Of a stretch of 64,000 nucleotides of DNA, positions 1 to 64,000 are shown in pieces (the stretch's first letter is position 1; each line of letters begins with the position of its first letter). Below the pieces are notes generated by a model. It made no database searches. It was not told the origin of the DNA and was given only the letters and a program-made list of their open reading frames with translations. The DNA is from Clavaria fumosa (taxonomy: Eukaryota > Basidiomycota > Agaricomycetes > Agaricales > Clavariaceae), in NCBI GenBank assembly GCA_951802425.1, contig OX637806.1, positions 186,001 to 250,000 of the forward strand, written 5' to 3'. The position numbers and the translations under genes were made by a program.

Positions 1-79
1 ACGACGCAACCAAGTAAACCCACCTGCTCAGAGAGCACAGAGGTACTGGACTGCTCCAAAATTGTCCGACTGAGGGTGA

Positions 80-625
80 GACAAAGCAAACTGGCATCAG
101 GGTTTGCATTTGATCTCGACAGCATGCATATGCCTCCCTGCTCGTAGCAAATCGAGCCTTGAGAGAAGGATGCCTCAAGCCTTCTTTGAGACTCGAATGC
201 AATCCAAACGGCGGGCATATTGCCTCTCTCATCTCGTAGCGACAGTCTTTTTCTCGGAAAAGAAACAGAAGTGAGCAATTGCGCGAAGTAAAGACGGCAT
301 ACCTATCGACAGACCGCCCCATCTGCTCGCTCTAATCTTCCTGCAAGGGCAAGACAAAGCACACCTGCATCAAGGTGTGCATTTGATCTCGACGGCGTGC
401 ATACGCCTCCCTGCTTGTAGCAAATTGAGCCTTGAGAGAAGGATGCCCCGAGCCTTCTTTGAGACTTGAATGCAATCCAAATGGCGGGCATATTGCCTCT
501 CTCATCTCGTAGTGACAGTCTTTTTCTCGGAAAAGAAACAGAAGTGAGCAATTGCACAAAGTAAAGACGGCGTACCTATCGACAGACCGCCCCATCTGCT
601 CGCTCTAATCTTCCTGCAAGGGCAA
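80..625. repeat. Two-copy 273-bp tandem repeat
   Basis: Two direct copies (80-352 and 353-625) begin with GACAAAGC and differ by scattered substitutions. A shorter third piece resumes around 626-650 with the GGCGGGC..TATTGCC part. No credible reading frame spans it and I see no gene in 1-850. Confidence 0.85.
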
Positions 626-851
626 ACGGCGGGCGTATTGCCCTCTCATTTCTCGACAATGCTTTCTCTCTCAAAACATTCTAAAAAAAGAGCCGGAACA
701 AGAAGTGAAGCGAAGACGTACCGCTGACTATCCAAAAATCAGCCCCGCTGCCTTGAATCCCTTCCGAGGGCGAGGGTAGCTCGTCTTGATAATAATTAAA
801 ACAGAAAACTTGTGAGCTGAGACGGGTAGAATAGTCTTGCGTAGAGAAGGG

Positions 852-896
852 CAGTGCCTCTGGCATTACTCTGCAGGTGCAATGCCAGAGGCACTG
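852..896. repeat. 16-bp perfect inverted repeat (hairpin)
   Basis: CAGTGCCTCTGGCATT (852-867) is followed after a 13-nt loop by its exact reverse complement (881-896). The flanks GGG/CCC extend the match with one interruption. It could fold as a stable hairpin in DNA or RNA. No adjacent gene explains it. Confidence 0.85.
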
Positions 897-1083
897 TCCC
901 TCACCAGTCGCAATTGAGAAGGCGGCTGTTCGTCTAAAAAAAGTCTGAAGACGAAAAAAAGAGAAGCTCGAGAACGGTCACAGTGTGACCAGCGTTCGGT
1001 CTCGCCACCTTCCTCCTTTCCCTGCTCAGTCTCATCCTCTCGCACCGCCGCCATCCCCCTCACACGCACACATATGCTCTTTT

Positions 1084-1187
1084 TAGCTTGTTTCTCTGCT
1101 CACTTCCCAATTCAAATTCCCATTTGAGAAGGCCCTGCTGTGGCCTTCTCGGTGTCGCTAACAAGTCAGCCTGAGCGGCAGAGGTTG
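1084..1187. repeat. Dispersed repeat, short copy
   Basis: About 100 bp starting TAGCTTGTTTCTCTGCTCAC recurs with a few changes at 1765-1866 and again near 46545-46650. All copies end in a segment resembling AAGTCAGCCTGAG. It belongs to a dispersed non-coding repeat also described at 1331-1866. Confidence 0.8.
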
Positions 1188-1330
1188 GTTCAGGCGCAGA
1201 TTCCAAGGGAAGGGAGCAGCTTTTTAGGCCTCTGTGCACGCTGTGAGTCTCCCTATTTCGGCTTCGCCGATCCCATTCCTTTCTCACTGCTTCGCCGGCT
1301 CTTTTTCTCGGCTTCGCCATCTGGTCTGTG

Positions 1331-1866
1331 CTTTGTCTCAGTGAGATGCTATTGTCGTAGCAGATGTCTCACTCAAGTCTGATAAGTGCTGTCGACCCCT
1401 AGCTCCCTCGTCTGCGCTGCTCTTCCGCTCCTTTTGTGTTGCTCAAAGATCAGCGCAGGTGAGCGGCTCAGCCTTCCGCACCCCAGCTCTCCGAGCTGAC
1501 CTTCCTTCGCCTCCAGATACGCGTTGTGGCCTCTCCTCACTTTGTTAGCTTACCACATACGTGTATCAGAGTACGCATGCACTCCTCTTAGTTGTCTCTG
1601 ACTTTGACTACTTTTTTTACACCCTGTAGTTATCGTCATCTACTCTTTTCCGGCCCCTCTCACTTCTCCTTCCGATTTTCTTTCATCGGCCTGCCCACCT
1701 CTCCCCCGGGCTGTTCGCCTTTTCTGCTTCATTACTTCTGTTCATTTCTCTAGTCGTTCTTCTGTAGCTTGTTTCTCTGCTCACTTCCCAATTCAAATTC
1801 CCGTTTGAGAAGGCCCTGCCATGGCCTTCTCGGTATCGATAACAAGTCAGCCTGAGTGGCAGCGGT
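1331..1866 (+). repeat. Dispersed 520-bp repeat, copy 1
   Basis: This stretch aligns almost end to end with 46131-46650. Both begin GCTATTGTCGTAGC, pass through the same pyrimidine-rich sequence, and end in the 100-bp module also found at 1084-1187. Next to the second copy, the upstream DNA encodes a piece resembling a tyrosine-recombinase retroelement (45884-46177), so the repeat may be the 3' part of that kind of element. That link is inference. Confidence 0.7.
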
Positions 1867-1869
1867 GGT

Positions 1870-1938
1870 GAAGTACTTCAACGGTGGTCACACTGTGACC
1901 ACCATCGAAAAACTTCGCCACTGGTCACATAGTGTGAC
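1870..1938. repeat. Dispersed palindrome P1 (GAAGTACTTC core)
   Basis: The 10-bp palindrome GAAGTACTTC (1870-1879) is followed by GTCACACTGTGAC (1887-1899), itself an inverted repeat, and a further GTCAC..GTGAC pair ending near 1938. The same arrangement occurs at 7251, 46930 and 50676. Confidence 0.75.
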
Positions 1939-2863
1939 ATCTCTCATTCAACTCATCTACCTCTGATCGCATCTAACCGATTGTCTGCTCAATTCAATAT
2001 GTCTGTTCAATCTTCAACTTCCAATACCATCTTTGGAGCCCAACTGTTGCGTAGCTCTGAAGTATATAAGAACTACAGTCATCCACCGGTCCTTGAACCA
2101 GCACTGGTCCTTGAAACAAATATTTTTAAACACTCATACAACAAACCTATGACCTCAAAAATGGTACTAGCTTGGCCTACATAGTCTTGTACATACAGGT
2201 AAAATTGGATTTGCCAGTTGCATGCTTGGATCTCAAATGAGATTGAATTTATTGCATAATTTTTGTAAATTTGCATTCTCGGCCTCATAATAAGTTTTGA
2301 AAAAAATCATACATTGAACTGTGATAGTACTCTACATGGTCTACTGCAATTTGGACTAAGGAAACACTTCTACAGAGAGGGAGAGACCATCTCTTGCAAA
2401 GTGGCTGTTATCATGTCACATCACACTGACTCACTGTCACTTGCTGGTGCAGGTGGCATGATGCGGCATGCGTGACATGACGTCTGGTTCAAGGACTAAT
2501 ATTACTACTGATAACGAGTTTTTTCAGAGATTGGCCCCGATATTAGCCAATTTCAATCTGATTTAGACTAAAATGGGCAGTCATGTGGCTTAGAGGGTAC
2601 TAATTTGATAGGTATTACCCGATTTTATTAAACTATAATACACATTTCGTGACACTTGCCTGAAAAATTCACTGGTGCAAGGACCAGTGGATGACTGTAT
2701 CCTTGGCTCACCGATATCTTGCTCGGTCCTGGTTCGCTGCAAGAGAATACAGCGCGTTGGCTCGGGCGATTTCAGAACACGGAAGGAGACATCACAGAGT
2801 TTTGCTTGGTGAAACACATCTACTTATTAATTTTTCCTTAGCTAATCTATAGATCAAAAGTCA
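1939..2863. other. Intergenic stretch, no gene recognised
   Basis: AT-rich DNA upstream of the JmjC-like gene. Short reading frames are present but none has recognisable motifs or splice-linked continuation. It presumably contains the promoter of the gene at 2864; no element can be named with confidence. Confidence 0.5.
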
Positions 2864-5800
2864 ATGGCCAGCATGTTAGACGATCTAAGTGCGCAAACTG
2901 AGCCTATTTTGGCGCGGCAGAACTTAACATTGGCAAAGTATTTCCTTGCACCCCTGGCTGATATCAACGATGAACAACGCTGGAAGAAATCTGACTCTGC
3001 CGGTCTCATGGGTGCCGCCCATTTGTTGTTTCACCATACCCTCTTAGATCGTATAGTTTTCTCAACATCCGATAATGATGCTCCCTTTCAACTGTCCCCA
3101 CGGTCAGAATTCCCTGATGTCCTGTCAAGGCTGAAAGAGGTATAGAGCCTTAATGTTTTCTAGAGTGGCTGGAACATTGACTCGCTTATGCAACACAGTT
3201 CGTCTCCCTCTTGAAAGATTGGGTTAAACCCATTCGGTTGGCAATTGGATCGCAAGACGAAGGCCAACTTTCGTGGGATTCGACATCTTTCTTTTCTACC
3301 CCCCTTCCGACAAATCCTTTCTCACAACAGGCGAAACTCATACGCATGGTGAGGTTCCTTGGCACAGGGACGGAAAGAATGCGAAAAATCCAGATAAACA
3401 CTATTGTCCAAAACTTTGAAATGACAGCATTTGCGATTTCTTGGTTTGGTTTAGTGCATATCGGTGTCGTTATAACTCTTATCCGAAAGCTAATTTTACT
3501 GCAGAATAGTCAGGCCAACTTTTCCCAATCTTTACAAGACTGGGTGAAAATTTTCACAGGGTGAGCAATATGTGTCTTTTTTTCTCTCTTAGATCTAATA
3601 GTAAACTCTATCTAGAGAGGCTAGCGCACTAGGCCTCGCCATATCGCCTGACATCATCGCAAGTTTCCAAGATCCTCGTATTAGCCCATTGTTCAGCACC
3701 GTTCAAGCCCTTTTCCATTTCTGCATTGCAATATCGCCCTTGTTTGCCTTGTCTTCCAGGCCATTGATTCCACATTTGTCTGGCGAAGTTATCTTGTTTC
3801 AGTGAGTGTTGCAGTTGTTCCCGATTGCACGGCTAACAAATTGTATAGACTGCACTGAGCCTTGGAAATGAGAAGCCGGTGTTTTTGGCATGGACAGAGA
3901 AGGCACTCTGGCGATCCCTGTTGCGAGCAAGTCTAACTGGCGAAACGATGACGGCGTTCAACAGCTTCATCACTGAATTCCAAGACCTAGAAACAGAACA
4001 TAAAGGTCCAGTAGTAGAAATAGATTGGTATTCTCATTCTTGTAAGTGGTTATGAGGTGCCTGTTGCAGTGGCTAAATAGTGTCTAGGCAAAGTTGTCCA
4101 TGTTATTACAGCTCCAGAGAGGGGAGAGAGCAAACTGTCGTCCCATGGCAAGGTTAATTTGGCTTTGGCGGAGGAGGGGTCTCGCATCTCAGGTGAAGCA
4201 CTGTGGGAGCAAGAATATGAAGTAGAAAAACCAGAGGAACCAGCAGATTTGAAGGGGGCACAAAAAGCAGAGGAAGTGAAGGAAGCAGAGGAAGTAGGGG
4301 AAGTAGAAGAAGCGAAGGAAGGGGAGGGAGCTGATGAAGCTGATGAAGTTGTCGAAGCAGATGAAATGGAGGGGGTGGAAGAAGCTGAGGGGAAAAGAAA
4401 AGCACTTCCCCTTTCGAGATCTGGTCATCCTGTCCGAAAGGCGGCAATGCGAGCACTAGGCCTGGATTCTTTGGAGGTGAAACACGACCTTGAGCCGACA
4501 CCTGCTCGAAAAATCATGCCCCGCCAAACAATAAACGAGCCAACTCAAATGGGCCAGACAAAGCCTATAGGTGTCATTGTCGATCTGAAGGTAGAGGTAA
4601 GTCCTTTTGGATTGTTTCCCTTTGCAAATGTGTCTCATAGTTGGATAGAAATCTGATGTCCCTGAGCTCTCTTCTCTTCCTGCTCCTCAGGTAAGCTCAT
4701 CTCAAAGTCCTTAACCATTCTACTCACAGTTCAACAGATTGAAGGGTGCAGCATAGATGTAATGATGTGGGGTGCTGACCCTAGTTCTGGTCCAACAACC
4801 TACAAGCACTACGCAACCTCCAATTCGGTTTGTCTAATACAGTTGCTTCTTCTCTTATTTATTCAATTTATCACAGGCTTTTCACGAATATCCAGTATTG
4901 AATGATATTGTGGAGATGGTTGAAGCACAGTATGTGCAAGGGGTCCCAAAGCACCACCTCCCAGCAGCCAGGTCTCGTAAATTTGAGCCAGAGGCATCGT
5001 CGATCTTTGTGATGTCATGGGATGACTTCATGGACATTCCAAGCAAAGAGATTCAAGATATTTTTCAGCACTGGCATATCCTCGTATTGCCAACGCCTAT
5101 CCACACTTTGCAGTTTGATGAAGAAGGACTATCGACATTGGCACCACTCAACCAAAGATGCATTGTGCAAGGTTTGTAGTACCCCTTACTTTGCTTCAGT
5201 TGTTCACACTCATTTTGCTGTAGTCGCAGAGATGCGCAAAGATGTCTCAGGCGACCTACTTCGAAATGCGATGCTTTATGAACTATTGGATGCTACTCGT
5301 AATGAAGGACAGAGGAGGATTTTAAACGGCCTCGATTTTCCCATGGGCCACCTCAGCCTACCCCCACCACTGCGATTCAAGTAAGGACCTTTGCTAGATC
5401 TGACTCCAAGTTGTGATTTTTTATTTTTTATTTTGTTTCAATTTCTTCTAGTGCTCTCGCCACACATGAGTTTGCAAAGCATCAAACACGTAAAGTAGAA
5501 GGATTTGTAAAAAATTCCTCAACAGAAGAAGATCTTGTTTGGGGATTGGCAGTGACGAAGGGATCAATGTCGATGCCCCACATCAATGATGATGGCCTAG
5601 CAGCTGTTGTGACGATCATGGCAGGTTCCAAATGGTGGGTACTGCTCCGCCATCGCCTGGATGCTGATACGGGTGACCATCGCGGTGATCTCTTCTCGGC
5701 CCACTCGTTCCCCCTCAATTGGGAGCACTGCAGCACAGGGAAGGAGTTTTTGGAGGCTGAGGCAGTCTATCTGAAAGCAGGGGATTCATTGTAAGTTTTT

Positions 5801-6846
5801 AATAGTGTCACTCAGTTTATTTAATAGCATCCTTGCAGCTTCATGTGCCCTGGGACCCTCCATTTTGTTCTAGGCACCGACAACACCATCATACACGGTG
5901 GTCATTTTTATTGTGCCTCGATGATGTCTCGCAGTTGCGCCACAGCTCTCCACACGACGGTCCTCAATCCCGTCATCACAAATCAGTATCATAAAACAAC
6001 CCGGTTGTACTTCATGAGGATGATGTCAATGTGGGTGGACCATTTTGTTGGTGGTGCTTCAAAATATGGTATCTTATTACTCTCCTCATGTTTTTCTGCC
6101 TTACGTCTAAGTGTTTTCTAGCCTCTGCAGAAGCCCTGGCGCATATTCCAGATATCACGACAAAGCAGGGCCTTCTGGACCTCATCATGGTTGGGAACAT
6201 GCTTGAGTTTGGGCATGCGTTTGATCATAATATCCCTGGCAAGAAGGCTCCTCCAGCCATTGTTGAAGAACACAATGTTGCGATGTGGCGATACCGGATC
6301 TTCCAGAGCTGGTTCAACAAACCCTATCTCCTCAATATCAGTGGACAGGGTGTAAACCCCTGTTATATTTTCAACCAATCGTTGATCAGTTTTGCAGCTG
6401 CAATGTGCACATACGTCAAGAGATGGGAGAGGAAAATGAATCTTGGTGTCTCCCCAATGGTTGTCACACTCGTGTACAGCCACATTCGAAGCGAATGGCA
6501 GGACCTCTTGTTGCCTTTTGAAGGGCTATGTCGAAACAAAGGTCAGGCTCACAAGTTTGTATGGTGTCGTGATTTTAGGATTCTCTGGCACAATGAGTTG
6601 CAAGTTTGGACTGAACTACTCGACTGTCTTGAGGATCCCATCTACACCAACACCCTCATGCTTGAAGATGGCCTTAGCAATGCCGACAGTGATACTTCGG
6701 ATGAAGAACCCCCAATGAAAAGGTTGGTTGATGGTGCGTACTGCCTGATTATATTTTCTTTCCAAGCTATTTATATTGTATATGTTATAGATGAATCTGA
6801 AGGTGATGGGGCTGACTTGAAGCGGAGGAAGCGTGGAAAGCAGTGA
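2864..6846 (+). CDS. JmjC-like (cupin-fold dioxygenase) protein, multi-exon
   Basis: Supported exons are 2864-3139, 3199-3560, 3616-~3800, ~3851-4040, ~4112-4596, a 42-nt micro-exon 4649-4690, 4738-4827, 4877-5171, 5224-5380, 5452-5790, 5839-6068, 6122-6733 and 6791-6846. Most junctions have GT/AG and keep frame; the one after ~3800 is ambiguous. The middle holds a long Glu/Ala/Val-rich acidic stretch. The C-terminal half contains MPHINDDGLAAVV, then GSKWWVLL, then GDSFFMCPGTLHFV and IHGGHFY. This order matches the JmjC fold, with an N-terminal His motif and a distal metal His. The usual His-x-Asp reads His-Ile-Asn here, so iron binding is doubtful. The protein ends in a basic KRRKRGK tail (possible nuclear signal). 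Large JmjC-like families are common in agarics. The biological role is unknown. Confidence 0.7.
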
Positions 6847-7487
6847 AATTGCAGCGCAATTAGTTATGAAAACATTTTGGATAGCGTTTGGCGCAGGGTT
6901 GTCTCACAGTGCCGCAACACCTAAAAATTAAAATTGCAATCTCAAAATTTTGCATGTGACAGAGGTGTGTTTGATGAGGCTTGTGTCACGATGAGATTGA
7001 GAGACGAGATTGAGATATTGCTGCCTAAAATATGAAGAGCTCTGTGTTTTTGAGATTGCAATGTGACAACAATCCAAAACCTGTTGCCTGGACTTCGTGT
7101 GAGAATGCTCTCATTGAGAGTACCTCTAGTTGTTGAATAATCTCTGTTCATTTATTAATTTACAGCCTGGTTGATCTGTCTTTGAGTCCTTCATCATCAA
7201 TGGCAAGAACGTCGAGATTATTTCAAAGTCACGTGCCATCAGCGTTACCTGTCACTATGTGACGAGCGACGAAGTACTTCGTCACGCGTCACATTGTGAC
7301 TTGTCACATACCTCTTACGCTCTACAGGCCTAGATGCATACAAAAGTATCCCAAAATTCAATTCAATAGCATGGTAAAGACAAGAGATGATGCAGAACAG
7401 ATGGTCATTGAGGGTTTCCTTTCAGACATCCGAAAGAGACAGTGGGGTCTGAGAACTTGATAGGCCCTGAAACAGAAATCTACATTC
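6847..7487. other. Intergenic region with a 15-bp inverted repeat
   Basis: This lies between the JmjC-like gene and the convergent Ulp1-like gene. ATTGCAATCTCAAAA (6933-6947) is repeated exactly as its reverse complement at 7048-7062, enclosing about 130 bp. That could be a small MITE, but I find no flanking target duplication. Palindrome P2 lies at 7251-7308. No gene is seen. Confidence 0.5.
7251..7308. repeat. Dispersed palindrome P2 (GAAGTACTTC core)
   Basis: GTCACTATGTGAC (7251-7263), GAAGTACTTC (7271-7280) and GTCACATTGTGAC (7288-7300) form a symmetric block, followed by another TGTCACA. It has the same architecture as P1, P3 and P4. Confidence 0.8.
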
Positions 7488-8849
7488 TTACTTCTGTCTC
7501 TTGAACCACCCTTCCTCTACACTCCTTAGAATCTCACTCCTTAGCTGTTCACAGAGATTTGTGACCACTGAACGTTTCCACACGTTGTCCATGCCCAGCT
7601 CAAAACCTGAGCCATTCTGCGAAGCAATGAGAAAAATAGAAATTAAAGGTGGGGGGTCTCACCTGTACTGCATCCCAAAGTCTTTTACCATCTGTCATCC
7701 AAAGCCTTCCAAAATGGATCGTATAAATGCCACAATCGCTTCCATTTCCTTGCTTGATAACCTGTAATTATGCGACATGAGGAACAAGTAATAAATCCTT
7801 AGAGAATTCACACCAACTTTCAGATAAATGACTTTGGGCAGCTTGATAGACGCCAACCCTTGGGCCTTCCCAGCAGAGTGAAAGACACCCATAATTGCCA
7901 CCTCATCTTCAGCGGGCATTTTGTTGTAAAGGCTGTCAAGGACAACTATGAAACTGTGATATTTTCTGTCTGTTATTCCACACCAATGCTAATGATCAAG
8001 AACTTACCATCCCTCTACTTCATTGCTACCTTTCATGAAGCATTGGTATGGGTTAACTACAACTATTAAGTACCAATGTTTTCTGGAATAACAGCAGTAA
8101 TAAGTTGAGAGGAAGATGGAAAAAGGAGATAATCACTTGCTTGTTGTCGCTGAAGGCTGGAATAATCCAATATGCATATCTCAGTGTGAGATCTGGAATC
8201 CATCTGGAAGCATTCTGTGCTCCATCTTTTCTGCTCCAAGCTCATTAGCTGATACTTCTTAAAGATTAAAATATTTACTGTAATTTAGTAAGGAAAAATG
8301 AGCTGGCTAACCAGAATGATGCTGCTGCAGAGCCGTGTTGTGTCTGCACATCAGCTACTGTCTTACTGCATAAATTTCTTTATGTTAGTAAGACTGCTAA
8401 AGAGCACTGATGCCTACCGCAGGGCAAAGTCCACAATGTGGTCATTGATCCACTGACCATCATCCAAGAGTTCAAGCTCTTTGACATCCATCTCAAAGTC
8501 CCCTGCAATCATTATTTGATCTGGTAGACTACAATATATGAGAATACTTGTTATATGCAGTGAATGAAAGCTCATCTACACTGAAGAGCTTTCCCAAATA
8601 GTTGTTGATTCTTCACTCCTTGAGACATCCTTTAGATTCAGAACTACACCTGTCTTAATGGAAACTTACTTGAGATACCCCCAAGAGTCTCCAGGGAAAT
8701 TGGGTTTGACAGATTGGACAAAAATGCGATATTTCTTATTGGTCCACATCTCTTCATTTTGATCAAACAAAAGCATGAGCTCTCGAAATGCAGCGCGATC
8801 TGGAAATTACGCTCAGACTGCTGATTTTGAATAGAAGTTGGAATGAGTA
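7488..8849 (-). pseudogene. Ulp1/C48-type cysteine protease, 3' exons (gene split by retrotransposons)
   Basis: Exons on the minus strand: 8799-8670, 8528-8418, 8365-8279, about 8237-8137, 8082-8008, 7953-~7816, 7761-7663 and 7616-7488 (stop 7490-7488). The order of motifs is that of Ulp1/SENP SUMO proteases: DDGQWINDHIVDFALR, then SSFFLTKL, catalytic His in HWYLIVVVNP (codon at 8078-8076), Asp in FIVVLDSL (7937-7935), and Gln and Cys in QGNGSDCGIYTIHF (Cys codon 7734-7732). Joining the exon at 8237-8137 to its neighbours in frame needs a one-base slip on each side, so it may carry indels. The first exon is 36 kb away at 45402-45294. Ulp1-like genes in agarics are often linked to transposons (for example KDZ-type); I cannot show this here. 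Confidence 0.75.
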
Positions 8850-8854
8850 CTTAC
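8850..8854. other. Target-site duplication CTTAC, left copy
   Basis: The five bases before the leftmost LTR match the five bases after the rightmost LTR (45289-45293). On the minus strand they read GTAAG, the splice donor of intron 1 of the Ulp1-like gene. Confidence 0.9.
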
Positions 8855-10314
8855 TGTTAGGGCCTGTCCTGTCTCGATAGTAGTGTCGGGGATCGACTTG
8901 TTGGTGACCTATGCTGGAAACTCGCTAAGACCAATCAACTGTTGAGCACAGTCGAGAATGCTCGGTCCCGGAAGGTCGCGAAGATGTCTGAGAAGATGTA
9001 AGAGCGAGGAAAGACAAGTATAGAGGAGGAAGACGTCGTTGGGAAGGTCGCGAAGTCGGTAAACTAAGCATAAAGGAGATAATTGACGAGGAGGGGGGAA
9101 ATGGGTGACGCTGAGAGGGTCGCGAAGTCGACCGACGAAGCATGAAGAAAGGAATAGACGAGGTGGGAGAAAGTGACAACGCTGAGAAGGTCACGAGGTC
9201 GACCGATGAAGCATAGAGAAGGAAAAAGACGAGGTGAAAGAAATAGTCAATGTTGGAAGGGTCACGGTGGTCGCGACAGTGTTGAGAAATGTGTCGGTGA
9301 AGGCGATGACTTTGCCAACCGATGGGTGAACCTGTAGGGTTCCAAGATCAGTACCAAGACGAATGATAGAGAATACTTAGATCACGCGAGTTGTAGGAGC
9401 GCAGAGGATGAGTTAGAACAGAGTAGAGTGTGTCTTGGCGATCTTGTGGTCACCAAGAGAGACAAGACCTATCAATCGCGATGGTTCCAAGCTCAAAGGG
9501 TGTACTAGCCTCAAGCTTAAACCAATGTGCGTCAATATCAAGTCTGGAGTACCATAAGTACATGCGAGACCTTATATACGTACGTAGAGAGAGTATAACG
9601 AAAAAGGGAAAGTACAGAGGTTGCCAGGCGACAAGACTATGGTAGTACGGGGTATGTTTAGTTGTAAAGTGACTAGGCGCGTGTTCTACTAAGGTTGTGA
9701 GGGGTTAGGTATGCATAGGTAAGGTCGCGAAGATGACCTGTCATGGGTCACGACCTAGTTAAATAAGTATATATGTCGCTATAACTACGGAGGGATTCTC
9801 GGATCATAAGTAACATAATTATAGACGACTGAGGAGAAGAAGGGACGCATATTTGAAGTGTTCATACAGCTGACCATTGGTGGCGCGTTTGAGTGTTAAG
9901 GTTGCGAGGTCATAAGAGCGATCACGTGGGTGACGCTAGTGACGCAGGTGACCTACGGGTGGGTAGTCACATGGGTAATGCTGGTAACGTATTGGCGCTG
10001 GTAGTGGTAGCGCCAGGGGTGCTGCACGGCAAGTCACGTGCTGGTGGAAGTAGATGCGTATCAGTGTGTCGCGCATAGGATTGGTGTGTCCGGGTGAAGT
10101 ATGCGCATAGGGTGAAGTATTAGGAAGCGTCGCGAGTACAGCATGGTGGTCGTGAGTGTTGTGTGAGCGTGGGGGAGGTTGGAGAGGCTTCCGGAAGGAG
10201 ACAGCAGGTCCCGGAAGTGTGTAGAGGGACTCGTGAGGTTGTAGAGGGTCGTCGGGAAGCTCGTGGATGTGGGTGAAGTCGGCTTGGGCAAGGAAAAATG
10301 AATGGGTCCTGACA
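8855..10314 (-). repeat. Family-1 LTR A (3' LTR of the outer element)
   Basis: 1460 bp, reading TGTTAGG..CCTGACA on the plus strand, so the element is on the minus strand. It lacks a 27-bp GTAAC-rich segment that the 5' LTRs (14222 and 43802) possess. It contains AATATCAAGTCT at 9534-9545, whose complement is the predicted transcript start and primer. TCGCGA occurs repeatedly, and several other sites show one-base CpG-type changes of it. Confidence 0.9.
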
Positions 10315-10317
10315 TTA

Positions 10318-10327
10318 CCCCCCCTTC
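10318..10327 (-). promoter_or_regulatory. Polypurine tract of the outer element
   Basis: On the minus strand GAAGGGGGGG lies three bases from the 3' LTR, the expected position for plus-strand priming. The same tract is next to LTR C at 21289-21298. Confidence 0.75.
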
Positions 10328-10430
10328 AAGCCTCGAGCCCTGCGAGAGTGGAGATCACGTGATGATTAGTCAGCGTGATGTTTGTTGATCAGGTCACGAC
10401 ACCTGAAATTTTTCTCTAAGTCCAACCACC

Positions 10431-12513
10431 ATGGTCTCTGCTTTTATCAAACAACACGAAACCGAAACCAACAAGGACGAGAACGAGGTTGCGCGAGAAA
10501 TGCGCATTTTCGACGCAACGGAACCCAGGATCAACTTGGGGATCCTAGAAGATGCGCTGACCCGTCAAAAGGTTGAACAGGCGCGATGTGCGCATTCCCG
10601 AGAGGAGGTCGCGAAGCGCGAAAATAAGAACAAGGTCGCAAGTCCCAACAAGGCGAGGGACAACGTCGCAGGCCCTAGCGGGTCAATGGAGAACGTTGCG
10701 GGCCCTAGTGGAGTAAGGGGCAAAGTCGCGGGCAGAGCTGACCCGTTGCCCGCGGACTTCCTGAGGGCATGGAAGAAAATTGGGTCAGCGAGGGAGAATA
10801 AGGAATGGAACGAGAGGGAGTGAGAGGTGCGTAGCAGTATTTCTCGTTTCCATTTGTTTTCTAATTGTTGTGTCAAAGGATTGTGACAATTGTGTCGCAA
10901 AGGGCCGACAGTGTGAGCGCAGCACTGCCGGCAAGTGTCATCAGTGCGCAGAAGACCACGGAAAGTGCTCGTGGGTTCAAGAATTCCGTCGATGGCGTGT
11001 CAAAAATGAATACGGATGGGATGACGCGTGAGTCGACGAGGCGCTGAAACGCGCCGAGGGATCGGAAACGATGGGTATGGCGACGCCCAAGGTCGTGAGT
11101 CGAGTGGGGGGAAAGCTCCCCATCCTTCCGGTTCCGGAAACCCCTACGCAAGTAGGGCGCGGAAAACGAACAAGGGCAAGGTCGCGGTCGCCGACGCCAG
11201 GTCCTTCGACGTCGAGGAGGCGAGTCGCGGACGTACCAGAAACAGAGACGGAGGTGGAGGAAGATGCGCTGGTGCGACTGACGAATGTCGTGAAGGTTCG
11301 CGCGGAGAAGGCGCAGATTCTGGCAACCCCGGGAGAGAAGGGGTGGCTGCTTCGGAGGGTGATGGACTGTGAGGAAGAAGTGAAGATCCTTCAAGGGCGG
11401 TTGGATGTAAGGGCGACGAAGGAGCGCTGGCTGGAGGGGAGGTTGAAGAAAAGCGAGGAGGAGGTGAAGCGATTGAAGGCGGTCACGACAACAGTGCGAA
11501 CGAAGGTGGCGACATCGTCACATGAGTCCGGAACGAGAGAGGAGGTGGAAAGGGAACTCGCGACGTTGAGACAGCAGGTCGCGGAGCCCTCGAAGAAGAC
11601 GTTGTGGGTGGAGAAGTCCGACAAGGAAGTGGAGTTGGAAAGAGAGTTGGCGGCGGTAAAACGCGAGTTGGAGGAGGTGCGGAAAAGCACAAAAGGTGAG
11701 TTTTCTTTATGCTTGGAAACTTTTTTACTGAACTTGCGCGTCTGTAGGAAAAAGCAGAGAGGTCCAGGAAGTGCGAGTGGATTCGCTGAAGGCATCCGCA
11801 TCCAGGGGGTTGGATGTGAAGGTCGCGGAGTTGACGGCGCAGAAGGAGGAGGTGGAGAAAGATTTTGAGGCTCTCCATGGGGAGTGGGAAGGTAAGTAAT
11901 TGTTTAGTTTTACCATGTTATAAACTGATTTCCTTTGTTTACTCAGACCAGGAAACCAAGTTGAGGGAGGCGCGCCGTGAGGTGAAGGAATTGGAGAAGG
12001 AAAAAGAGGGTAAGTCAATGGTCGCGAGTATAAAATGACTTAATTCAGCGTTTTATAGTATTAGTCGCGACTGTGGAGAGGATGGAGGAGGAGTTGTCAG
12101 TGTCGAGGGAGCAGTCGCAAGGTAAGTGGTCGCGAGTTTCATATTCTTAATGATAAGCTAACGGTTTGTTTCTAGAATTACGTGACCAATGCGGGAGTAT
12201 GGTTGGTGAGCTCCGCGAGGCTCGCTTTCGAGGACAGCAAGGCCTCGAGACGGTCTTCTTCGCCTACGAAGACCTCTTGATGAAGTCGCTGAAAGAACTC
12301 CCATCGTGGGTGGAAAAGTGGGTGAAGCAGGAGCAGCGTCGCGTGAGGAGGGAGTTGTTGGATATTCCGAGGGTGGACAATTGGGGTTTTGAGTTGAAGG
12401 CTCCCGAGGCTGGGGAGGAGGAGAAGGGGGAAAAGGAAAAAGTCGCGAGTGTGGAAGGCGGGGAAGGAGCAGAAGGGTCGCGAAAGGGGAAGGAAAAAGC
12501 TCGCGACCAGTAG
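10431..12513 (+). pseudogene. Antisense accessory gene, Zn2Cys6 + coiled coil, family 1 copy 1
   Basis: It lies between pol and the 3' LTR, on the strand opposite pol. The start has a strong context (ACCACCATGG). Exon 1 runs to about 10820. The next exon carries Cys in the spacing C-x2-C-x6-C-x7-C-x2-C-x6-C (10882-10968), which fits a fungal Zn(II)2Cys6 cluster. Then come a Pro/Arg-rich linker and a long Glu/Lys/Arg heptad-like region split by introns starting about 11696, 11892, 12009 and 12121, all with GTRAG donors and YAG acceptors. The exon 1/2 junction does not join cleanly in frame with consensus sites. A TGA at 11029-11031 replaces CGA present in the sister copy, so this copy is broken. 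Function is unknown; DNA binding is suggested by the cysteine cluster. Confidence 0.75.
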
Positions 12514-12612
12514 ATAAAAATTTTCTTGTTGTATTTTTATTGCGTATATATGAATTGCTGTGAAGTCCGAAGTGAGAAAGTGAAGAAAAAAAGGAGAAAG
12601 AGGCGAGGAAAT

Positions 12613-14216
12613 TTATTGAGTTGCGCGAGTTGCGCGAGGTTTTTCTGGGTAGGTCGCGTGGAAGTCCTGGAGGAGTTCCTTCGATCCGGAAAGTGACTCT
12701 ATTGGTTCCCAGGTGTCGTCCTCGGGTCCGTAACCTTCCCAACGTACGAGGTAGAGCACTTTCCTACCCCTCCTTCGAGAATCTAGTATGTCGGTGACTT
12801 CATAATGTTGTTCGCCATCGACCTCGATAGGGGGCGGGGGTTGCTGTTGCCACTGGGGGAAAGCGTCGTCATAGACCTTCTCGAGTAACGAAACGTGGAA
12901 AACGTCGTGAATTTCTCGCATCGATTTCGGTAACTGGAGACGATATGCGTGAGTCGAAACTTTTGCGAGTATGGGGAAAGGTCCGGCTCGTTTCAAGTCC
13001 AGTTTCTTCATTGGTCTCTTCGTCTTCACATTCCGCAAATCTAACCACACTCTTGTTCCTTCCTTCCAATCCAGCGTAGTCTCTCTCTTCAGATCCGCAA
13101 AGCGCAAGTAGGCCTCGTTCGCGACCTTGAGTTGGTCTCGTAGATGCTGGTGAAGCGTCCTGAGATCGGTCACGAACATATGAGCTTCGTGCGCGGGTAC
13201 GTCGTCGAGAGAAATCGTGAGTCTAGGGTGGTATCCCTTGTTCGTGAAGAACGGGGAGACACCAGTCGCGCTGTGGGGGGTGTTGTTGTATACGAACTCG
13301 GCGAGCGGAAGTTGGTGGGTCCAGTCGTCCTGTTGGTAGTTCGTATAGATTCATATATATTGCTCCAAGATCTGGTTGACTCGTTCGGTTTGTCCGTCGG
13401 TCTCAGGATGATAGGCTGTGGAAAGATTTGAAGTAATATCCAAAGCCTGACATAACGAAGACCAAAACTTAGAAATGAATAATCTTCCTCTATCCGACAC
13501 TATGTCCGCGGGTAGCCCATGCTTTGAGAAGACGTGGGTGACGAAATGTTGAGTTAACTCTTTCGCGGTGTCGGTAGTGTTGGTGGAGATAAAGATTGCT
13601 TGTTTCGTAAGTCGGCAGACGACAACAAGAATCGAGTCAAAGGTCGCGGAGAGGGGGAGGGCTTCGATATGGTCCATTGAAATCGAAGACCAAGGTCGCT
13701 CACCTATGGGCAAGGGTTTGAGGAGTCCGTAGGGTTTGTGCCGGACGGGTTTTGCCCTTGCGCAGGTGTGACAACCACGGATGTAGACGGTTACATCCTT
13801 TCGGAGTCCTGGCCAGAAAAACAACCTGTTTATTAGCTGGGTTGTCTTTCTTATACCTGGATGTCCTCGTAGTTTGTGGTCGTGATTGGAGCATAAGATA
13901 TCGAATCGGAGGGAGTCGTGATCGGGGACGTATATTTTACCGTTACGAAGTAGTAGTGAGCTGTCGGGCGAGAGCGAGAACACCTTGTCACGACCTTGTG
14001 AAGCGCCCTGTGATTTCTTGGAGAAGTAGGAGTCGTGAGGGGCATGTCGAATTCGCAAAATCAGGGCTTCTTCGTTGAGGATAATGGTTGCTCGAAGTAG
14101 TTCCAGCGGTATCGCGACCTTGTTGTTTTGCGCATTAGTCGTGGGTTGGTCAGACTTCTTCGGGTAGACGTCGGGTCGTCGCGTGAGGGCATCTGGCTTC
14201 GCGCCTAACTTTCCTG
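12613..14216 (-). pseudogene. pol: Family-1 pol 3' part: integrase and chromodomain
   Basis: Reading on the minus strand it has the His-Cys finger (HDHKLRGHPG...CHTCARAK), then core motifs SMDHIEALP, IVSDRG and QTERVNQ with the D, D, E residues. The C-terminal chromodomain has YLVRWEGYGPEDDTWEP. The frame is broken once by TGA near 13350 where the sister copy has CGA. The N-terminal side stops at 14217, where an LTR in the opposite orientation begins. The remaining half of this pol is found, inverted, at 15766-19824. Confidence 0.85.
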
Positions 14217-14221
14217 CTCGA
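14217..14221. other. Internal target duplication CTCGA (partner TCGAG at 19820-19824)
   Basis: CTCGA precedes LTR B. Its reverse complement TCGAG precedes LTR C at 19820-19824. In the uninterrupted sister pol the same bases occur once (25165-25169). Opposite orientation of the two copies is what an inversion after a normal 5-bp-duplicating insertion would leave. Confidence 0.85.
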
Positions 14222-15709
14222 TGTCAGGACCCATTCATTTTTCCTTTACCCAAGCCGACTCCACCAACATCTACGGCCCTCCCGATGACCCTCTACCACC
14301 TCGCGTACCCCTCTACCCACTTCCGAAACCCGCTATCTCCTTCCGGAAACCTCTCCAACCTCCCCCGCGCTCACACGACACTCGCGACCACCATGCTGTA
14401 CTCGCGACACTTCCTACTACTTCACCCTACGCGCATACTTCGCCCAGATCCACCAATCCTATGCGCGACACACTGATACGCATCTACTTCCACCAGCACA
14501 TGACTTGCCGAGCGGCACCCCCGGCGCTACCACTACCAGCGCCAATACGTTACCAGCGTTACGACCGTTACTTGTGTTACCAGTGTTACCCACGTGACTA
14601 CCCGCCCGTAGGTCACCTGCGTCACTAGCGTCACCCACGTGATCACTCTTATGACCTTGCGACCTTAACACTCAAATGCACCACCAACGGTCAGCTGTAT
14701 GAACACTTCAAATATGCGTCCCTTCTTCTCCTCAGTCGTCTATAATTACATTACTTATGATCCGAGAATCCCTCTGTAGTTATAGCAACGTATATACTTA
14801 TTTAACTAGGTCGCGACCCGTGACAGGTCATCTTCGCGACCTTACCTATGCATACCTAACCCCTCGCGACCTTAGTAGAATACGCACCCAGTCACTTTAC
14901 GACTAAACATACCCCGTACTACTATAGTCTTGTCGCCTGGCAACCTCTGTACTTTCCCTTTTTCGTTATACTCTCTCTACGTATGTATATAAGGTCTCGC
15001 ATGTACTTATGGTACTCCAGACTTGACATTGACGCACATTGGTTTAAGCTTGAGGCTAGTACGCCCTTTGAGCTTGGAACCATCATGATTGATAGGTCTT
15101 GTCTCTCTTGGTGACCACAAGATCGCCAAGACACACTCTACTCTGTTCTAACTCATCCTCTGCGCTCCTACAACTTGCGCGATCTAAGTATTCTCTATCA
15201 TTCATCTTGGTACTGATCTTGGAACCCTACAGGTTCACCCATCGGTTGGCAAAGTCATCGCCTTCACCGACACATTTCTCAACACCGTCGCGACCACCGT
15301 GACCCTTCCAACATTGTCTATTTCTTTCACCTTGTCTTTTTCCTTCTCTACGCTTCGTCGGTCGACCTCGCGACCTTCTCAGCATTGTCACTTTCTCCCA
15401 CCTTGTCTATTCCTTTCTTCACGCTTCGTTGGTCGACTTCGCGACCCTCTCAGCGTCACCCATTTCCCCCCTCCTCGTCAATTACCTCCTTTACGCTTCG
15501 TTTACCGACTTCGCGACCTTCCCAATGACGTCTTCCTCCTCTATACTTGTCTTTCTTCGCTCTTACATCTTCTCAGACGTCTTCGTGACCTTCCGGGACC
15601 GAGCATTCTCGACTGTGCTCAACAGTTGATTGGTCTTAGCAAGTTTCCAGCATAGGTCACCAACAAGTCGATCTCTGACACTATTATTGAGACGGGACAG
15701 GCCCTAACA
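14222..15709 (+). repeat. Family-1 LTR B (5' LTR of the inner element)
   Basis: 1488 bp, TGTCAGG..CCTAACA. A TATA-like TATATAAG at 14986-14993 lies 33 bp before AGACTTGACATT (15019-15030), the predicted transcript start. In other copies this start reads AGACTTGATATT. Direct GTAAC/GTTAC-type motifs cluster around 14540-14640. TCGCGA motifs are frequent. Confidence 0.9.
14986..15030 (+). promoter_or_regulatory. LTR promoter: TATA box and predicted transcript start
   Basis: TATATAAG (14986-14993) stands 33 bp upstream of A15019. The first 12 bases of the predicted transcript match, with one change, the complement of the primer site at 15711-15722. The start is inferred from spacing and complementarity, not measured. 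Confidence 0.6.
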
Positions 15710-15710
15710 T

Positions 15711-15722
15711 AATATCAAGTCT
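15711..15722 (+). promoter_or_regulatory. Self-complementary primer binding site (Tf1-like), family 1
   Basis: AATATCAAGTCT begins one base after the 5' LTR. It is not complementary to a tRNA 3' end (no TGG). It is the exact complement of AGACTTGATATT inside the LTR at the predicted mRNA 5' end. This is the arrangement used by Tf1/sushi elements, which prime from their own RNA. Confidence 0.75.
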
Positions 15723-15765
15723 CCCCCTCGCCCCACCACTCAACGCCCGGATAACACAAACTATT

Positions 15766-17769
15766 ATGTCTTCCAGTCACACTCCTCCCCAACCAACCAC
15801 TCATCACTTCCAGACATGCACAGGTAGCCGCGCGATCACTCCAATAATCTTGGAGACTACTCGCGAGCTGCCTACCACCGTTCAAGAGCGACCCGCGTCC
15901 GTCGTTCAATCACAGCCCGAAGAACCCGCCCAAATCGCACCTAGCCACGCCTCGTCCCTGCACGAAGAAGCCGAGACCCTCGTGGAGCAGCTCGGCTACC
16001 CGCGCTTCGACCGCCCTCGCCACTGTACTTACCAAATTCTCAACAATACTCGCCACCAATATGAAACCGGAACTCTCGATGAAGAATTAGCGTATCTCAT
16101 TGAGACGACAAATCTCTATGAGGCATTGGTATGATTAATGGATGGATTCTGAGCTAACCCGCAGAACCGACTCTACGAGAGTCAACATCAATATCCAGGC
16201 ACTACCGACCGAGGAGCCCTGTCTCCCCCCGACCTGGATACTCCCTCGTGACCTCTGAGAGTCGCCCAGCCTACGAGAGGACCCCGAGACATGGCCCCAC
16301 TTTTCCAAGTCGCGGCACAATCCCTGCAGAACTTTGCCAACCCTGCCGCGCCCGACGAGCGACCAGCCATTGTCTCCAGGATCCCAAGGTACACTGCCCC
16401 TCGCAGTAGCTGGCCTACGTGGACGCAGCCAGCCACTACTCCGAGTAGGGCGCTCCCTCGCGACCCTATAGGGACCGAAGCAACGCTTCAACCTGCCCTT
16501 CGCCTCGAGATTCCGGTCGAGCCCTTCTGCATTCCACAACTGGAAGTGCGACCAGTACCCCAGATGGAGACGCGACCAGCATCTCGCCCTCCATCACAGA
16601 CTGAAGCCCCGCAGGTCCCTCCGGTCCCCCCTATGCCCCCACACCCCGCCGCCGCGCTTCGAGATGAGGCGCCTGGAACCCACCATCACCACTACTATTA
16701 CCAGGCCCCTCCCTCCGAAGGACCATCGGCCTGAGACACCTTCGCTCGAGAATCCAAGCTCGACACCAGGCGTCCCGAACTGTTCAATGGTCGTGACCGA
16801 CGCAAGTGGAAACCTTTCGTCACGGAATGCCTAATGACTTTCTTCGCCAAGCCCGTAACCTTCCAAGGAGATCACGAGAGGGTTACTTTCGCTGCCTCTT
16901 ACCTCACGGACACCGCGCAGAGCCACTACACCTCCCTCCTTCAATTCAATGCCAAACACCTGGCTCTACATTCCTGGGAAGGATTCATCCACGAGTTTGG
17001 AGGGATGTTTGGAGTGGTCAACACGCAGATTGAAGCCGACCAGAACCTTCGCTTGTTGCAGATGGGCGAAAACGAACGGTTTTCGAACCACATCATCCGT
17101 TTCGAGTCCTTCGCTTTCGAATCCAACTGGAATTCGGCCGCCTTGCAATCAGAGCTCTACCGCTCGATGTCCACGCGTATTAAAGAGGCCATGAAAGTCA
17201 TTCCACGACCTACGACATATCAGGAACTTCGCGATTTAGCCATGCAGATTGACCAGAGACACTGGGAATATGAGAGTGAGACTTGCCGAACTCAATTCCG
17301 TGCTAACCCTCCTGCTCCCCGTCCCCCTGTTCAACAAGGTGGAAATCGCCCCTTGGCTCAACAAGGCGGAAATCGCAATTACCAAGTGACGTCGCGACCT
17401 TACCCCGCCGCTGGAAATAATCCTATGATGCCCCGACCAGCCGCAGGGAATCCCGCGACTTCACCATGACCCGCCAATCTGCCTCGCCAGCTAAATCCAA
17501 ATCCGAACCCGCCCTATGTCCCCCTCAGCGATGAGGAATGAGAACGTCATCATCAGGGAAATCTTTGTTTGAGATGTGGAAAACCGGGACATTACAGCGT
17601 TGCATGCCCTGATCGACGATTAGCCGGACGAGCCGTCTTCATGCTAGAGGAAGGAGAGGAAGAGATCCAGGAAGAGTACGAAGTTGAGGAAGAGGTAGAA
17701 GAGGATGTGGATGACCCGCACGAAGAGTTAAACGAGGAAGCAACTCAGGAGCTTCCGGGGGAACTCTGA
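15766..17769 (+). pseudogene. gag: Family-1 gag (inner copy, inverted)
   Basis: It starts MSSSHTPPQPTTHH and has a Pro-rich N-terminal region. A capsid-like domain of the retrotransposon gag type begins near FNGRDRRKWKPFVTECL. A CCHC zinc knuckle CLRCGKPGHYSVAC and a Glu-rich tail follow. Premature stops are TGA at sites where the sister gag (41795-43745) has CGA, for example near 16134, 16250, 16732, 17467 and 17538, so the copy is inactive. In the intact form it would assemble the virus-like particle in the cytoplasm. The tail overlaps the -1 frameshift signal. Confidence 0.85.
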
Positions 17770-17771
17770 GT
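17727..17771 (+). promoter_or_regulatory. -1 frameshift signal: GTTAAAC plus H-type pseudoknot
   Basis: In the gag frame the heptamer reads G TTA AAC (17727-17733), a slippery sequence known from arteriviruses. Pol continues in the -1 frame. Downstream, GGAAGC (17736-17741) pairs with GCTTCC (17751-17756). ACTCAG (17743-17748) pairs with CTGAGT (17766-17771). Connecting loops are 1, 2 and 9 nt, the geometry of a compact H-type pseudoknot. The spacer to the stem is only 2 nt, shorter than usual. The second family-1 copy keeps the heptamer and both stems. Confidence 0.65.
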
Positions 17772-19824
17772 CGCGACAATCCAACCCCCATACTCGCACG
17801 GGCCGCGACTAGTTCCTCTTCCCCTCAATTTCCTCGCGACCTTTCTAATACTCCCATTGCTTCCCAGTCTTCCCAATCCTTCCTCATAAAGACACAAATA
17901 CCAGATTTCAGCTCGATTCCCTTAAATACTCTTGTTGATTGCAGCGCATCAATGAATTTCATCGATTTCACCCTCGCAAACTCCCGTCCAAACCTCCTAA
18001 TGCCACTTCCGCAACCTCTACCGCTTCAATACTTCGACGGAAGTTCCTCCAGCTCCAATATAACCCACTACGTCCACGCTAATACGAAATTCACTGACGA
18101 TACTATCCAATCCATTAAATTCCTCATCACTAAAACTCATCCTCTCACTCCTGTGGTTCTAGGGCTCGATTGGTTGTGAACCTGGAACCCTAGGATCGAT
18201 TGGACCAACCTCACTTTTAGTTTCGGACAGACAGCCTGCTCTGCGACTATCCCTCTCACTCTTCTGGACGCGAAACCCCCGAGTAAACCTTCCCCTGACC
18301 TCGCAAACTCGACACCAAAACCCTCTAAACCCACGCGAGTTCAATTGGTCAAGGCCACCATGCTTCGTCGATTGGAACAACAAGGAGAATTTATAGGTCT
18401 CCTATACTTCCAACCTGCGAGCCACCCCTACGACGACGAATCCATACTCGTGAGTTCCGCGACCACTCAACCCCCTCCGAAACCTGAAGGAACAGTCCCG
18501 CACGAGTATCACGACTTCCTGGATGTCTTTTCTGAAGATCTAGCCTGGGAATTACCTCCGCACCGCGACTATGACCACCGAATTGAACTTGAGGAAGGCG
18601 AAACACCTCCTCACGGGAAGCTGTACAACATGTCAGAAGTGGAGTTAAAAACATTGAAAGATTATTTGGATGACATGTTGGACAAAGGCTTCATTTGGCC
18701 GTCGAAATCCCCCGCAGGTGCACCGGTACTCTTTGCGAAGAAGAAAGATGGAAGCCTTCGCCTCTGCGTCGACTATCGAGGTCTCAACAAAATCACCCGC
18801 AAAAATCGCTACCCTATTCCTCGAATTGAGACCCTCGTCGACCAATTACGCTCGGCCAAAATCTACTCGAAGATTGACCTCCATGTTGGGTATAACAACG
18901 TGAGGATAGCTGAAGGAGACGAGTGGAAAACTGTGTTCCGCACTCGCTACGGCGCGTTCGAATATCTTGTCATGCCGTTTGGACTCACGAACGCACCCGC
19001 AACCTTTCAGCACCTTATGAACGATATCTTTCACAATCTGGTCGACGTCAATGTAGTAGTCTACCTCGACGACATCTTAATCTACTCAGACAACCTCGAA
19101 CAGCATCGCGACCACGTCCGAGAGGTCCTACGACGTCTATGCAAGGCAGACTTACATGCACGACCTGAGAAGTGTGATTTCCACACCACGATGGTCGAAT
19201 ACCTTGGAGTTATAGTGTCCCCCAACGGAATTGCCATGGATCCTTCAAAAATACAGGCCATTCTAAGTTGGCCCATACCCACGAAGATCCGCGACCTTCA
19301 GAGCTTTTTAGGCTTTGCTAATTTCTATCGAAGATTCATAGATAACTATTCCGGCATCGTTATTCCACTTATGCGACTCCTCCGCAAGGACACGCCTTGG
19401 AAGTGGAGCCCACGATGCCAAGAAGTCTTCGATATCCTCAAACAAGCCTTTACCGAAGCTCCCGTCCTCCAGCACTACAACTCCGACCACCCCATGACCC
19501 TCGAATGCGATGCTTCCGACTACGCCATAGCGGCCATTCTCTCCCAAACCGATCCCGCGACTAACGAGCTACGTCCCATCGCTTTCCACGCATGTACAAT
19601 GATCGCCACAGAGCTCAACTACGACATTTACGACAAAGAGCTCCTCGCGATACACGATGCGTTCAAGCAATGGAGAGCGTACCTCAAAGGTGCGCGATAC
19701 CAAATTCAGGTCTTTTCAGACCACAACAACCTACAATATTTCACCACCACGAAGCAACTCAGCCACCGACAAGCCCGCTGGGCAGAGTATCTTTCCAGTT
19801 TCGATTATATTATTCATTATCGAG
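17734..19824 (+). pseudogene. pol: Family-1 pol 5' part: protease, reverse transcriptase, RNase H (inverted half)
   Basis: The -1 frame runs from the overlap with gag. The protease motif reads TLVDCSAS, with Cys in the position usually occupied by Ser or Thr (D-S/T-G-A). Reverse transcriptase has FAKKKDGSLRLCVDYRGLN, MPFGLTNAPATFQ and VVVYLDDILIYSDN (catalytic Asp pair near 19070). RNase H begins around LECDASDYAIAAILS and stops in FDYIIHYR, cut at 19824 by LTR C. One TGA (18176-18178) replaces CGA of the sister copy. The cut end matches base for base the start of the integrase half that ends at 14221. Confidence 0.85.
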
Positions 19825-21285
19825 TGTTAGGGCCTGTCCCGTCTCGATAATAGTGTCGGAGATCAACTTGTTGGTGACCTATGCTGGAAACTCGCTAAGA
19901 CCAATCAACTGTTGAGCACAGTCGAGAATGCTCGGTCCCGGAAGGTCGCGAAGACATCTGAGAAGATGTAAGAGCGAAGAAAGACAAGTATAGAGGAGGA
20001 AGACATCGTTGGGAAGGTCGCGAAGTCGGTAAACGAAGCGTAAAGGAGGTAATTGACGAGGAGGGGGGAAATGGGTGATGCTGAGAGGGTCGCGAAGTTG
20101 ACCAACGAAGCGTGAAGAAAGGAATAGATGAGGTGGGAGAAAGTGACAACGTTGAGAAGGTCGCGAGGTCGACCGACGAAGCATAGAGAAGGAAAAAGAC
20201 AAGGTGAAAGAAATAGACAATGTTGGAAGGGTCGCGGTGGTCACGACAGTGTTGAGAAATGTGTCGGTGAAGGCGATGACTTTGCCAACCGACGGGTGAA
20301 CCTGTAGGGTTCCAAGATCAGTACCAAGACAAATGATAGAGAATACTTAGATCGCACAAGTTGTAGGAGCGCAGAGGATGAGTTAGAACAGAGTAGAGTG
20401 TGTCTTGGCGATCTTGTGGTCACCAAGAGAGACAAGACCTATCAATCACGATGGTTCCAAGCTCAAAGGGCATACTAGCCTCAAGCTTAAACCAATGTGC
20501 GTCAATGTCAAGTCTGGAGTACCATAAGTACATGCGAGACCTTATATACATATGTAGAGAGAGTATAACGAAAAAGGGAAAGTACAGAGGTTGCCAGGCG
20601 ACAAGACTATAGTAGTACGGGGTAAGTTTAGTTGTAAAGTGACTGGGCGCATATTCTACTAAGGTCGCGAGGGGTTAGGTATGCATAGGTAAGGTCGCGA
20701 AGATGACCTGTCATGGGTCGCGACCTAGTTAAATAAGTATATACGTTGCTATAACTACGGAGGGATTCTCAGATCATAAGTAATGTAATTATAGACGACT
20801 GAGGAGAAGAAGGGACGCATATTTGAAGTGTTCATACAGCTGACCGTTGGTGGTGCATTTGAGTGTTAAGGTCGCAAGGTCATAAGAGTGATCACGTGGG
20901 TGACGCTAGTGATGCAGGTGACCTACGGGCGGGTAGTCACATGGGTAACGCTGGTAACGTATTGGCGCTGGTAGTGGTAGCGCCGGGGGTGCCGCTCGGC
21001 AAGTCACGTGCTGGTGGAAGTAGACGGGTATCAGTGTGTCGCACGTAGGATTGGTGGATCCGGGCGAAGTATGCACATAGGGTGAAGTAGTAGGAAGTGT
21101 CGCGAGTACAGCATGGTGGTCGCGAGTGTCGTGTGAGCGTGGGGGAGGTTGGAGAGGTTTCCGGAAGGAGATAGCGGGTTTCGGAAGTGGGTAGAGGGGT
21201 ATGCGAGGTGGTAGAGGGTCGTCGGGAGGGCCGTAGATGTTGGTGGAGTCGGCTTGGGTAAAGGAAAAATGAATGGGTCCTGACA
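19825..21285 (-). repeat. Family-1 LTR C (3' LTR of the inner element)
   Basis: 1461 bp, TGTTAGG..CCTGACA on the plus strand. It shares private variants with LTR B, supporting that these two are one pair. I count nine exact TCGCGA sites in it. The polypurine tract is at 21289-21298. Confidence 0.9.
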
Positions 21286-21401
21286 TTACCCCCCCTTCAA
21301 GCCTCGAGCCCTGCGAGAGTGGAGATCACGTGATGATTAGTCAGCGCGATGTTTGTTGATCAGGTCATGACACCCGAAATTTTTCTCTAAGTCCAACCAC
21401 C

Positions 21402-23461
21402 ATGGTCTCCGCTTTCATCAAACAACACGAAACTGAAATCAACAAGGACGAAAACGAGGTCGCACGCGAAATGCGCATTTTCGACGCAACGGAACCCAGG
21501 ATCAACTTGGGGATCCTAGAAGACGCGCTGACCCATCAAAAGGTTGAACAGGCGCGATGTGCGCGTTCCCGAGAGGAGGTCGTGAAGCGCAAAAATAAGA
21601 ACAAGGTCGCGAGTCCCAACAAGGCGAGCGACAACGTCGCAGGCCCTAGCGGGTCAATGGAGAACGTTGCGGGCCCTAGTGGAGTAAGGGGCAAAGTTGC
21701 GGGCGGAGCTGACCCGTTGCCTGTGGACTTCCTGAGGGCATGGAAGAAAATTGGGTCAGCAAGGGAGAATAAGGAATGGAACGAGAGGGAGTGAGAGGTG
21801 CGTAGCAGTATTTCTCGTTTCCATTCGTTTTCTAATTGTTGTGTCAAAGGATTGCGACAATTGTGTCGCAAAGGGCCGACAGTGTGAGCGCAGCACTGCC
21901 GGCAAGTGTCGTCAGTGCGCAGAAGACCATGGAAAGTGCTCGTGGGTTCAAGAATTCCGTCGATGGCGTGTCAAAAACGAATACGGATGGGACGACGTGC
22001 GAGTCGACAAGGCGCTGAAACGCGCCGAGGGTTCGGAAACGATGGGTATGGCGACGCCCAAAGTTGTGAGTCGAGTGGGGAGAAAGCTCCCCATCCTTCT
22101 GGTTCCGGAAACCCCTACGCGAGTAGGGCGTGGAAAACGAACGAGGGCAAGGTCGCGGTCGCCGACACCGGGTCCTTCAACGTTGAGGAGGCGAGTCGCA
22201 GACGTACCAGAAACAGAGACGGAGGTGGAGGAAGACACGCCGGTGCAACTGACGAACGTCGCAAAGGTTCGCGCGGAGAAGGCGTGGATTCTGGCAACCC
22301 CGGGAGAGAAGGGGCGGCTGCTTCGGAAGGTGATGGACTGTGAGGAAGAAGTCAAGATCCTTCAAGGGCGGTTGGATGTGAGGGCGACGAAGGAGCGCTG
22401 GCTGGAGGGGAGGTTGAAGAAAAGCGAGGAGGAGGTGAAGCGATTGAATGAAGGTGGTGACATCGTCACATGAGTCCGGAACGAGAGAGGAGGTGGAAAG
22501 GGAACTTGTGATGTTGAGACAGCAGGTCGCGGAGCTCTCGAAAAAGACGTTGTGGGTGGAGAAGTCCGACAAGGAAGTGGAGTTGGAAAGAGAGTTGGCG
22601 GCGGTAAAACACGAGTTGGAGGAGGCGCGGAAAAGCGCAAAAGGTGAGTTTTCTTTATGCTTGGAAACTTTTTTACTGAACTTGCGTGTCTGTAGGAAAA
22701 AGCAGGGAGGTCCAGGAAGCGCGAGTGGATTCGCTGAAGGCATCCGCATCCAGGGGGTTGGATGTGAAGGTCGCGGAGTTGACGGCGCAGAAGGAGGAGG
22801 TGGAGAAAGATTTTGAGGCTCTCCATGGGGAGTGGGAAGGTAAGTAATTGTTTAGTTTTACCATGTTATAAACTGATTTCCTTTGTTTACTCAGACCAGG
22901 AAACCAAGTTGAGGGAGGCGCGCCGCAAGGTGAAGGAATTGGAGAAGGAAAAAGAGGGTAAGTCAATGGTCACGAGTATAAAATGACTTAATTCAGCGTT
23001 TTATAGTATTAGTCGCGACTGTGGAGAGGATGGAGGAGGAGTTGTCGGTGTCGAGGGAGCAGTTGCAAGGTAAGTGGTTGCAAGTTTTGTATTCTTAACG
23101 ATAAGCTAACGGTTTGTTTCTAGAATTACGTGACCAATGCGGGAGTATGGTTGGTGAGCTCCGCGAGGCTCGCTTTCGAGGACAGCGAGGCCTCGAGACG
23201 GTCTTCTTCGCCTACGAAGACCTCTTGATGAAGTCGCTGAAAGAACTCCCATCGTGGGTGGAAAAGTGGGTGGAGCAGGAGCAGCGTCGCATGAGGAGGG
23301 AGTTGTTGGATATTCTGAGGGTGGACAATTGGGGTTTTGAGTTGAAGGCTCCCGAGGCTGGAGAGGAGGAGAAGGGGGAAAAGGAAAAAGTCACGAGTGT
23401 GGAAGGTGGGGAAGGAGCAGAAGGGTCGCGAAAGGGGAAGGAAAAAGCTTGTGACCAGTAG
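21402..23461 (+). pseudogene. Antisense accessory gene, Zn2Cys6 + coiled coil, family 1 copy 2
   Basis: It has the same layout as the copy at 10431. Exon 1 starts MVSAFIKQHETE; the next exon holds CDNCVAKGRQC and CRQCAEDHGKC (about 21853-21939). A basic linker and Glu/Lys-rich coiled-coil exons follow, ending in KGKEKACDQ. Here the codon that is TGA in copy 1 is intact (GWDDVRVDKALKR). However, a net 23-nt deletion near 22448, relative to copy 1, shifts the frame and ends it after NEGGDIVT. The two copies carry different lesions, so the ancestral gene was probably intact. The 3' end converges on pol with about 100 bp between stop codons. Confidence 0.75.
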
Positions 23462-23560
23462 ATAAAAATTTTCTTGTTGTATTTTTATTGTGTATATATG
23501 AATTGCTGTGAAGTCCGAAGTGAGAAAGTGAAGAAAAAAAAGAGAAAGAGGCGAGGAAAT

Positions 23561-25366
23561 TTATTGAGTTGCGCGAGTTGCGCGAGGTTTTTCTGGGTAG
23601 GTCGCGTGGAAGTCCTGGAGGAGTTCCTTCGATCCGGAAAGTGACTCTATTGGTTCCCAGGTGTCGTCCTCGGGTCCGTAACCTTCCCAACGTACGAGGT
23701 AGAGCACTTTCCTACCCCTCCTTCGAGAATCTAGTATGTCGGCGACTTCGTAATGTTGTTCGCCGTCGACCTCGATAGGGGGCGGGGGTTGCTGTTGTCG
23801 CTGGGGGAAAGCGTCATCGTAGACCTTTTCGAGTAACGAAACATGGAAGACGTCGTGAATTTCTCGCATTGATTTCAGTAACTGGAGACGATATGCGTGA
23901 GTCGAAACTTTCGCGAGTATGGGGAAAGGTCCGGCTCGTTTCGAGTCCAATTTCTTCATCGGTCTCTTCGTTTTCACATTCCTCAAGTCTAACCACACTC
24001 TTGTTCCTTCCTTCCAATCCAGCATAGTCTCTCTCTTCGGGTCCGCAAAGCGCAAGTAGGCCTCGTTCGCGACCTTGAGTTGGTCTCGTAGATGCTGGTG
24101 AAGCGTCCTGAGATCAGTCGCGACCATATGAGCTTTGTGCGCGGGTACGTCGTCAAGAGAAATCATGAGTCTAGGGTGGTATCCCTTGTTCGCGAAGAAC
24201 GGGGAGACACCAGTCACGCTATGAGGGGTGTTATTGTATATGAACTCGGCGAGCGGGAGTTGGTAATTCCAGTCGTCTTGCTGGTAGTTCGTATATATTC
24301 GGATATATTGCTCTAGAACCTGGTTGACTCGTTCTGTTTGTCCGTCAGTCTCGGGGTGGTAAGCTGTGGAGAGATTTGAAGTAATATCCAAAGCTTGGCA
24401 TAACGAAGACCAAAACTTAGAAACAAATAATCTTCCTCTATCTGACACTATATCCGCAGGTAGCCCATGCTTTGAAAAGACGTGGGTGACGAAATGCTGG
24501 GCTAATTCTTTTGTGGTGTCGGTAGTATTGGTAGAGATGAAAATCGCTTGTTTCATAAGTCGACAGACAATGATGAGGATCGAGTCAAAGGTCGCAGAGA
24601 GAGGGAGGGCTTCGATATGGTCCATCGAAATCGAAGACCAAGGTCGCTCGCCTATGGGCAAGGGCTTGAGGAGTCCATAGGGTTTGTGCCGGACAGGTTT
24701 TGCCCTTGCACAGGTGTGACAACCACGGACGTAGACAGTTACGTCCTTTCGGAGTCCTGGCCAGAAAAACAACCTATTTATTAGTTGGGTTGTCTTCCTT
24801 ATACCTGGATGTCCTCGTAGTTTGTGGTCGTGGTTGGAGCATAGGATATCGAATTGGAGAGAGTCGTGGTCGGGGACGTATATTTTGCCATTTCAAAGTA
24901 ATAGTGAACCGTTGGGCGAGAGTGAGAACGCTTTGTCGCGACCTTGTGAAGCACCCTGTGATTTCTTGGAGAAGTAGGAGTCGCGAGGAGCGTGTCGAAT
25001 TCGCGAAATCAGGGCTTCTTCGTTGAGAATGACGGCTGCTCGAAGTAGTTCCGGCGGTATCACGACCTTGTTGTTTTGTGCATTAGTTGCGGGTTGGTCG
25101 GACTTCTTCGGGTAGACGTCGGGTCGTCGCGTGAGGGCATCTGGCTTCGCGCCTAGCTTTCCTGCTCGATAATGAATTACATAGTCGAAACTGGAAAGGT
25201 ACTCTGCCCAGCGGGCTTGTCGACGGCTGAGTTGCTTCGTGGTGGTGAAATAACGTAAGTTATTGTGGTCTGAAAAGACCTGAATTTGGTATCGCGCGCC
25301 TTCGAGGTACGCTCTCCATTGCTTGAACGCATTGTGTATCGCGAGGAGCTCTTTGTCGTAAATGTC
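23561..25366 (-). pseudogene. pol: Family-1 pol: RNase H end, integrase, chromodomain
   Basis: Integrase and chromodomain read on the minus strand in one 403-codon frame (24772-23561): HTCARAK, SMDHIEALP, IVSDRG, QTERVNQ and YLVRWEGYGPEDDTWEP. Upstream, towards 25366, lie the integrase finger and the end of RNase H ([10 protein letters not shown]), interrupted by a stop near 24895. The gene continues on the other side of the fold-back element at 31627-33527. The sequence TCCTGCTCGATAATG (25161-25175) is the empty site for the 14217/19820 insertion. Confidence 0.85.
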
Positions 25367-25373
25367 GTAGTTG
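25367..25373. other. Target duplication GTAGTTG, left copy (right copy 31627-31633)
   Basis: The seven bases flank both ends of the fold-back element. In the uninterrupted sister pol the corresponding codons contain the sequence once (complement of CAACTAC near 19618). Confidence 0.9.
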
Positions 25374-25514
25374 CAGTAGTACTGAATGAAATAATTAACT
25401 AGACACAGCAGTTAGGTATAATTCATAGTGTACTCTTTGCAGCTACAGCTGGACAAGGAATCCTTATGGTCAGTCAACTTGTCAAGTTAACTTGTCAAAG
25501 GTAGTACATGGGGG

Positions 25515-28185
25515 ACTAGTAGACTAGATACAGCTGACAGCTGTGGATCTAGTGGACTAGTTACAGCTACTAGGTGTGGACCTGGTGGACTAGTTGCAGG
25601 TGCTAGCTATGGTTCTAGTGAACTGGTTACAGGTGCTAGCTGTGGGTCCAGTGGACTAGTTACAGCTACCAGTTGTGGATCTAGTGGACTAGGTGCAGCA
25701 AGTAGGTGTAGGTCTAGTGGACTAGTTGCAGCTATTAGCTGTAGATGTAGTGAACTAGTTACAGCTAGTAGCTGTGGGCCTAGTGGACTAGTTGCAGCTA
25801 CTAGCTGTGGGCCTAGTGGACTAGTTGCAGCTACTAGCTGTGGGCCTAGTGGACTAGTTGCAGCTACTAGCTGTAGATGTAGTGAACTAGTTACAGCTAT
25901 TAGTTGTAGATGTAGTGAACTAGTTGCAGCTAGTAGGTGTAGGTCTAGTAGACTAGTTGCAGCTATTAGCTGTAGATGTAGTGAACTAGTTACAGCTAGT
26001 AGCTGTGGGCCTAGTGGACTAGTTGCAGCTAGTAGCTGTGGGCCTAGTGGACTAGTTGCAGCTAGTAGCTGTGGGCCTAGTGGACTAGTTGCAGCTAGTA
26101 GCTGTGGGCCTAGTGGACTAGTTGCAGCTACTAGCTGTGGGCCTAGTGGACTAGTTGCAGCTAGTAGCTGTGGGCCTAGTGGACTAGTTGCAGCTACTAG
26201 CTGTAGATGTAGTGAACTAGTTGCAGCTAGTAGGTGTAGGTCTAGTAGACTAGTTGCAGCTATTAGCTGTAGATGTAGTGAACTAGTTACAGCTAGTAGC
26301 TGTGGGCCTAGTGGACTAGTTACAGCTAGTAGCTGTGGGCCTAGTGGACTAGTTGCAGCTACTAGCTGTAGATGTAGTGAACTAGTTGCAGCTAGTAGGT
26401 GTAGATGTAGTGAACTAGTTGCAGCTAGTAGTTGTGGACCTAGTGGACTAGTTACAGCTAGTAGCTGTGGGCCTAGTGGACTAGTTGCAGCTAGTAGCTG
26501 TGGGCCTAGTGGACTAGTTGCAGCTACTAGCTGTGGGCCTAGTGGACTAGTTGCAGCTACTAGCTGTGGGCCTAGTGGACTAGTTGCAGCTAGTAGCTGT
26601 GGGCCTAGTGGACTAGTTGCAGCTACTAGCTGTAGATGTAGTGAACTAGTTGCAGCTACCAGCTGTAGATCTAGTGAACTAGTTACAGCTATTAGTTGTA
26701 GATGTAGTGAACTAGTTGCAGCTAGTAGGTGTAGGTCTAGTGGACTAGTTGCAGCTATTAGCTGTAGATGTAGTGAACTAGTTACAGCTAGTAGGTGTAG
26801 GTCTAGTAGACTAGTTGCAGCTAGTAGTTGTGGACCTAGTGGACTAGTTACAGCTAGTAGCTGTGGGCCTAGTGGACTAGTTGCAGCTAGTAGCTGTGGG
26901 CCTAGTGGACTAGTTGCAGCTACTAGCTGTGGGCCTAGTGGACTAGTTGCAGCTACTAGCTGTGGGCCTAGTGGACTAGTTGCAGCTACTAGCTGTAGAT
27001 GTAGTGAACTAGTTACAGCTAGTAGGTGTAGATGTAGTGAACTAGTTGCAGCTAGTAGGTGTAGATGTAATGAACTAGTTACAGCTAGTAGCTGTGGGCC
27101 TAGTGGACTAGTTGCAGCTACTAGCTGTGGGCCTAGTGGACTAGTTGCAGCTACTAGCTGTGGGCCTAGTGAACTAGTTGCAGCTAGTAGCTGTGGGCCT
27201 AGTGGACTAGTTGCAGCTAGTAGCTGTGGGCCTAGTGGACTAGTTGCAGCTACTAGCTGTAGATGTAGTGAACTAGTTGCAGCTAGTAGGTGTAGGTCTA
27301 GTAGACTAGTTGCAGCTATTAGCTGTAGATGTAGTGAACTAGTTACAGCTAGTAGCTGTGGGCCTAGTGGACTAGTTACAGCTAGTAGCTGTGGGCCTAG
27401 TGGACTAGTTGCAGCTACTAGCTGTAGATGTAGTGAACTAGTTGCAGCTAGTAGCTGTGGACCTAGTGGACTAGTTGCAGCTACTAGCTGTAGATGTAGT
27501 GAACTAGTTACAGCTAGTAGGTGTAGATGTAGTGAACTAGTTGCAGCTAGTAGGTGTAGATGTAGTGAACTAGTTGCAGCTATTAGCTGTAGATGTAGTG
27601 AACTAGTTACAGCTAGTAGCTGTGGGCCTAGTGGACTAGTTGCAGCTACTAGCTGTAGATCTAGTGAACTAGTTACAGCTATTAGTTGTTGATGTAGTGA
27701 ACTAGTTGCAGCTAGTAGGTGTAGGTCTAGTGAACTAGTTGCAGCTATTAGCTGTAGATGTAGTGAACTAGTTACAGCTAGTAGGTGTAGGTCTAGTAGA
27801 CTAGTTGCAGCTAGTAGGTGTAGGTCTAGTAGACTAGTTGCAGCTAGTAGTTGTGGACCTAGTGGACTAGTGGCAGCTACCAGCTGTGGGTCTAGTGGAC
27901 TAGTTACAGCCATTAGCTGTGGATCTAGTGAACTAGTTGCAGCTAGTTGCTGTAGATCTAGTGAACTAGTTACAGCTATTAGTTGTAGATGTAGTGAACT
28001 AGTTGCAGCTAGTAGCTGTGGACCTAGTGGACTAGTTGCGGCTACTAGCTGTGGGTCTAGTCAATTACTAGTTGTAGATCTGGTGAATTAGTTACAGCTA
28101 CTAGCTGTGGATCTAGTGGACTAGTTGCAGCTAGTTGCTGTGGGTCTGGTAGACTAGTTACAGCTATTAGCTGTGGATCTAGTCA
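25515..28185 (-). repeat. 33-bp minisatellite, left arm
   Basis: The basic unit is 33 bp, built from ACTAGT and an imperfect palindrome such as CAGCTAGTAGCTG. Length suggests about 80 units with a handful of variant types. 33 bp is 11 codons and most units lack stops, so the minus strand has a 768-codon frame (27913-25607) of 11-residue repeats like LLAATSPLGPQ. I regard this frame as a by-product of the repeat, but it cannot be excluded as expressed. Confidence 0.9.
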
Positions 28186-28988
28186 TTCAATGATGTAGAT
28201 TCCTTGCAATAAACTATTGTAATTACAATAGGTGGCCATTGCAAGAATGACTGAACAAACAATGGCAAACAAAATATGCTAAAAATAAAAACAAAACTCG
28301 AAATTGAGCAGCCTGTGCCTGGTCCCTCAGGTACAGGTGACCAATCAAGCATAGCTGCTTTTGGTAAGCTGCTATGACTGTGGGAAAAATTTTGCATGGC
28401 TTGCAAAATATGACTTTTTATACACCAAAAAATTGGCAAAAATCAGGAGATTCCAGATCCGGACACCCCACATTTGTATCTGCCTTGGTTCAGTGTCAAT
28501 TTGCAAAATACACAGAAAATATTCATTTTTCTACAGTTCTGCAGTACTCTGGCTTAAAAATGGATAGGAGAGGATACACACACCTACACACACTACACTA
28601 CCTGTGGACATATGGGGAGGGTGTGGATTAGTTTAACAACTCACCCACCATCTCTGTCACCTCCCTGGAATCCATTACTAGGAATTAGGGTGTTATTGGC
28701 CTGGGAGCATGGCTATTTGTTATATTGCAAATTCCAGCCGTCAGACTACACCTTATGACATCCAATACAATCATACAAAAGCCCATAATATTTGGTGCAG
28801 AATTACAGATTCCCCATGTCTATTTTCCCAAAATTCTCAAAATCTCTCCCCAGACAGTCCCCTTTGTCAAATCACATATTCCTGTTGTCTGATAGCTGAC
28901 AAGGTATGCATGAATACATGTTCAAAGTTTGGTGAAGTTAGGCCAAGTTCTCAGGAAGATAGCCCAGAATGTGTCTTTTAGAGGACAG
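28186..28988. repeat. Inner unique part of the fold-back element, left copy
   Basis: About 800 bp of AT-rich DNA, repeated in opposite orientation at about 29035-29844. Frames of 86 and 68 codons are identical between the two copies, showing very low divergence. No motif is recognised in them. The sequence is probably non-coding. Confidence 0.7.
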
Positions 28989-29844
28989 TCTAAAGTGAGA
29001 GCAAAGATGAAGGCAAGGATAAGGAAGACCTTGATGGTCCTCCAAAAGACTCATTCTAAGCTATCTTCTTGAGAACTTGGCCTAACTTCACCAAACTTTG
29101 AACATGTATTCATGCATACCTTGTCAGCTATCAGACAACAGGAATATGTGATTTGACAAAGGGGACTGTCTGGGGAGAGATTTTGAGAATTTTGGGAAAA
29201 TAGACATGGGGAATCTGTAATTCTGCACCAAATATTATGGGCTTTTGTATGATTGTATTGGATGTCATAAGGTGTAGTCTGATGGCTGGAATTTGCAATA
29301 TAACAAATAGCCATGCTCCCAGGCCAATAACACCCTAATTCCTAGTAATGGATTCCAGGGAGGTGACAGAGATGGTGGGTGAGTTGTTAAACTAATCCAC
29401 ACCCTCCCCATATGTCCACAGGTAGTGTAGTGTGTGTAGGTGTGTGTATCCTCTCCTATCCATTTTTAAGCCAGAGTACTGCAGAACTGTAGAAAAATGA
29501 ATATTTTCTGTGTATTTTGCAAATTGACACTGAACCAAGGCAGATACAAATGTGGGGTGTCCGGATCTGGAATCTCCTGATTTTTGCCAATTTTTTGGTG
29601 TATAAAAAGTCATATTTTGCAAGCCATGCAAAATTTTTCCCACAGTCATAGCAGCTTACCAAAAGCAGCTATGCTTGATTGGTCACCTGTACCTGAGGGA
29701 CCAGGCACAGGCTGCTCAATTTCGAGTTTTGTTTTTATTTTTAGCATATTTTGTTTGCCATTGTTTGTTCAGTCATTCTTGCAATGGCCACCTATTGTAA
29801 TTACAATAGTTTATTGCAAGGAATCTACATCATTGAATGACTAG

Positions 29845-31480
29845 ATCCACAGCTAATAGCTGTAACTAGTCTACCAGACCCACAGCAACTAGCTGCAACT
29901 AGTCCACTAGACCCACAGCTAGTAGCTGTAACTAATTCACCAGATCTACAACTAGTAATTGACTAGACCCACAGCTAGTAGCTGCAACTAGTCCACTAGG
30001 TCCACAACTACTAGCTGCAACTAGTCTACTAGACCTACACCTACTAGCTGCAACTAGTTCACTACATCTACAACTAATAGCTGTAACTAGTTCACTAGAT
30101 CTACAGCTAGTAGCTGCAACTAGTCCACTAGGCCCACAGCTAGTAGCTGCAACTAGTCCACTAGGCCCACAGCTACTAGCTGTAACTAGTTCACTAGGCC
30201 CACAGCTACTAGCTGTAACTAGTTCACTACATCTACAGCTAATAGCTGCAACTAGTTCACTACATCTACACCTACTAGCTGCAACTAGTTCACTACATCT
30301 ACACCTACTAGCTGTAACTAGTTCACTACATCTACAGCTAGTAGCTGCAACTAGTCCACTAGGCCCACAGCTAGTAGCTGCAACTAGTCCACTAGGCCCA
30401 CAGCTACTAGCTGTAACTAGTTCACTACATCTACAGCTAATAGCTGCAACTAGTCCACTAGACCTACACCTACTAGCTGCAACTAGTTCACTACATCTAC
30501 AACTAATAGCTGTAACTAGTTCACTAGATCTACAGCTAGTAGCTGCAACTAGTCCACTAGGCCCACAGCTACTAGCTGTAACTAGTTCACTACATCTACA
30601 GCTAATAGCTGCAACTAGTCCACTAGACCTACACCTACTAGCTGCAACTAGTTCACTACATCTACAACTAATAGCTGTAACTAGTTCACTACATCTACAA
30701 CTAATAGCTGTAACTAGTTCACTAGATCTACAGCTAGTAGCTGCAACTAGTCCACTAGGCCCACAGCTAGTAGCTGCAACTAGTCCACTAGGCCCACAGC
30801 TACTAGCTGTAACTAGTTCACTACATCTACACCTACTAGCTGCAACTAGTTCACTACATCTACACCTACTAGCTGTAACTAGTTCACTACATCTACAGCT
30901 AGTAGCTGCAACTAGTCCACTAGGCCCACAGCTAGTAGCTGCAACTAGTCTACTAGACCTACACCTACTAGCTGCAACTAGTTCACTACATCTACAACTA
31001 ATAGCTGTAACTAGTTCACTAGATCTACAGCTAGTAGCTGCAACTAGTCCACTAGGCCCACAGCTAGTAGCTGCAACTAGTCCACTAGGCCCACAGCTAC
31101 TAGCTGCAACTAGTCCACTAGGCCCACAGCTACTAGCTGCAACTAGTCCACTAGGCCCACAGCTACTAGCTGCATCTAGTCCACTAGGCCCACAGCTAGT
31201 AGCTGCAACTAGTCCACTAAGCCCACAGCTACTAGCTGTAACTAGTTCACTACATCTACAGCTAATAGCTGCAACTAGTCCACTAGACCTACACCTACTT
31301 GCTGCACCTAGTCCACTAGATCCACAACTGGTAGCTGTAACTAGTCCACTGGACCCACAGCTAGCACCTGTAACCAGTTCACTAGAACCATAGCTAGCAC
31401 CTGCAACTAGTCCACCAGGTCCACACCTAGTAGCTGTAACTAGTCCACTAGATCCACAGCTGTCAGCTGTATCTAGTCTA
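29845..31480 (+). repeat. 33-bp minisatellite, right arm
   Basis: Inverted counterpart of the left array with roughly 50 units by length. The outermost units, including rare variants such as those with GGTGCTAGCTATGG, are in mirrored order at both edges. The interior differs in number and order, which indicates unequal expansion or contraction inside the arms. Confidence 0.85.
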
Positions 31481-31626
31481 CTAGTCCCCCATGTACTACC
31501 TTTGACAAGTTAACTTGACAAGTTGACTGACCATAAGGATTCCTTGTCCAGCTGTAGCTGCAAAGAGTACACTATGAATTATACCTAACTGCTGTGTCTA
31601 GTTAATTATTTCATTCAGTACTACTG

Positions 31627-33527
31627 GTAGTTGAGCTCTGCAGCGATCATTGTACGTGCGTGGAAAGCGATGGGACATAGCTCATTAGTCACGGGATTGG
31701 TTTGAGAGAGAATGGCCGCTATCACGTAGTCGGAAGCGTCGCATTCGAGGGTAATGGGGTGATCGGGGTCGTAATGCCGGAGGACGGGAGCTTCAGTAAA
31801 GGCTTGTTTGAGGATATCGAAGACTTCTTGGCATCGTGGGCTCCACTTCCAAGGCGTATCCTTGCGGAGGAGTCGCGTAAGTGGAATGACGATGCCGGAA
31901 TAGTTATCTATGAATCTTCGATAGAAATTAGCAAAGCCTAAAAAGCTCTGAAGGTCGCGGATCTTTGTGGGTACGGGCCAACTTAGAATGGCCTGTATTT
32001 TTGAAGGATCCATGGCAATTCCGTCGGGGGACACTATAACTCCAAGGTATTCGACCGTCGTGGTGTGGAAATCACACTTCTCGGGTCGCACGTGTAAGTC
32101 TGCCTTGCGTAGACGTCGTAGGACCTCTCGGACGTGGTCGCGATGCTGTTCGAGGTTGTCCGAGTAGATTAAGATGTCGTCGAGGTAGACTACTACGTTG
32201 ACGTCGACCAGATCGTGAAAGATATCGTTCATAAGGTGCTGAAAGGTCGCGGGTGCGTTCGTGAGTCCAAATGGCATGACAAGATATTCGAACGCGCCGT
32301 AGCGAGTGCGGAACGCAGTTTTCCACTCGTCTCCTTCAGCTATCCTCACGTTGTTATACCCAACACGGAGGTCGATCTTCGAGTAGATTTTGGCCGAGCG
32401 CAATTGGTCGACGAGGGTCTCAATTTGAGGAATGGGGTAGCGATTTTTGCGGGTGATCTTGTTGAGACCTTGATAGTCAATGCAGAGGCGAAGGCCTCCA
32501 TCTTTCTTCTTCGCAAAGAGTACCGGTGCACCTGTGGGGGATTTCGACGGCCGAATGAAGCCCTTATCCAACATGTCATCCAAATAATCTTTCAACGTCT
32601 TTAACTCTACTTCTGACATGTTGTATAGCTTCCCGTGAGGAGGTGTTTCTCCTTCTTCAAGTTCGATTCGGTGGTCGTAGTCGCGGTGCGGAGGTAGTTC
32701 CCGGGCTAGGTCTTCAGAAAAGACGTCCAGGAAGTCGTGATACTCGTGCGGGATTGTTTCTTCGGGTTTTGGAGGGGGTTGAGTGGTCGCAGAACTCGCG
32801 AGTATGGATTCGTCGTCGTGGGGGTTGTTCGCGTGTTGGAAGTATAGGAGACCTATAAATTCTCCTTGTTGCTCCAAGCGACGAAGCGTGGTAGCCTTGA
32901 CCAATTGAACTCGCGGGGGTTTAGAGGGTTTCGGTGCCGAGTTTGCGAGGTCAGGGGGGGGTTTACTCGGGGGTTTCGCGTCCAGAAGAGTGAGGGGGAT
33001 GGTCGCGGAGCGGGCTGTCTGTCCGAAACTAAAAGTGAGGTTGGTCCAATCAATCCTAGGGTTCCAGGTTCGCAACCAATCGAGCCCTAGAACCACAGGG
33101 GTGAGAGGATGAGTTTTAGTGACGAGGAACTTAATGGATTGGATAGTATCGTCGGGGAATTTTGTATTAGCGTGGATGTAGTGGGTTATATTGGAGCTGG
33201 AGGAACTTCCGTCGAAGTATTGAAGCAGTAGAGGTTGCGGAAGTGGCATTAGGAGGTTTGGACGGGAGTTCGCGAGGGTGAAATCGATGAAATTCATTGA
33301 TGCACCGCAATCAACGAGAGTATTTAAGGGAATCGAGCTGAAATCTGGTATTTGTGTCTTTATGAGGAAGGATTGGGAAGACTGGGAAGCAATGGGAGTA
33401 TTAGAAAGGTCGCGAGGAAATTGAGGGGAAGAGGAACTAGTTGCGGCCCGCGCGAGTATGGGGGTTGGATCGTCGCAACTCAGAGTTCCCCCGGAAGCTC
33501 CTGAGTCGCTTCCTCGTTTAACTCTTC
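31627..33527 (-). pseudogene. pol: Family-1 pol: protease, reverse transcriptase, RNase H start
   Basis: Continuation of the minus-strand pol. The protease reads TLVDCGASMNF. RT motifs FAKKKDGGLRLCIDYQGLN, MPFGLTNAPATFQ and YLDDILIYSDN are all present, and RNase H starts at LECDASDY. The 558-codon frame 33297-31621 is uninterrupted. The gag-pol overlap with the heptamer GTTAAAC lies just before the family-2 insertion at 33533. Of all family-1 pol segments in the window, this one is the best preserved. Confidence 0.85.
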
Positions 33528-33532
33528 GTGCG

Positions 33533-34257
33533 TGTCACAGTCCTAACAAGGTTAGCGGCGAAGGGGTTAGCGGAGCGGAGCGGAGATATTCTATCGGAGT
33601 CCGGTCGGAGTCCGATATCGGAGAAACGGAGAAGTAAACATGAGGAAGAGAGATTTATGGGACTGCGGCCTCAACGTATGTGTTGTGCCACTGCGTATAT
33701 ACGTGTCCCTATTTATCAAACAAGAACAATACCTAAGGGAGGATCAGAACACAAGTCAAAACTCCAAAGTTGATCGGAGTCCATCGGAGTTGGTCGGAGT
33801 TGATCGGATGACGTGGAGAACGTCGAGGACAATGAGGACGAAAGCTCAGAGATGTTTTTAGGATCAAGAGACATTAATATTCGAACTGAGGAGCAGGGAG
33901 ATACAGGTGGAAACTTATACTGCAAGGACAGAGTATAGGAGTAATGTGAAACAATGTACTTATCAAATTACTAGGAGAGTTTCACCACTTGTGCCTGTGC
34001 AATTTTCTTGGAACAAAGAAACGACAACAAAAGCGACTCCCATGGGTCAAGGGTATCCTCTCAGTAGTGAACAGAATGAGGGGATGGAGGGAGAAGGTTC
34101 TAGAACAAAGTCCGAATGGTCCGAAGGTCGGCGGAGTAAAGTCCGATGAAGGTGCGGAGCGGGGCGTACGGAGTTACGGCGGAGCGGATCGGAGTTGGTA
34201 CGGAGCTCGGAGTCTGGGGCGGGGATAGTGCTTATGCAAGCGGATGGGGTCGTAACA
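33533..34257 (-). repeat. Family-2 3' LTR
   Basis: 725 bp. I count at least 17 CGGAG pentamers, all on the plus strand. It is nearly identical to the 5' LTR, differing mainly by extra GCGGA units near 33555 and a few transitions. This indicates a young insertion relative to family 1. Confidence 0.9.
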
Positions 34258-34485
34258 GTATCCCCCTCTTAGGGTCGAACCCCTGAGACCCTGTGGCCAA
34301 AGTCCGCGTGAACACGTGGCTCCCATATCAAGTTAGCACCGGAGTTTCGCGGCGCTTCGATCGGAGTCCGAAATTTTTTGGGGGTTAAAACGATTGTGTG
34401 CGTCGCACTCCGCTTTTCTCTTCCTTAATTCATCACTCCCACCACTCGCCCCTAACACAGGCAATTCCTTTCAAAAAAACTTATC

Positions 34486-35481
34486 ATGTCCAACACGCAA
34501 TCAACGCCCGGAGCCGGGCCCAGTCGCCCCTCCCGCCCTTGCCCACGACCCGTCGTCGCCGCCCCCACACAACCTCGCGCGGTGGACGAGGACCCCGAGA
34601 TCGCTGCCCTCACAAAGAAAATTAACGCGTTGAGGGAGAAAAGGGCGAGGGAGGAGGAGGAGCGGAAAGCGAGGGAGGCAGCGGATAGGGTGCGGCGGGA
34701 GGAGCTGGAGAGGGCGAAGGCGGTGGAGGCGAAGCGGAGGGCGGCGGAGGTGGCGTGGGAGCAAGGGGTGGGGAGGAAGCGGTCTCCGACACCGGAGACA
34801 GAGGCAGATCGTGCGGAGTGCGCGCGATGCCATAGGTTGGGGGTGGCCTGTGTGTGGCCGAGTGGGGGGCGGGGGACGGCCTGCAACGCCTGTGCGGGGG
34901 CGAAGCAGAAGTGCGGAGGACGAGAGGCGGAGAGGCCGGAGCGGAAAAAGGCGAAGGGGACACGGACCAAGCGGTCCGCGGAGTCGGAGGATGATAGGGC
35001 GGAGATGTGGGTGCCGCAGGGTTGGCGGATGGAGGAGGAGGTTAAAAATTTGATGCAGGCCACGCATAGCGTGGTCCTGAGGGGGGTGTTTGCGATGGAG
35101 GAGTGGAGGGCGGAGGCCGCAGCAGAGCGGAAGGCCGCGGCGGAGGATCGGAAGATTCTCCGCGGGATTTTGGAGAAGTGGGGGAAGAGGATGGAGGTGG
35201 CAGAGAAGGTGGAGGCAGCGGAGGAGGTGAGGAAGGAGAAGGCAGAGGTTCTGAGGGCGGAGGCAGAGGAAGCGGAGGTGGAGGACATGGTGGTGGAGGT
35301 GACGGGGAAGGAGAAGGAGAAGGGAAAGGCGAAGGAGGTGGGGTCGGAGAAAGAGGCGGAGGAAGAAGTGGAGGAAGAGGCGGAGGTGGAGGCGGAGGCA
35401 GGAGAAGTGGGAGCGGAGTCCGGGCTTAAGGAGCCCGAAGGAATTTTGCAGGCGTTGCCCGGCTCGCCCCCCTCCGCCTAA
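34486..35481 (+). CDS. Antisense accessory protein, Zn2Cys6 + coiled coil, family 2
   Basis: Intact 331-codon frame on the strand opposite pol, between chromodomain and 3' LTR. Residues about 1-40 are Pro/Ala-rich; 40-90 form a charged Glu/Arg/Lys helix-like segment. Cysteines at 112, 115, 122, 133, 136 and 143 give C-x2-C-x6-C-x10-C-x2-C-x6-C (34819-34914), the Zn(II)2Cys6 pattern, followed by a Lys/Arg-rich stretch. From about 220 on there is a long Glu/Val/Lys-rich coiled-coil-like tail ending in LQALPGSPPSA. There are no introns in this copy. Fungal Zn2Cys6 proteins bind CGG-containing DNA, and this element is rich in CGGAG. Role is inferred only. Confidence 0.75.
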   Translation: MSNTQSTPGAGPSRPSRPCPRPVVAAPTQPRAVDEDPEIAALTKKINALREKRAREEEERKAREAADRVRREELERAKAVEAKRRAAEVAWEQGVGRKRSPTPETEADRAECARCHRLGVACVWPSGGRGTACNACAGAKQKCGGREAERPERKKAKGTRTKRSAESEDDRAEMWVPQGWRMEEEVKNLMQATHSVVLRGVFAMEEWRAEAAAERKAAAEDRKILRGILEKWGKRMEVAEKVEAAEEVRKEKAEVLRAEAEEAEVEDMVVEVTGKEKEKGKAKEVGSEKEAEEEVEEEAEVEAEAGEVGAESGLKEPEGILQALPGSPPSA

Positions 35482-36035
35482 AATAAAAATTTTATATACT
35501 CGTATTTATTGTTTATTTTTTATTTTTTTATTTTTTATTTTTTTATTTTTTTTATATATAAAATTTTAGTTTTTTATCTTTGAACTTGAGTGAAAAGTAA
35601 GCAGAGTGAAAGGAAAATAAAGTACGACAACACGGAGAAGACGAAGAGAGGTTCGGAGTCGGACTTGGGAGAAAAAATCAAAGGTTTGGAGTTTACGGAG
35701 AAGAGGAATAAGACGAAAGGAGGTTTTTTAGAGTTTTCGGAGTTTTCGGAGGCAGGAACAGAGAGAGAGACGGAGAGACGGAGAGACGGAGAGACAGAGA
35801 GACAGAGAGACAGAGAGACAGAAATACGGATTTTTTTTTTTTTTTTTTTTGGAGAAGACGGAGAAGCGAGAGATGGAGTAGTATAGAACAGAAAATGTAC
35901 GTAAGTAGAAGCATAAGAGAGATTTCGGGGTATCGGAGTGAACGGAGAAAAGAGACGGAATTGGATTGAATGGAAAATGTACGTAAATAGAAGTATAAGA
36001 GAAATTTCAGGGTATCAGAGTGAACGGAGAAAGGT
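35482..36035. repeat. Convergent 3' region with simple repeats and an 82-bp tandem duplication
   Basis: Between the antisense gene and the pol stop. It holds T-rich runs after 35510, an AGAGAGACGG-type microsatellite (35760-35822), a T run near 35830-35850, and two copies of an 82-bp segment starting GAAAATGTACGTAA (35891 and 35973). It probably contains both polyadenylation regions. No gene is seen. Confidence 0.7.
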
Positions 36036-39000
36036 CTAGAGGGTATTGAGAGGTCCGGGCTTGTTCGGATAAGCTTGGTGGAAATCCGAAACGGCCTCGG
36101 AGGCATGGACAAGTTCCATAGCGGGAAGCCAGGATGTTTCCTCATCGGTTCCTTCGTATCCGGACCACCGCACCAGGTATAGGAGTTTGCAGGTGCGGCG
36201 TTTGTCGATCTTGGAGTCGAGCACTTCGGAGATTTCGTGCTCTAAGTCTCCATCGATCTCTACCGGAGGAGGCAGGGTGATGGTACGATTCGGAATTGTG
36301 TTCGGAGTGACTGGCTCCAGCATGGAAATGTGGAAGACGGGGTGGACGGCTCGCATGGCCTCGGGGAGTCAGAGTACGAAGGAGTGCGAACCGGCCTCTC
36401 CGATGAACTCGAAAGGTCCGAGGAACTTGTCGGAGAGTTTTTTGGAGGGTCTGGTCGTACGGAAAAACTTCGCCTTTACATATACTCAGTTTCCGACCTT
36501 AAACTCCGGTGCCAGAGTCCGACGTTTGTCCGCCGGACCCTGATAGCGACTCTGCGCTTTGGCGATTTGGTTATGGAGTTCTTGGTGCAGCTGATCCAAG
36601 TCTACAGCGAGCTCTCGGGCACGGACCGAAGTTACTTCGCGTTCGGGAAATACCGAGATATTCGGATGATAACCCTTGTTCGCGAAGAACGGAGAAACCC
36701 CAGTGGTGGCGCTCGGGGCATTGTTGTAGGCAAACTCGGCGAGGGGTAGAAGCTGCGACCAGTTGTCCTGCTGGTAATTGCAGTAACAACGGAGGTATTG
36801 TTCCAACGTCTGGTTAGTCCGCTCCGTCTGTCCGTCGCCCTCTGGATGATATCCGGAGGTGAAGTGTAAAGTCATGTCCAGGACTTTACCCAACGAGCGA
36901 AAAAAACGGGAAACGAACTCGGAGCCGCGATCGGAGGTGACATGCGATGGAACTCCATGTTTTGAGAAGACGTGGAATACGAATAGATGGGCCAACTCCG
37001 CGGAGTTCACTTCGTCGGTCATCGGGATGAAGATTCCCTGCTTCGTAAACCTATCAACAACCACCAATATTGCGGTAAAACCGGAGCTCTCAGGGAGTTG
37101 CTCGATGAAATCCATCAAAATGGAATTCCACGGTTTCTCGGGTATGGGTAGCTGCTTGAGCATTCCATATGGCTTATGCCGAGGGGCTTTCGCCCTACCA
37201 CAAGTCGTGCAAGACTTGCAAAAGTCCGATACGAATCCTCGGAGTTTCGGCCAGGTATAATCCCTGAAGACCAAGGCCATAGTCTTGGTCCGACCGAAAT
37301 GTCCAGCGAGCGGGTGATCATGTCTCGCGCGTAAAATGCAGAGTCGGAGGTCATTGACATCCGGTACATAAATCCGTCTGCGCTCGCGGAGAAGTCCGTC
37401 GTCGTCCATGGACCACTTAGGGTCCGTGGAGTTCGAGCGGAGGTCTTCTAGGATCGGGACGATCACAGGATCGAGCAAGAGTCCAGACCGGATGTCCTCT
37501 CGGAGTTGATGATTGTCAATCACAAACGACGCGCGGAGTGCGGGTACGTAAAGCGACAAAGCTCGGAGAGATGATATCAATTGTTCGCTGGAGAACATCG
37601 GCCAGAGGTTTTGCAGATTGACGCGGGCATAGTCGCTATCCCCCTCTTTGGGATAGACGTCCCAACGTCTAGTCAACGCATCGGGTTTCATTCCGAGGCA
37701 CCCGGGGCGGAATCAGATCACAAAATTGAACTGGGAAAGGAACTCCGACCACCTGGCTTGACGCCGGGTGAGCAGGCGGACCGTGGAGAAGTACTCTAGG
37801 TTCTTGTGGTTGGTAACAACGTCGACCGGAATTCCAGAACCTTCGAGATAGTGCCTCCAAGTGGTAAACGCCTCAAATATAGCGAGAAGTTCCTTATCGT
37901 GGGTGTCATAGTTCAGTTCGGAGACGCCTAGGGTGCGGGAATGAAAAGCGATAGGGTGGACTTCACCGTCGGAGGCGACCGTAGAAAGTATCGCGGCGAC
38001 AGCGTAGTCCGAGGCGTCCATTTCGACTATCAGCGGAGCTCCAGGTATGAAGTGCGAGAGGATCGGAGCCGTGGAGAACGCGGTTTTTAGATAGTCAAAC
38101 GCGGACTGGCAATCGTCGGACCACTGCCACTCGATATTTTTATGCGTCAAGCGGTTCATCGGAGCGACGATCTCGGAATAGCCATGGACGAAGCGGCGGT
38201 AGAAATTGTCGAACCTGAGGAAGGACTGGACATCCTTGACCTTCCGCGGAGTCGGCCAATCCTGTATAGTTTTCACTTTAGCCATGTCCATAGAAAGTCC
38301 GGACGGAGATAAAACAAATCCGAGATACTCCACGGTTTCAGCGTGAAATTCACACTTAGCCGGGTTCAGGAAGAGACCGTGCTCCCGGAGCCTTCGGAGT
38401 ACCTCTCGGACATGCTCAATGTGTTGTTTCGGATCCTCGGAGTAAATTAGGATGTCGTTGAGGTAGACGACCATGAACGTGTCGAGAAGGTCGGAGAATA
38501 TGTTGTTCATAAAGTGCTGGAATGTGGCGGGTGCGTTTGTGAGCCTGAAAGGCATCACACACCATTCAAAGGATCCGTATCGGGTGCGGAATGCGGTCTT
38601 CCATTCGTCACCCTCAGCGATACGGACCAGGTGATACGCGTGTCGGAGGTCGAGTTTTGTATAGATTCGGGCTTTTCCTGGAACGTCGAGAAGATCTTTA
38701 GTCAGCGGGAGCGGATAACGGTCTTTTTTGGTCAATTTATTGAGACCACGGAAATCAACGCATAATCGGAGCGTTCCGTTCTTCTTCCGGACAAAGAGCA
38801 CAGGTGCTCCGTGCGGAGAACGGCTTGGACGGATAAATCCGATGCAGAGGTGCTTGTCCAAAAACTCGCGGAGTTCGCTGAGTTCGGACTGCGACAGAGA
38901 GTAGACCGCACCTGGCGGAGGGGATTGGCCATCCAGCAGGTTGATCTTTAAATCATACGGTCAATGCGGAGCAAGGGTATCTGCCTTCTTTTTACTGAAG

Positions 39001-39866
39001 ACATCTGGGAAGTCCCTGTACTCCTCCGGAACGGAGAGGAGGTCCTGGGGGGTGGTGTCGGGGATGTTGAACGAAGCGGAGGCCGCGCGCGCAGACTCGC
39101 TCGACAACGTCATGCCAAAGACTTGGGACCCGCGAAGTCCACAAGCCGTGGCGAATGCGGCAGCATTCACAAAAGAAACTTTGGGTGTCTCCTGGAGAGA
39201 CGGAGTAGACGGAAAGGTCAGAGACTGGGTCAAAGACAGAGACAGAGGCAGAGATGGAGACGGAGTCCGGGTCTGGTTCGGAGTCGCTGCAGACGACATT
39301 TGAACCGGAGCACACGGAGCGGAGACAGACAGAGGGACAGAGGTGGACAGAGGGACAGAGTGGAGAGTGCTGGCCGGTGCACCCTCTGGATCAGATTTCG
39401 GAGTTTTCTCCTCTTTCGTAGATGGTCTGGGCTTTATCTGGCCAGTAATCCAGTCAACCAGCGGGTTGTTTTGGAACAGCCAATTCATTCCCAAGATCAC
39501 ATCACTAGAGGGATCAAGATCGGTAACTACACACAAGACGTCAGTCGGATCCATGGCGGAGAGCCGAATGGATAACCAGACTGCTTCGGTAACCCATACG
39601 GAGGTGGTCCCGTTAATAAAAACGACCTCCCAAGGGGTCACCGGAGTTTTCGGAAGACGGAAGCGAGAAGCAAATTTGGCGTCAATGAAACAAAGTTCAG
39701 CGCCGGAGTCTATCATAGCTTTAAACGGAGACGAAATAGAAGGAGAGGAGGCAAGAAGGGAAAGAGAACGATGAAAGGAAAGGGTATCGAGTATCGGTTC
39801 CGTACGATCGGAGTCGGAGCAGCCGGAGAGTCGTACTATGCTCTCTGGGCTGCTCAATCTTTTTTT
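36036..39866 (-). pseudogene. pol: Family-2 pol: protease to chromodomain
   Basis: Minus strand, in the -1 frame relative to gag. The protease has the MIDSGAELCFID motif near 39700. RT (38861-37713) has MPFRLTNAPATFQ and a mutated catalytic box, VVYLNDILIYSED instead of YLDD. RNase H follows. Integrase has HARHDHPLAGHFGRTK, CTTCGRAK, MDFIEQLPESSG, VTSDRGSEF and QTERTNQ. The chromodomain reads YLVRWSGYEGTDEETSWLP. Stops near 38956, 37711, 36487 and 36368 are TGA in contexts consistent with former CGA. The polymerase is inactive on two counts. Confidence 0.85.
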
Positions 39867-41029
39867 GGCATGGAGTCATCTCCCTCGGAGGTGATTCGTG
39901 CAGCGCTGGCACTGGCCCGTGAGGTCCGCTTACGACACTCGTTGGCTTTGTGGCCCGCTATTCCACAGAAGAGGCAGAGATTATTATCGAAACGCCGTTG
40001 GCGTTCCTCTGGAGTCAGTTTTCCATCCTGACCCAGATGGGCCTTCTTTGTGTCGCTGGAGCTACCGGAGTTAGCGGAGCCCTCAGCAACCTTTGGAACG
40101 GAGTTCCCAGAAGTCGAACCGGAGTTCACCGGACGCTTATCCGAGGGTTTCTCGGACTTGGTATTAGCGCCGGAAGTGCTCGGGGACTTGGGAATATCCG
40201 AAGTCTCCTTTTTTATGGTGTTGTTAGGCGTTGGAGCTTTAACGGAGTCCCAAGAGATCTCCTGCTGACGAGCCCAATAATGGCCATCGATCGCACTGGC
40301 TTGCTCGCAGAGTCTGCGGAGCGTGTCCGCGCGGTTAACGCGGGCCAGTTCGTCTTTGATGCGGCTAGCAAGTCCTTTGTAGAACTGCCGCTGCAACGCG
40401 TACTCGTCCCAATGGACAATGGACGCGAATCTGTTGAACGAAATGGTATATTTTGTCAACTTCTGGTCCTCGCGCATCTGGAGGCGTTCGAGTTTGAACT
40501 CCGCCTCATGGATCGCGTCGTAAGGACCAAAGTTCTCTGTAAGTTGAGCAACAAACATCTTATAGTTCGAAAGAACCGGATGGTCTTCACCATCCAGGAT
40601 CATTGGTTCGAACCATTCCAAGGCGAAGCCTCAGAGAAAGGAAAGGACATAGCGTACCTTATGAGAATCGGACTTGAACGCTCTTGGGCGATCAAGGAAG
40701 TTTAACTGGCATTGGACCAAGAAGCTTTTCAACTTCTTAGCATCCGAGCCATCGAATGTGTCAGGGTCGCGTGGTTTTACCGTATCCGGGCGCTTGTTGG
40801 CGTTGATAATTTGCTGAAGAAGGCATGCCGGAGTTGGTTCGCGCTCTGCTCAAGGTGTCAGAGGTTCATTTAGCTTGTCGTTGTCGTCAGTGACTGTGGG
40901 ATCTGACTCTTCGTCATGGTCCGGAGGTCCGGACACACTTGGAGTCGGAGTATTGTCAGCCGGTTCTGGAATGTCGACGTCGTCAGCAACAGGAGGTGGA
41001 GGTCGAGCACCAGAACGTGTAGTAGGCAT
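39854..41029 (-). pseudogene. gag: Family-2 gag
   Basis: Starts MPTTRSGARPPPPV. A stop lies near 40860, followed by a capsid-like domain (FDGSDAKKLKSFLVQCQLNF) and another stop near 40630. A preserved stretch 40621-39854 contains ALEWFEPMILD and a zinc knuckle CLFCGIAGHKANEC. It ends at TGA 39856-39854, right after the A-rich slippery run at 39866-39860. Confidence 0.8.
39860..39866 (-). promoter_or_regulatory. -1 frameshift heptamer A AAA AAA, family 2
   Basis: In the gag frame the codons read CCA AAA AAA GAT TGA. Pol is open in the -1 frame from the same place (...RLSSPESIV). Seven adenines in phase X XXY YYZ are a classical -1 slippery site. I did not find a convincing downstream stem. 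Confidence 0.5.
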
Positions 41030-41056
41030 TGTTAAGTTTGTATATATGAGGTTTGA

Positions 41057-41067
41057 AGTTCGAATAT
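41057..41067 (-). promoter_or_regulatory. Self-complementary primer binding site, family 2
   Basis: On the element's sense strand ATATTCGAACT lies two bases from the 5' LTR. Its complement AGTTCGAATAT occurs inside the LTR (sense strand of 41409-41419). It stands about 32 bp after a TATAAG box (complement at 41446-41451), where the transcript should start. Confidence 0.65.
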
Positions 41068-41069
41068 AC

Positions 41070-41789
41070 TGTCACGGTCCTAACAAGGTTAGCGGCGAAG
41101 GGGTTAGCAGAGCGGAGATATTCTATTGGAGTCCGGTCGGAGTCCGATATCGGAGAAACGGAGAAGTAAACACGAGGAAGAGAGATTTATGGGACTGCAG
41201 CCTCAACGTATGTGTTGTGCCACTGCGTATATACGTGTCCCTATTTATCAAACAAGAACAATACCTAAGGGAGGATCAGAACACAAGTCAAAACTCCGAA
41301 GTTGATCGGAGTCCGTCGGAGTTGGTCGGAGTTGATCGGATGACGTGGAGAACGTCGAGGATGATGAGGACGAAAGCTCAGAGATGTTTTTAGGATCAAG
41401 AGACATTAATATTCGAACTGAGGAGCAGGGAGATACAGGTGGAAACTTATACTGCAAGGACAGAGTATAGGAGTAATGTGAAACAATGTACTTATCAAAT
41501 TACTAGGAGAGTTTCACCACTTGTGCCTGTGCAATTTTCTTGGAACAAAGAAACAACAACAAAAGCGACTCCCATGGGTCAAGGGTATCCTCTCAGTAGT
41601 GAACAGAATGAGGGGATGGAGGGAGAAGGTTCTAGAACAAAGTCCGAATGGTCTGAAGGTCGGCGGAGTAAAGTCCGATGAAGGTGCGGAGCGGGGCGTA
41701 CGGAGTTACGGCAGAGCGGATCGGAGTTGGTACGGAGCTCGGAGTCCGGGGCGGGGATAGTGCTTATGCAAGCGGATGGGGTCGTAACA
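41070..41789 (-). repeat. Family-2 5' LTR
   Basis: 720 bp with the same ends as the 3' LTR. It contains the TATA-like box and predicted transcript start described for the primer site, and many plus-strand CGGAG motifs. Confidence 0.9.
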
Positions 41790-41794
41790 GTGCG

Positions 41795-43745
41795 GGTCAT
41801 CCACATCCTCTTCTACCTCTTCCTCAACTTCGTACTCTTCCTGGATCTCTTCCTCTCCTTCCTCTAGCATGAAGACGGCTCGTCCGGCTAATCGTCGATC
41901 AGGGCATGCAACGCTGTAATGTCCCGGTTTTCCACATCTCAAACAAAGATTTCCCTGACGACGACGTTCTCGTTCCTCATCGCTGAGGGGGACGTAGGGC
42001 GGGTTCGGATTTGGATTCGGCTGGCGAGGCGGATTGGCGGGTCGTGGTGAAGTCGCGGGATTCCCTGCGGCTGGTCGGGGCATCATAGGATTATTTCCAG
42101 CGGCGGGGTAAGGTCGCGACGTCACTTGGTAATTGCGATTTCCGCCTTGTTGAGCCAAGGGGCGATTTCCACCTTGTTGAACAGGGGGATGGGGAGCAGG
42201 AGGGTTAGCACGGAATTGAGTTCAGCAAGTCTCACTCTCATATTCCCAGTGTCTCTGGTCAATCTGCATGGCTAAATCGCGAAGTTCCTGATATGTCGTA
42301 GGTCGTGGAATGACTTTCATGGCCTCTTTAATACGCGTGGACATCGAGCGGTAGAGCTCTGATTGCAAGGCGGCCAAATTCCAGTTGGATTCGAAAGCGA
42401 AGGACTCGAAATGGATGATGTGGTTCGAAAACCATTTGTTTTTGCCCATCTGCAACAAGCGAAGGTTCTGGTCGGCTTCAATCTGCGTGTTGACCACTCC
42501 AAACATCCCTCCAAACTCGCGGATGAATCCTTCCCAGGAATGTAGAGCCGGGTGTTCGGCATTGAATTGAAGGAGGGAGGTGTAGTGGCTCTGCGCGGTG
42601 TCCGTGAGGTAAGAGGCAGCGAAAGTAACCCTCTCGTGATCTCCTTGGAAGGTTACGGGCTTGGCGAAGAAAGTCATTAGGCATTCCGTGACGAAAGGTT
42701 TCCACTTGCGTCGGTCACGACCATTGAACGGTTCAGGACGTCTGGTGTCGAGCTTGGATTCTCGAGCGAAGGCGTCTCGGGCCGATGGTCCCTCGGAAGG
42801 AGGGGCCTGGTAATAGTAATGGTGGTGGTGGGTACCAGGGGCCTCATCTCGAAGCGCGGCGGTGGGGTGTGGAGGCATAGGGGGGACCGGAGGGACCTGC
42901 GGGGCTTCAGTCTGTGACGGAGGGCGAGATGCTGGTCGCGTCTCCATCTGGAGTACTGGTCACACTTCCGGTTGTGGAATGCGGAAGGGCTCGACCGGAA
43001 TCTCGAGGCGAGGGGCAGGTTGAAGCATTGCTTCGGTCCCTATAGGGTCGCGAGGGAACGCCCTACTCGGAGTAGTGGCTGGCTGCATCCACGTAGGCCA
43101 GCTACTGCGAGGGGCGGTGTACCTTGGGATCCTGGAGACAATGGCTGGTCGCTCATCGGGCATGGCAGGATTCGCAAAATTCTGAAGAGATTGAGCTGCG
43201 ACCTGGAAAAGCGGGGCCATATCCCAGGGTCCACTGGTGGGTTGAACCTGTCTTGGAGGTCGCGAGGGGGTATCCAGGTCGGGAGGAGTCGGAACTCCGT
43301 GGTTGGTAGTCCCTGGATACTGACGCTGACTCTTGTATAACCGGTTCTGTGGATTAGTGCGGAATCCGTCCGTCAATCGTACCAAAGGCTCATAGAGGTT
43401 TGTGGTCTCTACGAGGTATGCTAATTCTTCTACAAGGGTTCCCGCTTCGTATTGGCGGCGAGTGTTGTTGAGAATTTGATAGGTACGATGGCGAGGGCGG
43501 TCGAAGCGCGGGTAGCCGAGCTGTTCCACGAGCGATTCGGCCTCTTCTCATGGTGACGAGGCGTGGCTAGGTGCGCATTGGGCGGGTTCTTCGGGCTGTG
43601 ATTGAACGACGGACGCGGGTCGCTCTTGAATGGTGGTAGGCGGCTCGCAAGTAGTCTCCAAGATCATTGGAGTGATCGCGCGGCTACCTGTGCATGTCTG
43701 AAAGTGATGAGTGGTTGGTTGGGGAGGAGTGTGACTGGAAGACAT
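41795..43745 (-). pseudogene. gag: Family-1 gag (outer copy)
   Basis: Minus strand, starting MSSSHTPPQPTTHH at 43745. The capsid region is complete (RKWKPFVTECLMTFF...) and the zinc knuckle CLRCGKPGHYSVAC lies near 41920. The Glu-rich tail is cut by the family-2 element after VDDPH. Stops at about 43550, 42955 and 42230 break the frame. The latter two are TGA where the inverted copy has CGA. Compared with the inverted copy each has private stops, so the parent gag can be inferred to have been open. Confidence 0.85.
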
Positions 43746-43788
43746 AATAGTTTGTGTTATCCGGGTGTTGAGTGGTGGGGCGAGGGGG

Positions 43789-43800
43789 AGACTTGATATT
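43789..43800 (-). promoter_or_regulatory. Self-complementary primer binding site, family 1 outer copy
   Basis: On the sense strand AATATCAAGTCT follows the 5' LTR by one base and is perfectly complementary to the predicted mRNA start in the same LTR (complement of 44481-44492). Confidence 0.75.
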
Positions 43801-43801
43801 A

Positions 43802-45288
43802 TGTTAGGGCCTGTCCCGTCTCGATAGTAGTGTCGGGGATCGACTTGTTGGTGACCTATGCTGGAAACTCGCTAAGACCAATCAACTGTTGAGCACAGTC
43901 GAGAATGCTCGGTCCCGGAAGGTCGCGAAGACATCTGAGAAGATGTAAGAGCAAGGAAAGACAAGTATAGAGGAGGAAGACGTCGTTGGGAAGGTCGCGA
44001 AGTCGGTAAACTAAGCGTAAAGGAGGTAATTGACGAGGAGGGGGGAAATGGGTGACGCTGAGAGGGTCGCGAAGTCGACCGACAAAGCGTGAAGAAAGGA
44101 ATAGACGAGGTGGGAGAAAGTGACAATGCTGAGAAGGTCACGAGGTCGACCAATGAAGCGTAGAGAAGGAAAAAGACGAGGTGAAAGAAATAGTCAATGT
44201 TGGAAGGGTCGCGGTGGTCACAACAGTGTTGAGAAATGTGTCGGTGAAGGCGATGACTTTGCCAACCGACGGGTGAACCTGTAGGGTTCCAAGATCAGTA
44301 CCAAGACAAATGATAGAGAATACTTAGATTGCGCGAGTTGTAGGAGTGCAGAGGATGAGTTAGAACAGAGTAGAGTGTGTCTTGGCGATCTTGTGGTCAC
44401 CAAGAGAGACAAGACCTATCAATCGTGATGGTTCCAAGCTCAAAGGGCGTACTAGCCTCAAGCTTAAACCAATGTGCGTCAATATCAAGTCTGGAGTACC
44501 ATAAGTACATGCGAGACCTTATATACGTACGTAGAGAGAGTATAACGAAAAAGGGAAAGTACAGAGGTTGCCAGGCGACAAGACTATGGTAGTACGGGGT
44601 ATGTTTAGTTGTAAAGTGACTAGGCGCGTGTTCTACTAAGGTCGCGAGGGGTTAGGTATGCATAGGTAAGGTCGCGAAGATGACCTGTCACGGGTCGCGA
44701 CCTAGTTAAATAAGTATATATGTTGCTATAACTACGGAGGGATTCTCGGATCATAAGTAATGTAATTATAGACGACTGAGGAGAAGAAGGGATGCATATT
44801 TGAAGTGTTCATACAGCTGACCATTGGTGGCGCGTTTGAGTGTTAAGGTCGCGAGGTCATAAGAGCGATCACGTGGGTAACGCTAGTGACACAGGTGACC
44901 TACGGGCGGGTAGTCACATGGGTAACACTGGTAACGCAAGTAACGGTCGTAACGCTGGTAATGTATTGGCGCTGGTAGTGGTAGCGCCAGGGGTGCCGCG
45001 CGGCAAGTCACGTGCTGGTGGAAGTAGACGCGTATCGGTGTGTCACGCATAGGATTGGTGGGTCCGGGTGAAGTATGCGCATAGGATGAAGTACTAGGAA
45101 GCATCGCGAGTACAGCATGGTGGTCGCGAGTGTCGTGTGAGTGCGGGGGAGGTTGGAGAGGCTTCTGGAAGGAGACAGCGGGTCCCGGAAGTGTGTAGAG
45201 GGACTCGCGAGGTTGTAGAGGGTCGTCGGGAAGCTCGTGGATGTGGGTGAAGTCGGCTTGGGCAAGGAAAAATGAATGGGTCCTGACA
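43802..45288 (-). repeat. Family-1 LTR D (5' LTR of the outer element)
   Basis: 1487 bp, TGTTAGG..CCTGACA on the plus strand. It shares private variants with LTR A and is followed by the duplication CTTAC. I count ten exact TCGCGA sites. It has the 27-bp GTAAC-rich segment missing from LTRs A and C. Confidence 0.9.
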
Positions 45289-45293
45289 CTTAC

Positions 45294-45402
45294 TTGCATC
45301 AGTTTTCTTCCAAAATTCCATTGCTGCAGAAGTTGTTGGACGGACGAGATTCACATTCAAGACCATTATTACGTGGTCTCCCTTATCCTGGGGGTCACTC
45401 AT
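45294..45402 (-). pseudogene. Ulp1-like protease, first exon
   Basis: It reads MSDPQDKGDHVIMVLNVNLV and continues to FWKKTDA, ending GATGCAA before the donor GTAAG (45293-45289). Joined to 8799 on the far side of the nest the frame continues (DANRAAFRELMLLFDQ). ATG at 45402 is preceded by a CTAG acceptor-like sequence, so there may be an earlier exon. Confidence 0.7.
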
Positions 45403-45883
45403 CTAGAATGGTGAGATTTGTTGGCCTGATTTCATCTGCACCTGAATCTCACCTTACAAGAATAAGTGTCTCTTTCTAATCGGATGCGCACATCGGGCAA
45501 TCCGGGATCTGTTAATGTCATTGTTACCCTTTAGAGAGCTAGTTAGTTGTCACATGAAGCACAGCAAACAACAAAAGCTTACATTGCTCCCTGTACCTGC
45601 AGAGACACATAGAGTGATTCCATCTGTTTCGTCTGTTTGTCGATGCGATAGGTGGAACAAGGAAGAATTATTGGTGAAGACATTGTCGAAGTGGTGGAGA
45701 TCAAAGCGACTGTCACATCTTGTCACATGATGTTTGATCGATAATAGAATTGGAGTAATATAATTTACAAGGCAATAAGCAAAGATACAGAGGTCTCCAT
45801 GCAGGGAATGGGTTTGCTTACCAGATTCAAGAACCCACTTCGGGCATGGTTGTCGATATCTTCTTTTTGGAGCTCGTCGTATC

Positions 45884-46177
45884 ATGTCTGCAATTCATCA
45901 TGCTGCCAGCTTACCTCACCCTCCCCATCGGGTTCTCATTTGGACTGATAGCCTAGATTCTGCTGCCGGTGCGATGGCAGAGTTGCTTTTGAAACAATTG
46001 GGCGAGTCATCCAACATGGCTCGCCCTTGCATCTCGTTGCAGGATTTGTACTTGCGGGTTCAGTTCCTTCGCACGAGTGCCATCAAAGCCTCAACTCGAA
46101 AACATTATACAACCGGAGCCCGTGATTATGCTATTGTCGTAGCGGATGTCTCACTCGAGTCTGATAAGTGCTATTGA
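45884..46177 (+). pseudogene. Fragment resembling a DIRS-like tyrosine-recombinase retroelement
   Basis: A 97-codon frame contains RVLIWTDSLDSAAGAM, similar to the RNase H part of fungal DIRS-like elements. It is followed by SAIKASTRKHYTTGARDYAI, similar to the N-terminal core-binding part of their tyrosine recombinase. The stretch between these domains is far too short, so it would be an internally deleted remnant. It runs directly into the dispersed repeat at 46131. Identification rests on recalled family motifs. Confidence 0.45.
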
Positions 46178-46650
46178 CCCTCAGCTCCTTCGTCTGTGCT
46201 GCTCTTCTGCTCCTCTCGTGTCACTCAAAGACCAGCACAGGTGAACGGCTCAGCCTTCCGCACCTCAGCTCTTCGAGCTGACCTTCCTTCGCTCCAGATA
46301 CACTTCGTGGCTTCTCCTCACTTTGTTAGCTTGCCACATACATGTATCTGAGTACACATGCACTTCTCTCAGTTTGTCTCTGACTTTGATCTCTTTTTTA
46401 CACCGTGTAGTTTTCGTTAGCTACTCTTCCCCGGCCCCTCTCCTCGCCTTCTCTTTTGTTTCTTTCATCGGCCCACCCACCTCTCCCTTGGGTTGTTCGC
46501 CTTTTCTGCTTTGTTGTTTTCTGTTCATATCTCTAGTTGTACTTCCGTAGCTTGTTTCTCTGCTTGCTTCCCAATTCAAATCCTGTTTGAGAAGGCCCTG
46601 CTGTGGCCTTCTTGGTAGCGCTAACGAGTCAGCCTGAGCAGCAGAGGACT
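46131..46650 (+). repeat. Dispersed 520-bp repeat, copy 2
   Basis: Aligns with 1331-1866 with scattered transitions and small indels. It ends in the GAGTCAGCCTGAGCAGCAGA module, followed by a half palindrome (ACTTCGCCGCTGGTCAC). Confidence 0.75.
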
Positions 46651-47111
46651 TCGCCGCTGGTCACATAGTGACATGTAACACTGACTGGTCTGGTAAGAAA
46701 TTCAAATCTGTGGCCTTTTGTCGTTTTGTTTATCGCTTCACAGAATGGCTTAGGAGTAAGATTCTAGAGAATGTAAAGATCTCAAAAATTATCCGATAGC
46801 ACATCCCCATTGAAAACTCAATAAGCAACGATACAGAAGTCTCCATTCTTAGTCTGGAACCACCCTTCATCTACATTTGACTTGGTTGGTAATGCCAATG
46901 CACTTTGATTTTTGAAAGGGGTGTGACAAGTCACTATGTGACCAGCGTCGAAGTACTTCGCCGCTGGTCACATGGTGACATGTAATGCCAATGGCACATG
47001 ACTTTGAAATATCTCTTTCGTCATTGAAGCAATTGACATCACGTGTTAGAATCGTCATTCTCTTACTTCTACCTACATCTTGCATATTGCCTCGTCACAA
47101 TCCTCGAGTAA
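46651..47111. other. Intergenic region with palindrome P3
   Basis: Non-coding as far as I can see. GTCACTATGTGAC (46930-46942), GAAGTACTTC (46950-46959) and GTCACATGGTGAC (46967-46979) form palindrome P3, about 130 bp upstream of the gene at 47112. Confidence 0.6.
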
Positions 47112-49091
47112 ATGACCAAGTGGACAACCCCTGCTTATGTCGAGCTTCTCAAAGGCAGCCTGGAAGTATATGGGATGGCGGACACCAAGGAATGTGCTAG
47201 TATTGTCAAGGAGATCAAGAGACAAATCCGAGACCTGGCCGAAGCTGCACGGGAACATCCTCCCGATGGCTTAAACCAGGTAAAGCAGAACTTCACACAT
47301 CTGATTCACTTATGTTTTGATGCTCTCCTTTTGCAGAAAATTCGCAACTGGCTGCACAACCATTGCAGGGTAGGGGCAGGAATGGATAACGGTTCTGATT
47401 CTGAGCCAGGTCAAAAGCCAGGCCTCACCATTTGGAAATGCAAAAGGTGGACCTTCCAAGGTGTTGTTGAGCAGCATGAGAAGGAAAAAATCAATGCCCG
47501 CGCAGAAGAGCTCTCAAAGGCTGAGAGAGGCACAATAGACTTCTTATCCGCCTATCATCGAGCCAGGACTCAAGTTTGCCAGGAGTTGTCAACACAAGAG
47601 CAGCTTGAATTTGAAGGCTTGGCTGAGAAGTGGAATACAGAGCCTGTACCATCTAATATTCAAAGAGAGTGAGTGAATCTCTGCACATTATTCATTTGCA
47701 ACTTATGTCGGCTGCTTCCTTTACTGTAAGATTGGCTTCACGAAAGTTTATGCGTAATGCATTGGAGTTTTCCTGGTTGGCCAAAGAGCAGATGGGAGTA
47801 GAGATATTTATGTTGGCTGGTTGGCAAGATGATAAAGGGCAGATCAAGAAGGCAAAGTGAGTGTTTTCCAATGAGATGTTCCACATTCCTGACTAATGTG
47901 TATGTTCTTGAATTTTTCTTAGAGTCCAGACGCCTGGACCCTCCACTGCTGGGTTCAAGGATGTGTTTCAACAGACAGGAGATGTTGTTTGGCAAAAATG
48001 GGATGAGTATTTAGGGGATATGTGGAACAGTAAGTGTGCTCTGCACAATTGTGTGTAAGAAGAACTCTAATCCGAGTCCAGAGGATGCAACAAGGCTGTA
48101 AAATGATGATTGGGATGCTGTGCTTCTCTCCAAGAGAACAGATACAAGTGTCCCATGGGATCTTGCAAAAGACAAGGATGGTTGGCCATTACTACCTCTA
48201 GAGCTGGCACTTCCCTTGGCTCAGCTCAAGGAGATCTTGAGATCATGTTTTACGATTGCATACCATAAGCTTTTTGCAATTGATTATTTCATAAATTGAA
48301 AAAATGTTGTATTTTGTAGGCAAGGAAAGTAACAACAAGAAGGCTGCTGTTCCATGGCTGCAAATATCTGACAACCCAAGTGCTTTTATACAAGCGCAAT
48401 ACATTCCTAAAGGAGTACACCTCTGTGAGCCCTCAAAAATGCAATCAGCAGATGTGAGAAGGCTTTGTGCCTTCCTCCACCATCGACAAACTCTTGGTCA
48501 AAGGGTCCTTGAATTCAAGAATGTTCTACCCACCCATAGGAGAGGGAAGGCATTAAGGGATGCAGACAAGAGTCATACACAAGATACTGATGATGAAGTG
48601 TCAAGGCTGTCTCAAACAGCTAAGCATATCCAGCTTGTCTCTGAAGTGTAAGATCTTTTCTCACTTGAAAATATCATTGGCTAATGTGAGTCAGATCCAG
48701 TTCAGAGAAACCAGTCAATAACAGTGATGGAGAAGACACTGATGATGAAGACCACACTGGTGATGACAAGGACACTACAGATGAAGACAGTGCCAATTAT
48801 GAAGAGGACACTGATGACAATATCGACTATGGCAATTCTAAGGTTGGTGGATCATATGAGATGGCCAATCTAAATATACTGGGGGAGGTGCAGGAGAGGC
48901 AGAGGGATCAACTGCAAGTGGAGAGCGAGGTGGAGAATGATTGTCAAGCTGATCAGCAGTTTGGCTCACTGAAGAAGAGAAGAGCCAGAGATGAAGGGGA
49001 GCCTCATCTTCCATACCGAACACGAAGTAAGAGGAAAGCATCCATGGAGGCAAAGCAGCGGGTGCTCAGACCAAGGGCAAAAAGGCAGTAG
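47112..49091 (+). CDS. Multi-exon protein of unknown function with acidic and basic tail
   Basis: Exons 47112-47279, 47337-47668, 47731-47856 and 47923-48029 join cleanly in frame with GT/AG junctions. Coding resumes about 48100-48290, then 48322-48648 and from about 48695 to the stop at 49091; the boundary near 48100 is not certain. The protein starts MTKWTTPAYVELLKGSLEVY. It has LEFEGLAEKWNTEPVPSNIQ followed by an alpha/beta-like WLAKEQMGVEIFMLAGWQD, then WQKWDEYLGDMW. The C-terminal part is Asp/Glu/Thr-rich (48730-48840) and ends in a basic RTRSKRKASMEAKQRVLRPR stretch, possibly nuclear. It resembles an expanded hypothetical family of agarics often near transposons. I cannot name a function. 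Confidence 0.65.
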
Positions 49092-49680
49092 TTTTTTTTC
49101 TGACAAATGTATATTTATTGATTTCATAGCCCTACAAGTGTGAATAATGCACATTGTAGATTAAGTTTTCATATCCATGCATTTCAGAAAGGACAATCAA
49201 ATAAATCAGTATCCTGAAAAATGGCAATCCAATGTCTTTGAATTAGAACATTCTTCAAATCTATGATATTGAGCCTCACTTTAACAGGTTTCTGTTGTTT
49301 AAAATCTACCCCTTGTCAAACAAATATCACAGGAAATACAAGAGACATCTCAAGGCATGCCTAGTATGTTGGTTCCTTCATATTATTCTCAAATTGACAA
49401 ATATATTAAGAGTAACCATTTGAATCAAGCTCCTGATAACAATGTATTAATATGAGGGGGTGTAAATTAATGGGAGTTGATCAAAGCTGTAAAAATGAAG
49501 ACAAGGGTGTTAGCATGTGCAAAGGTGATTTAAGATATACAAGAAGAGGATAGTGATGCAGTATGCTTGCTGAACAATAACCATTTGGTGAGAGGCAACT
49601 CATTATGACTGAAATAATAATGGTGATTGTTTCCATATGCAGATTGTTCAATACTTGTAGAGAGGGGATATTTGAAGTAA
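49092..49680. other. AT-rich non-coding stretch
   Basis: Downstream of the gene ending at 49091. I see no reading frame with motifs or splice support. Confidence 0.4.
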
Positions 49681-49689
49681 TGTAGACTG

Positions 49690-51050
49690 AAGAATAACCA
49701 TCCAGGCTAAACCCTTTGTAAACGCATCATAATATCAAGCGGTCCAGATGAGTGGGTGGTTCATTGGGGCTAGAAATAAAATAATACAATCATTGTAATC
49801 ATGAAATTTGTTCATGCTATGCAGGTAGAGCATATTTAACAAGGGATTAGGCTTGGAGAATACTGAGCCAAGCCCTTTATGAAGAGGTATTAATATCAAA
49901 TGATCTACTTCCAGAGGTGTCTGCTGTGACTGAGAAAGAAGGCTATGCTGAGTGAGTAAAACCACCTGGGATAACCCCTTGGAAAGGGCATATTCAAATG
50001 AAGAAATCCAGATGGGTGGCTCATTGGGGTTGGAATAATAATAATAGGGTTGCTCAGGATTTATGATTTTGATCTGCAAGGAGAGAATATCTGATATAAA
50101 ATGTAGACCTGAGAATGACCATCTCAGCTGAGCCCTTTTTAAAGGCATATTCATATCAGGTGGTCCAGAAGGGTGAGTGGTTTATTGAGGTGGTGAAGAT
50201 AAGATTATAGGCAATACCATTGCAGCAAGTTGTTTCACATTTAGGATAGTAGTATAGAGTGTGAAATGCAGCTGAATTGACTACCTCAAAAATCATTTTC
50301 TGCTGCTGACAAAATAAGAGCAACAGTGCTACTTACACAGGAATATTGAGCTAGCATATACAAGAGTATTGAGCTTGAATATACAGTCAAGAATATAGAC
50401 TTTGGCCAGGTGTCATATTAGATAAGGGGACATTTGATATAGGGTGTTGGATGCAGAATAATTGTCTGGGCTAAGCTCTTCTTGCTCAGGTACATTAATA
50501 TCTGGTGGTATCAATGTGCCAAGTCAGGTATATTAATATGGTGGTATTAATGTGCCAAGTCCAATAGCTATACAGAGACCTCTGATACAGCTATATTATA
50601 ACATGGACAACATATTTACCACACTTCCATAGCTGCTTCAGTTACAGTTAACCCAGATTTCAAGTGTGACAATGTGTCACAATGTGACTGGCGACGAAGT
50701 ACTTCGCCGCTAGTCACACTGTGACATGTCACACCTAACATTCAATAACTAACAATTTATTGTAGGGTGTCATATTAGATCAGGGGACATTTGATATAGG
50801 ATGTTGGATGCAGAATAATTGTCTGGGCTAAGCTCTTCTTGCTCAGGTACATTGGTATTACTACAGTATCTGGTAATTTAGATGAGTGAGCAGTGCATTA
50901 GGGCTGGAAAATCATAATATGGGTGCTACCAGATGTAAGGTAGTGATATTAGACCTGGAATGCAGGTTGAAGAATATTATTCTGAGCCAAGCCCTACTGA
51001 CCTGGGCCAAGCCTATTTTAAAGGCCCCATGCATATCAAGTCATCTGAAC
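49690..51050. repeat. Diverged, irregular repeat array
   Basis: A motif resembling AGCCCTTT..AAAGGCATATTCATATCA, often followed by GGTCCAGA..GGTGGTTCATTGGGG, recurs near 49700, 49860, 49960, 50120, 50470, 50830 and 50980. A better-conserved 90-bp pair starts GTGTCATATTAGAT at about 50413 and 50768. The unit appears to be 100-170 bp and old. No gene is recognised. Confidence 0.55.
50676..50725. repeat. Dispersed palindrome P4 (GAAGTACTTC core)
   Basis: GTCACAATGTGAC (50676-50688), GAAGTACTTC (50696-50705), GTCACACTGTGAC (50713-50725), with further GTGTGAC and GTCACAC arms outside. It separates the two 90-bp direct repeats of the array at 49690-51050. Confidence 0.8.
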
Positions 51051-52079
51051 CTCTAGTTACCAATTTTGGGTGACCTAAGATCTTGGCCCAGCCTATTACG
51101 TAATATCTCGGCCGATGCTCGGCTGGGCCTATAAGATGGCCACCAGTCAAAATGGGCTGGCCCTATAAGATGGGGTTTGGGTACGCTGAAGGGTGTGTTT
51201 TAAGAAATATCAGATAATCACAAGGAGTATGCCCTGATGGATGGCATATTTGGGGCCTTTTATGATGAATTGTGGAATAACAGATAATGATACTGCCTGC
51301 ATCACTTGCCACATTCAATTACAGATCATAATGGCTCAATTTTATGTCCAAATTTGGAACTGGTGGTGAGGACTTTGAGGGGTTTTCCCGTGATTCCTCT
51401 GAACTGCCCAATAGTTGCAGCAATGCTGAGTGCTGATACAGATCATAAAGTTTTAGCACAAAAGATTTATAATAAACTTACTATGCACTTGGTTGACCGA
51501 CTCCTCTATCAAGTTAAATCTTGGTAGATCAAAGGAATCCATGTAGAACACAAATTGTAGATTGAATGGCAAATGACAGGTTCTGCATGGCTCCAACACT
51601 GCCACCATCACTTTACCACTGCCACCGTCACTTTCAACACTGCCACCGTCACTTTTTGATGCCTGGGTGGGAGCACAGCGGAGCCAATTGGCCATTGTCA
51701 AGCTAACAAGGCTGATGGCTTGGGATCTATCCTGCTATTTTACCAACATACCTGACATTTCAGTACTGGTATTATTGCCAGTAGCACTCCTGGCCTTTGC
51801 TACAGTACATGTGTGTCTCACAGACTCTTGTCATCGTCAAGGAGAGGCTTGTGGAACAGTGGGATTTAAGCACAAGCATTTCGGCTCTCCTCATCTAAGG
51901 CTTGCATCTTCTGAGGAAGAATTGGCAGTTGCCTGTAGGTTCAACCTCCTTCAGTGTGGGGTCAGCGGCAAATTGCTTTCATCAATGTTTATATAACCCC
52001 TTCGTCCCCAAAGCAATTGGGGTCAAGGCAACAGCCAAAGTACAGGCCAAACCTACCAACTGCCATGGAGTCTGCACTT

Positions 52080-52860
52080 GATAATAAGCTTTGAAATCTG
52101 TTTCGCGGACTGGGCAGTGAAAACACAGTCATGTATTAGTAGCAGGGATGGCTCTTGCTTTGCAAGCAACATGATGACATTTCCAAACTCATTTTCTTAT
52201 TGGATGGTTCTTCCACACTTACAAACATTACGAATGCCACATCTCACCTCTCCCAATCCCTATCTCTTTTTTATCAAGCCTTGCATGTAAATTTCTCTTT
52301 TCAACTCTGATTGATCCCAGGCCACAAGGGCTTCGATATAAATGAATGGGCAGGAGTAGCGCAAAAAGGCCAGAAGCTCCCCAATGGGTTCTTCTCCAAC
52401 TCACTGTTGTACCACACAGACAAATGCTCCCAGCTCATGTCATGAAGTCGAAGAAAACTCATTGCCAAAAATCCTTTCACGGGTGCCTTCGGGGAAGCCA
52501 ACACCCTTGACCCACCTTCCACTAAACTAGGCTGAGTCTTCACACAACTCGAAGACCAACCCTGAAATCTTTGGATGGCTAACCCAAGTCTGAACAATGT
52601 AACTACAACCCCCCTATTACACCCACACAGACATCCCATATGAACCAGAATGCCTCTGTGGTGACACCATTCCCATCACTCCACTCATGCACTTTTGAGA
52701 CCACATATTTCATAACTGCAGGACATACAACAAACACCAGCATCTCATAACCGATCCACAGAGACTAATCTCCCAATACTTCTTAGCAGCATAAAGGGAC
52801 TGCTTGCCAGCCAGGTTCCTATGCTAACCCATCCACCAGACCTCCCTGGCAGATCTCTCT
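52080..52860 (+). pseudogene. LINE-type RNase H and C-terminal zinc-knuckle remnant
   Basis: Plus-strand reading across stops gives LLDGSSTLTNITNATSHLSQ, then IPGHKGFDINEWAGVAQKG (52313-52370), the typical P-G-H..N-E-x-A-D signature of RNase H in fungal Tad/L1-like elements. CLCGDTIPITPLMHF and DHIFHNCRTY (about 52655-52730) follow, like the CxC..H..C motif at the end of such ORF2 proteins. Several in-frame stops show it is dead. RT was not recognised upstream; 51060-52080 has no identifiable gene. Confidence 0.6.
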
Positions 52861-52964
52861 GACATGTTTGTATTACCTGAGCCCCCAGACCCACATTAAA
52901 CCAAAGGAAGCCCAATCTGTAAAGACCTCAGCTTTACGATGTAGTAGGCTGTACAGGTGTTGGC

Positions 52965-53711
52965 TGTCACGCCCGTGCCAACCGGAGTATTCTCCGGCCT
53001 TCTCTGGCCTTCTCCGGCGGTCTCTGGACCCCCGATCGCAACTCCGGGCTCTCGGACCTATGTCCAGAGCGCCGGACTTTACTTGCGCGACGTAGCGCAG
53101 GATCAGGAAGTGTGCCTGAAGGGCCACCAACTGATGTCCGCACTAGTTGCTGTTGCCTCGGGCAACCAGGAACTGGTCCTGCCCCGGACCCGTCGCCCGG
53201 ACAATTTGATGGACTCCCAGAAACGCCTGTACATCATAGTTAGTAGTTTAACCTTTGTCCCGATCAGATTCCGTCTCCGTCTCGTAGTCCTGTAGTTTAG
53301 TTTATTTCCTGACTCCCGGACATTACTCTGTAGCTACGAACTGATTCCGTAGTCGTACCGGAGTTATCTCCGTTGCTAGCATCGCCCTGGACTTTTGTAT
53401 AAGTACTCATAGATTACGGCCTTAGTCTAGCCAGTCTGATAATCAACCCCACCTACTTGCACTCTATTCCGCACTGCCTGAAACCCGTCTCCCGACCTCT
53501 CCTGAAATCCGAGACACTGATCCGCAGAGGGCGTCGTTTCAATACGTTCGCCAAGTCTCGTCCGAACCTAAGTCCAACTCCGTCCAAACTCCAGTTTGCT
53601 CCGCCGCACCCGGACCTTGTTACTCTCGCCTGGACTTTATTGTTCCCCACCGGACTTTGTTATTTCCGCCTGGACTTTACTCCGCCCGACCCCCACGACA
53701 TAGACATAACA
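52965..53711 (+). repeat. Family-3 5' LTR
   Basis: TGTCACGCC..CATAACA, 747 bp. TATAAG at 53398-53403 lies 35 bp before AGTCTGATAAT (53433-53443), the predicted mRNA start. I count eight CCGGA and three TCCGG pentamers. Confidence 0.9.
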
Positions 53712-53713
53712 GT

Positions 53714-53724
53714 ATTATCAGACT
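53714..53724 (+). promoter_or_regulatory. Self-complementary primer binding site, family 3
   Basis: ATTATCAGACT, two bases after the 5' LTR, is the exact complement of AGTCTGATAAT at 53433-53443 in the LTR. No tRNA-like TGG is present. This gives a third family with Tf1-like self-priming. Confidence 0.7.
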
Positions 53725-53742
53725 AACCACTCTGCGATCATA

Positions 53743-54875
53743 ATGTCTGAACCTCCCTGACGCAGTGGCCACTTGCGCCCAAGCGCCAAGCCGACGACCC
53801 CTGGTGGGTCCGACCTCGGAGAACCAATTAATCCGACCCCTCCTGGCGAGGGGGACGAACCAACCGTACCCGCTCCACGCGAAACCCGATCCCGATCTCC
53901 TCCGGCTGAACAGCCCGACTCCCCGTTATCCGAACCCGACCCCGAAGCCCCGAACCTCGCGGACACGATCCGCGCCTTGGCCACATCCACCAAGGAACGA
54001 GGCTCCCCGTCTTCCCGCGTCAAGGAACCGGAACCGTTCAACGGTTCCAACTCCAAGAAACTCCGTAGTTTCTTGGTTCAATGCGAATTGAACTTCTGAG
54101 ACCGCCCGAAGACTTTCAGCAAGGACTCGGTAAAGATAAATTTTGCCATCTCCTTCCTGCAGGGAACCGCTCTTGAGTGGTTCGAACCCGCTCTCCTAGG
54201 CGAAGCCCCGGACGCCGACTGGATTTCTGACTGGAATCTATTCGTGCAGGAACTCCGGGATAACTTCGGACTGCACGATCCTGTCGGAGATGCTGAGGCC
54301 GAACTCGACCGCCTCCACATGAAGGACTCCCAGCGGATCACGACGTACAACATCGAGTTTAACCGGATAGCTGCGCGGCTCCGGTGGGACGAAGCCGCAC
54401 TCCGGCACAACTATTACCACAGACTCCCGAACCACCTCAAGGATGAGATTTCCTGAGTCGGGAAACCGACTTCCCTCCCCGTCCTGCGCAAACTCTGCCA
54501 GGACATTGACGCGTGATACTGGGAACGTCAAGGCGAACGTTCCCGTGACGCACCCACCAAGCAAATAACTCCGGACAATCGTCCGGAGGAAACAAACCCG
54601 CCAACAACTCCGGAGCGGCATCGAATGCCTCCGGATCCGCACGAAAGACCGATCCCCCGAAGGATAATAAGATTGGCAAAGACGGAAAGCTAACTCCGGA
54701 GGAACGGAAACGCCGCTTCGACAACAACCTCTGCCTCATTTGCGGAGGAACCGGACATGTTGCGAAGGACTGCCCGAAGTCCCGGAACATGCAGGGCAAG
54801 AAAGCCCGAACCGTCACAACCTCCGACACAGTTCCGGAGGTTAAGGCTGCAGCTGCTCGGGCAAAAAACTCCTGA
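53743..54875 (+). pseudogene. gag: Family-3 gag
   Basis: Starts MSEPP, then TGA at codon 6, followed by a Pro/Glu-rich region. A capsid-like segment follows (VKEPEPFNGSNSKKLRSFLV...ALEWFEPALLG...YYHRLPNHLKDEI) and a CCHC knuckle CLICGGTGHVAKDC. Stops near 53758, 54098, 54454 and 54513 are all TGA at positions where CGA would restore Arg. Apart from these the frame is open to its natural stop at 54873-54875. Confidence 0.85.
54863..54869 (+). promoter_or_regulatory. -1 frameshift heptamer A AAA AAC, family 3
   Basis: Gag codons are GCA AAA AAC TCC TGA. The pol frame (-1) is open from here onward (KKLLSSPSKS...). A AAA AAC is one of the best-known retroviral slippery sites. A gag stop follows two codons later. 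No clear pseudoknot was found by eye. Confidence 0.65.
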
Positions 54876-57800
54876 GCAGCCCTTCGAAGTCCGCACTACC
54901 GGAGGACCGCGCCGCCCCAGCCAGTGCACATTACGAGTTCCGCCTTGGTGCATCTGCCGTTTCCCCTTCGTCCGACTCCTTGTATATAACCCTGTCCACT
55001 CCGAATATAGATCGTTCTCCGTATTTCCGGACCCTGGTTGATTCCGGGTCGTCGCATTGTTTCATAAGTCCTGAGTTCGTCAAGAAACACAAACTCCGGA
55101 CAACTCCGATTTCCCCCATGTCACTCCGCCTTTTCGATGGTTCCTCTACGGACATCGTCAAATCCACACTCACTCTCCCTGTCCAATTCCCTACCGGAGA
55201 ACTTTTCGATATCGAATTCCTGGTAGCCCGAATGGATCCCGCCTGCTCCGCTGTCCTCGGATATAACTGGCTCACCCGCTACAACCCGTTGGTTGACTGG
55301 GTAAGAGGCAGTATCGAATTCCGGACACCGAAGTATTCCCGAACATCAAATCCGACCTCCGACACCCAAACCCCGACTCCGAAAGTGGGAACTACCGTCC
55401 TCACTCCCCCTCCGAAATCACCACCACGGCACCCGGAGATTCGTTTTGTCAATGCAGCTGAATTTTCCAAGATCTCCGAGTCAACGGGATCTCGGACTTT
55501 CATGCTGCACCACTTTGGTGACGAAACATCTGTCCGCTCCATTGCGACCGAACCGGTGGACCTGTCCTCCGTCCCGGAGGAATATCACGACTTCGCTGAT
55601 GTGTTCAGCAAGACGAAAGCGGACACCCTAGCTCCGCATCGACCGTACGACCTCCGGATTAATCTGGAAGAAGGTAAAACTCCGCCCCATGGGCCGATAT
55701 ATTCCCTCTCCCAGACGGAGCTCCGTACACTGCGGGATTTCCTCGATGAACATCTCCGCATCGGATTTATCCGCCCGACTAGCTCTTCCCATGGAGCTCC
55801 TGTTTTATTCGTCCGGAAAAAGGATGGAAGTCTCCGGCTATGCGTGGACTTCCGAGCCCTTAACCGGATCACTTGGAAAGACCGATATCCGATCCCCCTG
55901 ACCCGCGATCTGCTGGACGTAGCCGGAACTGCGAAGGTTTACACCAAGATCGATCTCCGGCACGCCTACCATCTGGTCCGGATCGCGGAAGGCAATGAAT
56001 GGAAAACCGCCTTCCGGACCCGGTATGGTTCGTTCGAATGGTGCGTTATGCCCTTCGGACTTACTAACGCCCCTGCGGCATTTCAACACTTTGTAAATGA
56101 TGTGTTTTCCGACCTCCTGGACAAGTTTATGATCGTCTACCTGGACGACATCCTGGTATACTCCGACAACCTGGAGTCGCACGTACAGCATGTCCGAGAA
56201 GTATTCCGGCGCCTACGCGCCAACGGACTTTTCGCTCACGCAGGAAAATGCTTCTTCCATACTGAACGAGTTGAGTACCTAGGTTTCCTGCTCTCTCCAG
56301 AAGGACTCGCGATGGACCCGGCGAAGGTGAAAGCCATTACGGAATGGCCGGAGCCCCGGAAAGTGAAGGATGTGCAGTCCTTCCTCGGATTCGCCAACTT
56401 CTACCAGAGATTCGTCTTCCAGTACTCCGACATCGTCGTCCCCCTTACTCGACTCACGCGGAAGTCCTCCATCTGGAACTTCAATCCCGACTGCCAGGAA
56501 GCCTTCGACACCCTGAAGACGGCTTTTACCTCGGCCCCGATACTGGCGAACTTCGTCCCCGACGTCCCTATAATTGTGGAAACAGACGCTTCGGACTACG
56601 CAGTCGCCACGATACTCTCCGTGGAATCGCCACCCGGAGAAATTCATCCGGTCGCTTTTCACTCCCGGACACTCCACGACGCGGAGTTGAACTACGACAC
56701 CCACGACAAGGAACTCCTGGCCATATTCGAGGCATTCGGTGAGTGGCGTCACTACCTCGAAGGTTCCGCTATTCCGGTCCACGTCATCACGGACCATAAA
56801 AACCTGGAATACTTCGGAACTACCCGGACTTTGTCTCGGAGACAAGCCCGGTGGTCGGAATTCCTCTCCAGTTTCAACATGGTTATCCGATTCCGCCCCG
56901 GAAAACTTGGAACAAAACCCGACACCCTCACCCGACGATGGGACGTTTACCCCAAAGAGGGAGATAGTGGCTATGCCAGCGTAAATCCGCAAAACATCCG
57001 ACCGATTTTCAACTCCGAACAGCTGGCCACCTCCCTCCGAGCAACTTCCCTCGAAGGACTCGTACTCCGATCCGTCCTTGTCATGGATGAGGAAAAACTC
57101 CGAACCGACATCCGGAACTCGCTCCGTGATGATCCGGTCGCAAGCACACGCCTGGACAAAGTCCTCTCTGGCACTGGAGATAATCCCCGGTGGACTGTAG
57201 ATGCGTCCGGCTTCCTGCGACTGGACGACCGGATATACGTTCCGGACTCCAATGACCTCCGACTCCGTGTCCTACTGTATAGGCACGACCACCCGATTTC
57301 CGGACACTTCGGATAAAACAAGACTCTGGATTTGATCCGAAGGGAGTATATGTGGCCCGGACTTCGCAGTTTTGTCTCGGAGTATTGCAACTCCTGTACT
57401 AACTGCGGCAGATTGAAGACCCGAAGGCACCGGCCTTACGGTCTCCTCCACCAACTCCCGGTCCTGGAATTACCATGGAATTCAATTTCCATGGACTTTA
57501 TCAAACACCTCCCACAATCCGACAGATTTAATTCCATCCTTGTTGTCGTCAACCGCTTTTCCAAGCAAGGAATCTTTACTCCGACCTACGATACGGTTAC
57601 ATCGACGGACCTCGCCGGACTTTTCGTCCAGCATGTTTTCTCCAAGCACGGAGTTCCCTCGCACGTAACCTCCGATCGCGGACCGGAGTTTGTTTCTCAC
57701 TTTTTCTGCTCCCTCGGAAAAGCCCTCGACATGACTCTCCATTTCACGTCCGGACATCACCCGGAAGCAGATGGTCAAACCGAACGGTTGAACCAGACAC

Positions 57801-58570
57801 TGGAGCAGTATCTCCGGTCTTACTGCAATTATCAGCAAGATGATTGGTCCGAGCTCCTCCCGCTCGCGGAATTTGCGTATAACAACGCTCCGAGCAAGAC
57901 GACCAGAATTTCACCGTTCTTCGCTAACAAAGGTTACCATCCGAACATCTCCGTCCAAGTCGACCAGGACATGACTTCCTCCCGTGCCCGGACTTATGTT
58001 GCTGACCTGGAAACACTCCACCAGATACTCCGGCAACAAATCCTTGCCGCGCAGCAGCGGTATCAAAAGTCCGCTGACCGGCATCGAATTCCGGCCCCGG
58101 ATTTCCACGTCGGAAACAAAGTTTTTGTCAAGGCGGAATTCTTCCGGACCACCCGACCGTCCAAAAAGCTCAGCGAGAAAATGCTCGGACCTTACGAGAT
58201 CATCGCTCAAGCTGGATGAAGCTCCTTTACTCTCCAACTCCCGGAAACCCTCCACTCCGTACATCCGGTATTCCACGTTTCAATGCTGGAATTGGCGACA
58301 GCCAACACAATTCCGAACCGGATCCAGCCCCCTCCGGAACCCATAGTTGTCGATGGAGAACTGGAATTCGAGATCACGGAGATTTTGGATTCTAAGTACG
58401 ACAACCGGAGGAAGACTTGTAAGCTACTCTACTTGGTCCAGTGGACGGGTTACGAAGGAACCGACGAAGAAACTTCCTGGCTGCTCGCTACGGAGCTTGA
58501 GCGCGCACCGGATCTCGTCGCGGACTTCCATTCCACGTACCCTGACAAACCCGGACCTCTCGGAGCTTAG
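54864..58570 (+). pseudogene. pol: Family-3 pol: protease, RT, RNase H, integrase, chromodomain
   Basis: Protease TLVDSGSSHCFISPE. RT with FVRKKDGSLRLCVDFRALN, MPFGLTNAPAAFQ and an intact YLDDILVYSDN. RNase H begins VETDASDYAVATILS. Integrase has RHDHPISGHFG, CTNCGRLK, MDFIKHLPQ, VTSDRGPEF and QTERLNQ. The chromodomain reads YLVQWTGYEGTDEETSWLL. The frame is interrupted only twice, by TAA at 57314-57316 and TGA near 58218, so this is the best-preserved polymerase in the window. Active-site residues of protease, RT and integrase core are present. Confidence 0.88.
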
Positions 58571-58655
58571 GCTTCACTCGGACTTAGTTCACACGAAGTC
58601 CGATCAACGGAAATCCGATTCGCAAAAAAAACAAAAAAAATATATACGAAATAAT

Positions 58656-59893
58656 TTACACCGGACCTAAGTCCGGTTCCCCCTCCGCATCCTCCGTCTC
58701 CATCTCCTGCTCCGCTCCTTCTCCCACCTCCGGCCGGACATCCATCAACGAAGAACGACGGGAGCGCGCGATCTCCTGCTCCACCGCCCGGGCCATCTCC
58801 GGATCTCGTCGCTCCAGCACCCTCCGCAGGATCCGGTTATCCTGCGCAAGCTGATCCCTCTCCGCGATCATCTTGTTCATGTTGAGGTGCTCGACAAAGT
58901 CCGGGACGAGCTGTCGGAGTTCAGTCCCGAACTCCGCAGGTGCCCCGGAAATGACTCACCTGCCCGATCACTGCCTCCAACCTCCTCGTCATCTTCTCCA
59001 GCCCCTTCACCATCGAGTTCCGGTGCATCCGGACTTCATGGCTCTTCTCCGCGTTGGCCCGGAGGAACCAGTTCGTCGACTGGAGATCCAGCTCCGGCTC
59101 GAAATCCTCGGCTCGGAGCTTCTTCGCCGGCCTTGCCTCCACCTCCGGCTCGCCCTCCGCCTCCATCTCTGACCTCCGGTCCAAGTCCGACTCTACCATG
59201 GCATCGGACTTCGTCCCCCGACGCGCGACCCACTTTCCCTTGTCTTTTCCTTTTCCCTTGCCCTTCGCCTTCCCTGGCCACATGCACCCGACCCACTTCT
59301 CCCGGCACTCGTCACAACTCCGAGTTCTCGCCGGCCCCGTCCATTTGCATTCCTGGCCCGGACTTTAGCGCGAACTCCGGCGGAGACAGGAGAACCTACC
59401 AGTTTTTTCTGGGAGCAACGCTCGCACGTTACTCCGGCCGAGGTCCCCTGGGCCTCTGCGATCTCCGCTGCGTGCTTCCTCCGCGCCTCCTCCTCCTTCT
59501 GCTCCCGCACCGCTTTCTCCGCCGCCTCCTGGAGGTTTACTGACTCCTCCACGCTGGCCACCAGCTTCGTTGTGGCCCGCGCTGCCTCCAACTCCTTCCT
59601 CCGTTCCCGCGCTCTTTTCCCCGCCTCTTCCTCCTTCCTTCTCGTCTCCGCCTCCTCCTCCTCCGTTCCCGCGCTCTTTTCCCCGCCTCTTCCTCCTTCC
59701 TTCTCGTCTCCGCCTCCTCCTCCTTTCGTTTCCGCTCCGCCTCCTCTTCTCTCCGCTTCATCTCCGCCTCCTCCTCTTGTCTCCTCCGCTCCGCCGCCTC
59801 CTTCTCCCTCCGCACCTTCGCTGCCTGCAACGCTTCCATCTCCTCCTGGAGTTTTCGGAGTTGGACTTCGTAGTTGGTGTCTTCTTCAGCCAT
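58656..59893 (-). pseudogene. Antisense accessory gene, Zn2Cys6 + coiled coil, family 3
   Basis: Strand opposite pol, 86 bp from the pol stop. It starts MAEEDTNYEVQLRKLQEEME with a long Glu/Arg/Lys coiled-coil-like region. Exon 1 ends CERCSQKKL; a 47-nt intron (59399-59353, GTAGGT..CCAG) brings CERC and CKW together with CDECREKWVGC, giving C-x2-C-x6-C-x10-C-x2-C-x6-C (59426-59284). A second intron near 58960-58912 (GTGAGT..ACAG) leads to the last exon, ending EGEPDLGPV. A 62-bp tandem duplication (about 59603-59664 and 59665-59726) shifts the frame in the coiled coil, so this copy is broken although the cysteine exon is clean. Confidence 0.75.
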
Positions 59894-60090
59894 GCCTGGT
59901 GGTGGTTCAGGTCTAAGGAGAGGGGACCGGTGGTGGATTGATGCCCCGGATTATATACCCAGTCACGGATTTCGAACTCCGACGAATCTCCGATCCCATT
60001 TCCGTCCTCGGATCGCGATCGCCTTGATCCGAACGCCCCAATCCGGTCCAGGGGTGGTAACGGATCTAGGGCCTCGAGGGCTCGGCCCTG

Positions 60091-60102
60091 AGAGGGAGAT
60101 AC
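60091..60102 (+). promoter_or_regulatory. Polypurine tract, family 3
   Basis: AGAGGGAGATAC abuts the 3' LTR. The family-2 tract has the similar order AAGAGGGGGATAC on its sense strand. Confidence 0.75.
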
Positions 60103-60849
60103 TGTCACGCCTGTGCCAACCGGAGTATTCTCCGGCCTTCTCCGGCCTTCTCCGGCGGTCTCCGGACCCCTGATCGCAACTCTGGGCTCTCGGACCTATG
60201 TCCAGAGCACCGGACTTTACTTGCGCGACGTAGCACAGGATCAGGAAGTGTGCCTGAAGGGCCACCAACTGATGTCCGCACTAGTTGCTGTTGCCTCGGG
60301 CAACCAGGAACTGGTCCTGCCCCGGACCCGTCGCCCGGACAATTTGATGGACTCCCGGAAACGCCTGTACATCATAGTTAGTAGTTTAACCTTTGTCCCG
60401 ATCAGATTCTGTCTCCGTCTTGTAGTCCCGTAGTTTAGTTTATTTCCTGACTCCCGGACATTACTCCGTAGCTACGAACTGATTCCGTAGTCGTACCGGA
60501 GTTATCTCCGTTGCTAGCATTGCCCCGGACTTTTGTATAAGTACTCGTAGATTACGGCCTTAGTCTAGCCAGTCTGATAATCAACCCCGCCTACTCGCAC
60601 TCTATTCCGCACTGCCTGAAACCCGTCTCCCGACCTCTCCTGAAATCCGAGACACTGATCCGCAGAGGGCGTCGTTTCAATACGTTCGCCAAGTCTCGTC
60701 CGAACCTAAGTCCAACTCCATCCAAACTCCGGTTTGCTCCGCCGCACCCGGACCTTGTTACTCTCGCCCGGACTTTATTGTTCCCCACCAGACTTTGTTA
60801 TTTCCGCCCGGACTTTACTCCGCCCGACCCCCGCGACATAGACGTAACA
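60103..60849 (+). repeat. Family-3 3' LTR
   Basis: TGTCACGCC..CGTAACA, 747 bp, almost identical to the 5' LTR; the differences are mostly transitions. It is followed by the duplication TTGGC. Confidence 0.9.
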
Positions 60850-60854
60850 TTGGC

Positions 60855-61868
60855 TGCAAATAGATGTTCGCGGCCGGGTTCTTCAGGGGGTCTTATTACA
60901 CAACAGGTACACTAGACAGAACCTTGGAGGATGTAGAGGTTGAGTGCAAAAGGTTCAGAGAGTGAAAATATATGTTGTCCGGAGTATCCGGTATCGGATC
61001 CGATAGAGTCCGATGTTTGGATCGAAGGTTCGAGGGGCCAGTGACAACGAAGGGTGAGCTTGCTAAAAATCACAGCACAATGTGGGCATTCAAAAAGCTG
61101 GATTACCATAGAACCTGGTACGTACTTAAGTACATTTTCGTAAGTACAGCAAATCCGGTTCTACGGAAGTTTCCGGAAGCTACAGAAGGTAATGCGGTAT
61201 CGTGTGCAAGGTCATATAGAGGTCATGTATCATAAAAGAGTTATGCGGTTCAGAGGAATGAAGTGTCCGATGATCGGTGTACATCTGGACTGCTCGTAAA
61301 ATGAAGGAGAGTGAGACTGGTACAGCAAAGGGGTACTAGGAACAATGGACAAGGCACTGCAAAGGGTTTGAAATGTTTCAATGATCGGATGGTTGAAAGG
61401 GATCACAATATGAAATTTACAGCATGTATATGAAATAGAGGAATGGGAATGGAATAGTGAGTATGTCGAGCACTGACCATGCTGGAGTGATGAAATAGAG
61501 GGGTGTAGGCGGTGTGTGTGACCTGTGGGCTGTGATCTTCACGGGGAATCGGAGACCGGAGAGTCCAATGTCGGATAAGTATCAGTTGTTATCGGACGGT
61601 GTCGGATTGTTATCAGATCATATCGGACGCGATTGCCTTGGATCCTGAAATATCCGGATGGTCGGTATCTGTCATGTTTCTATGTTTAAACCGCATATTA
61701 TCCTTACATTCTCCCGGGGGCTGAAAATGCAACCGCCCTTGGTTGCGACCAAACCAGGCCAAATAATCGTTTGTTGATCGTGAAGTACGCGTTGTGTGGG
61801 TGCACATAGGTCCAAACACGCACTTGTGTCTTCTCCAATAACAGCAACACATCATCCATCTAAAAAAA
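60855..61868. other. LTR remainder and leader of the fourth family's antisense gene
   Basis: To 61708 this is probably the rest of the split LTR. 61709-61868 lies between its polypurine tract and the antisense start codon. Many TCGGA/TCCGA motifs are present, especially 60985-61020 and 61545-61630. No gene is seen. Confidence 0.45.
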
Positions 61869-63444
61869 ATGGAAAACTTCGACACTCTCATTTTCTGGAA
61901 CGTGGCTCAGGCGATGACGGAGGCATGGGCCATGGTGCCGGGTGAGGAATTGCCGGAGCGGGGGCAGGACAGTGAGTACGCGGAGTGGGTGCAGATATAT
62001 GGGGGTGATGCGGTACGTGATGTTTCTTTCTTTCTTTTTCACTTTGCACTGACAAGTTTTCAGGATGATTTCCTTGCCGGCTACGTTGCCGCAATCGACG
62101 ATGACGTGGAGGTGGACGAAGGACTCGTCCTCGTCGCGAGAAGGCTCAAAAAGTGGCGAAGGCTCCATGGGGATGAATGAACCGCCGAGCAGACGAGGAA
62201 ACAGGAGGAGGCCAAAGCCGAATAGGAACGTGCGGACGAGGAGAGGGCGGCCGCCGAGAGGGCTGCAGCGGAGACAGAGGCGAGAAGGGTAGAGGCGGCG
62301 AGGGCTGCCGAGAAGAGGGCGCGTTGGATGGTCGGGAGCGAGGACGATGGAGAGGGGGGAGAGGAGGTTGCAGCAGCAGCCGCAACAGCTACGCTGGTCG
62401 CTGACGCAGCAGCCGTAACCACGGCCGTGACCGATCCGATGGTCATTGTGGAGCCGGGCGCGAGCGAAGAAACGGATCTGACGGCGGGTGCCGTGAGCAA
62501 GGCGGGGGCCGACGAGGGCGATCAAGACGGCGTCCGGACGATATGGGGGACCGATGGGGTAACGCCCGTCGGTGTCATGAAGGCGGGGGCGACCAGTGCG
62601 AGGATCGGGGGGCGCCGTGTGGTGGTTGAGGTGCCCCCTGTTCCGGAGCATCGGGTCGGCGCGCGGATGACTGCGACGCCTCACCATATGTCGGGGTGGG
62701 GCGATATTGGAAAACGGGCAACGGAGGGACGAGGGCGAGGGCGGAGGGTCGAAGTGGGGGCGGACATCGAGCTCCGGGCTGCGTGACAGCCTGGGGACAA
62801 GGTAAGTCGTCAATTGGAGTTTTGATTCTTAGATTTCTGATCTGGTGAGTAGGAGCACGACCCGGCCTGTGAGGCATGTGCCTGGAAAAGGCATTTGTGC
62901 TACAGAGTGGAAGGAGTGGCATGCCGGTGGTGCCGGAACTATAAGGTGTCGTGCAGTCTCTCGGCTGTATGAGGTAAGTAATATTCTTTTTTTTATTTCT
63001 TGATGAACCAATCTGAAAGGTGTGTTTCAGGAGTGAAAGCTGAGAAGGTCGCGGTGTCCGGTGACGGAGGTAAGTCAAGAGAGTACCGGATCTGTATCGG
63101 CTAATGTAGCGGAGTAGGTCCAAAGGCGGCGGAAGCGACCGCGAGCAAAAGACCGAGGCGAGGTGCAACGCGGGCGCCAGTCCATGAGGAGACAACACCG
63201 GAGGAGGAAGAGGAGGATGAAATTGAGGACGACGAGAGCGTGGAGTTGGTGGAGCCGCCAGCGAAGAGGAGGAAGGCGGAGGCGGGTCCCAGCCGAAAGG
63301 GAAAGGAGCGGGAGACGGAGCCAGGAGTGTCCGGAAGGGAGGCGCTGGAGAGAGCGCTGGAGATGATGGAGAGGGGGGCGGATCAGGTGAAGGCTGGGGC
63401 GGAGCTTCTCCGGATGCTCCTTCTTGGCGGGTCATCTGCTAAAT
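61869..63444 (+). pseudogene. Antisense accessory gene, Zn2Cys6 type, family 4
   Basis: Starts MENFDTLIFWNVAQAMTEAW; an intron at about 62013-62063 is followed by DDFLAGYVAAIDDDVEV. TGA and TAG interrupt an Ala/Glu/Arg-rich region near 62180-62225. A later exon carries CEACAWKRHLC and CRWCRNYKVSC (62868-62954) with spacing C-x2-C-x6-C-x7-C-x2-C-x6-C. Further GTAAGT introns follow near 62970 and 63070, and the last exon has acidic and basic stretches (EEEEEDEIEDDE; PPAKRRK) ending GGSSAK. It converges on the minus-strand pol, whose stop is 210 bp away. The same position and orientation as in families 1-3 support the assignment. Confidence 0.7.
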
Positions 63445-63653
63445 AAACAAAATATTTCTTTCTTTTGTTTTTAATTTTATATATTTTGTTACTGAGTGGA
63501 AAAATAGGTGAGAAGTGTGGGACTGAGGTGTGAAGTGAGGAACGTCAGGTATAAAGTGTGGACTTGTCTGAAATTTCAATTTTATTTTATTTTTTGAGCT
63601 GGAAAAGCCGATATATGAGGTAGGAAAAATGGAGTATGACAGTGGAGCAGTGC
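63445..63653. other. Convergent 3' region of the fourth family
   Basis: AT-rich DNA between the antisense stop and the pol stop, presumably with both transcript ends. No other feature is seen. Confidence 0.4.
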
Positions 63654-64000
63654 TTAATGGCAGGGCTGGAGCTTCCAGATTCCTTCAGAGCGTTTCGAAT
63701 GGTTATCGGGTGTATCAGAATCGGTAGCGTCGCTATCGGATTCGTTGGATTGTACGGTAGCTTTTTCAGGATTGTCCTCGGCATTGGTGATTTCGTCGGA
63801 ATGTGCTTGTGATTCATTGGGCTCGTCCTCGGCTGCGATCGTGTTCTCGGGTTGGTTGTCTACATGTTGTTCCTCGTTTGGATCGATGATAGAGGTGACC
63901 GGAATCGATGTTTGCGATCGCAGATAGTAGGGAATGATGCGGAAAGCTGCATAGTGGATCTTTGAGATGGCGCCGTCGAGTTCCAAGAGAATATATGCAC
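63654..64000 (-). CDS. pol: C-terminal end of pol of a fourth gypsy family (partial)
   Basis: The minus-strand frame is open to the right edge. It reads AYILLELDGAISKIHYAAFRIIPYY, a motif that closes the integrase region in one group of fungal LTR elements. An Asp/Glu/Asn-rich tail ends WKLQPCH. There is no chromodomain here, unlike families 1-3. Only about 115 codons are inside the window, so the assignment to an LTR element rests on this motif and on the neighbouring antisense gene. Confidence 0.55.
   Translation of the reverse strand, partial: AYILLELDGAISKIHYAAFRIIPYYLRSQTSIPVTSIIDPNEEQHVDNQPENTIAAEDEPNESQAHSDEITNAEDNPEKATVQSNESDSDATDSDTPDNHSKRSEGIWKLQPCH

Follow-up and report, generated by a model that had tools for sequence, protein, structure and literature searches.

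Antisense genes with a zinc-cluster-type cysteine pattern between pol and the 3′ LTR of several Ty3/gypsy lineages in Clavaria fumosa

Can the strand opposite pol in an LTR retrotransposon carry a protein gene of its own and, if so, what might the protein do for the element? This question is raised by a 64-kb stretch of DNA (the window), in which a preliminary description had placed a gene with six cysteine codons antisense to pol, between pol and the 3′ LTR, at five loci.

Antisense genes in the window

All five loci are present (Table 1). They represent four Ty3/gypsy families (fam1, fam3, fam4 and fam5), as had been stated, but five loci are not five families, the first two being copies of fam1 that are 94% identical by self-alignment. 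The pattern common to the four families is C-x2-C-x6-C-x7/10-C-x2-C-x6-C, with x7 in fam1 and fam5, and x10 in fam3 and, across an inferred intron, in fam4. Opposite the genes of fam1, fam3 and fam4, Pfam recognises protease, RT or integrase domains, and the orientation of these elements is fixed by LTRs, target-site duplications (TSD) and purine tracts. With their LTRs, these three window families hold the gene in the position of an aORF-3R, that is, between pol and the 3′ LTR on the opposite strand; the distance from its ATG to the inner edge of the 3′ LTR is 115 bp in both fam1 copies, 229 bp in fam3 and 209 bp in fam4. The LTR of fam5 was not found. Genome-wide, the gene was scored as antisense to pol, and LTRs were mapped for fam3 alone.

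To say that these loci encode the protein is too strong for most window copies. Read by eye, each fam1 copy has at least one in-frame stop (copy 2 has one in exon 1), the exon 1 frame of fam4 is lost at a tandem duplication, and fam5 has at least two stops, in exon 2; only the fam3 frame is open, over 341 aa from stop to stop. The preliminary description noted the lack of a chromodomain in family 4. Pfam recognises a chromodomain in fam1 (PF00385, E 1.3e-14) and showed none in the pieces scanned for fam3, fam4 and fam5, although these do not span every pol tail.

Table 1. Coordinates of the elements and their antisense genes in the window
Feature	Position	Strand	Remarks
fam1 3′ LTR, outer composite element	8855..10318	-	starts TGTTAGGG; self-alignment, boundaries
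fam1 TSD CTTAC	8850-8854 and 45289-45293		flanks outer composite element
fam1 antisense gene, copy 1	10431..12513	+	3′ end from preliminary description; exon limits by eye
fam1 copy 1, exon 1	10431-10826	+	
fam1 copy 1, intron	10827-10878	+	followed by Cys exon and coiled-coil-like frames
fam1 copy 1, Cys motif	10882-10968	+	x7
fam1 3′ LTR, copy 2	19825..21289	-	self-alignment, boundaries
fam1 antisense gene, copy 2	21402..23461	+	3′ end from preliminary description; exon limits by eye
fam1 copy 2, exon 1	21402-21797	+	
fam1 copy 2, intron	21798-21849	+	followed by Cys exon, open to 22473
fam1 copy 2, Cys motif	21853-21939	+	x7
fam1 pol, 3′ part	23561..25411	-	Pfam
fam1 integrase H2C2, rve, SH3_Tf2-1, chromodomain	23564-24892	-	Pfam
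fam3 3′ LTR	33533..34257	-	pairs with 41070-41789, 97.5% identical; TSD GTGCG
fam3 antisense gene	34486..35481	+	single open exon, 331 aa from ATG
fam3 Cys6 cluster	34819-34914	+	x10
fam3 gag-pol (gag, aspartyl protease, RT, RNase H, integrase)	36486..40630	-	Pfam
fam4 pol (protease, RT, RNase H, integrase)	54845..58219	+	Pfam
fam4 antisense gene	58656..59893	-	ATG at 59893; by eye
fam4 Cys motif	59426-59284	-	x10; apparently interrupted by the next-listed intron; by eye
fam4 likely phase-0 intron	59399-59353	-	between Cys 2 and Cys 3; by eye
fam4 further GTGAGT intron	near 58950	-	by eye
fam4 3′ LTR	60102..60849	+	pairs with 52965-53711, 96.8% identical; TSD TTGGC; purine tract directly before
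fam5 antisense gene	61869..63444	+	exon limits by eye
fam5 exon 1	61869-62012	+	by eye
fam5 intron after exon 1	62013-62063	+	by eye
fam5 intron upstream of Cys exon	62802-62852	+	TAG-ending
fam5 Cys exon	62853-62973	+	motif 62868-62954, x7; by eye
fam5 intron downstream of Cys exon	from 62974	+	GTAAGT
fam5 pol, 3′ end	63657..64000	-	continues past window end; RT and integrase motifs by eye

Linkage to pol, selection and introns

The four antisense gene families have at least 478 loci in the genome, fragments and decayed pieces included. Among the matches listed, the gene lies antisense downstream of 67 of 95 pol matches to the fam1 query, 85 of 103 in a second pol list and 117 of 144 to the fam5 query (which has at least 150 matches in the genome); unlinked pol matches may have relatives beyond those listed. 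Second fragments of one locus were removed before linkage was scored (1/150, 14/150 and 6/60 gene rows; 2/97 and 6/150 pol rows), and the 103-row list was used whole for its count. Random placement (200 draws each), run for the first two pol lists against the fam1, fam3 and fam4 gene lists with fam5 left out, gave mean linkages of 2.1 and 2.3 and a maximum of 7, to be compared with the 67/95 and 85/103 observed.

In the fam3/fam4 group and the fam5 expansion, very few of the long-framed pols tested are without the gene. Among the matches listed, it accompanies 32 of the 33 pols found with the fam3 query, fam4-type pols among them, whose frame is at least 1000 aa long, a figure that refers to open-frame length, since at 8 of these loci the match contains a stop; in the stop-free subset the count is 24 of 25. 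These 33 loci correspond to 34 rows after merging one fragment row. A near-identical fam5 subfamily with long pol frames keeps the gene in 38 of 40 rows. As in an aORF-3R, most copies thus carry the gene, the fam1-query matches listed included, and it is not the case that most full-length copies lack the antisense frame. On the other hand, the preliminary description went too far in assigning the gene to the LTR elements of this genome at large: among the best 150 of 1542 integrase candidates, 20 have an antisense downstream relative and 120 have no relative from the four gene families within 6 kb. Because of these 120, either the gene is confined to certain gypsy lineages, or its relatives in others have diverged too far or fall outside the gene matches listed.

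Nonsynonymous and stop changes made up 0.347 (fam1), 0.509 (fam3) and 0.352 (fam5) of the codon changes in the Cys blocks, against 0.745, 0.708 and 0.746 expected under the same mutation spectrum, and none of 500 draws was as low as observed. The cysteines are kept in 30 of 30 fam1 loci (29 of 30 for one column), 27 of 27 fam3 loci (3 of 30 having been dropped for indels) and 30 of 30 fam5 loci. Purifying selection therefore acts on the Cys blocks, and the want of codon constraint on the cysteines that had been envisaged as counter-evidence did not occur. Constraint on the gene frame was also seen in parts never used as search query, and the LTR control was flat; this test covered 12 of 30 loci for fam1 exon 1, 20 for fam5 exon 1, 28 for the fam5 downstream exon, 17 for the fam5 pol end, 23 for the fam1 LTR, and 27 and 30 for the C-terminal and N-terminal parts of fam3. 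Furthermore, introns predicted from the letters are conserved in fam1 and fam5, and one putative intron was seen in fam4. Donor-like, branch-like and acceptor signals occur on the antisense strand in 29 of 30 fam1 loci (the scan took the last donor-like word, so that its intron lengths are unreliable), and the upstream and downstream fam5 introns were recovered in 27 of 30 loci by a strict test and in 30 of 30, respectively.

It is scarcely credible that the antisense frames are by-products of sense coding sequence, mirror frames rather than genes. Long sense frames do exist (341 aa opposite fam3), and change is reduced in them as well, in fam3 a little more strongly than in the gene frame; however, GT, a branch-like site and AG mark introns on the antisense strand of fam1 and fam5, and the antisense frame is the more constrained in fam1 exon 1, fam5 exon 1 and the fam5 downstream exon. 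Variation between TGC and TGT was dropped as an argument against mirror frames because both frames share third positions. Linkage, introns and codon tests were the grounds for rejecting chance or by-product frames. Our results show that the antisense frame between pol and the 3′ LTR is a genuine protein gene in several Ty3/gypsy lineages, kept by purifying selection; linkage and codon tests thereby bear out the proposal of an accessory gene with a zinc-cluster-type cysteine pattern, common to several gypsy families and under selection.

The cysteine domain and its proposed role

In the Zn2Cys6 cluster two zinc ions are held by six cysteines spaced C-x2-C-x6-C-x5..12-C-x2-C-x6..8-C, and the fold consists of two short helices, one at each C-x2-C. 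The genes studied here have this six-Cys spacing of PF00172, kept across loci of fam1, fam3 and fam5. The gathering score of PF00172 (21 bits) was not reached, with 10.5-18.6 bits where bits were shown and a best E of 0.00046 among 20 members, and the window genes are absent from the 16 PF00172 matches of the genome. Searching the PDB with a 62-aa model, Foldseek returned Zn2Cys6 proteins, weakly, as all of the first 21 of 31 matches, and aligned the model to GAL4, LAC9 and Pho7 at 1.9-2.0 Å over about 31 residues. A PDB profile search gave RING proteins (E 0.48) and LEU3 (E 0.96) as best matches, and a single-sequence search one chance match (E 6). The Cys6 part probably folds as a Zn2Cys6-like cluster. 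The protein comprises an N-terminal module, the Cys6 cluster and long charged helices; as modelled for fam3, the cluster stands between two long helices predicted with confidence. It shares with fungal Zn2Cys6 factors (GAL4, PPR1, HAP1, LEU3; PF00172) the six-Cys spacing, the modelled fold and an adjoining long helix, but is encoded antisense within retrotransposons and scores below the curated profile cut-off wherever bits were shown, so that the earlier statement that the spacing defines the fungal binuclear cluster holds for spacing and modelled fold and is otherwise too strong.

We propose, with a probability of about 0.5, that the protein works in the nucleus as a DNA-binding dimer and regulates the LTR of the element that encodes it, the regulatory step being one that we infer. 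Transcription of the antisense gene would start in or next to the U3 end of the 3′ LTR, and U3 would be bidirectional, driving the antisense gene from the 3′ LTR and gag-pol from the 5′ LTR. By binding the LTR or further non-coding DNA of its own family, the protein would set element transcription, through activation or relief of silencing and less likely through copy-number restraint. The antisense layout would save the introns from loss at each reverse transcription, and would place the regulator beside its presumed target. CpG transitions account for 28-50% of differences at 14% of sites in the elements, and this largely CpG-driven decay fits a methylation-silenced target. CGG triplets, enriched in the LTRs of fam3 and fam4, were dropped as the bound motif because the fam1 LTR is not enriched and the fam3 pol control is. 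Selection has preserved the antisense protein, which therefore probably helps the elements to control themselves.

Other roles and origins have to be weighed against this. It is doubtful that the protein acts on nucleic acid otherwise, for example as an RNA-binding factor in genomic RNA export or packaging or as an integrase partner choosing insertion sites: the nearest folds are DNA-binding Zn2Cys6 factors and Pfam scans of the Cys domain recognised no RNA-binding family, even though either RNA or DNA would agree with the Cys pattern and the basic residues, a chromodomain occurs in fam1 pol and was not seen in the pieces scanned for the other families, and the excerpted text of PMC10309623 offers a precedent in CERV, accessory export protein of the C. 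elegans LTR element Cer1. Convergent pol and antisense genes would give overlapping transcripts, and the excerpts of PMC7264820 consider a role of antisense ORFs through dsRNA, so that the antisense protein, or its transcript via dsRNA, might instead damp the element. Such restraint is unlikely, since a transcript acting alone predicts no codon constraint, where strong constraint was observed, and a self-restraining gene should be easily lost, whereas the fam5 expansion keeps it almost throughout. Chance capture of host transcription-factor genes, carried as passengers, would be in line with the Zn2Cys6 genes of the host genome (the 16 Pfam matches) and with gene types that differ between near-identical elements as if swapped in; it is very unlikely given four families with the same place and strand, purifying selection, and retention beside nearly all long-framed pols among the matches listed.

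Regarding relatedness, alignment joins the gene families only around the Cys cluster, the fam3 gene and the fam4 piece show no clear sequence relation beyond a few residues around the cysteines, and intron positions differ between families. Among the best 40 of 396 candidates scored, four elements carry a divergent gene type, being 90-94% identical in pol, 88-94% in U3 and leader, and 52-56% in the gene; with U3 and leader so conserved, co-variation of gene type with the LTR was not seen. In a whole-LTR search the best 40 of 524 candidates were all at least 96% identical. Tentatively, the antisense zinc-cluster genes might form a large, fast-diversifying family of anti-silencing or trans-activating factors encoded by the elements, a fungal counterpart of plant VANC and viral HBZ, exchanged as cassettes between near-identical elements and perhaps re-used, or mis-annotated, as host transcription factors.

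Comparison with known antisense genes

Antisense genes of LTR elements had been described in plants and one fungus without an assigned function; the domain encoded in the present genes indicates one. The introns could be spliced only from an antisense transcript and, being conserved, give indirect evidence of one; with so many copies in a single genome, selection and the exchange of modules can be measured. Should the protein regulate the LTR of its own element, it would be a transcription or anti-silencing factor carried by a retrotransposon. Counts of zinc-cluster genes in fungi may also contain genes that belong to retrotransposons. On the tentative reading given above, hundreds of loci for DNA-binding proteins of selfish origin, decayed pieces among them, would sit in a single fungal genome.

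We found no description of a zinc-cluster antisense accessory gene in LTR elements in the literature, in agreement with the preliminary description; antisense genes at the same site of LTR elements are nonetheless known, one of them fungal. The latter, brtn of Boty-like elements, reportedly goes back to Zhao et al. 2011. It is an extra antisense gene of a fungal LTR element, from Botrytis cinerea, and in this respect resembles the genes studied here; in the excerpts of the papers citing it no zinc cluster is stated (PMC7264820, PMC8365987, PMC4227169). Plant gypsy elements carry antisense ORFs in the interval from pol to the 3′ LTR (maize Grande gene23, rice RIRE2, Retand TRP28, bean PvRetro13), which share position, orientation and presence in most copies, some of their proteins being nuclear or having predicted DNA binding, but the excerpted texts note TRP28 and SMC domains and no zinc clusters, and that of PMC11963269 mentions no introns (PMC7264820, PMC11963269).

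According to the source excerpts, HBZ of HTLV-1 and its relatives are likewise antisense genes of a retroelement and nuclear regulators, with an antisense promoter in the 3′ LTR. HBZ is a bZIP protein, from a retrovirus of people, whereas here a zinc cluster is found, and no homology is claimed. VANC, an anti-silencing protein of the Arabidopsis VANDAL elements, belongs to a protein family different from the zinc cluster, and these elements are DNA transposons. Proteins of the VANC type recognise motifs in non-coding stretches of the element that encodes them and strip its methylation; for the antisense protein, triplet enrichment in the LTRs gave a mixed picture. VANC shares with the antisense protein that it is element-encoded and, in the excerpted text of PMC5735166, it acts sequence-specifically on TEs and has evolved new target spectra.

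Antisense six-cysteine genes of the window

Four Ty3/gypsy families with recognisable pol are present in the window (G000:C13:186001-250000; genome size 48.76 Mb). The preliminary description had listed five loci at which a gene opposite pol encodes a Zn2Cys6-like motif (C-x2-C-x6-C-x7/10-C-x2-C-x6-C). Antisense six-Cys genes do occur in four families, but the first two loci (10431-12513 and 21402-23461) are copies of a single family, fam1, 94% identical by self-alignment. In each family the motif lies where it had been placed, on the strand opposite pol. Location between pol and the 3' LTR can be demonstrated for fam1, fam3 and fam4, whose ends are confirmed by target-site duplications (TSDs) and purine tracts and where 115-229 bp separate the antisense ATG from the inner edge of the LTR; an LTR was looked for in fam5 and not found. 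As to coding capacity, only the fam3 copy retains an open frame from ATG to stop, the other window copies showing, by eye, stops or a broken exon.

Window elements, and fam3-type elements with a diverged antisense gene (identities for pol, gene, and U3 plus leader)
Feature	Coordinates	Delimited by	pol	Gene	U3+leader
fam3 element	33533-41789	self-alignment, ends by TSD + purine tract			
fam4 element	52965-60849	self-alignment, ends by TSD + purine tract			
fam5 element	reaches right window end and beyond	self-alignment			
fam3-type, contig C11	492163-495631		94%	56%	90%
fam3-type, contig C2	1074522-1077980		91%	55%	92%
fam3-type, contig C6	3309157-3312481		91%	52%	94%
fam3-type, contig C5	1419760-1423329		90%	52%	88%

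The fam1 composite at 8855-45288 looks like a single insertion, bounded by the outer TSD CTTAC, that contains an additional inverted unit. The LTR tips of this unit meet an internal pol site (25166-25170; joints 14221/14222 and 19824/19825), and a CTCGA duplication flanks that site. The pattern suggests self-integration of an (inverted) cDNA circle, followed by recombination with a resident copy. Palindromic DNA of 6.25 kb is inserted in pol at 25374-31626. It has identical ends CAGTAGTACTG, a duplicated 7-bp target GTAGTTG and long arrays of 33-bp repeats that carry frames of 476-817 aa, and is of the fold-back type; two of its frames were scanned and gave no clear domain. The fam1 LTR at 9043-9266 carries two to three 71-bp tandem repeats, 76-78% alike, a possible regulatory array.

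Genome-wide copies and linkage to pol

Searching the genome with the Cys domains (E up to 0.01, fragments merged, decayed pieces counted) yielded at least 149 loci for fam1, at least 136 for fam3, 54 for fam4 and 141 for fam5, and at least 478 distinct loci over the four families, decayed pieces included. Linkage was scored within 6 kb of pol. Among the matches listed, the antisense gene lay downstream of 67 of 95 fam1-type pols (sense downstream 2, upstream 0, none within 6 kb 26), 85 of 103 fam3-type (2, 4 and 12) and 117 of 144 fam5-type (9, 2 and 16); when the listed fam1- and fam3-type pols were placed at random, 2.1 and 2.3 on average were linked and never more than 7 (200 draws). Again among the matches listed, the gene accompanies 32 of 33 long-framed pols (at least 1000 aa) found with the fam3 query (20 fam3-like, 12 fam4-like, one unlinked), 24 of 25 of the long-framed ones without a stop in the match, and 38 of 40 matches flagged as a fam5 subfamily of near-identical copies, with frames of 1113-1368 aa. 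An apparent recent expansion comprises about 40 of the listed fam5-type copies, which match the query at about 82% identity each and for the most part have one and the same pol frame of 1287 aa.

The broader proposal, that LTR elements of this genome share such a gene, was not supported: among the gene matches listed, a relative from the four gene families lies antisense downstream in 20 of the best 150 of 1542 integrase candidates, and 120 of these 150 have none of them within 6 kb.

Constraint, introns and divergence

In copies retrieved by the Cys domain, the cysteines are kept in 30/30 fam1 loci (one column 29/30), 27/27 fam3 loci (three with indels having been dropped first) and 30/30 fam5 loci, while TGC and TGT swap at the conserved codons. 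Within the domain, protein-altering changes made up 35% (fam1), 51% (fam3) and 35% (fam5) of codon changes, against 71-75% expected when substitutions were re-placed at random with base type and CpG context preserved; none of 500 draws was as low. Because these loci had been retrieved through the Cys domain itself, the test was repeated outside the queries, giving observed versus expected fractions of 0.555 versus 0.715 (fam3 N-terminal part), 0.541 versus 0.693 (fam3 C-terminal part), 0.592 versus 0.766 (fam1 exon 1), 0.543 versus 0.787 (fam5 exon 1) and 0.544 versus 0.764 (fam5 downstream exon). The remaining frames were above expectation except the sense-strand mirror frame, which shares third positions with the gene frame and is also low, in fam3 slightly below the gene. 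The same test found no constraint signal in an LTR control region and, at the pol 3' end, placed the strongest constraint in a sense-strand frame, as expected of pol. Pairwise NG86 dN/dS for fam3 was 0.45, computed on the 26 of 30 loci whose frame is no shorter than 250 aa.

Sense-strand introns would be lost when spliced RNA is reverse transcribed, whereas antisense ones survive, so that conserved introns point to splicing of an antisense mRNA. The fam1 Cys exon is immediately preceded by an intron of phase 0, read by eye as 52 nt long in the window copies; its signals (donor-like word, CTAAT-like branch site, AG) occur in 29/30 loci. On either side of the Cys exon of fam5, which encodes about 41 aa, there is an intron. 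Strict signals are present in 27/30 loci upstream (of the three misses, one is without a donor and two deviate only immediately before it) and in 30/30 downstream; a fam5 subfamily copy, L094, has the identical layout. An intron seems to lie within the fam4 Cys cluster; that of fam3 has none.

In 52 linked fam3-type pairs from the matches listed, pol is 88% or more identical to the query; identity of the gene reaches 85% or more in 23 of them, is 62% or less in 21 and falls between these values in 8. The contrast is sharp in the four fam3-type elements of the table. In fam1, nucleotide identity to the window copy over the 500 bp that follow the Cys window falls below 45% in 21/29 copies, whose Cys window remains 72-81% identical, and returns to at least 60% in a window further on in 18 of the 21. 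These identities indicate that the gene, in fam1 chiefly outside the Cys cluster, is either swapped or diverging far faster than its neighbours, and argue against simple co-evolution with U3. The gene body is a divergence or exchange hot spot among otherwise similar elements (fam1 loci L003-L032; fam3 on C2, C5, C6 and C11).

Proposed role and known systems

The antisense gene most likely encodes a protein, probably dimeric, that would bind DNA and regulate the element family to which it belongs; its expression would come from the U3 side of the LTR at the 3' end. A survey of fungal LTR elements (PMC3248453) uses neither "antisense" nor "zinc" in its main text, and no description of a zinc-cluster antisense gene was recognised among the papers listed from an open-licence library, where subscription papers are mostly missing. 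The element copies decay largely by transitions at CpG, where 14% of the sites hold 28-50% of the differences, as methylation-silenced DNA would. An anti-silencing role like that of VANC (PMC5735166) would be an attractive one for the antisense protein.
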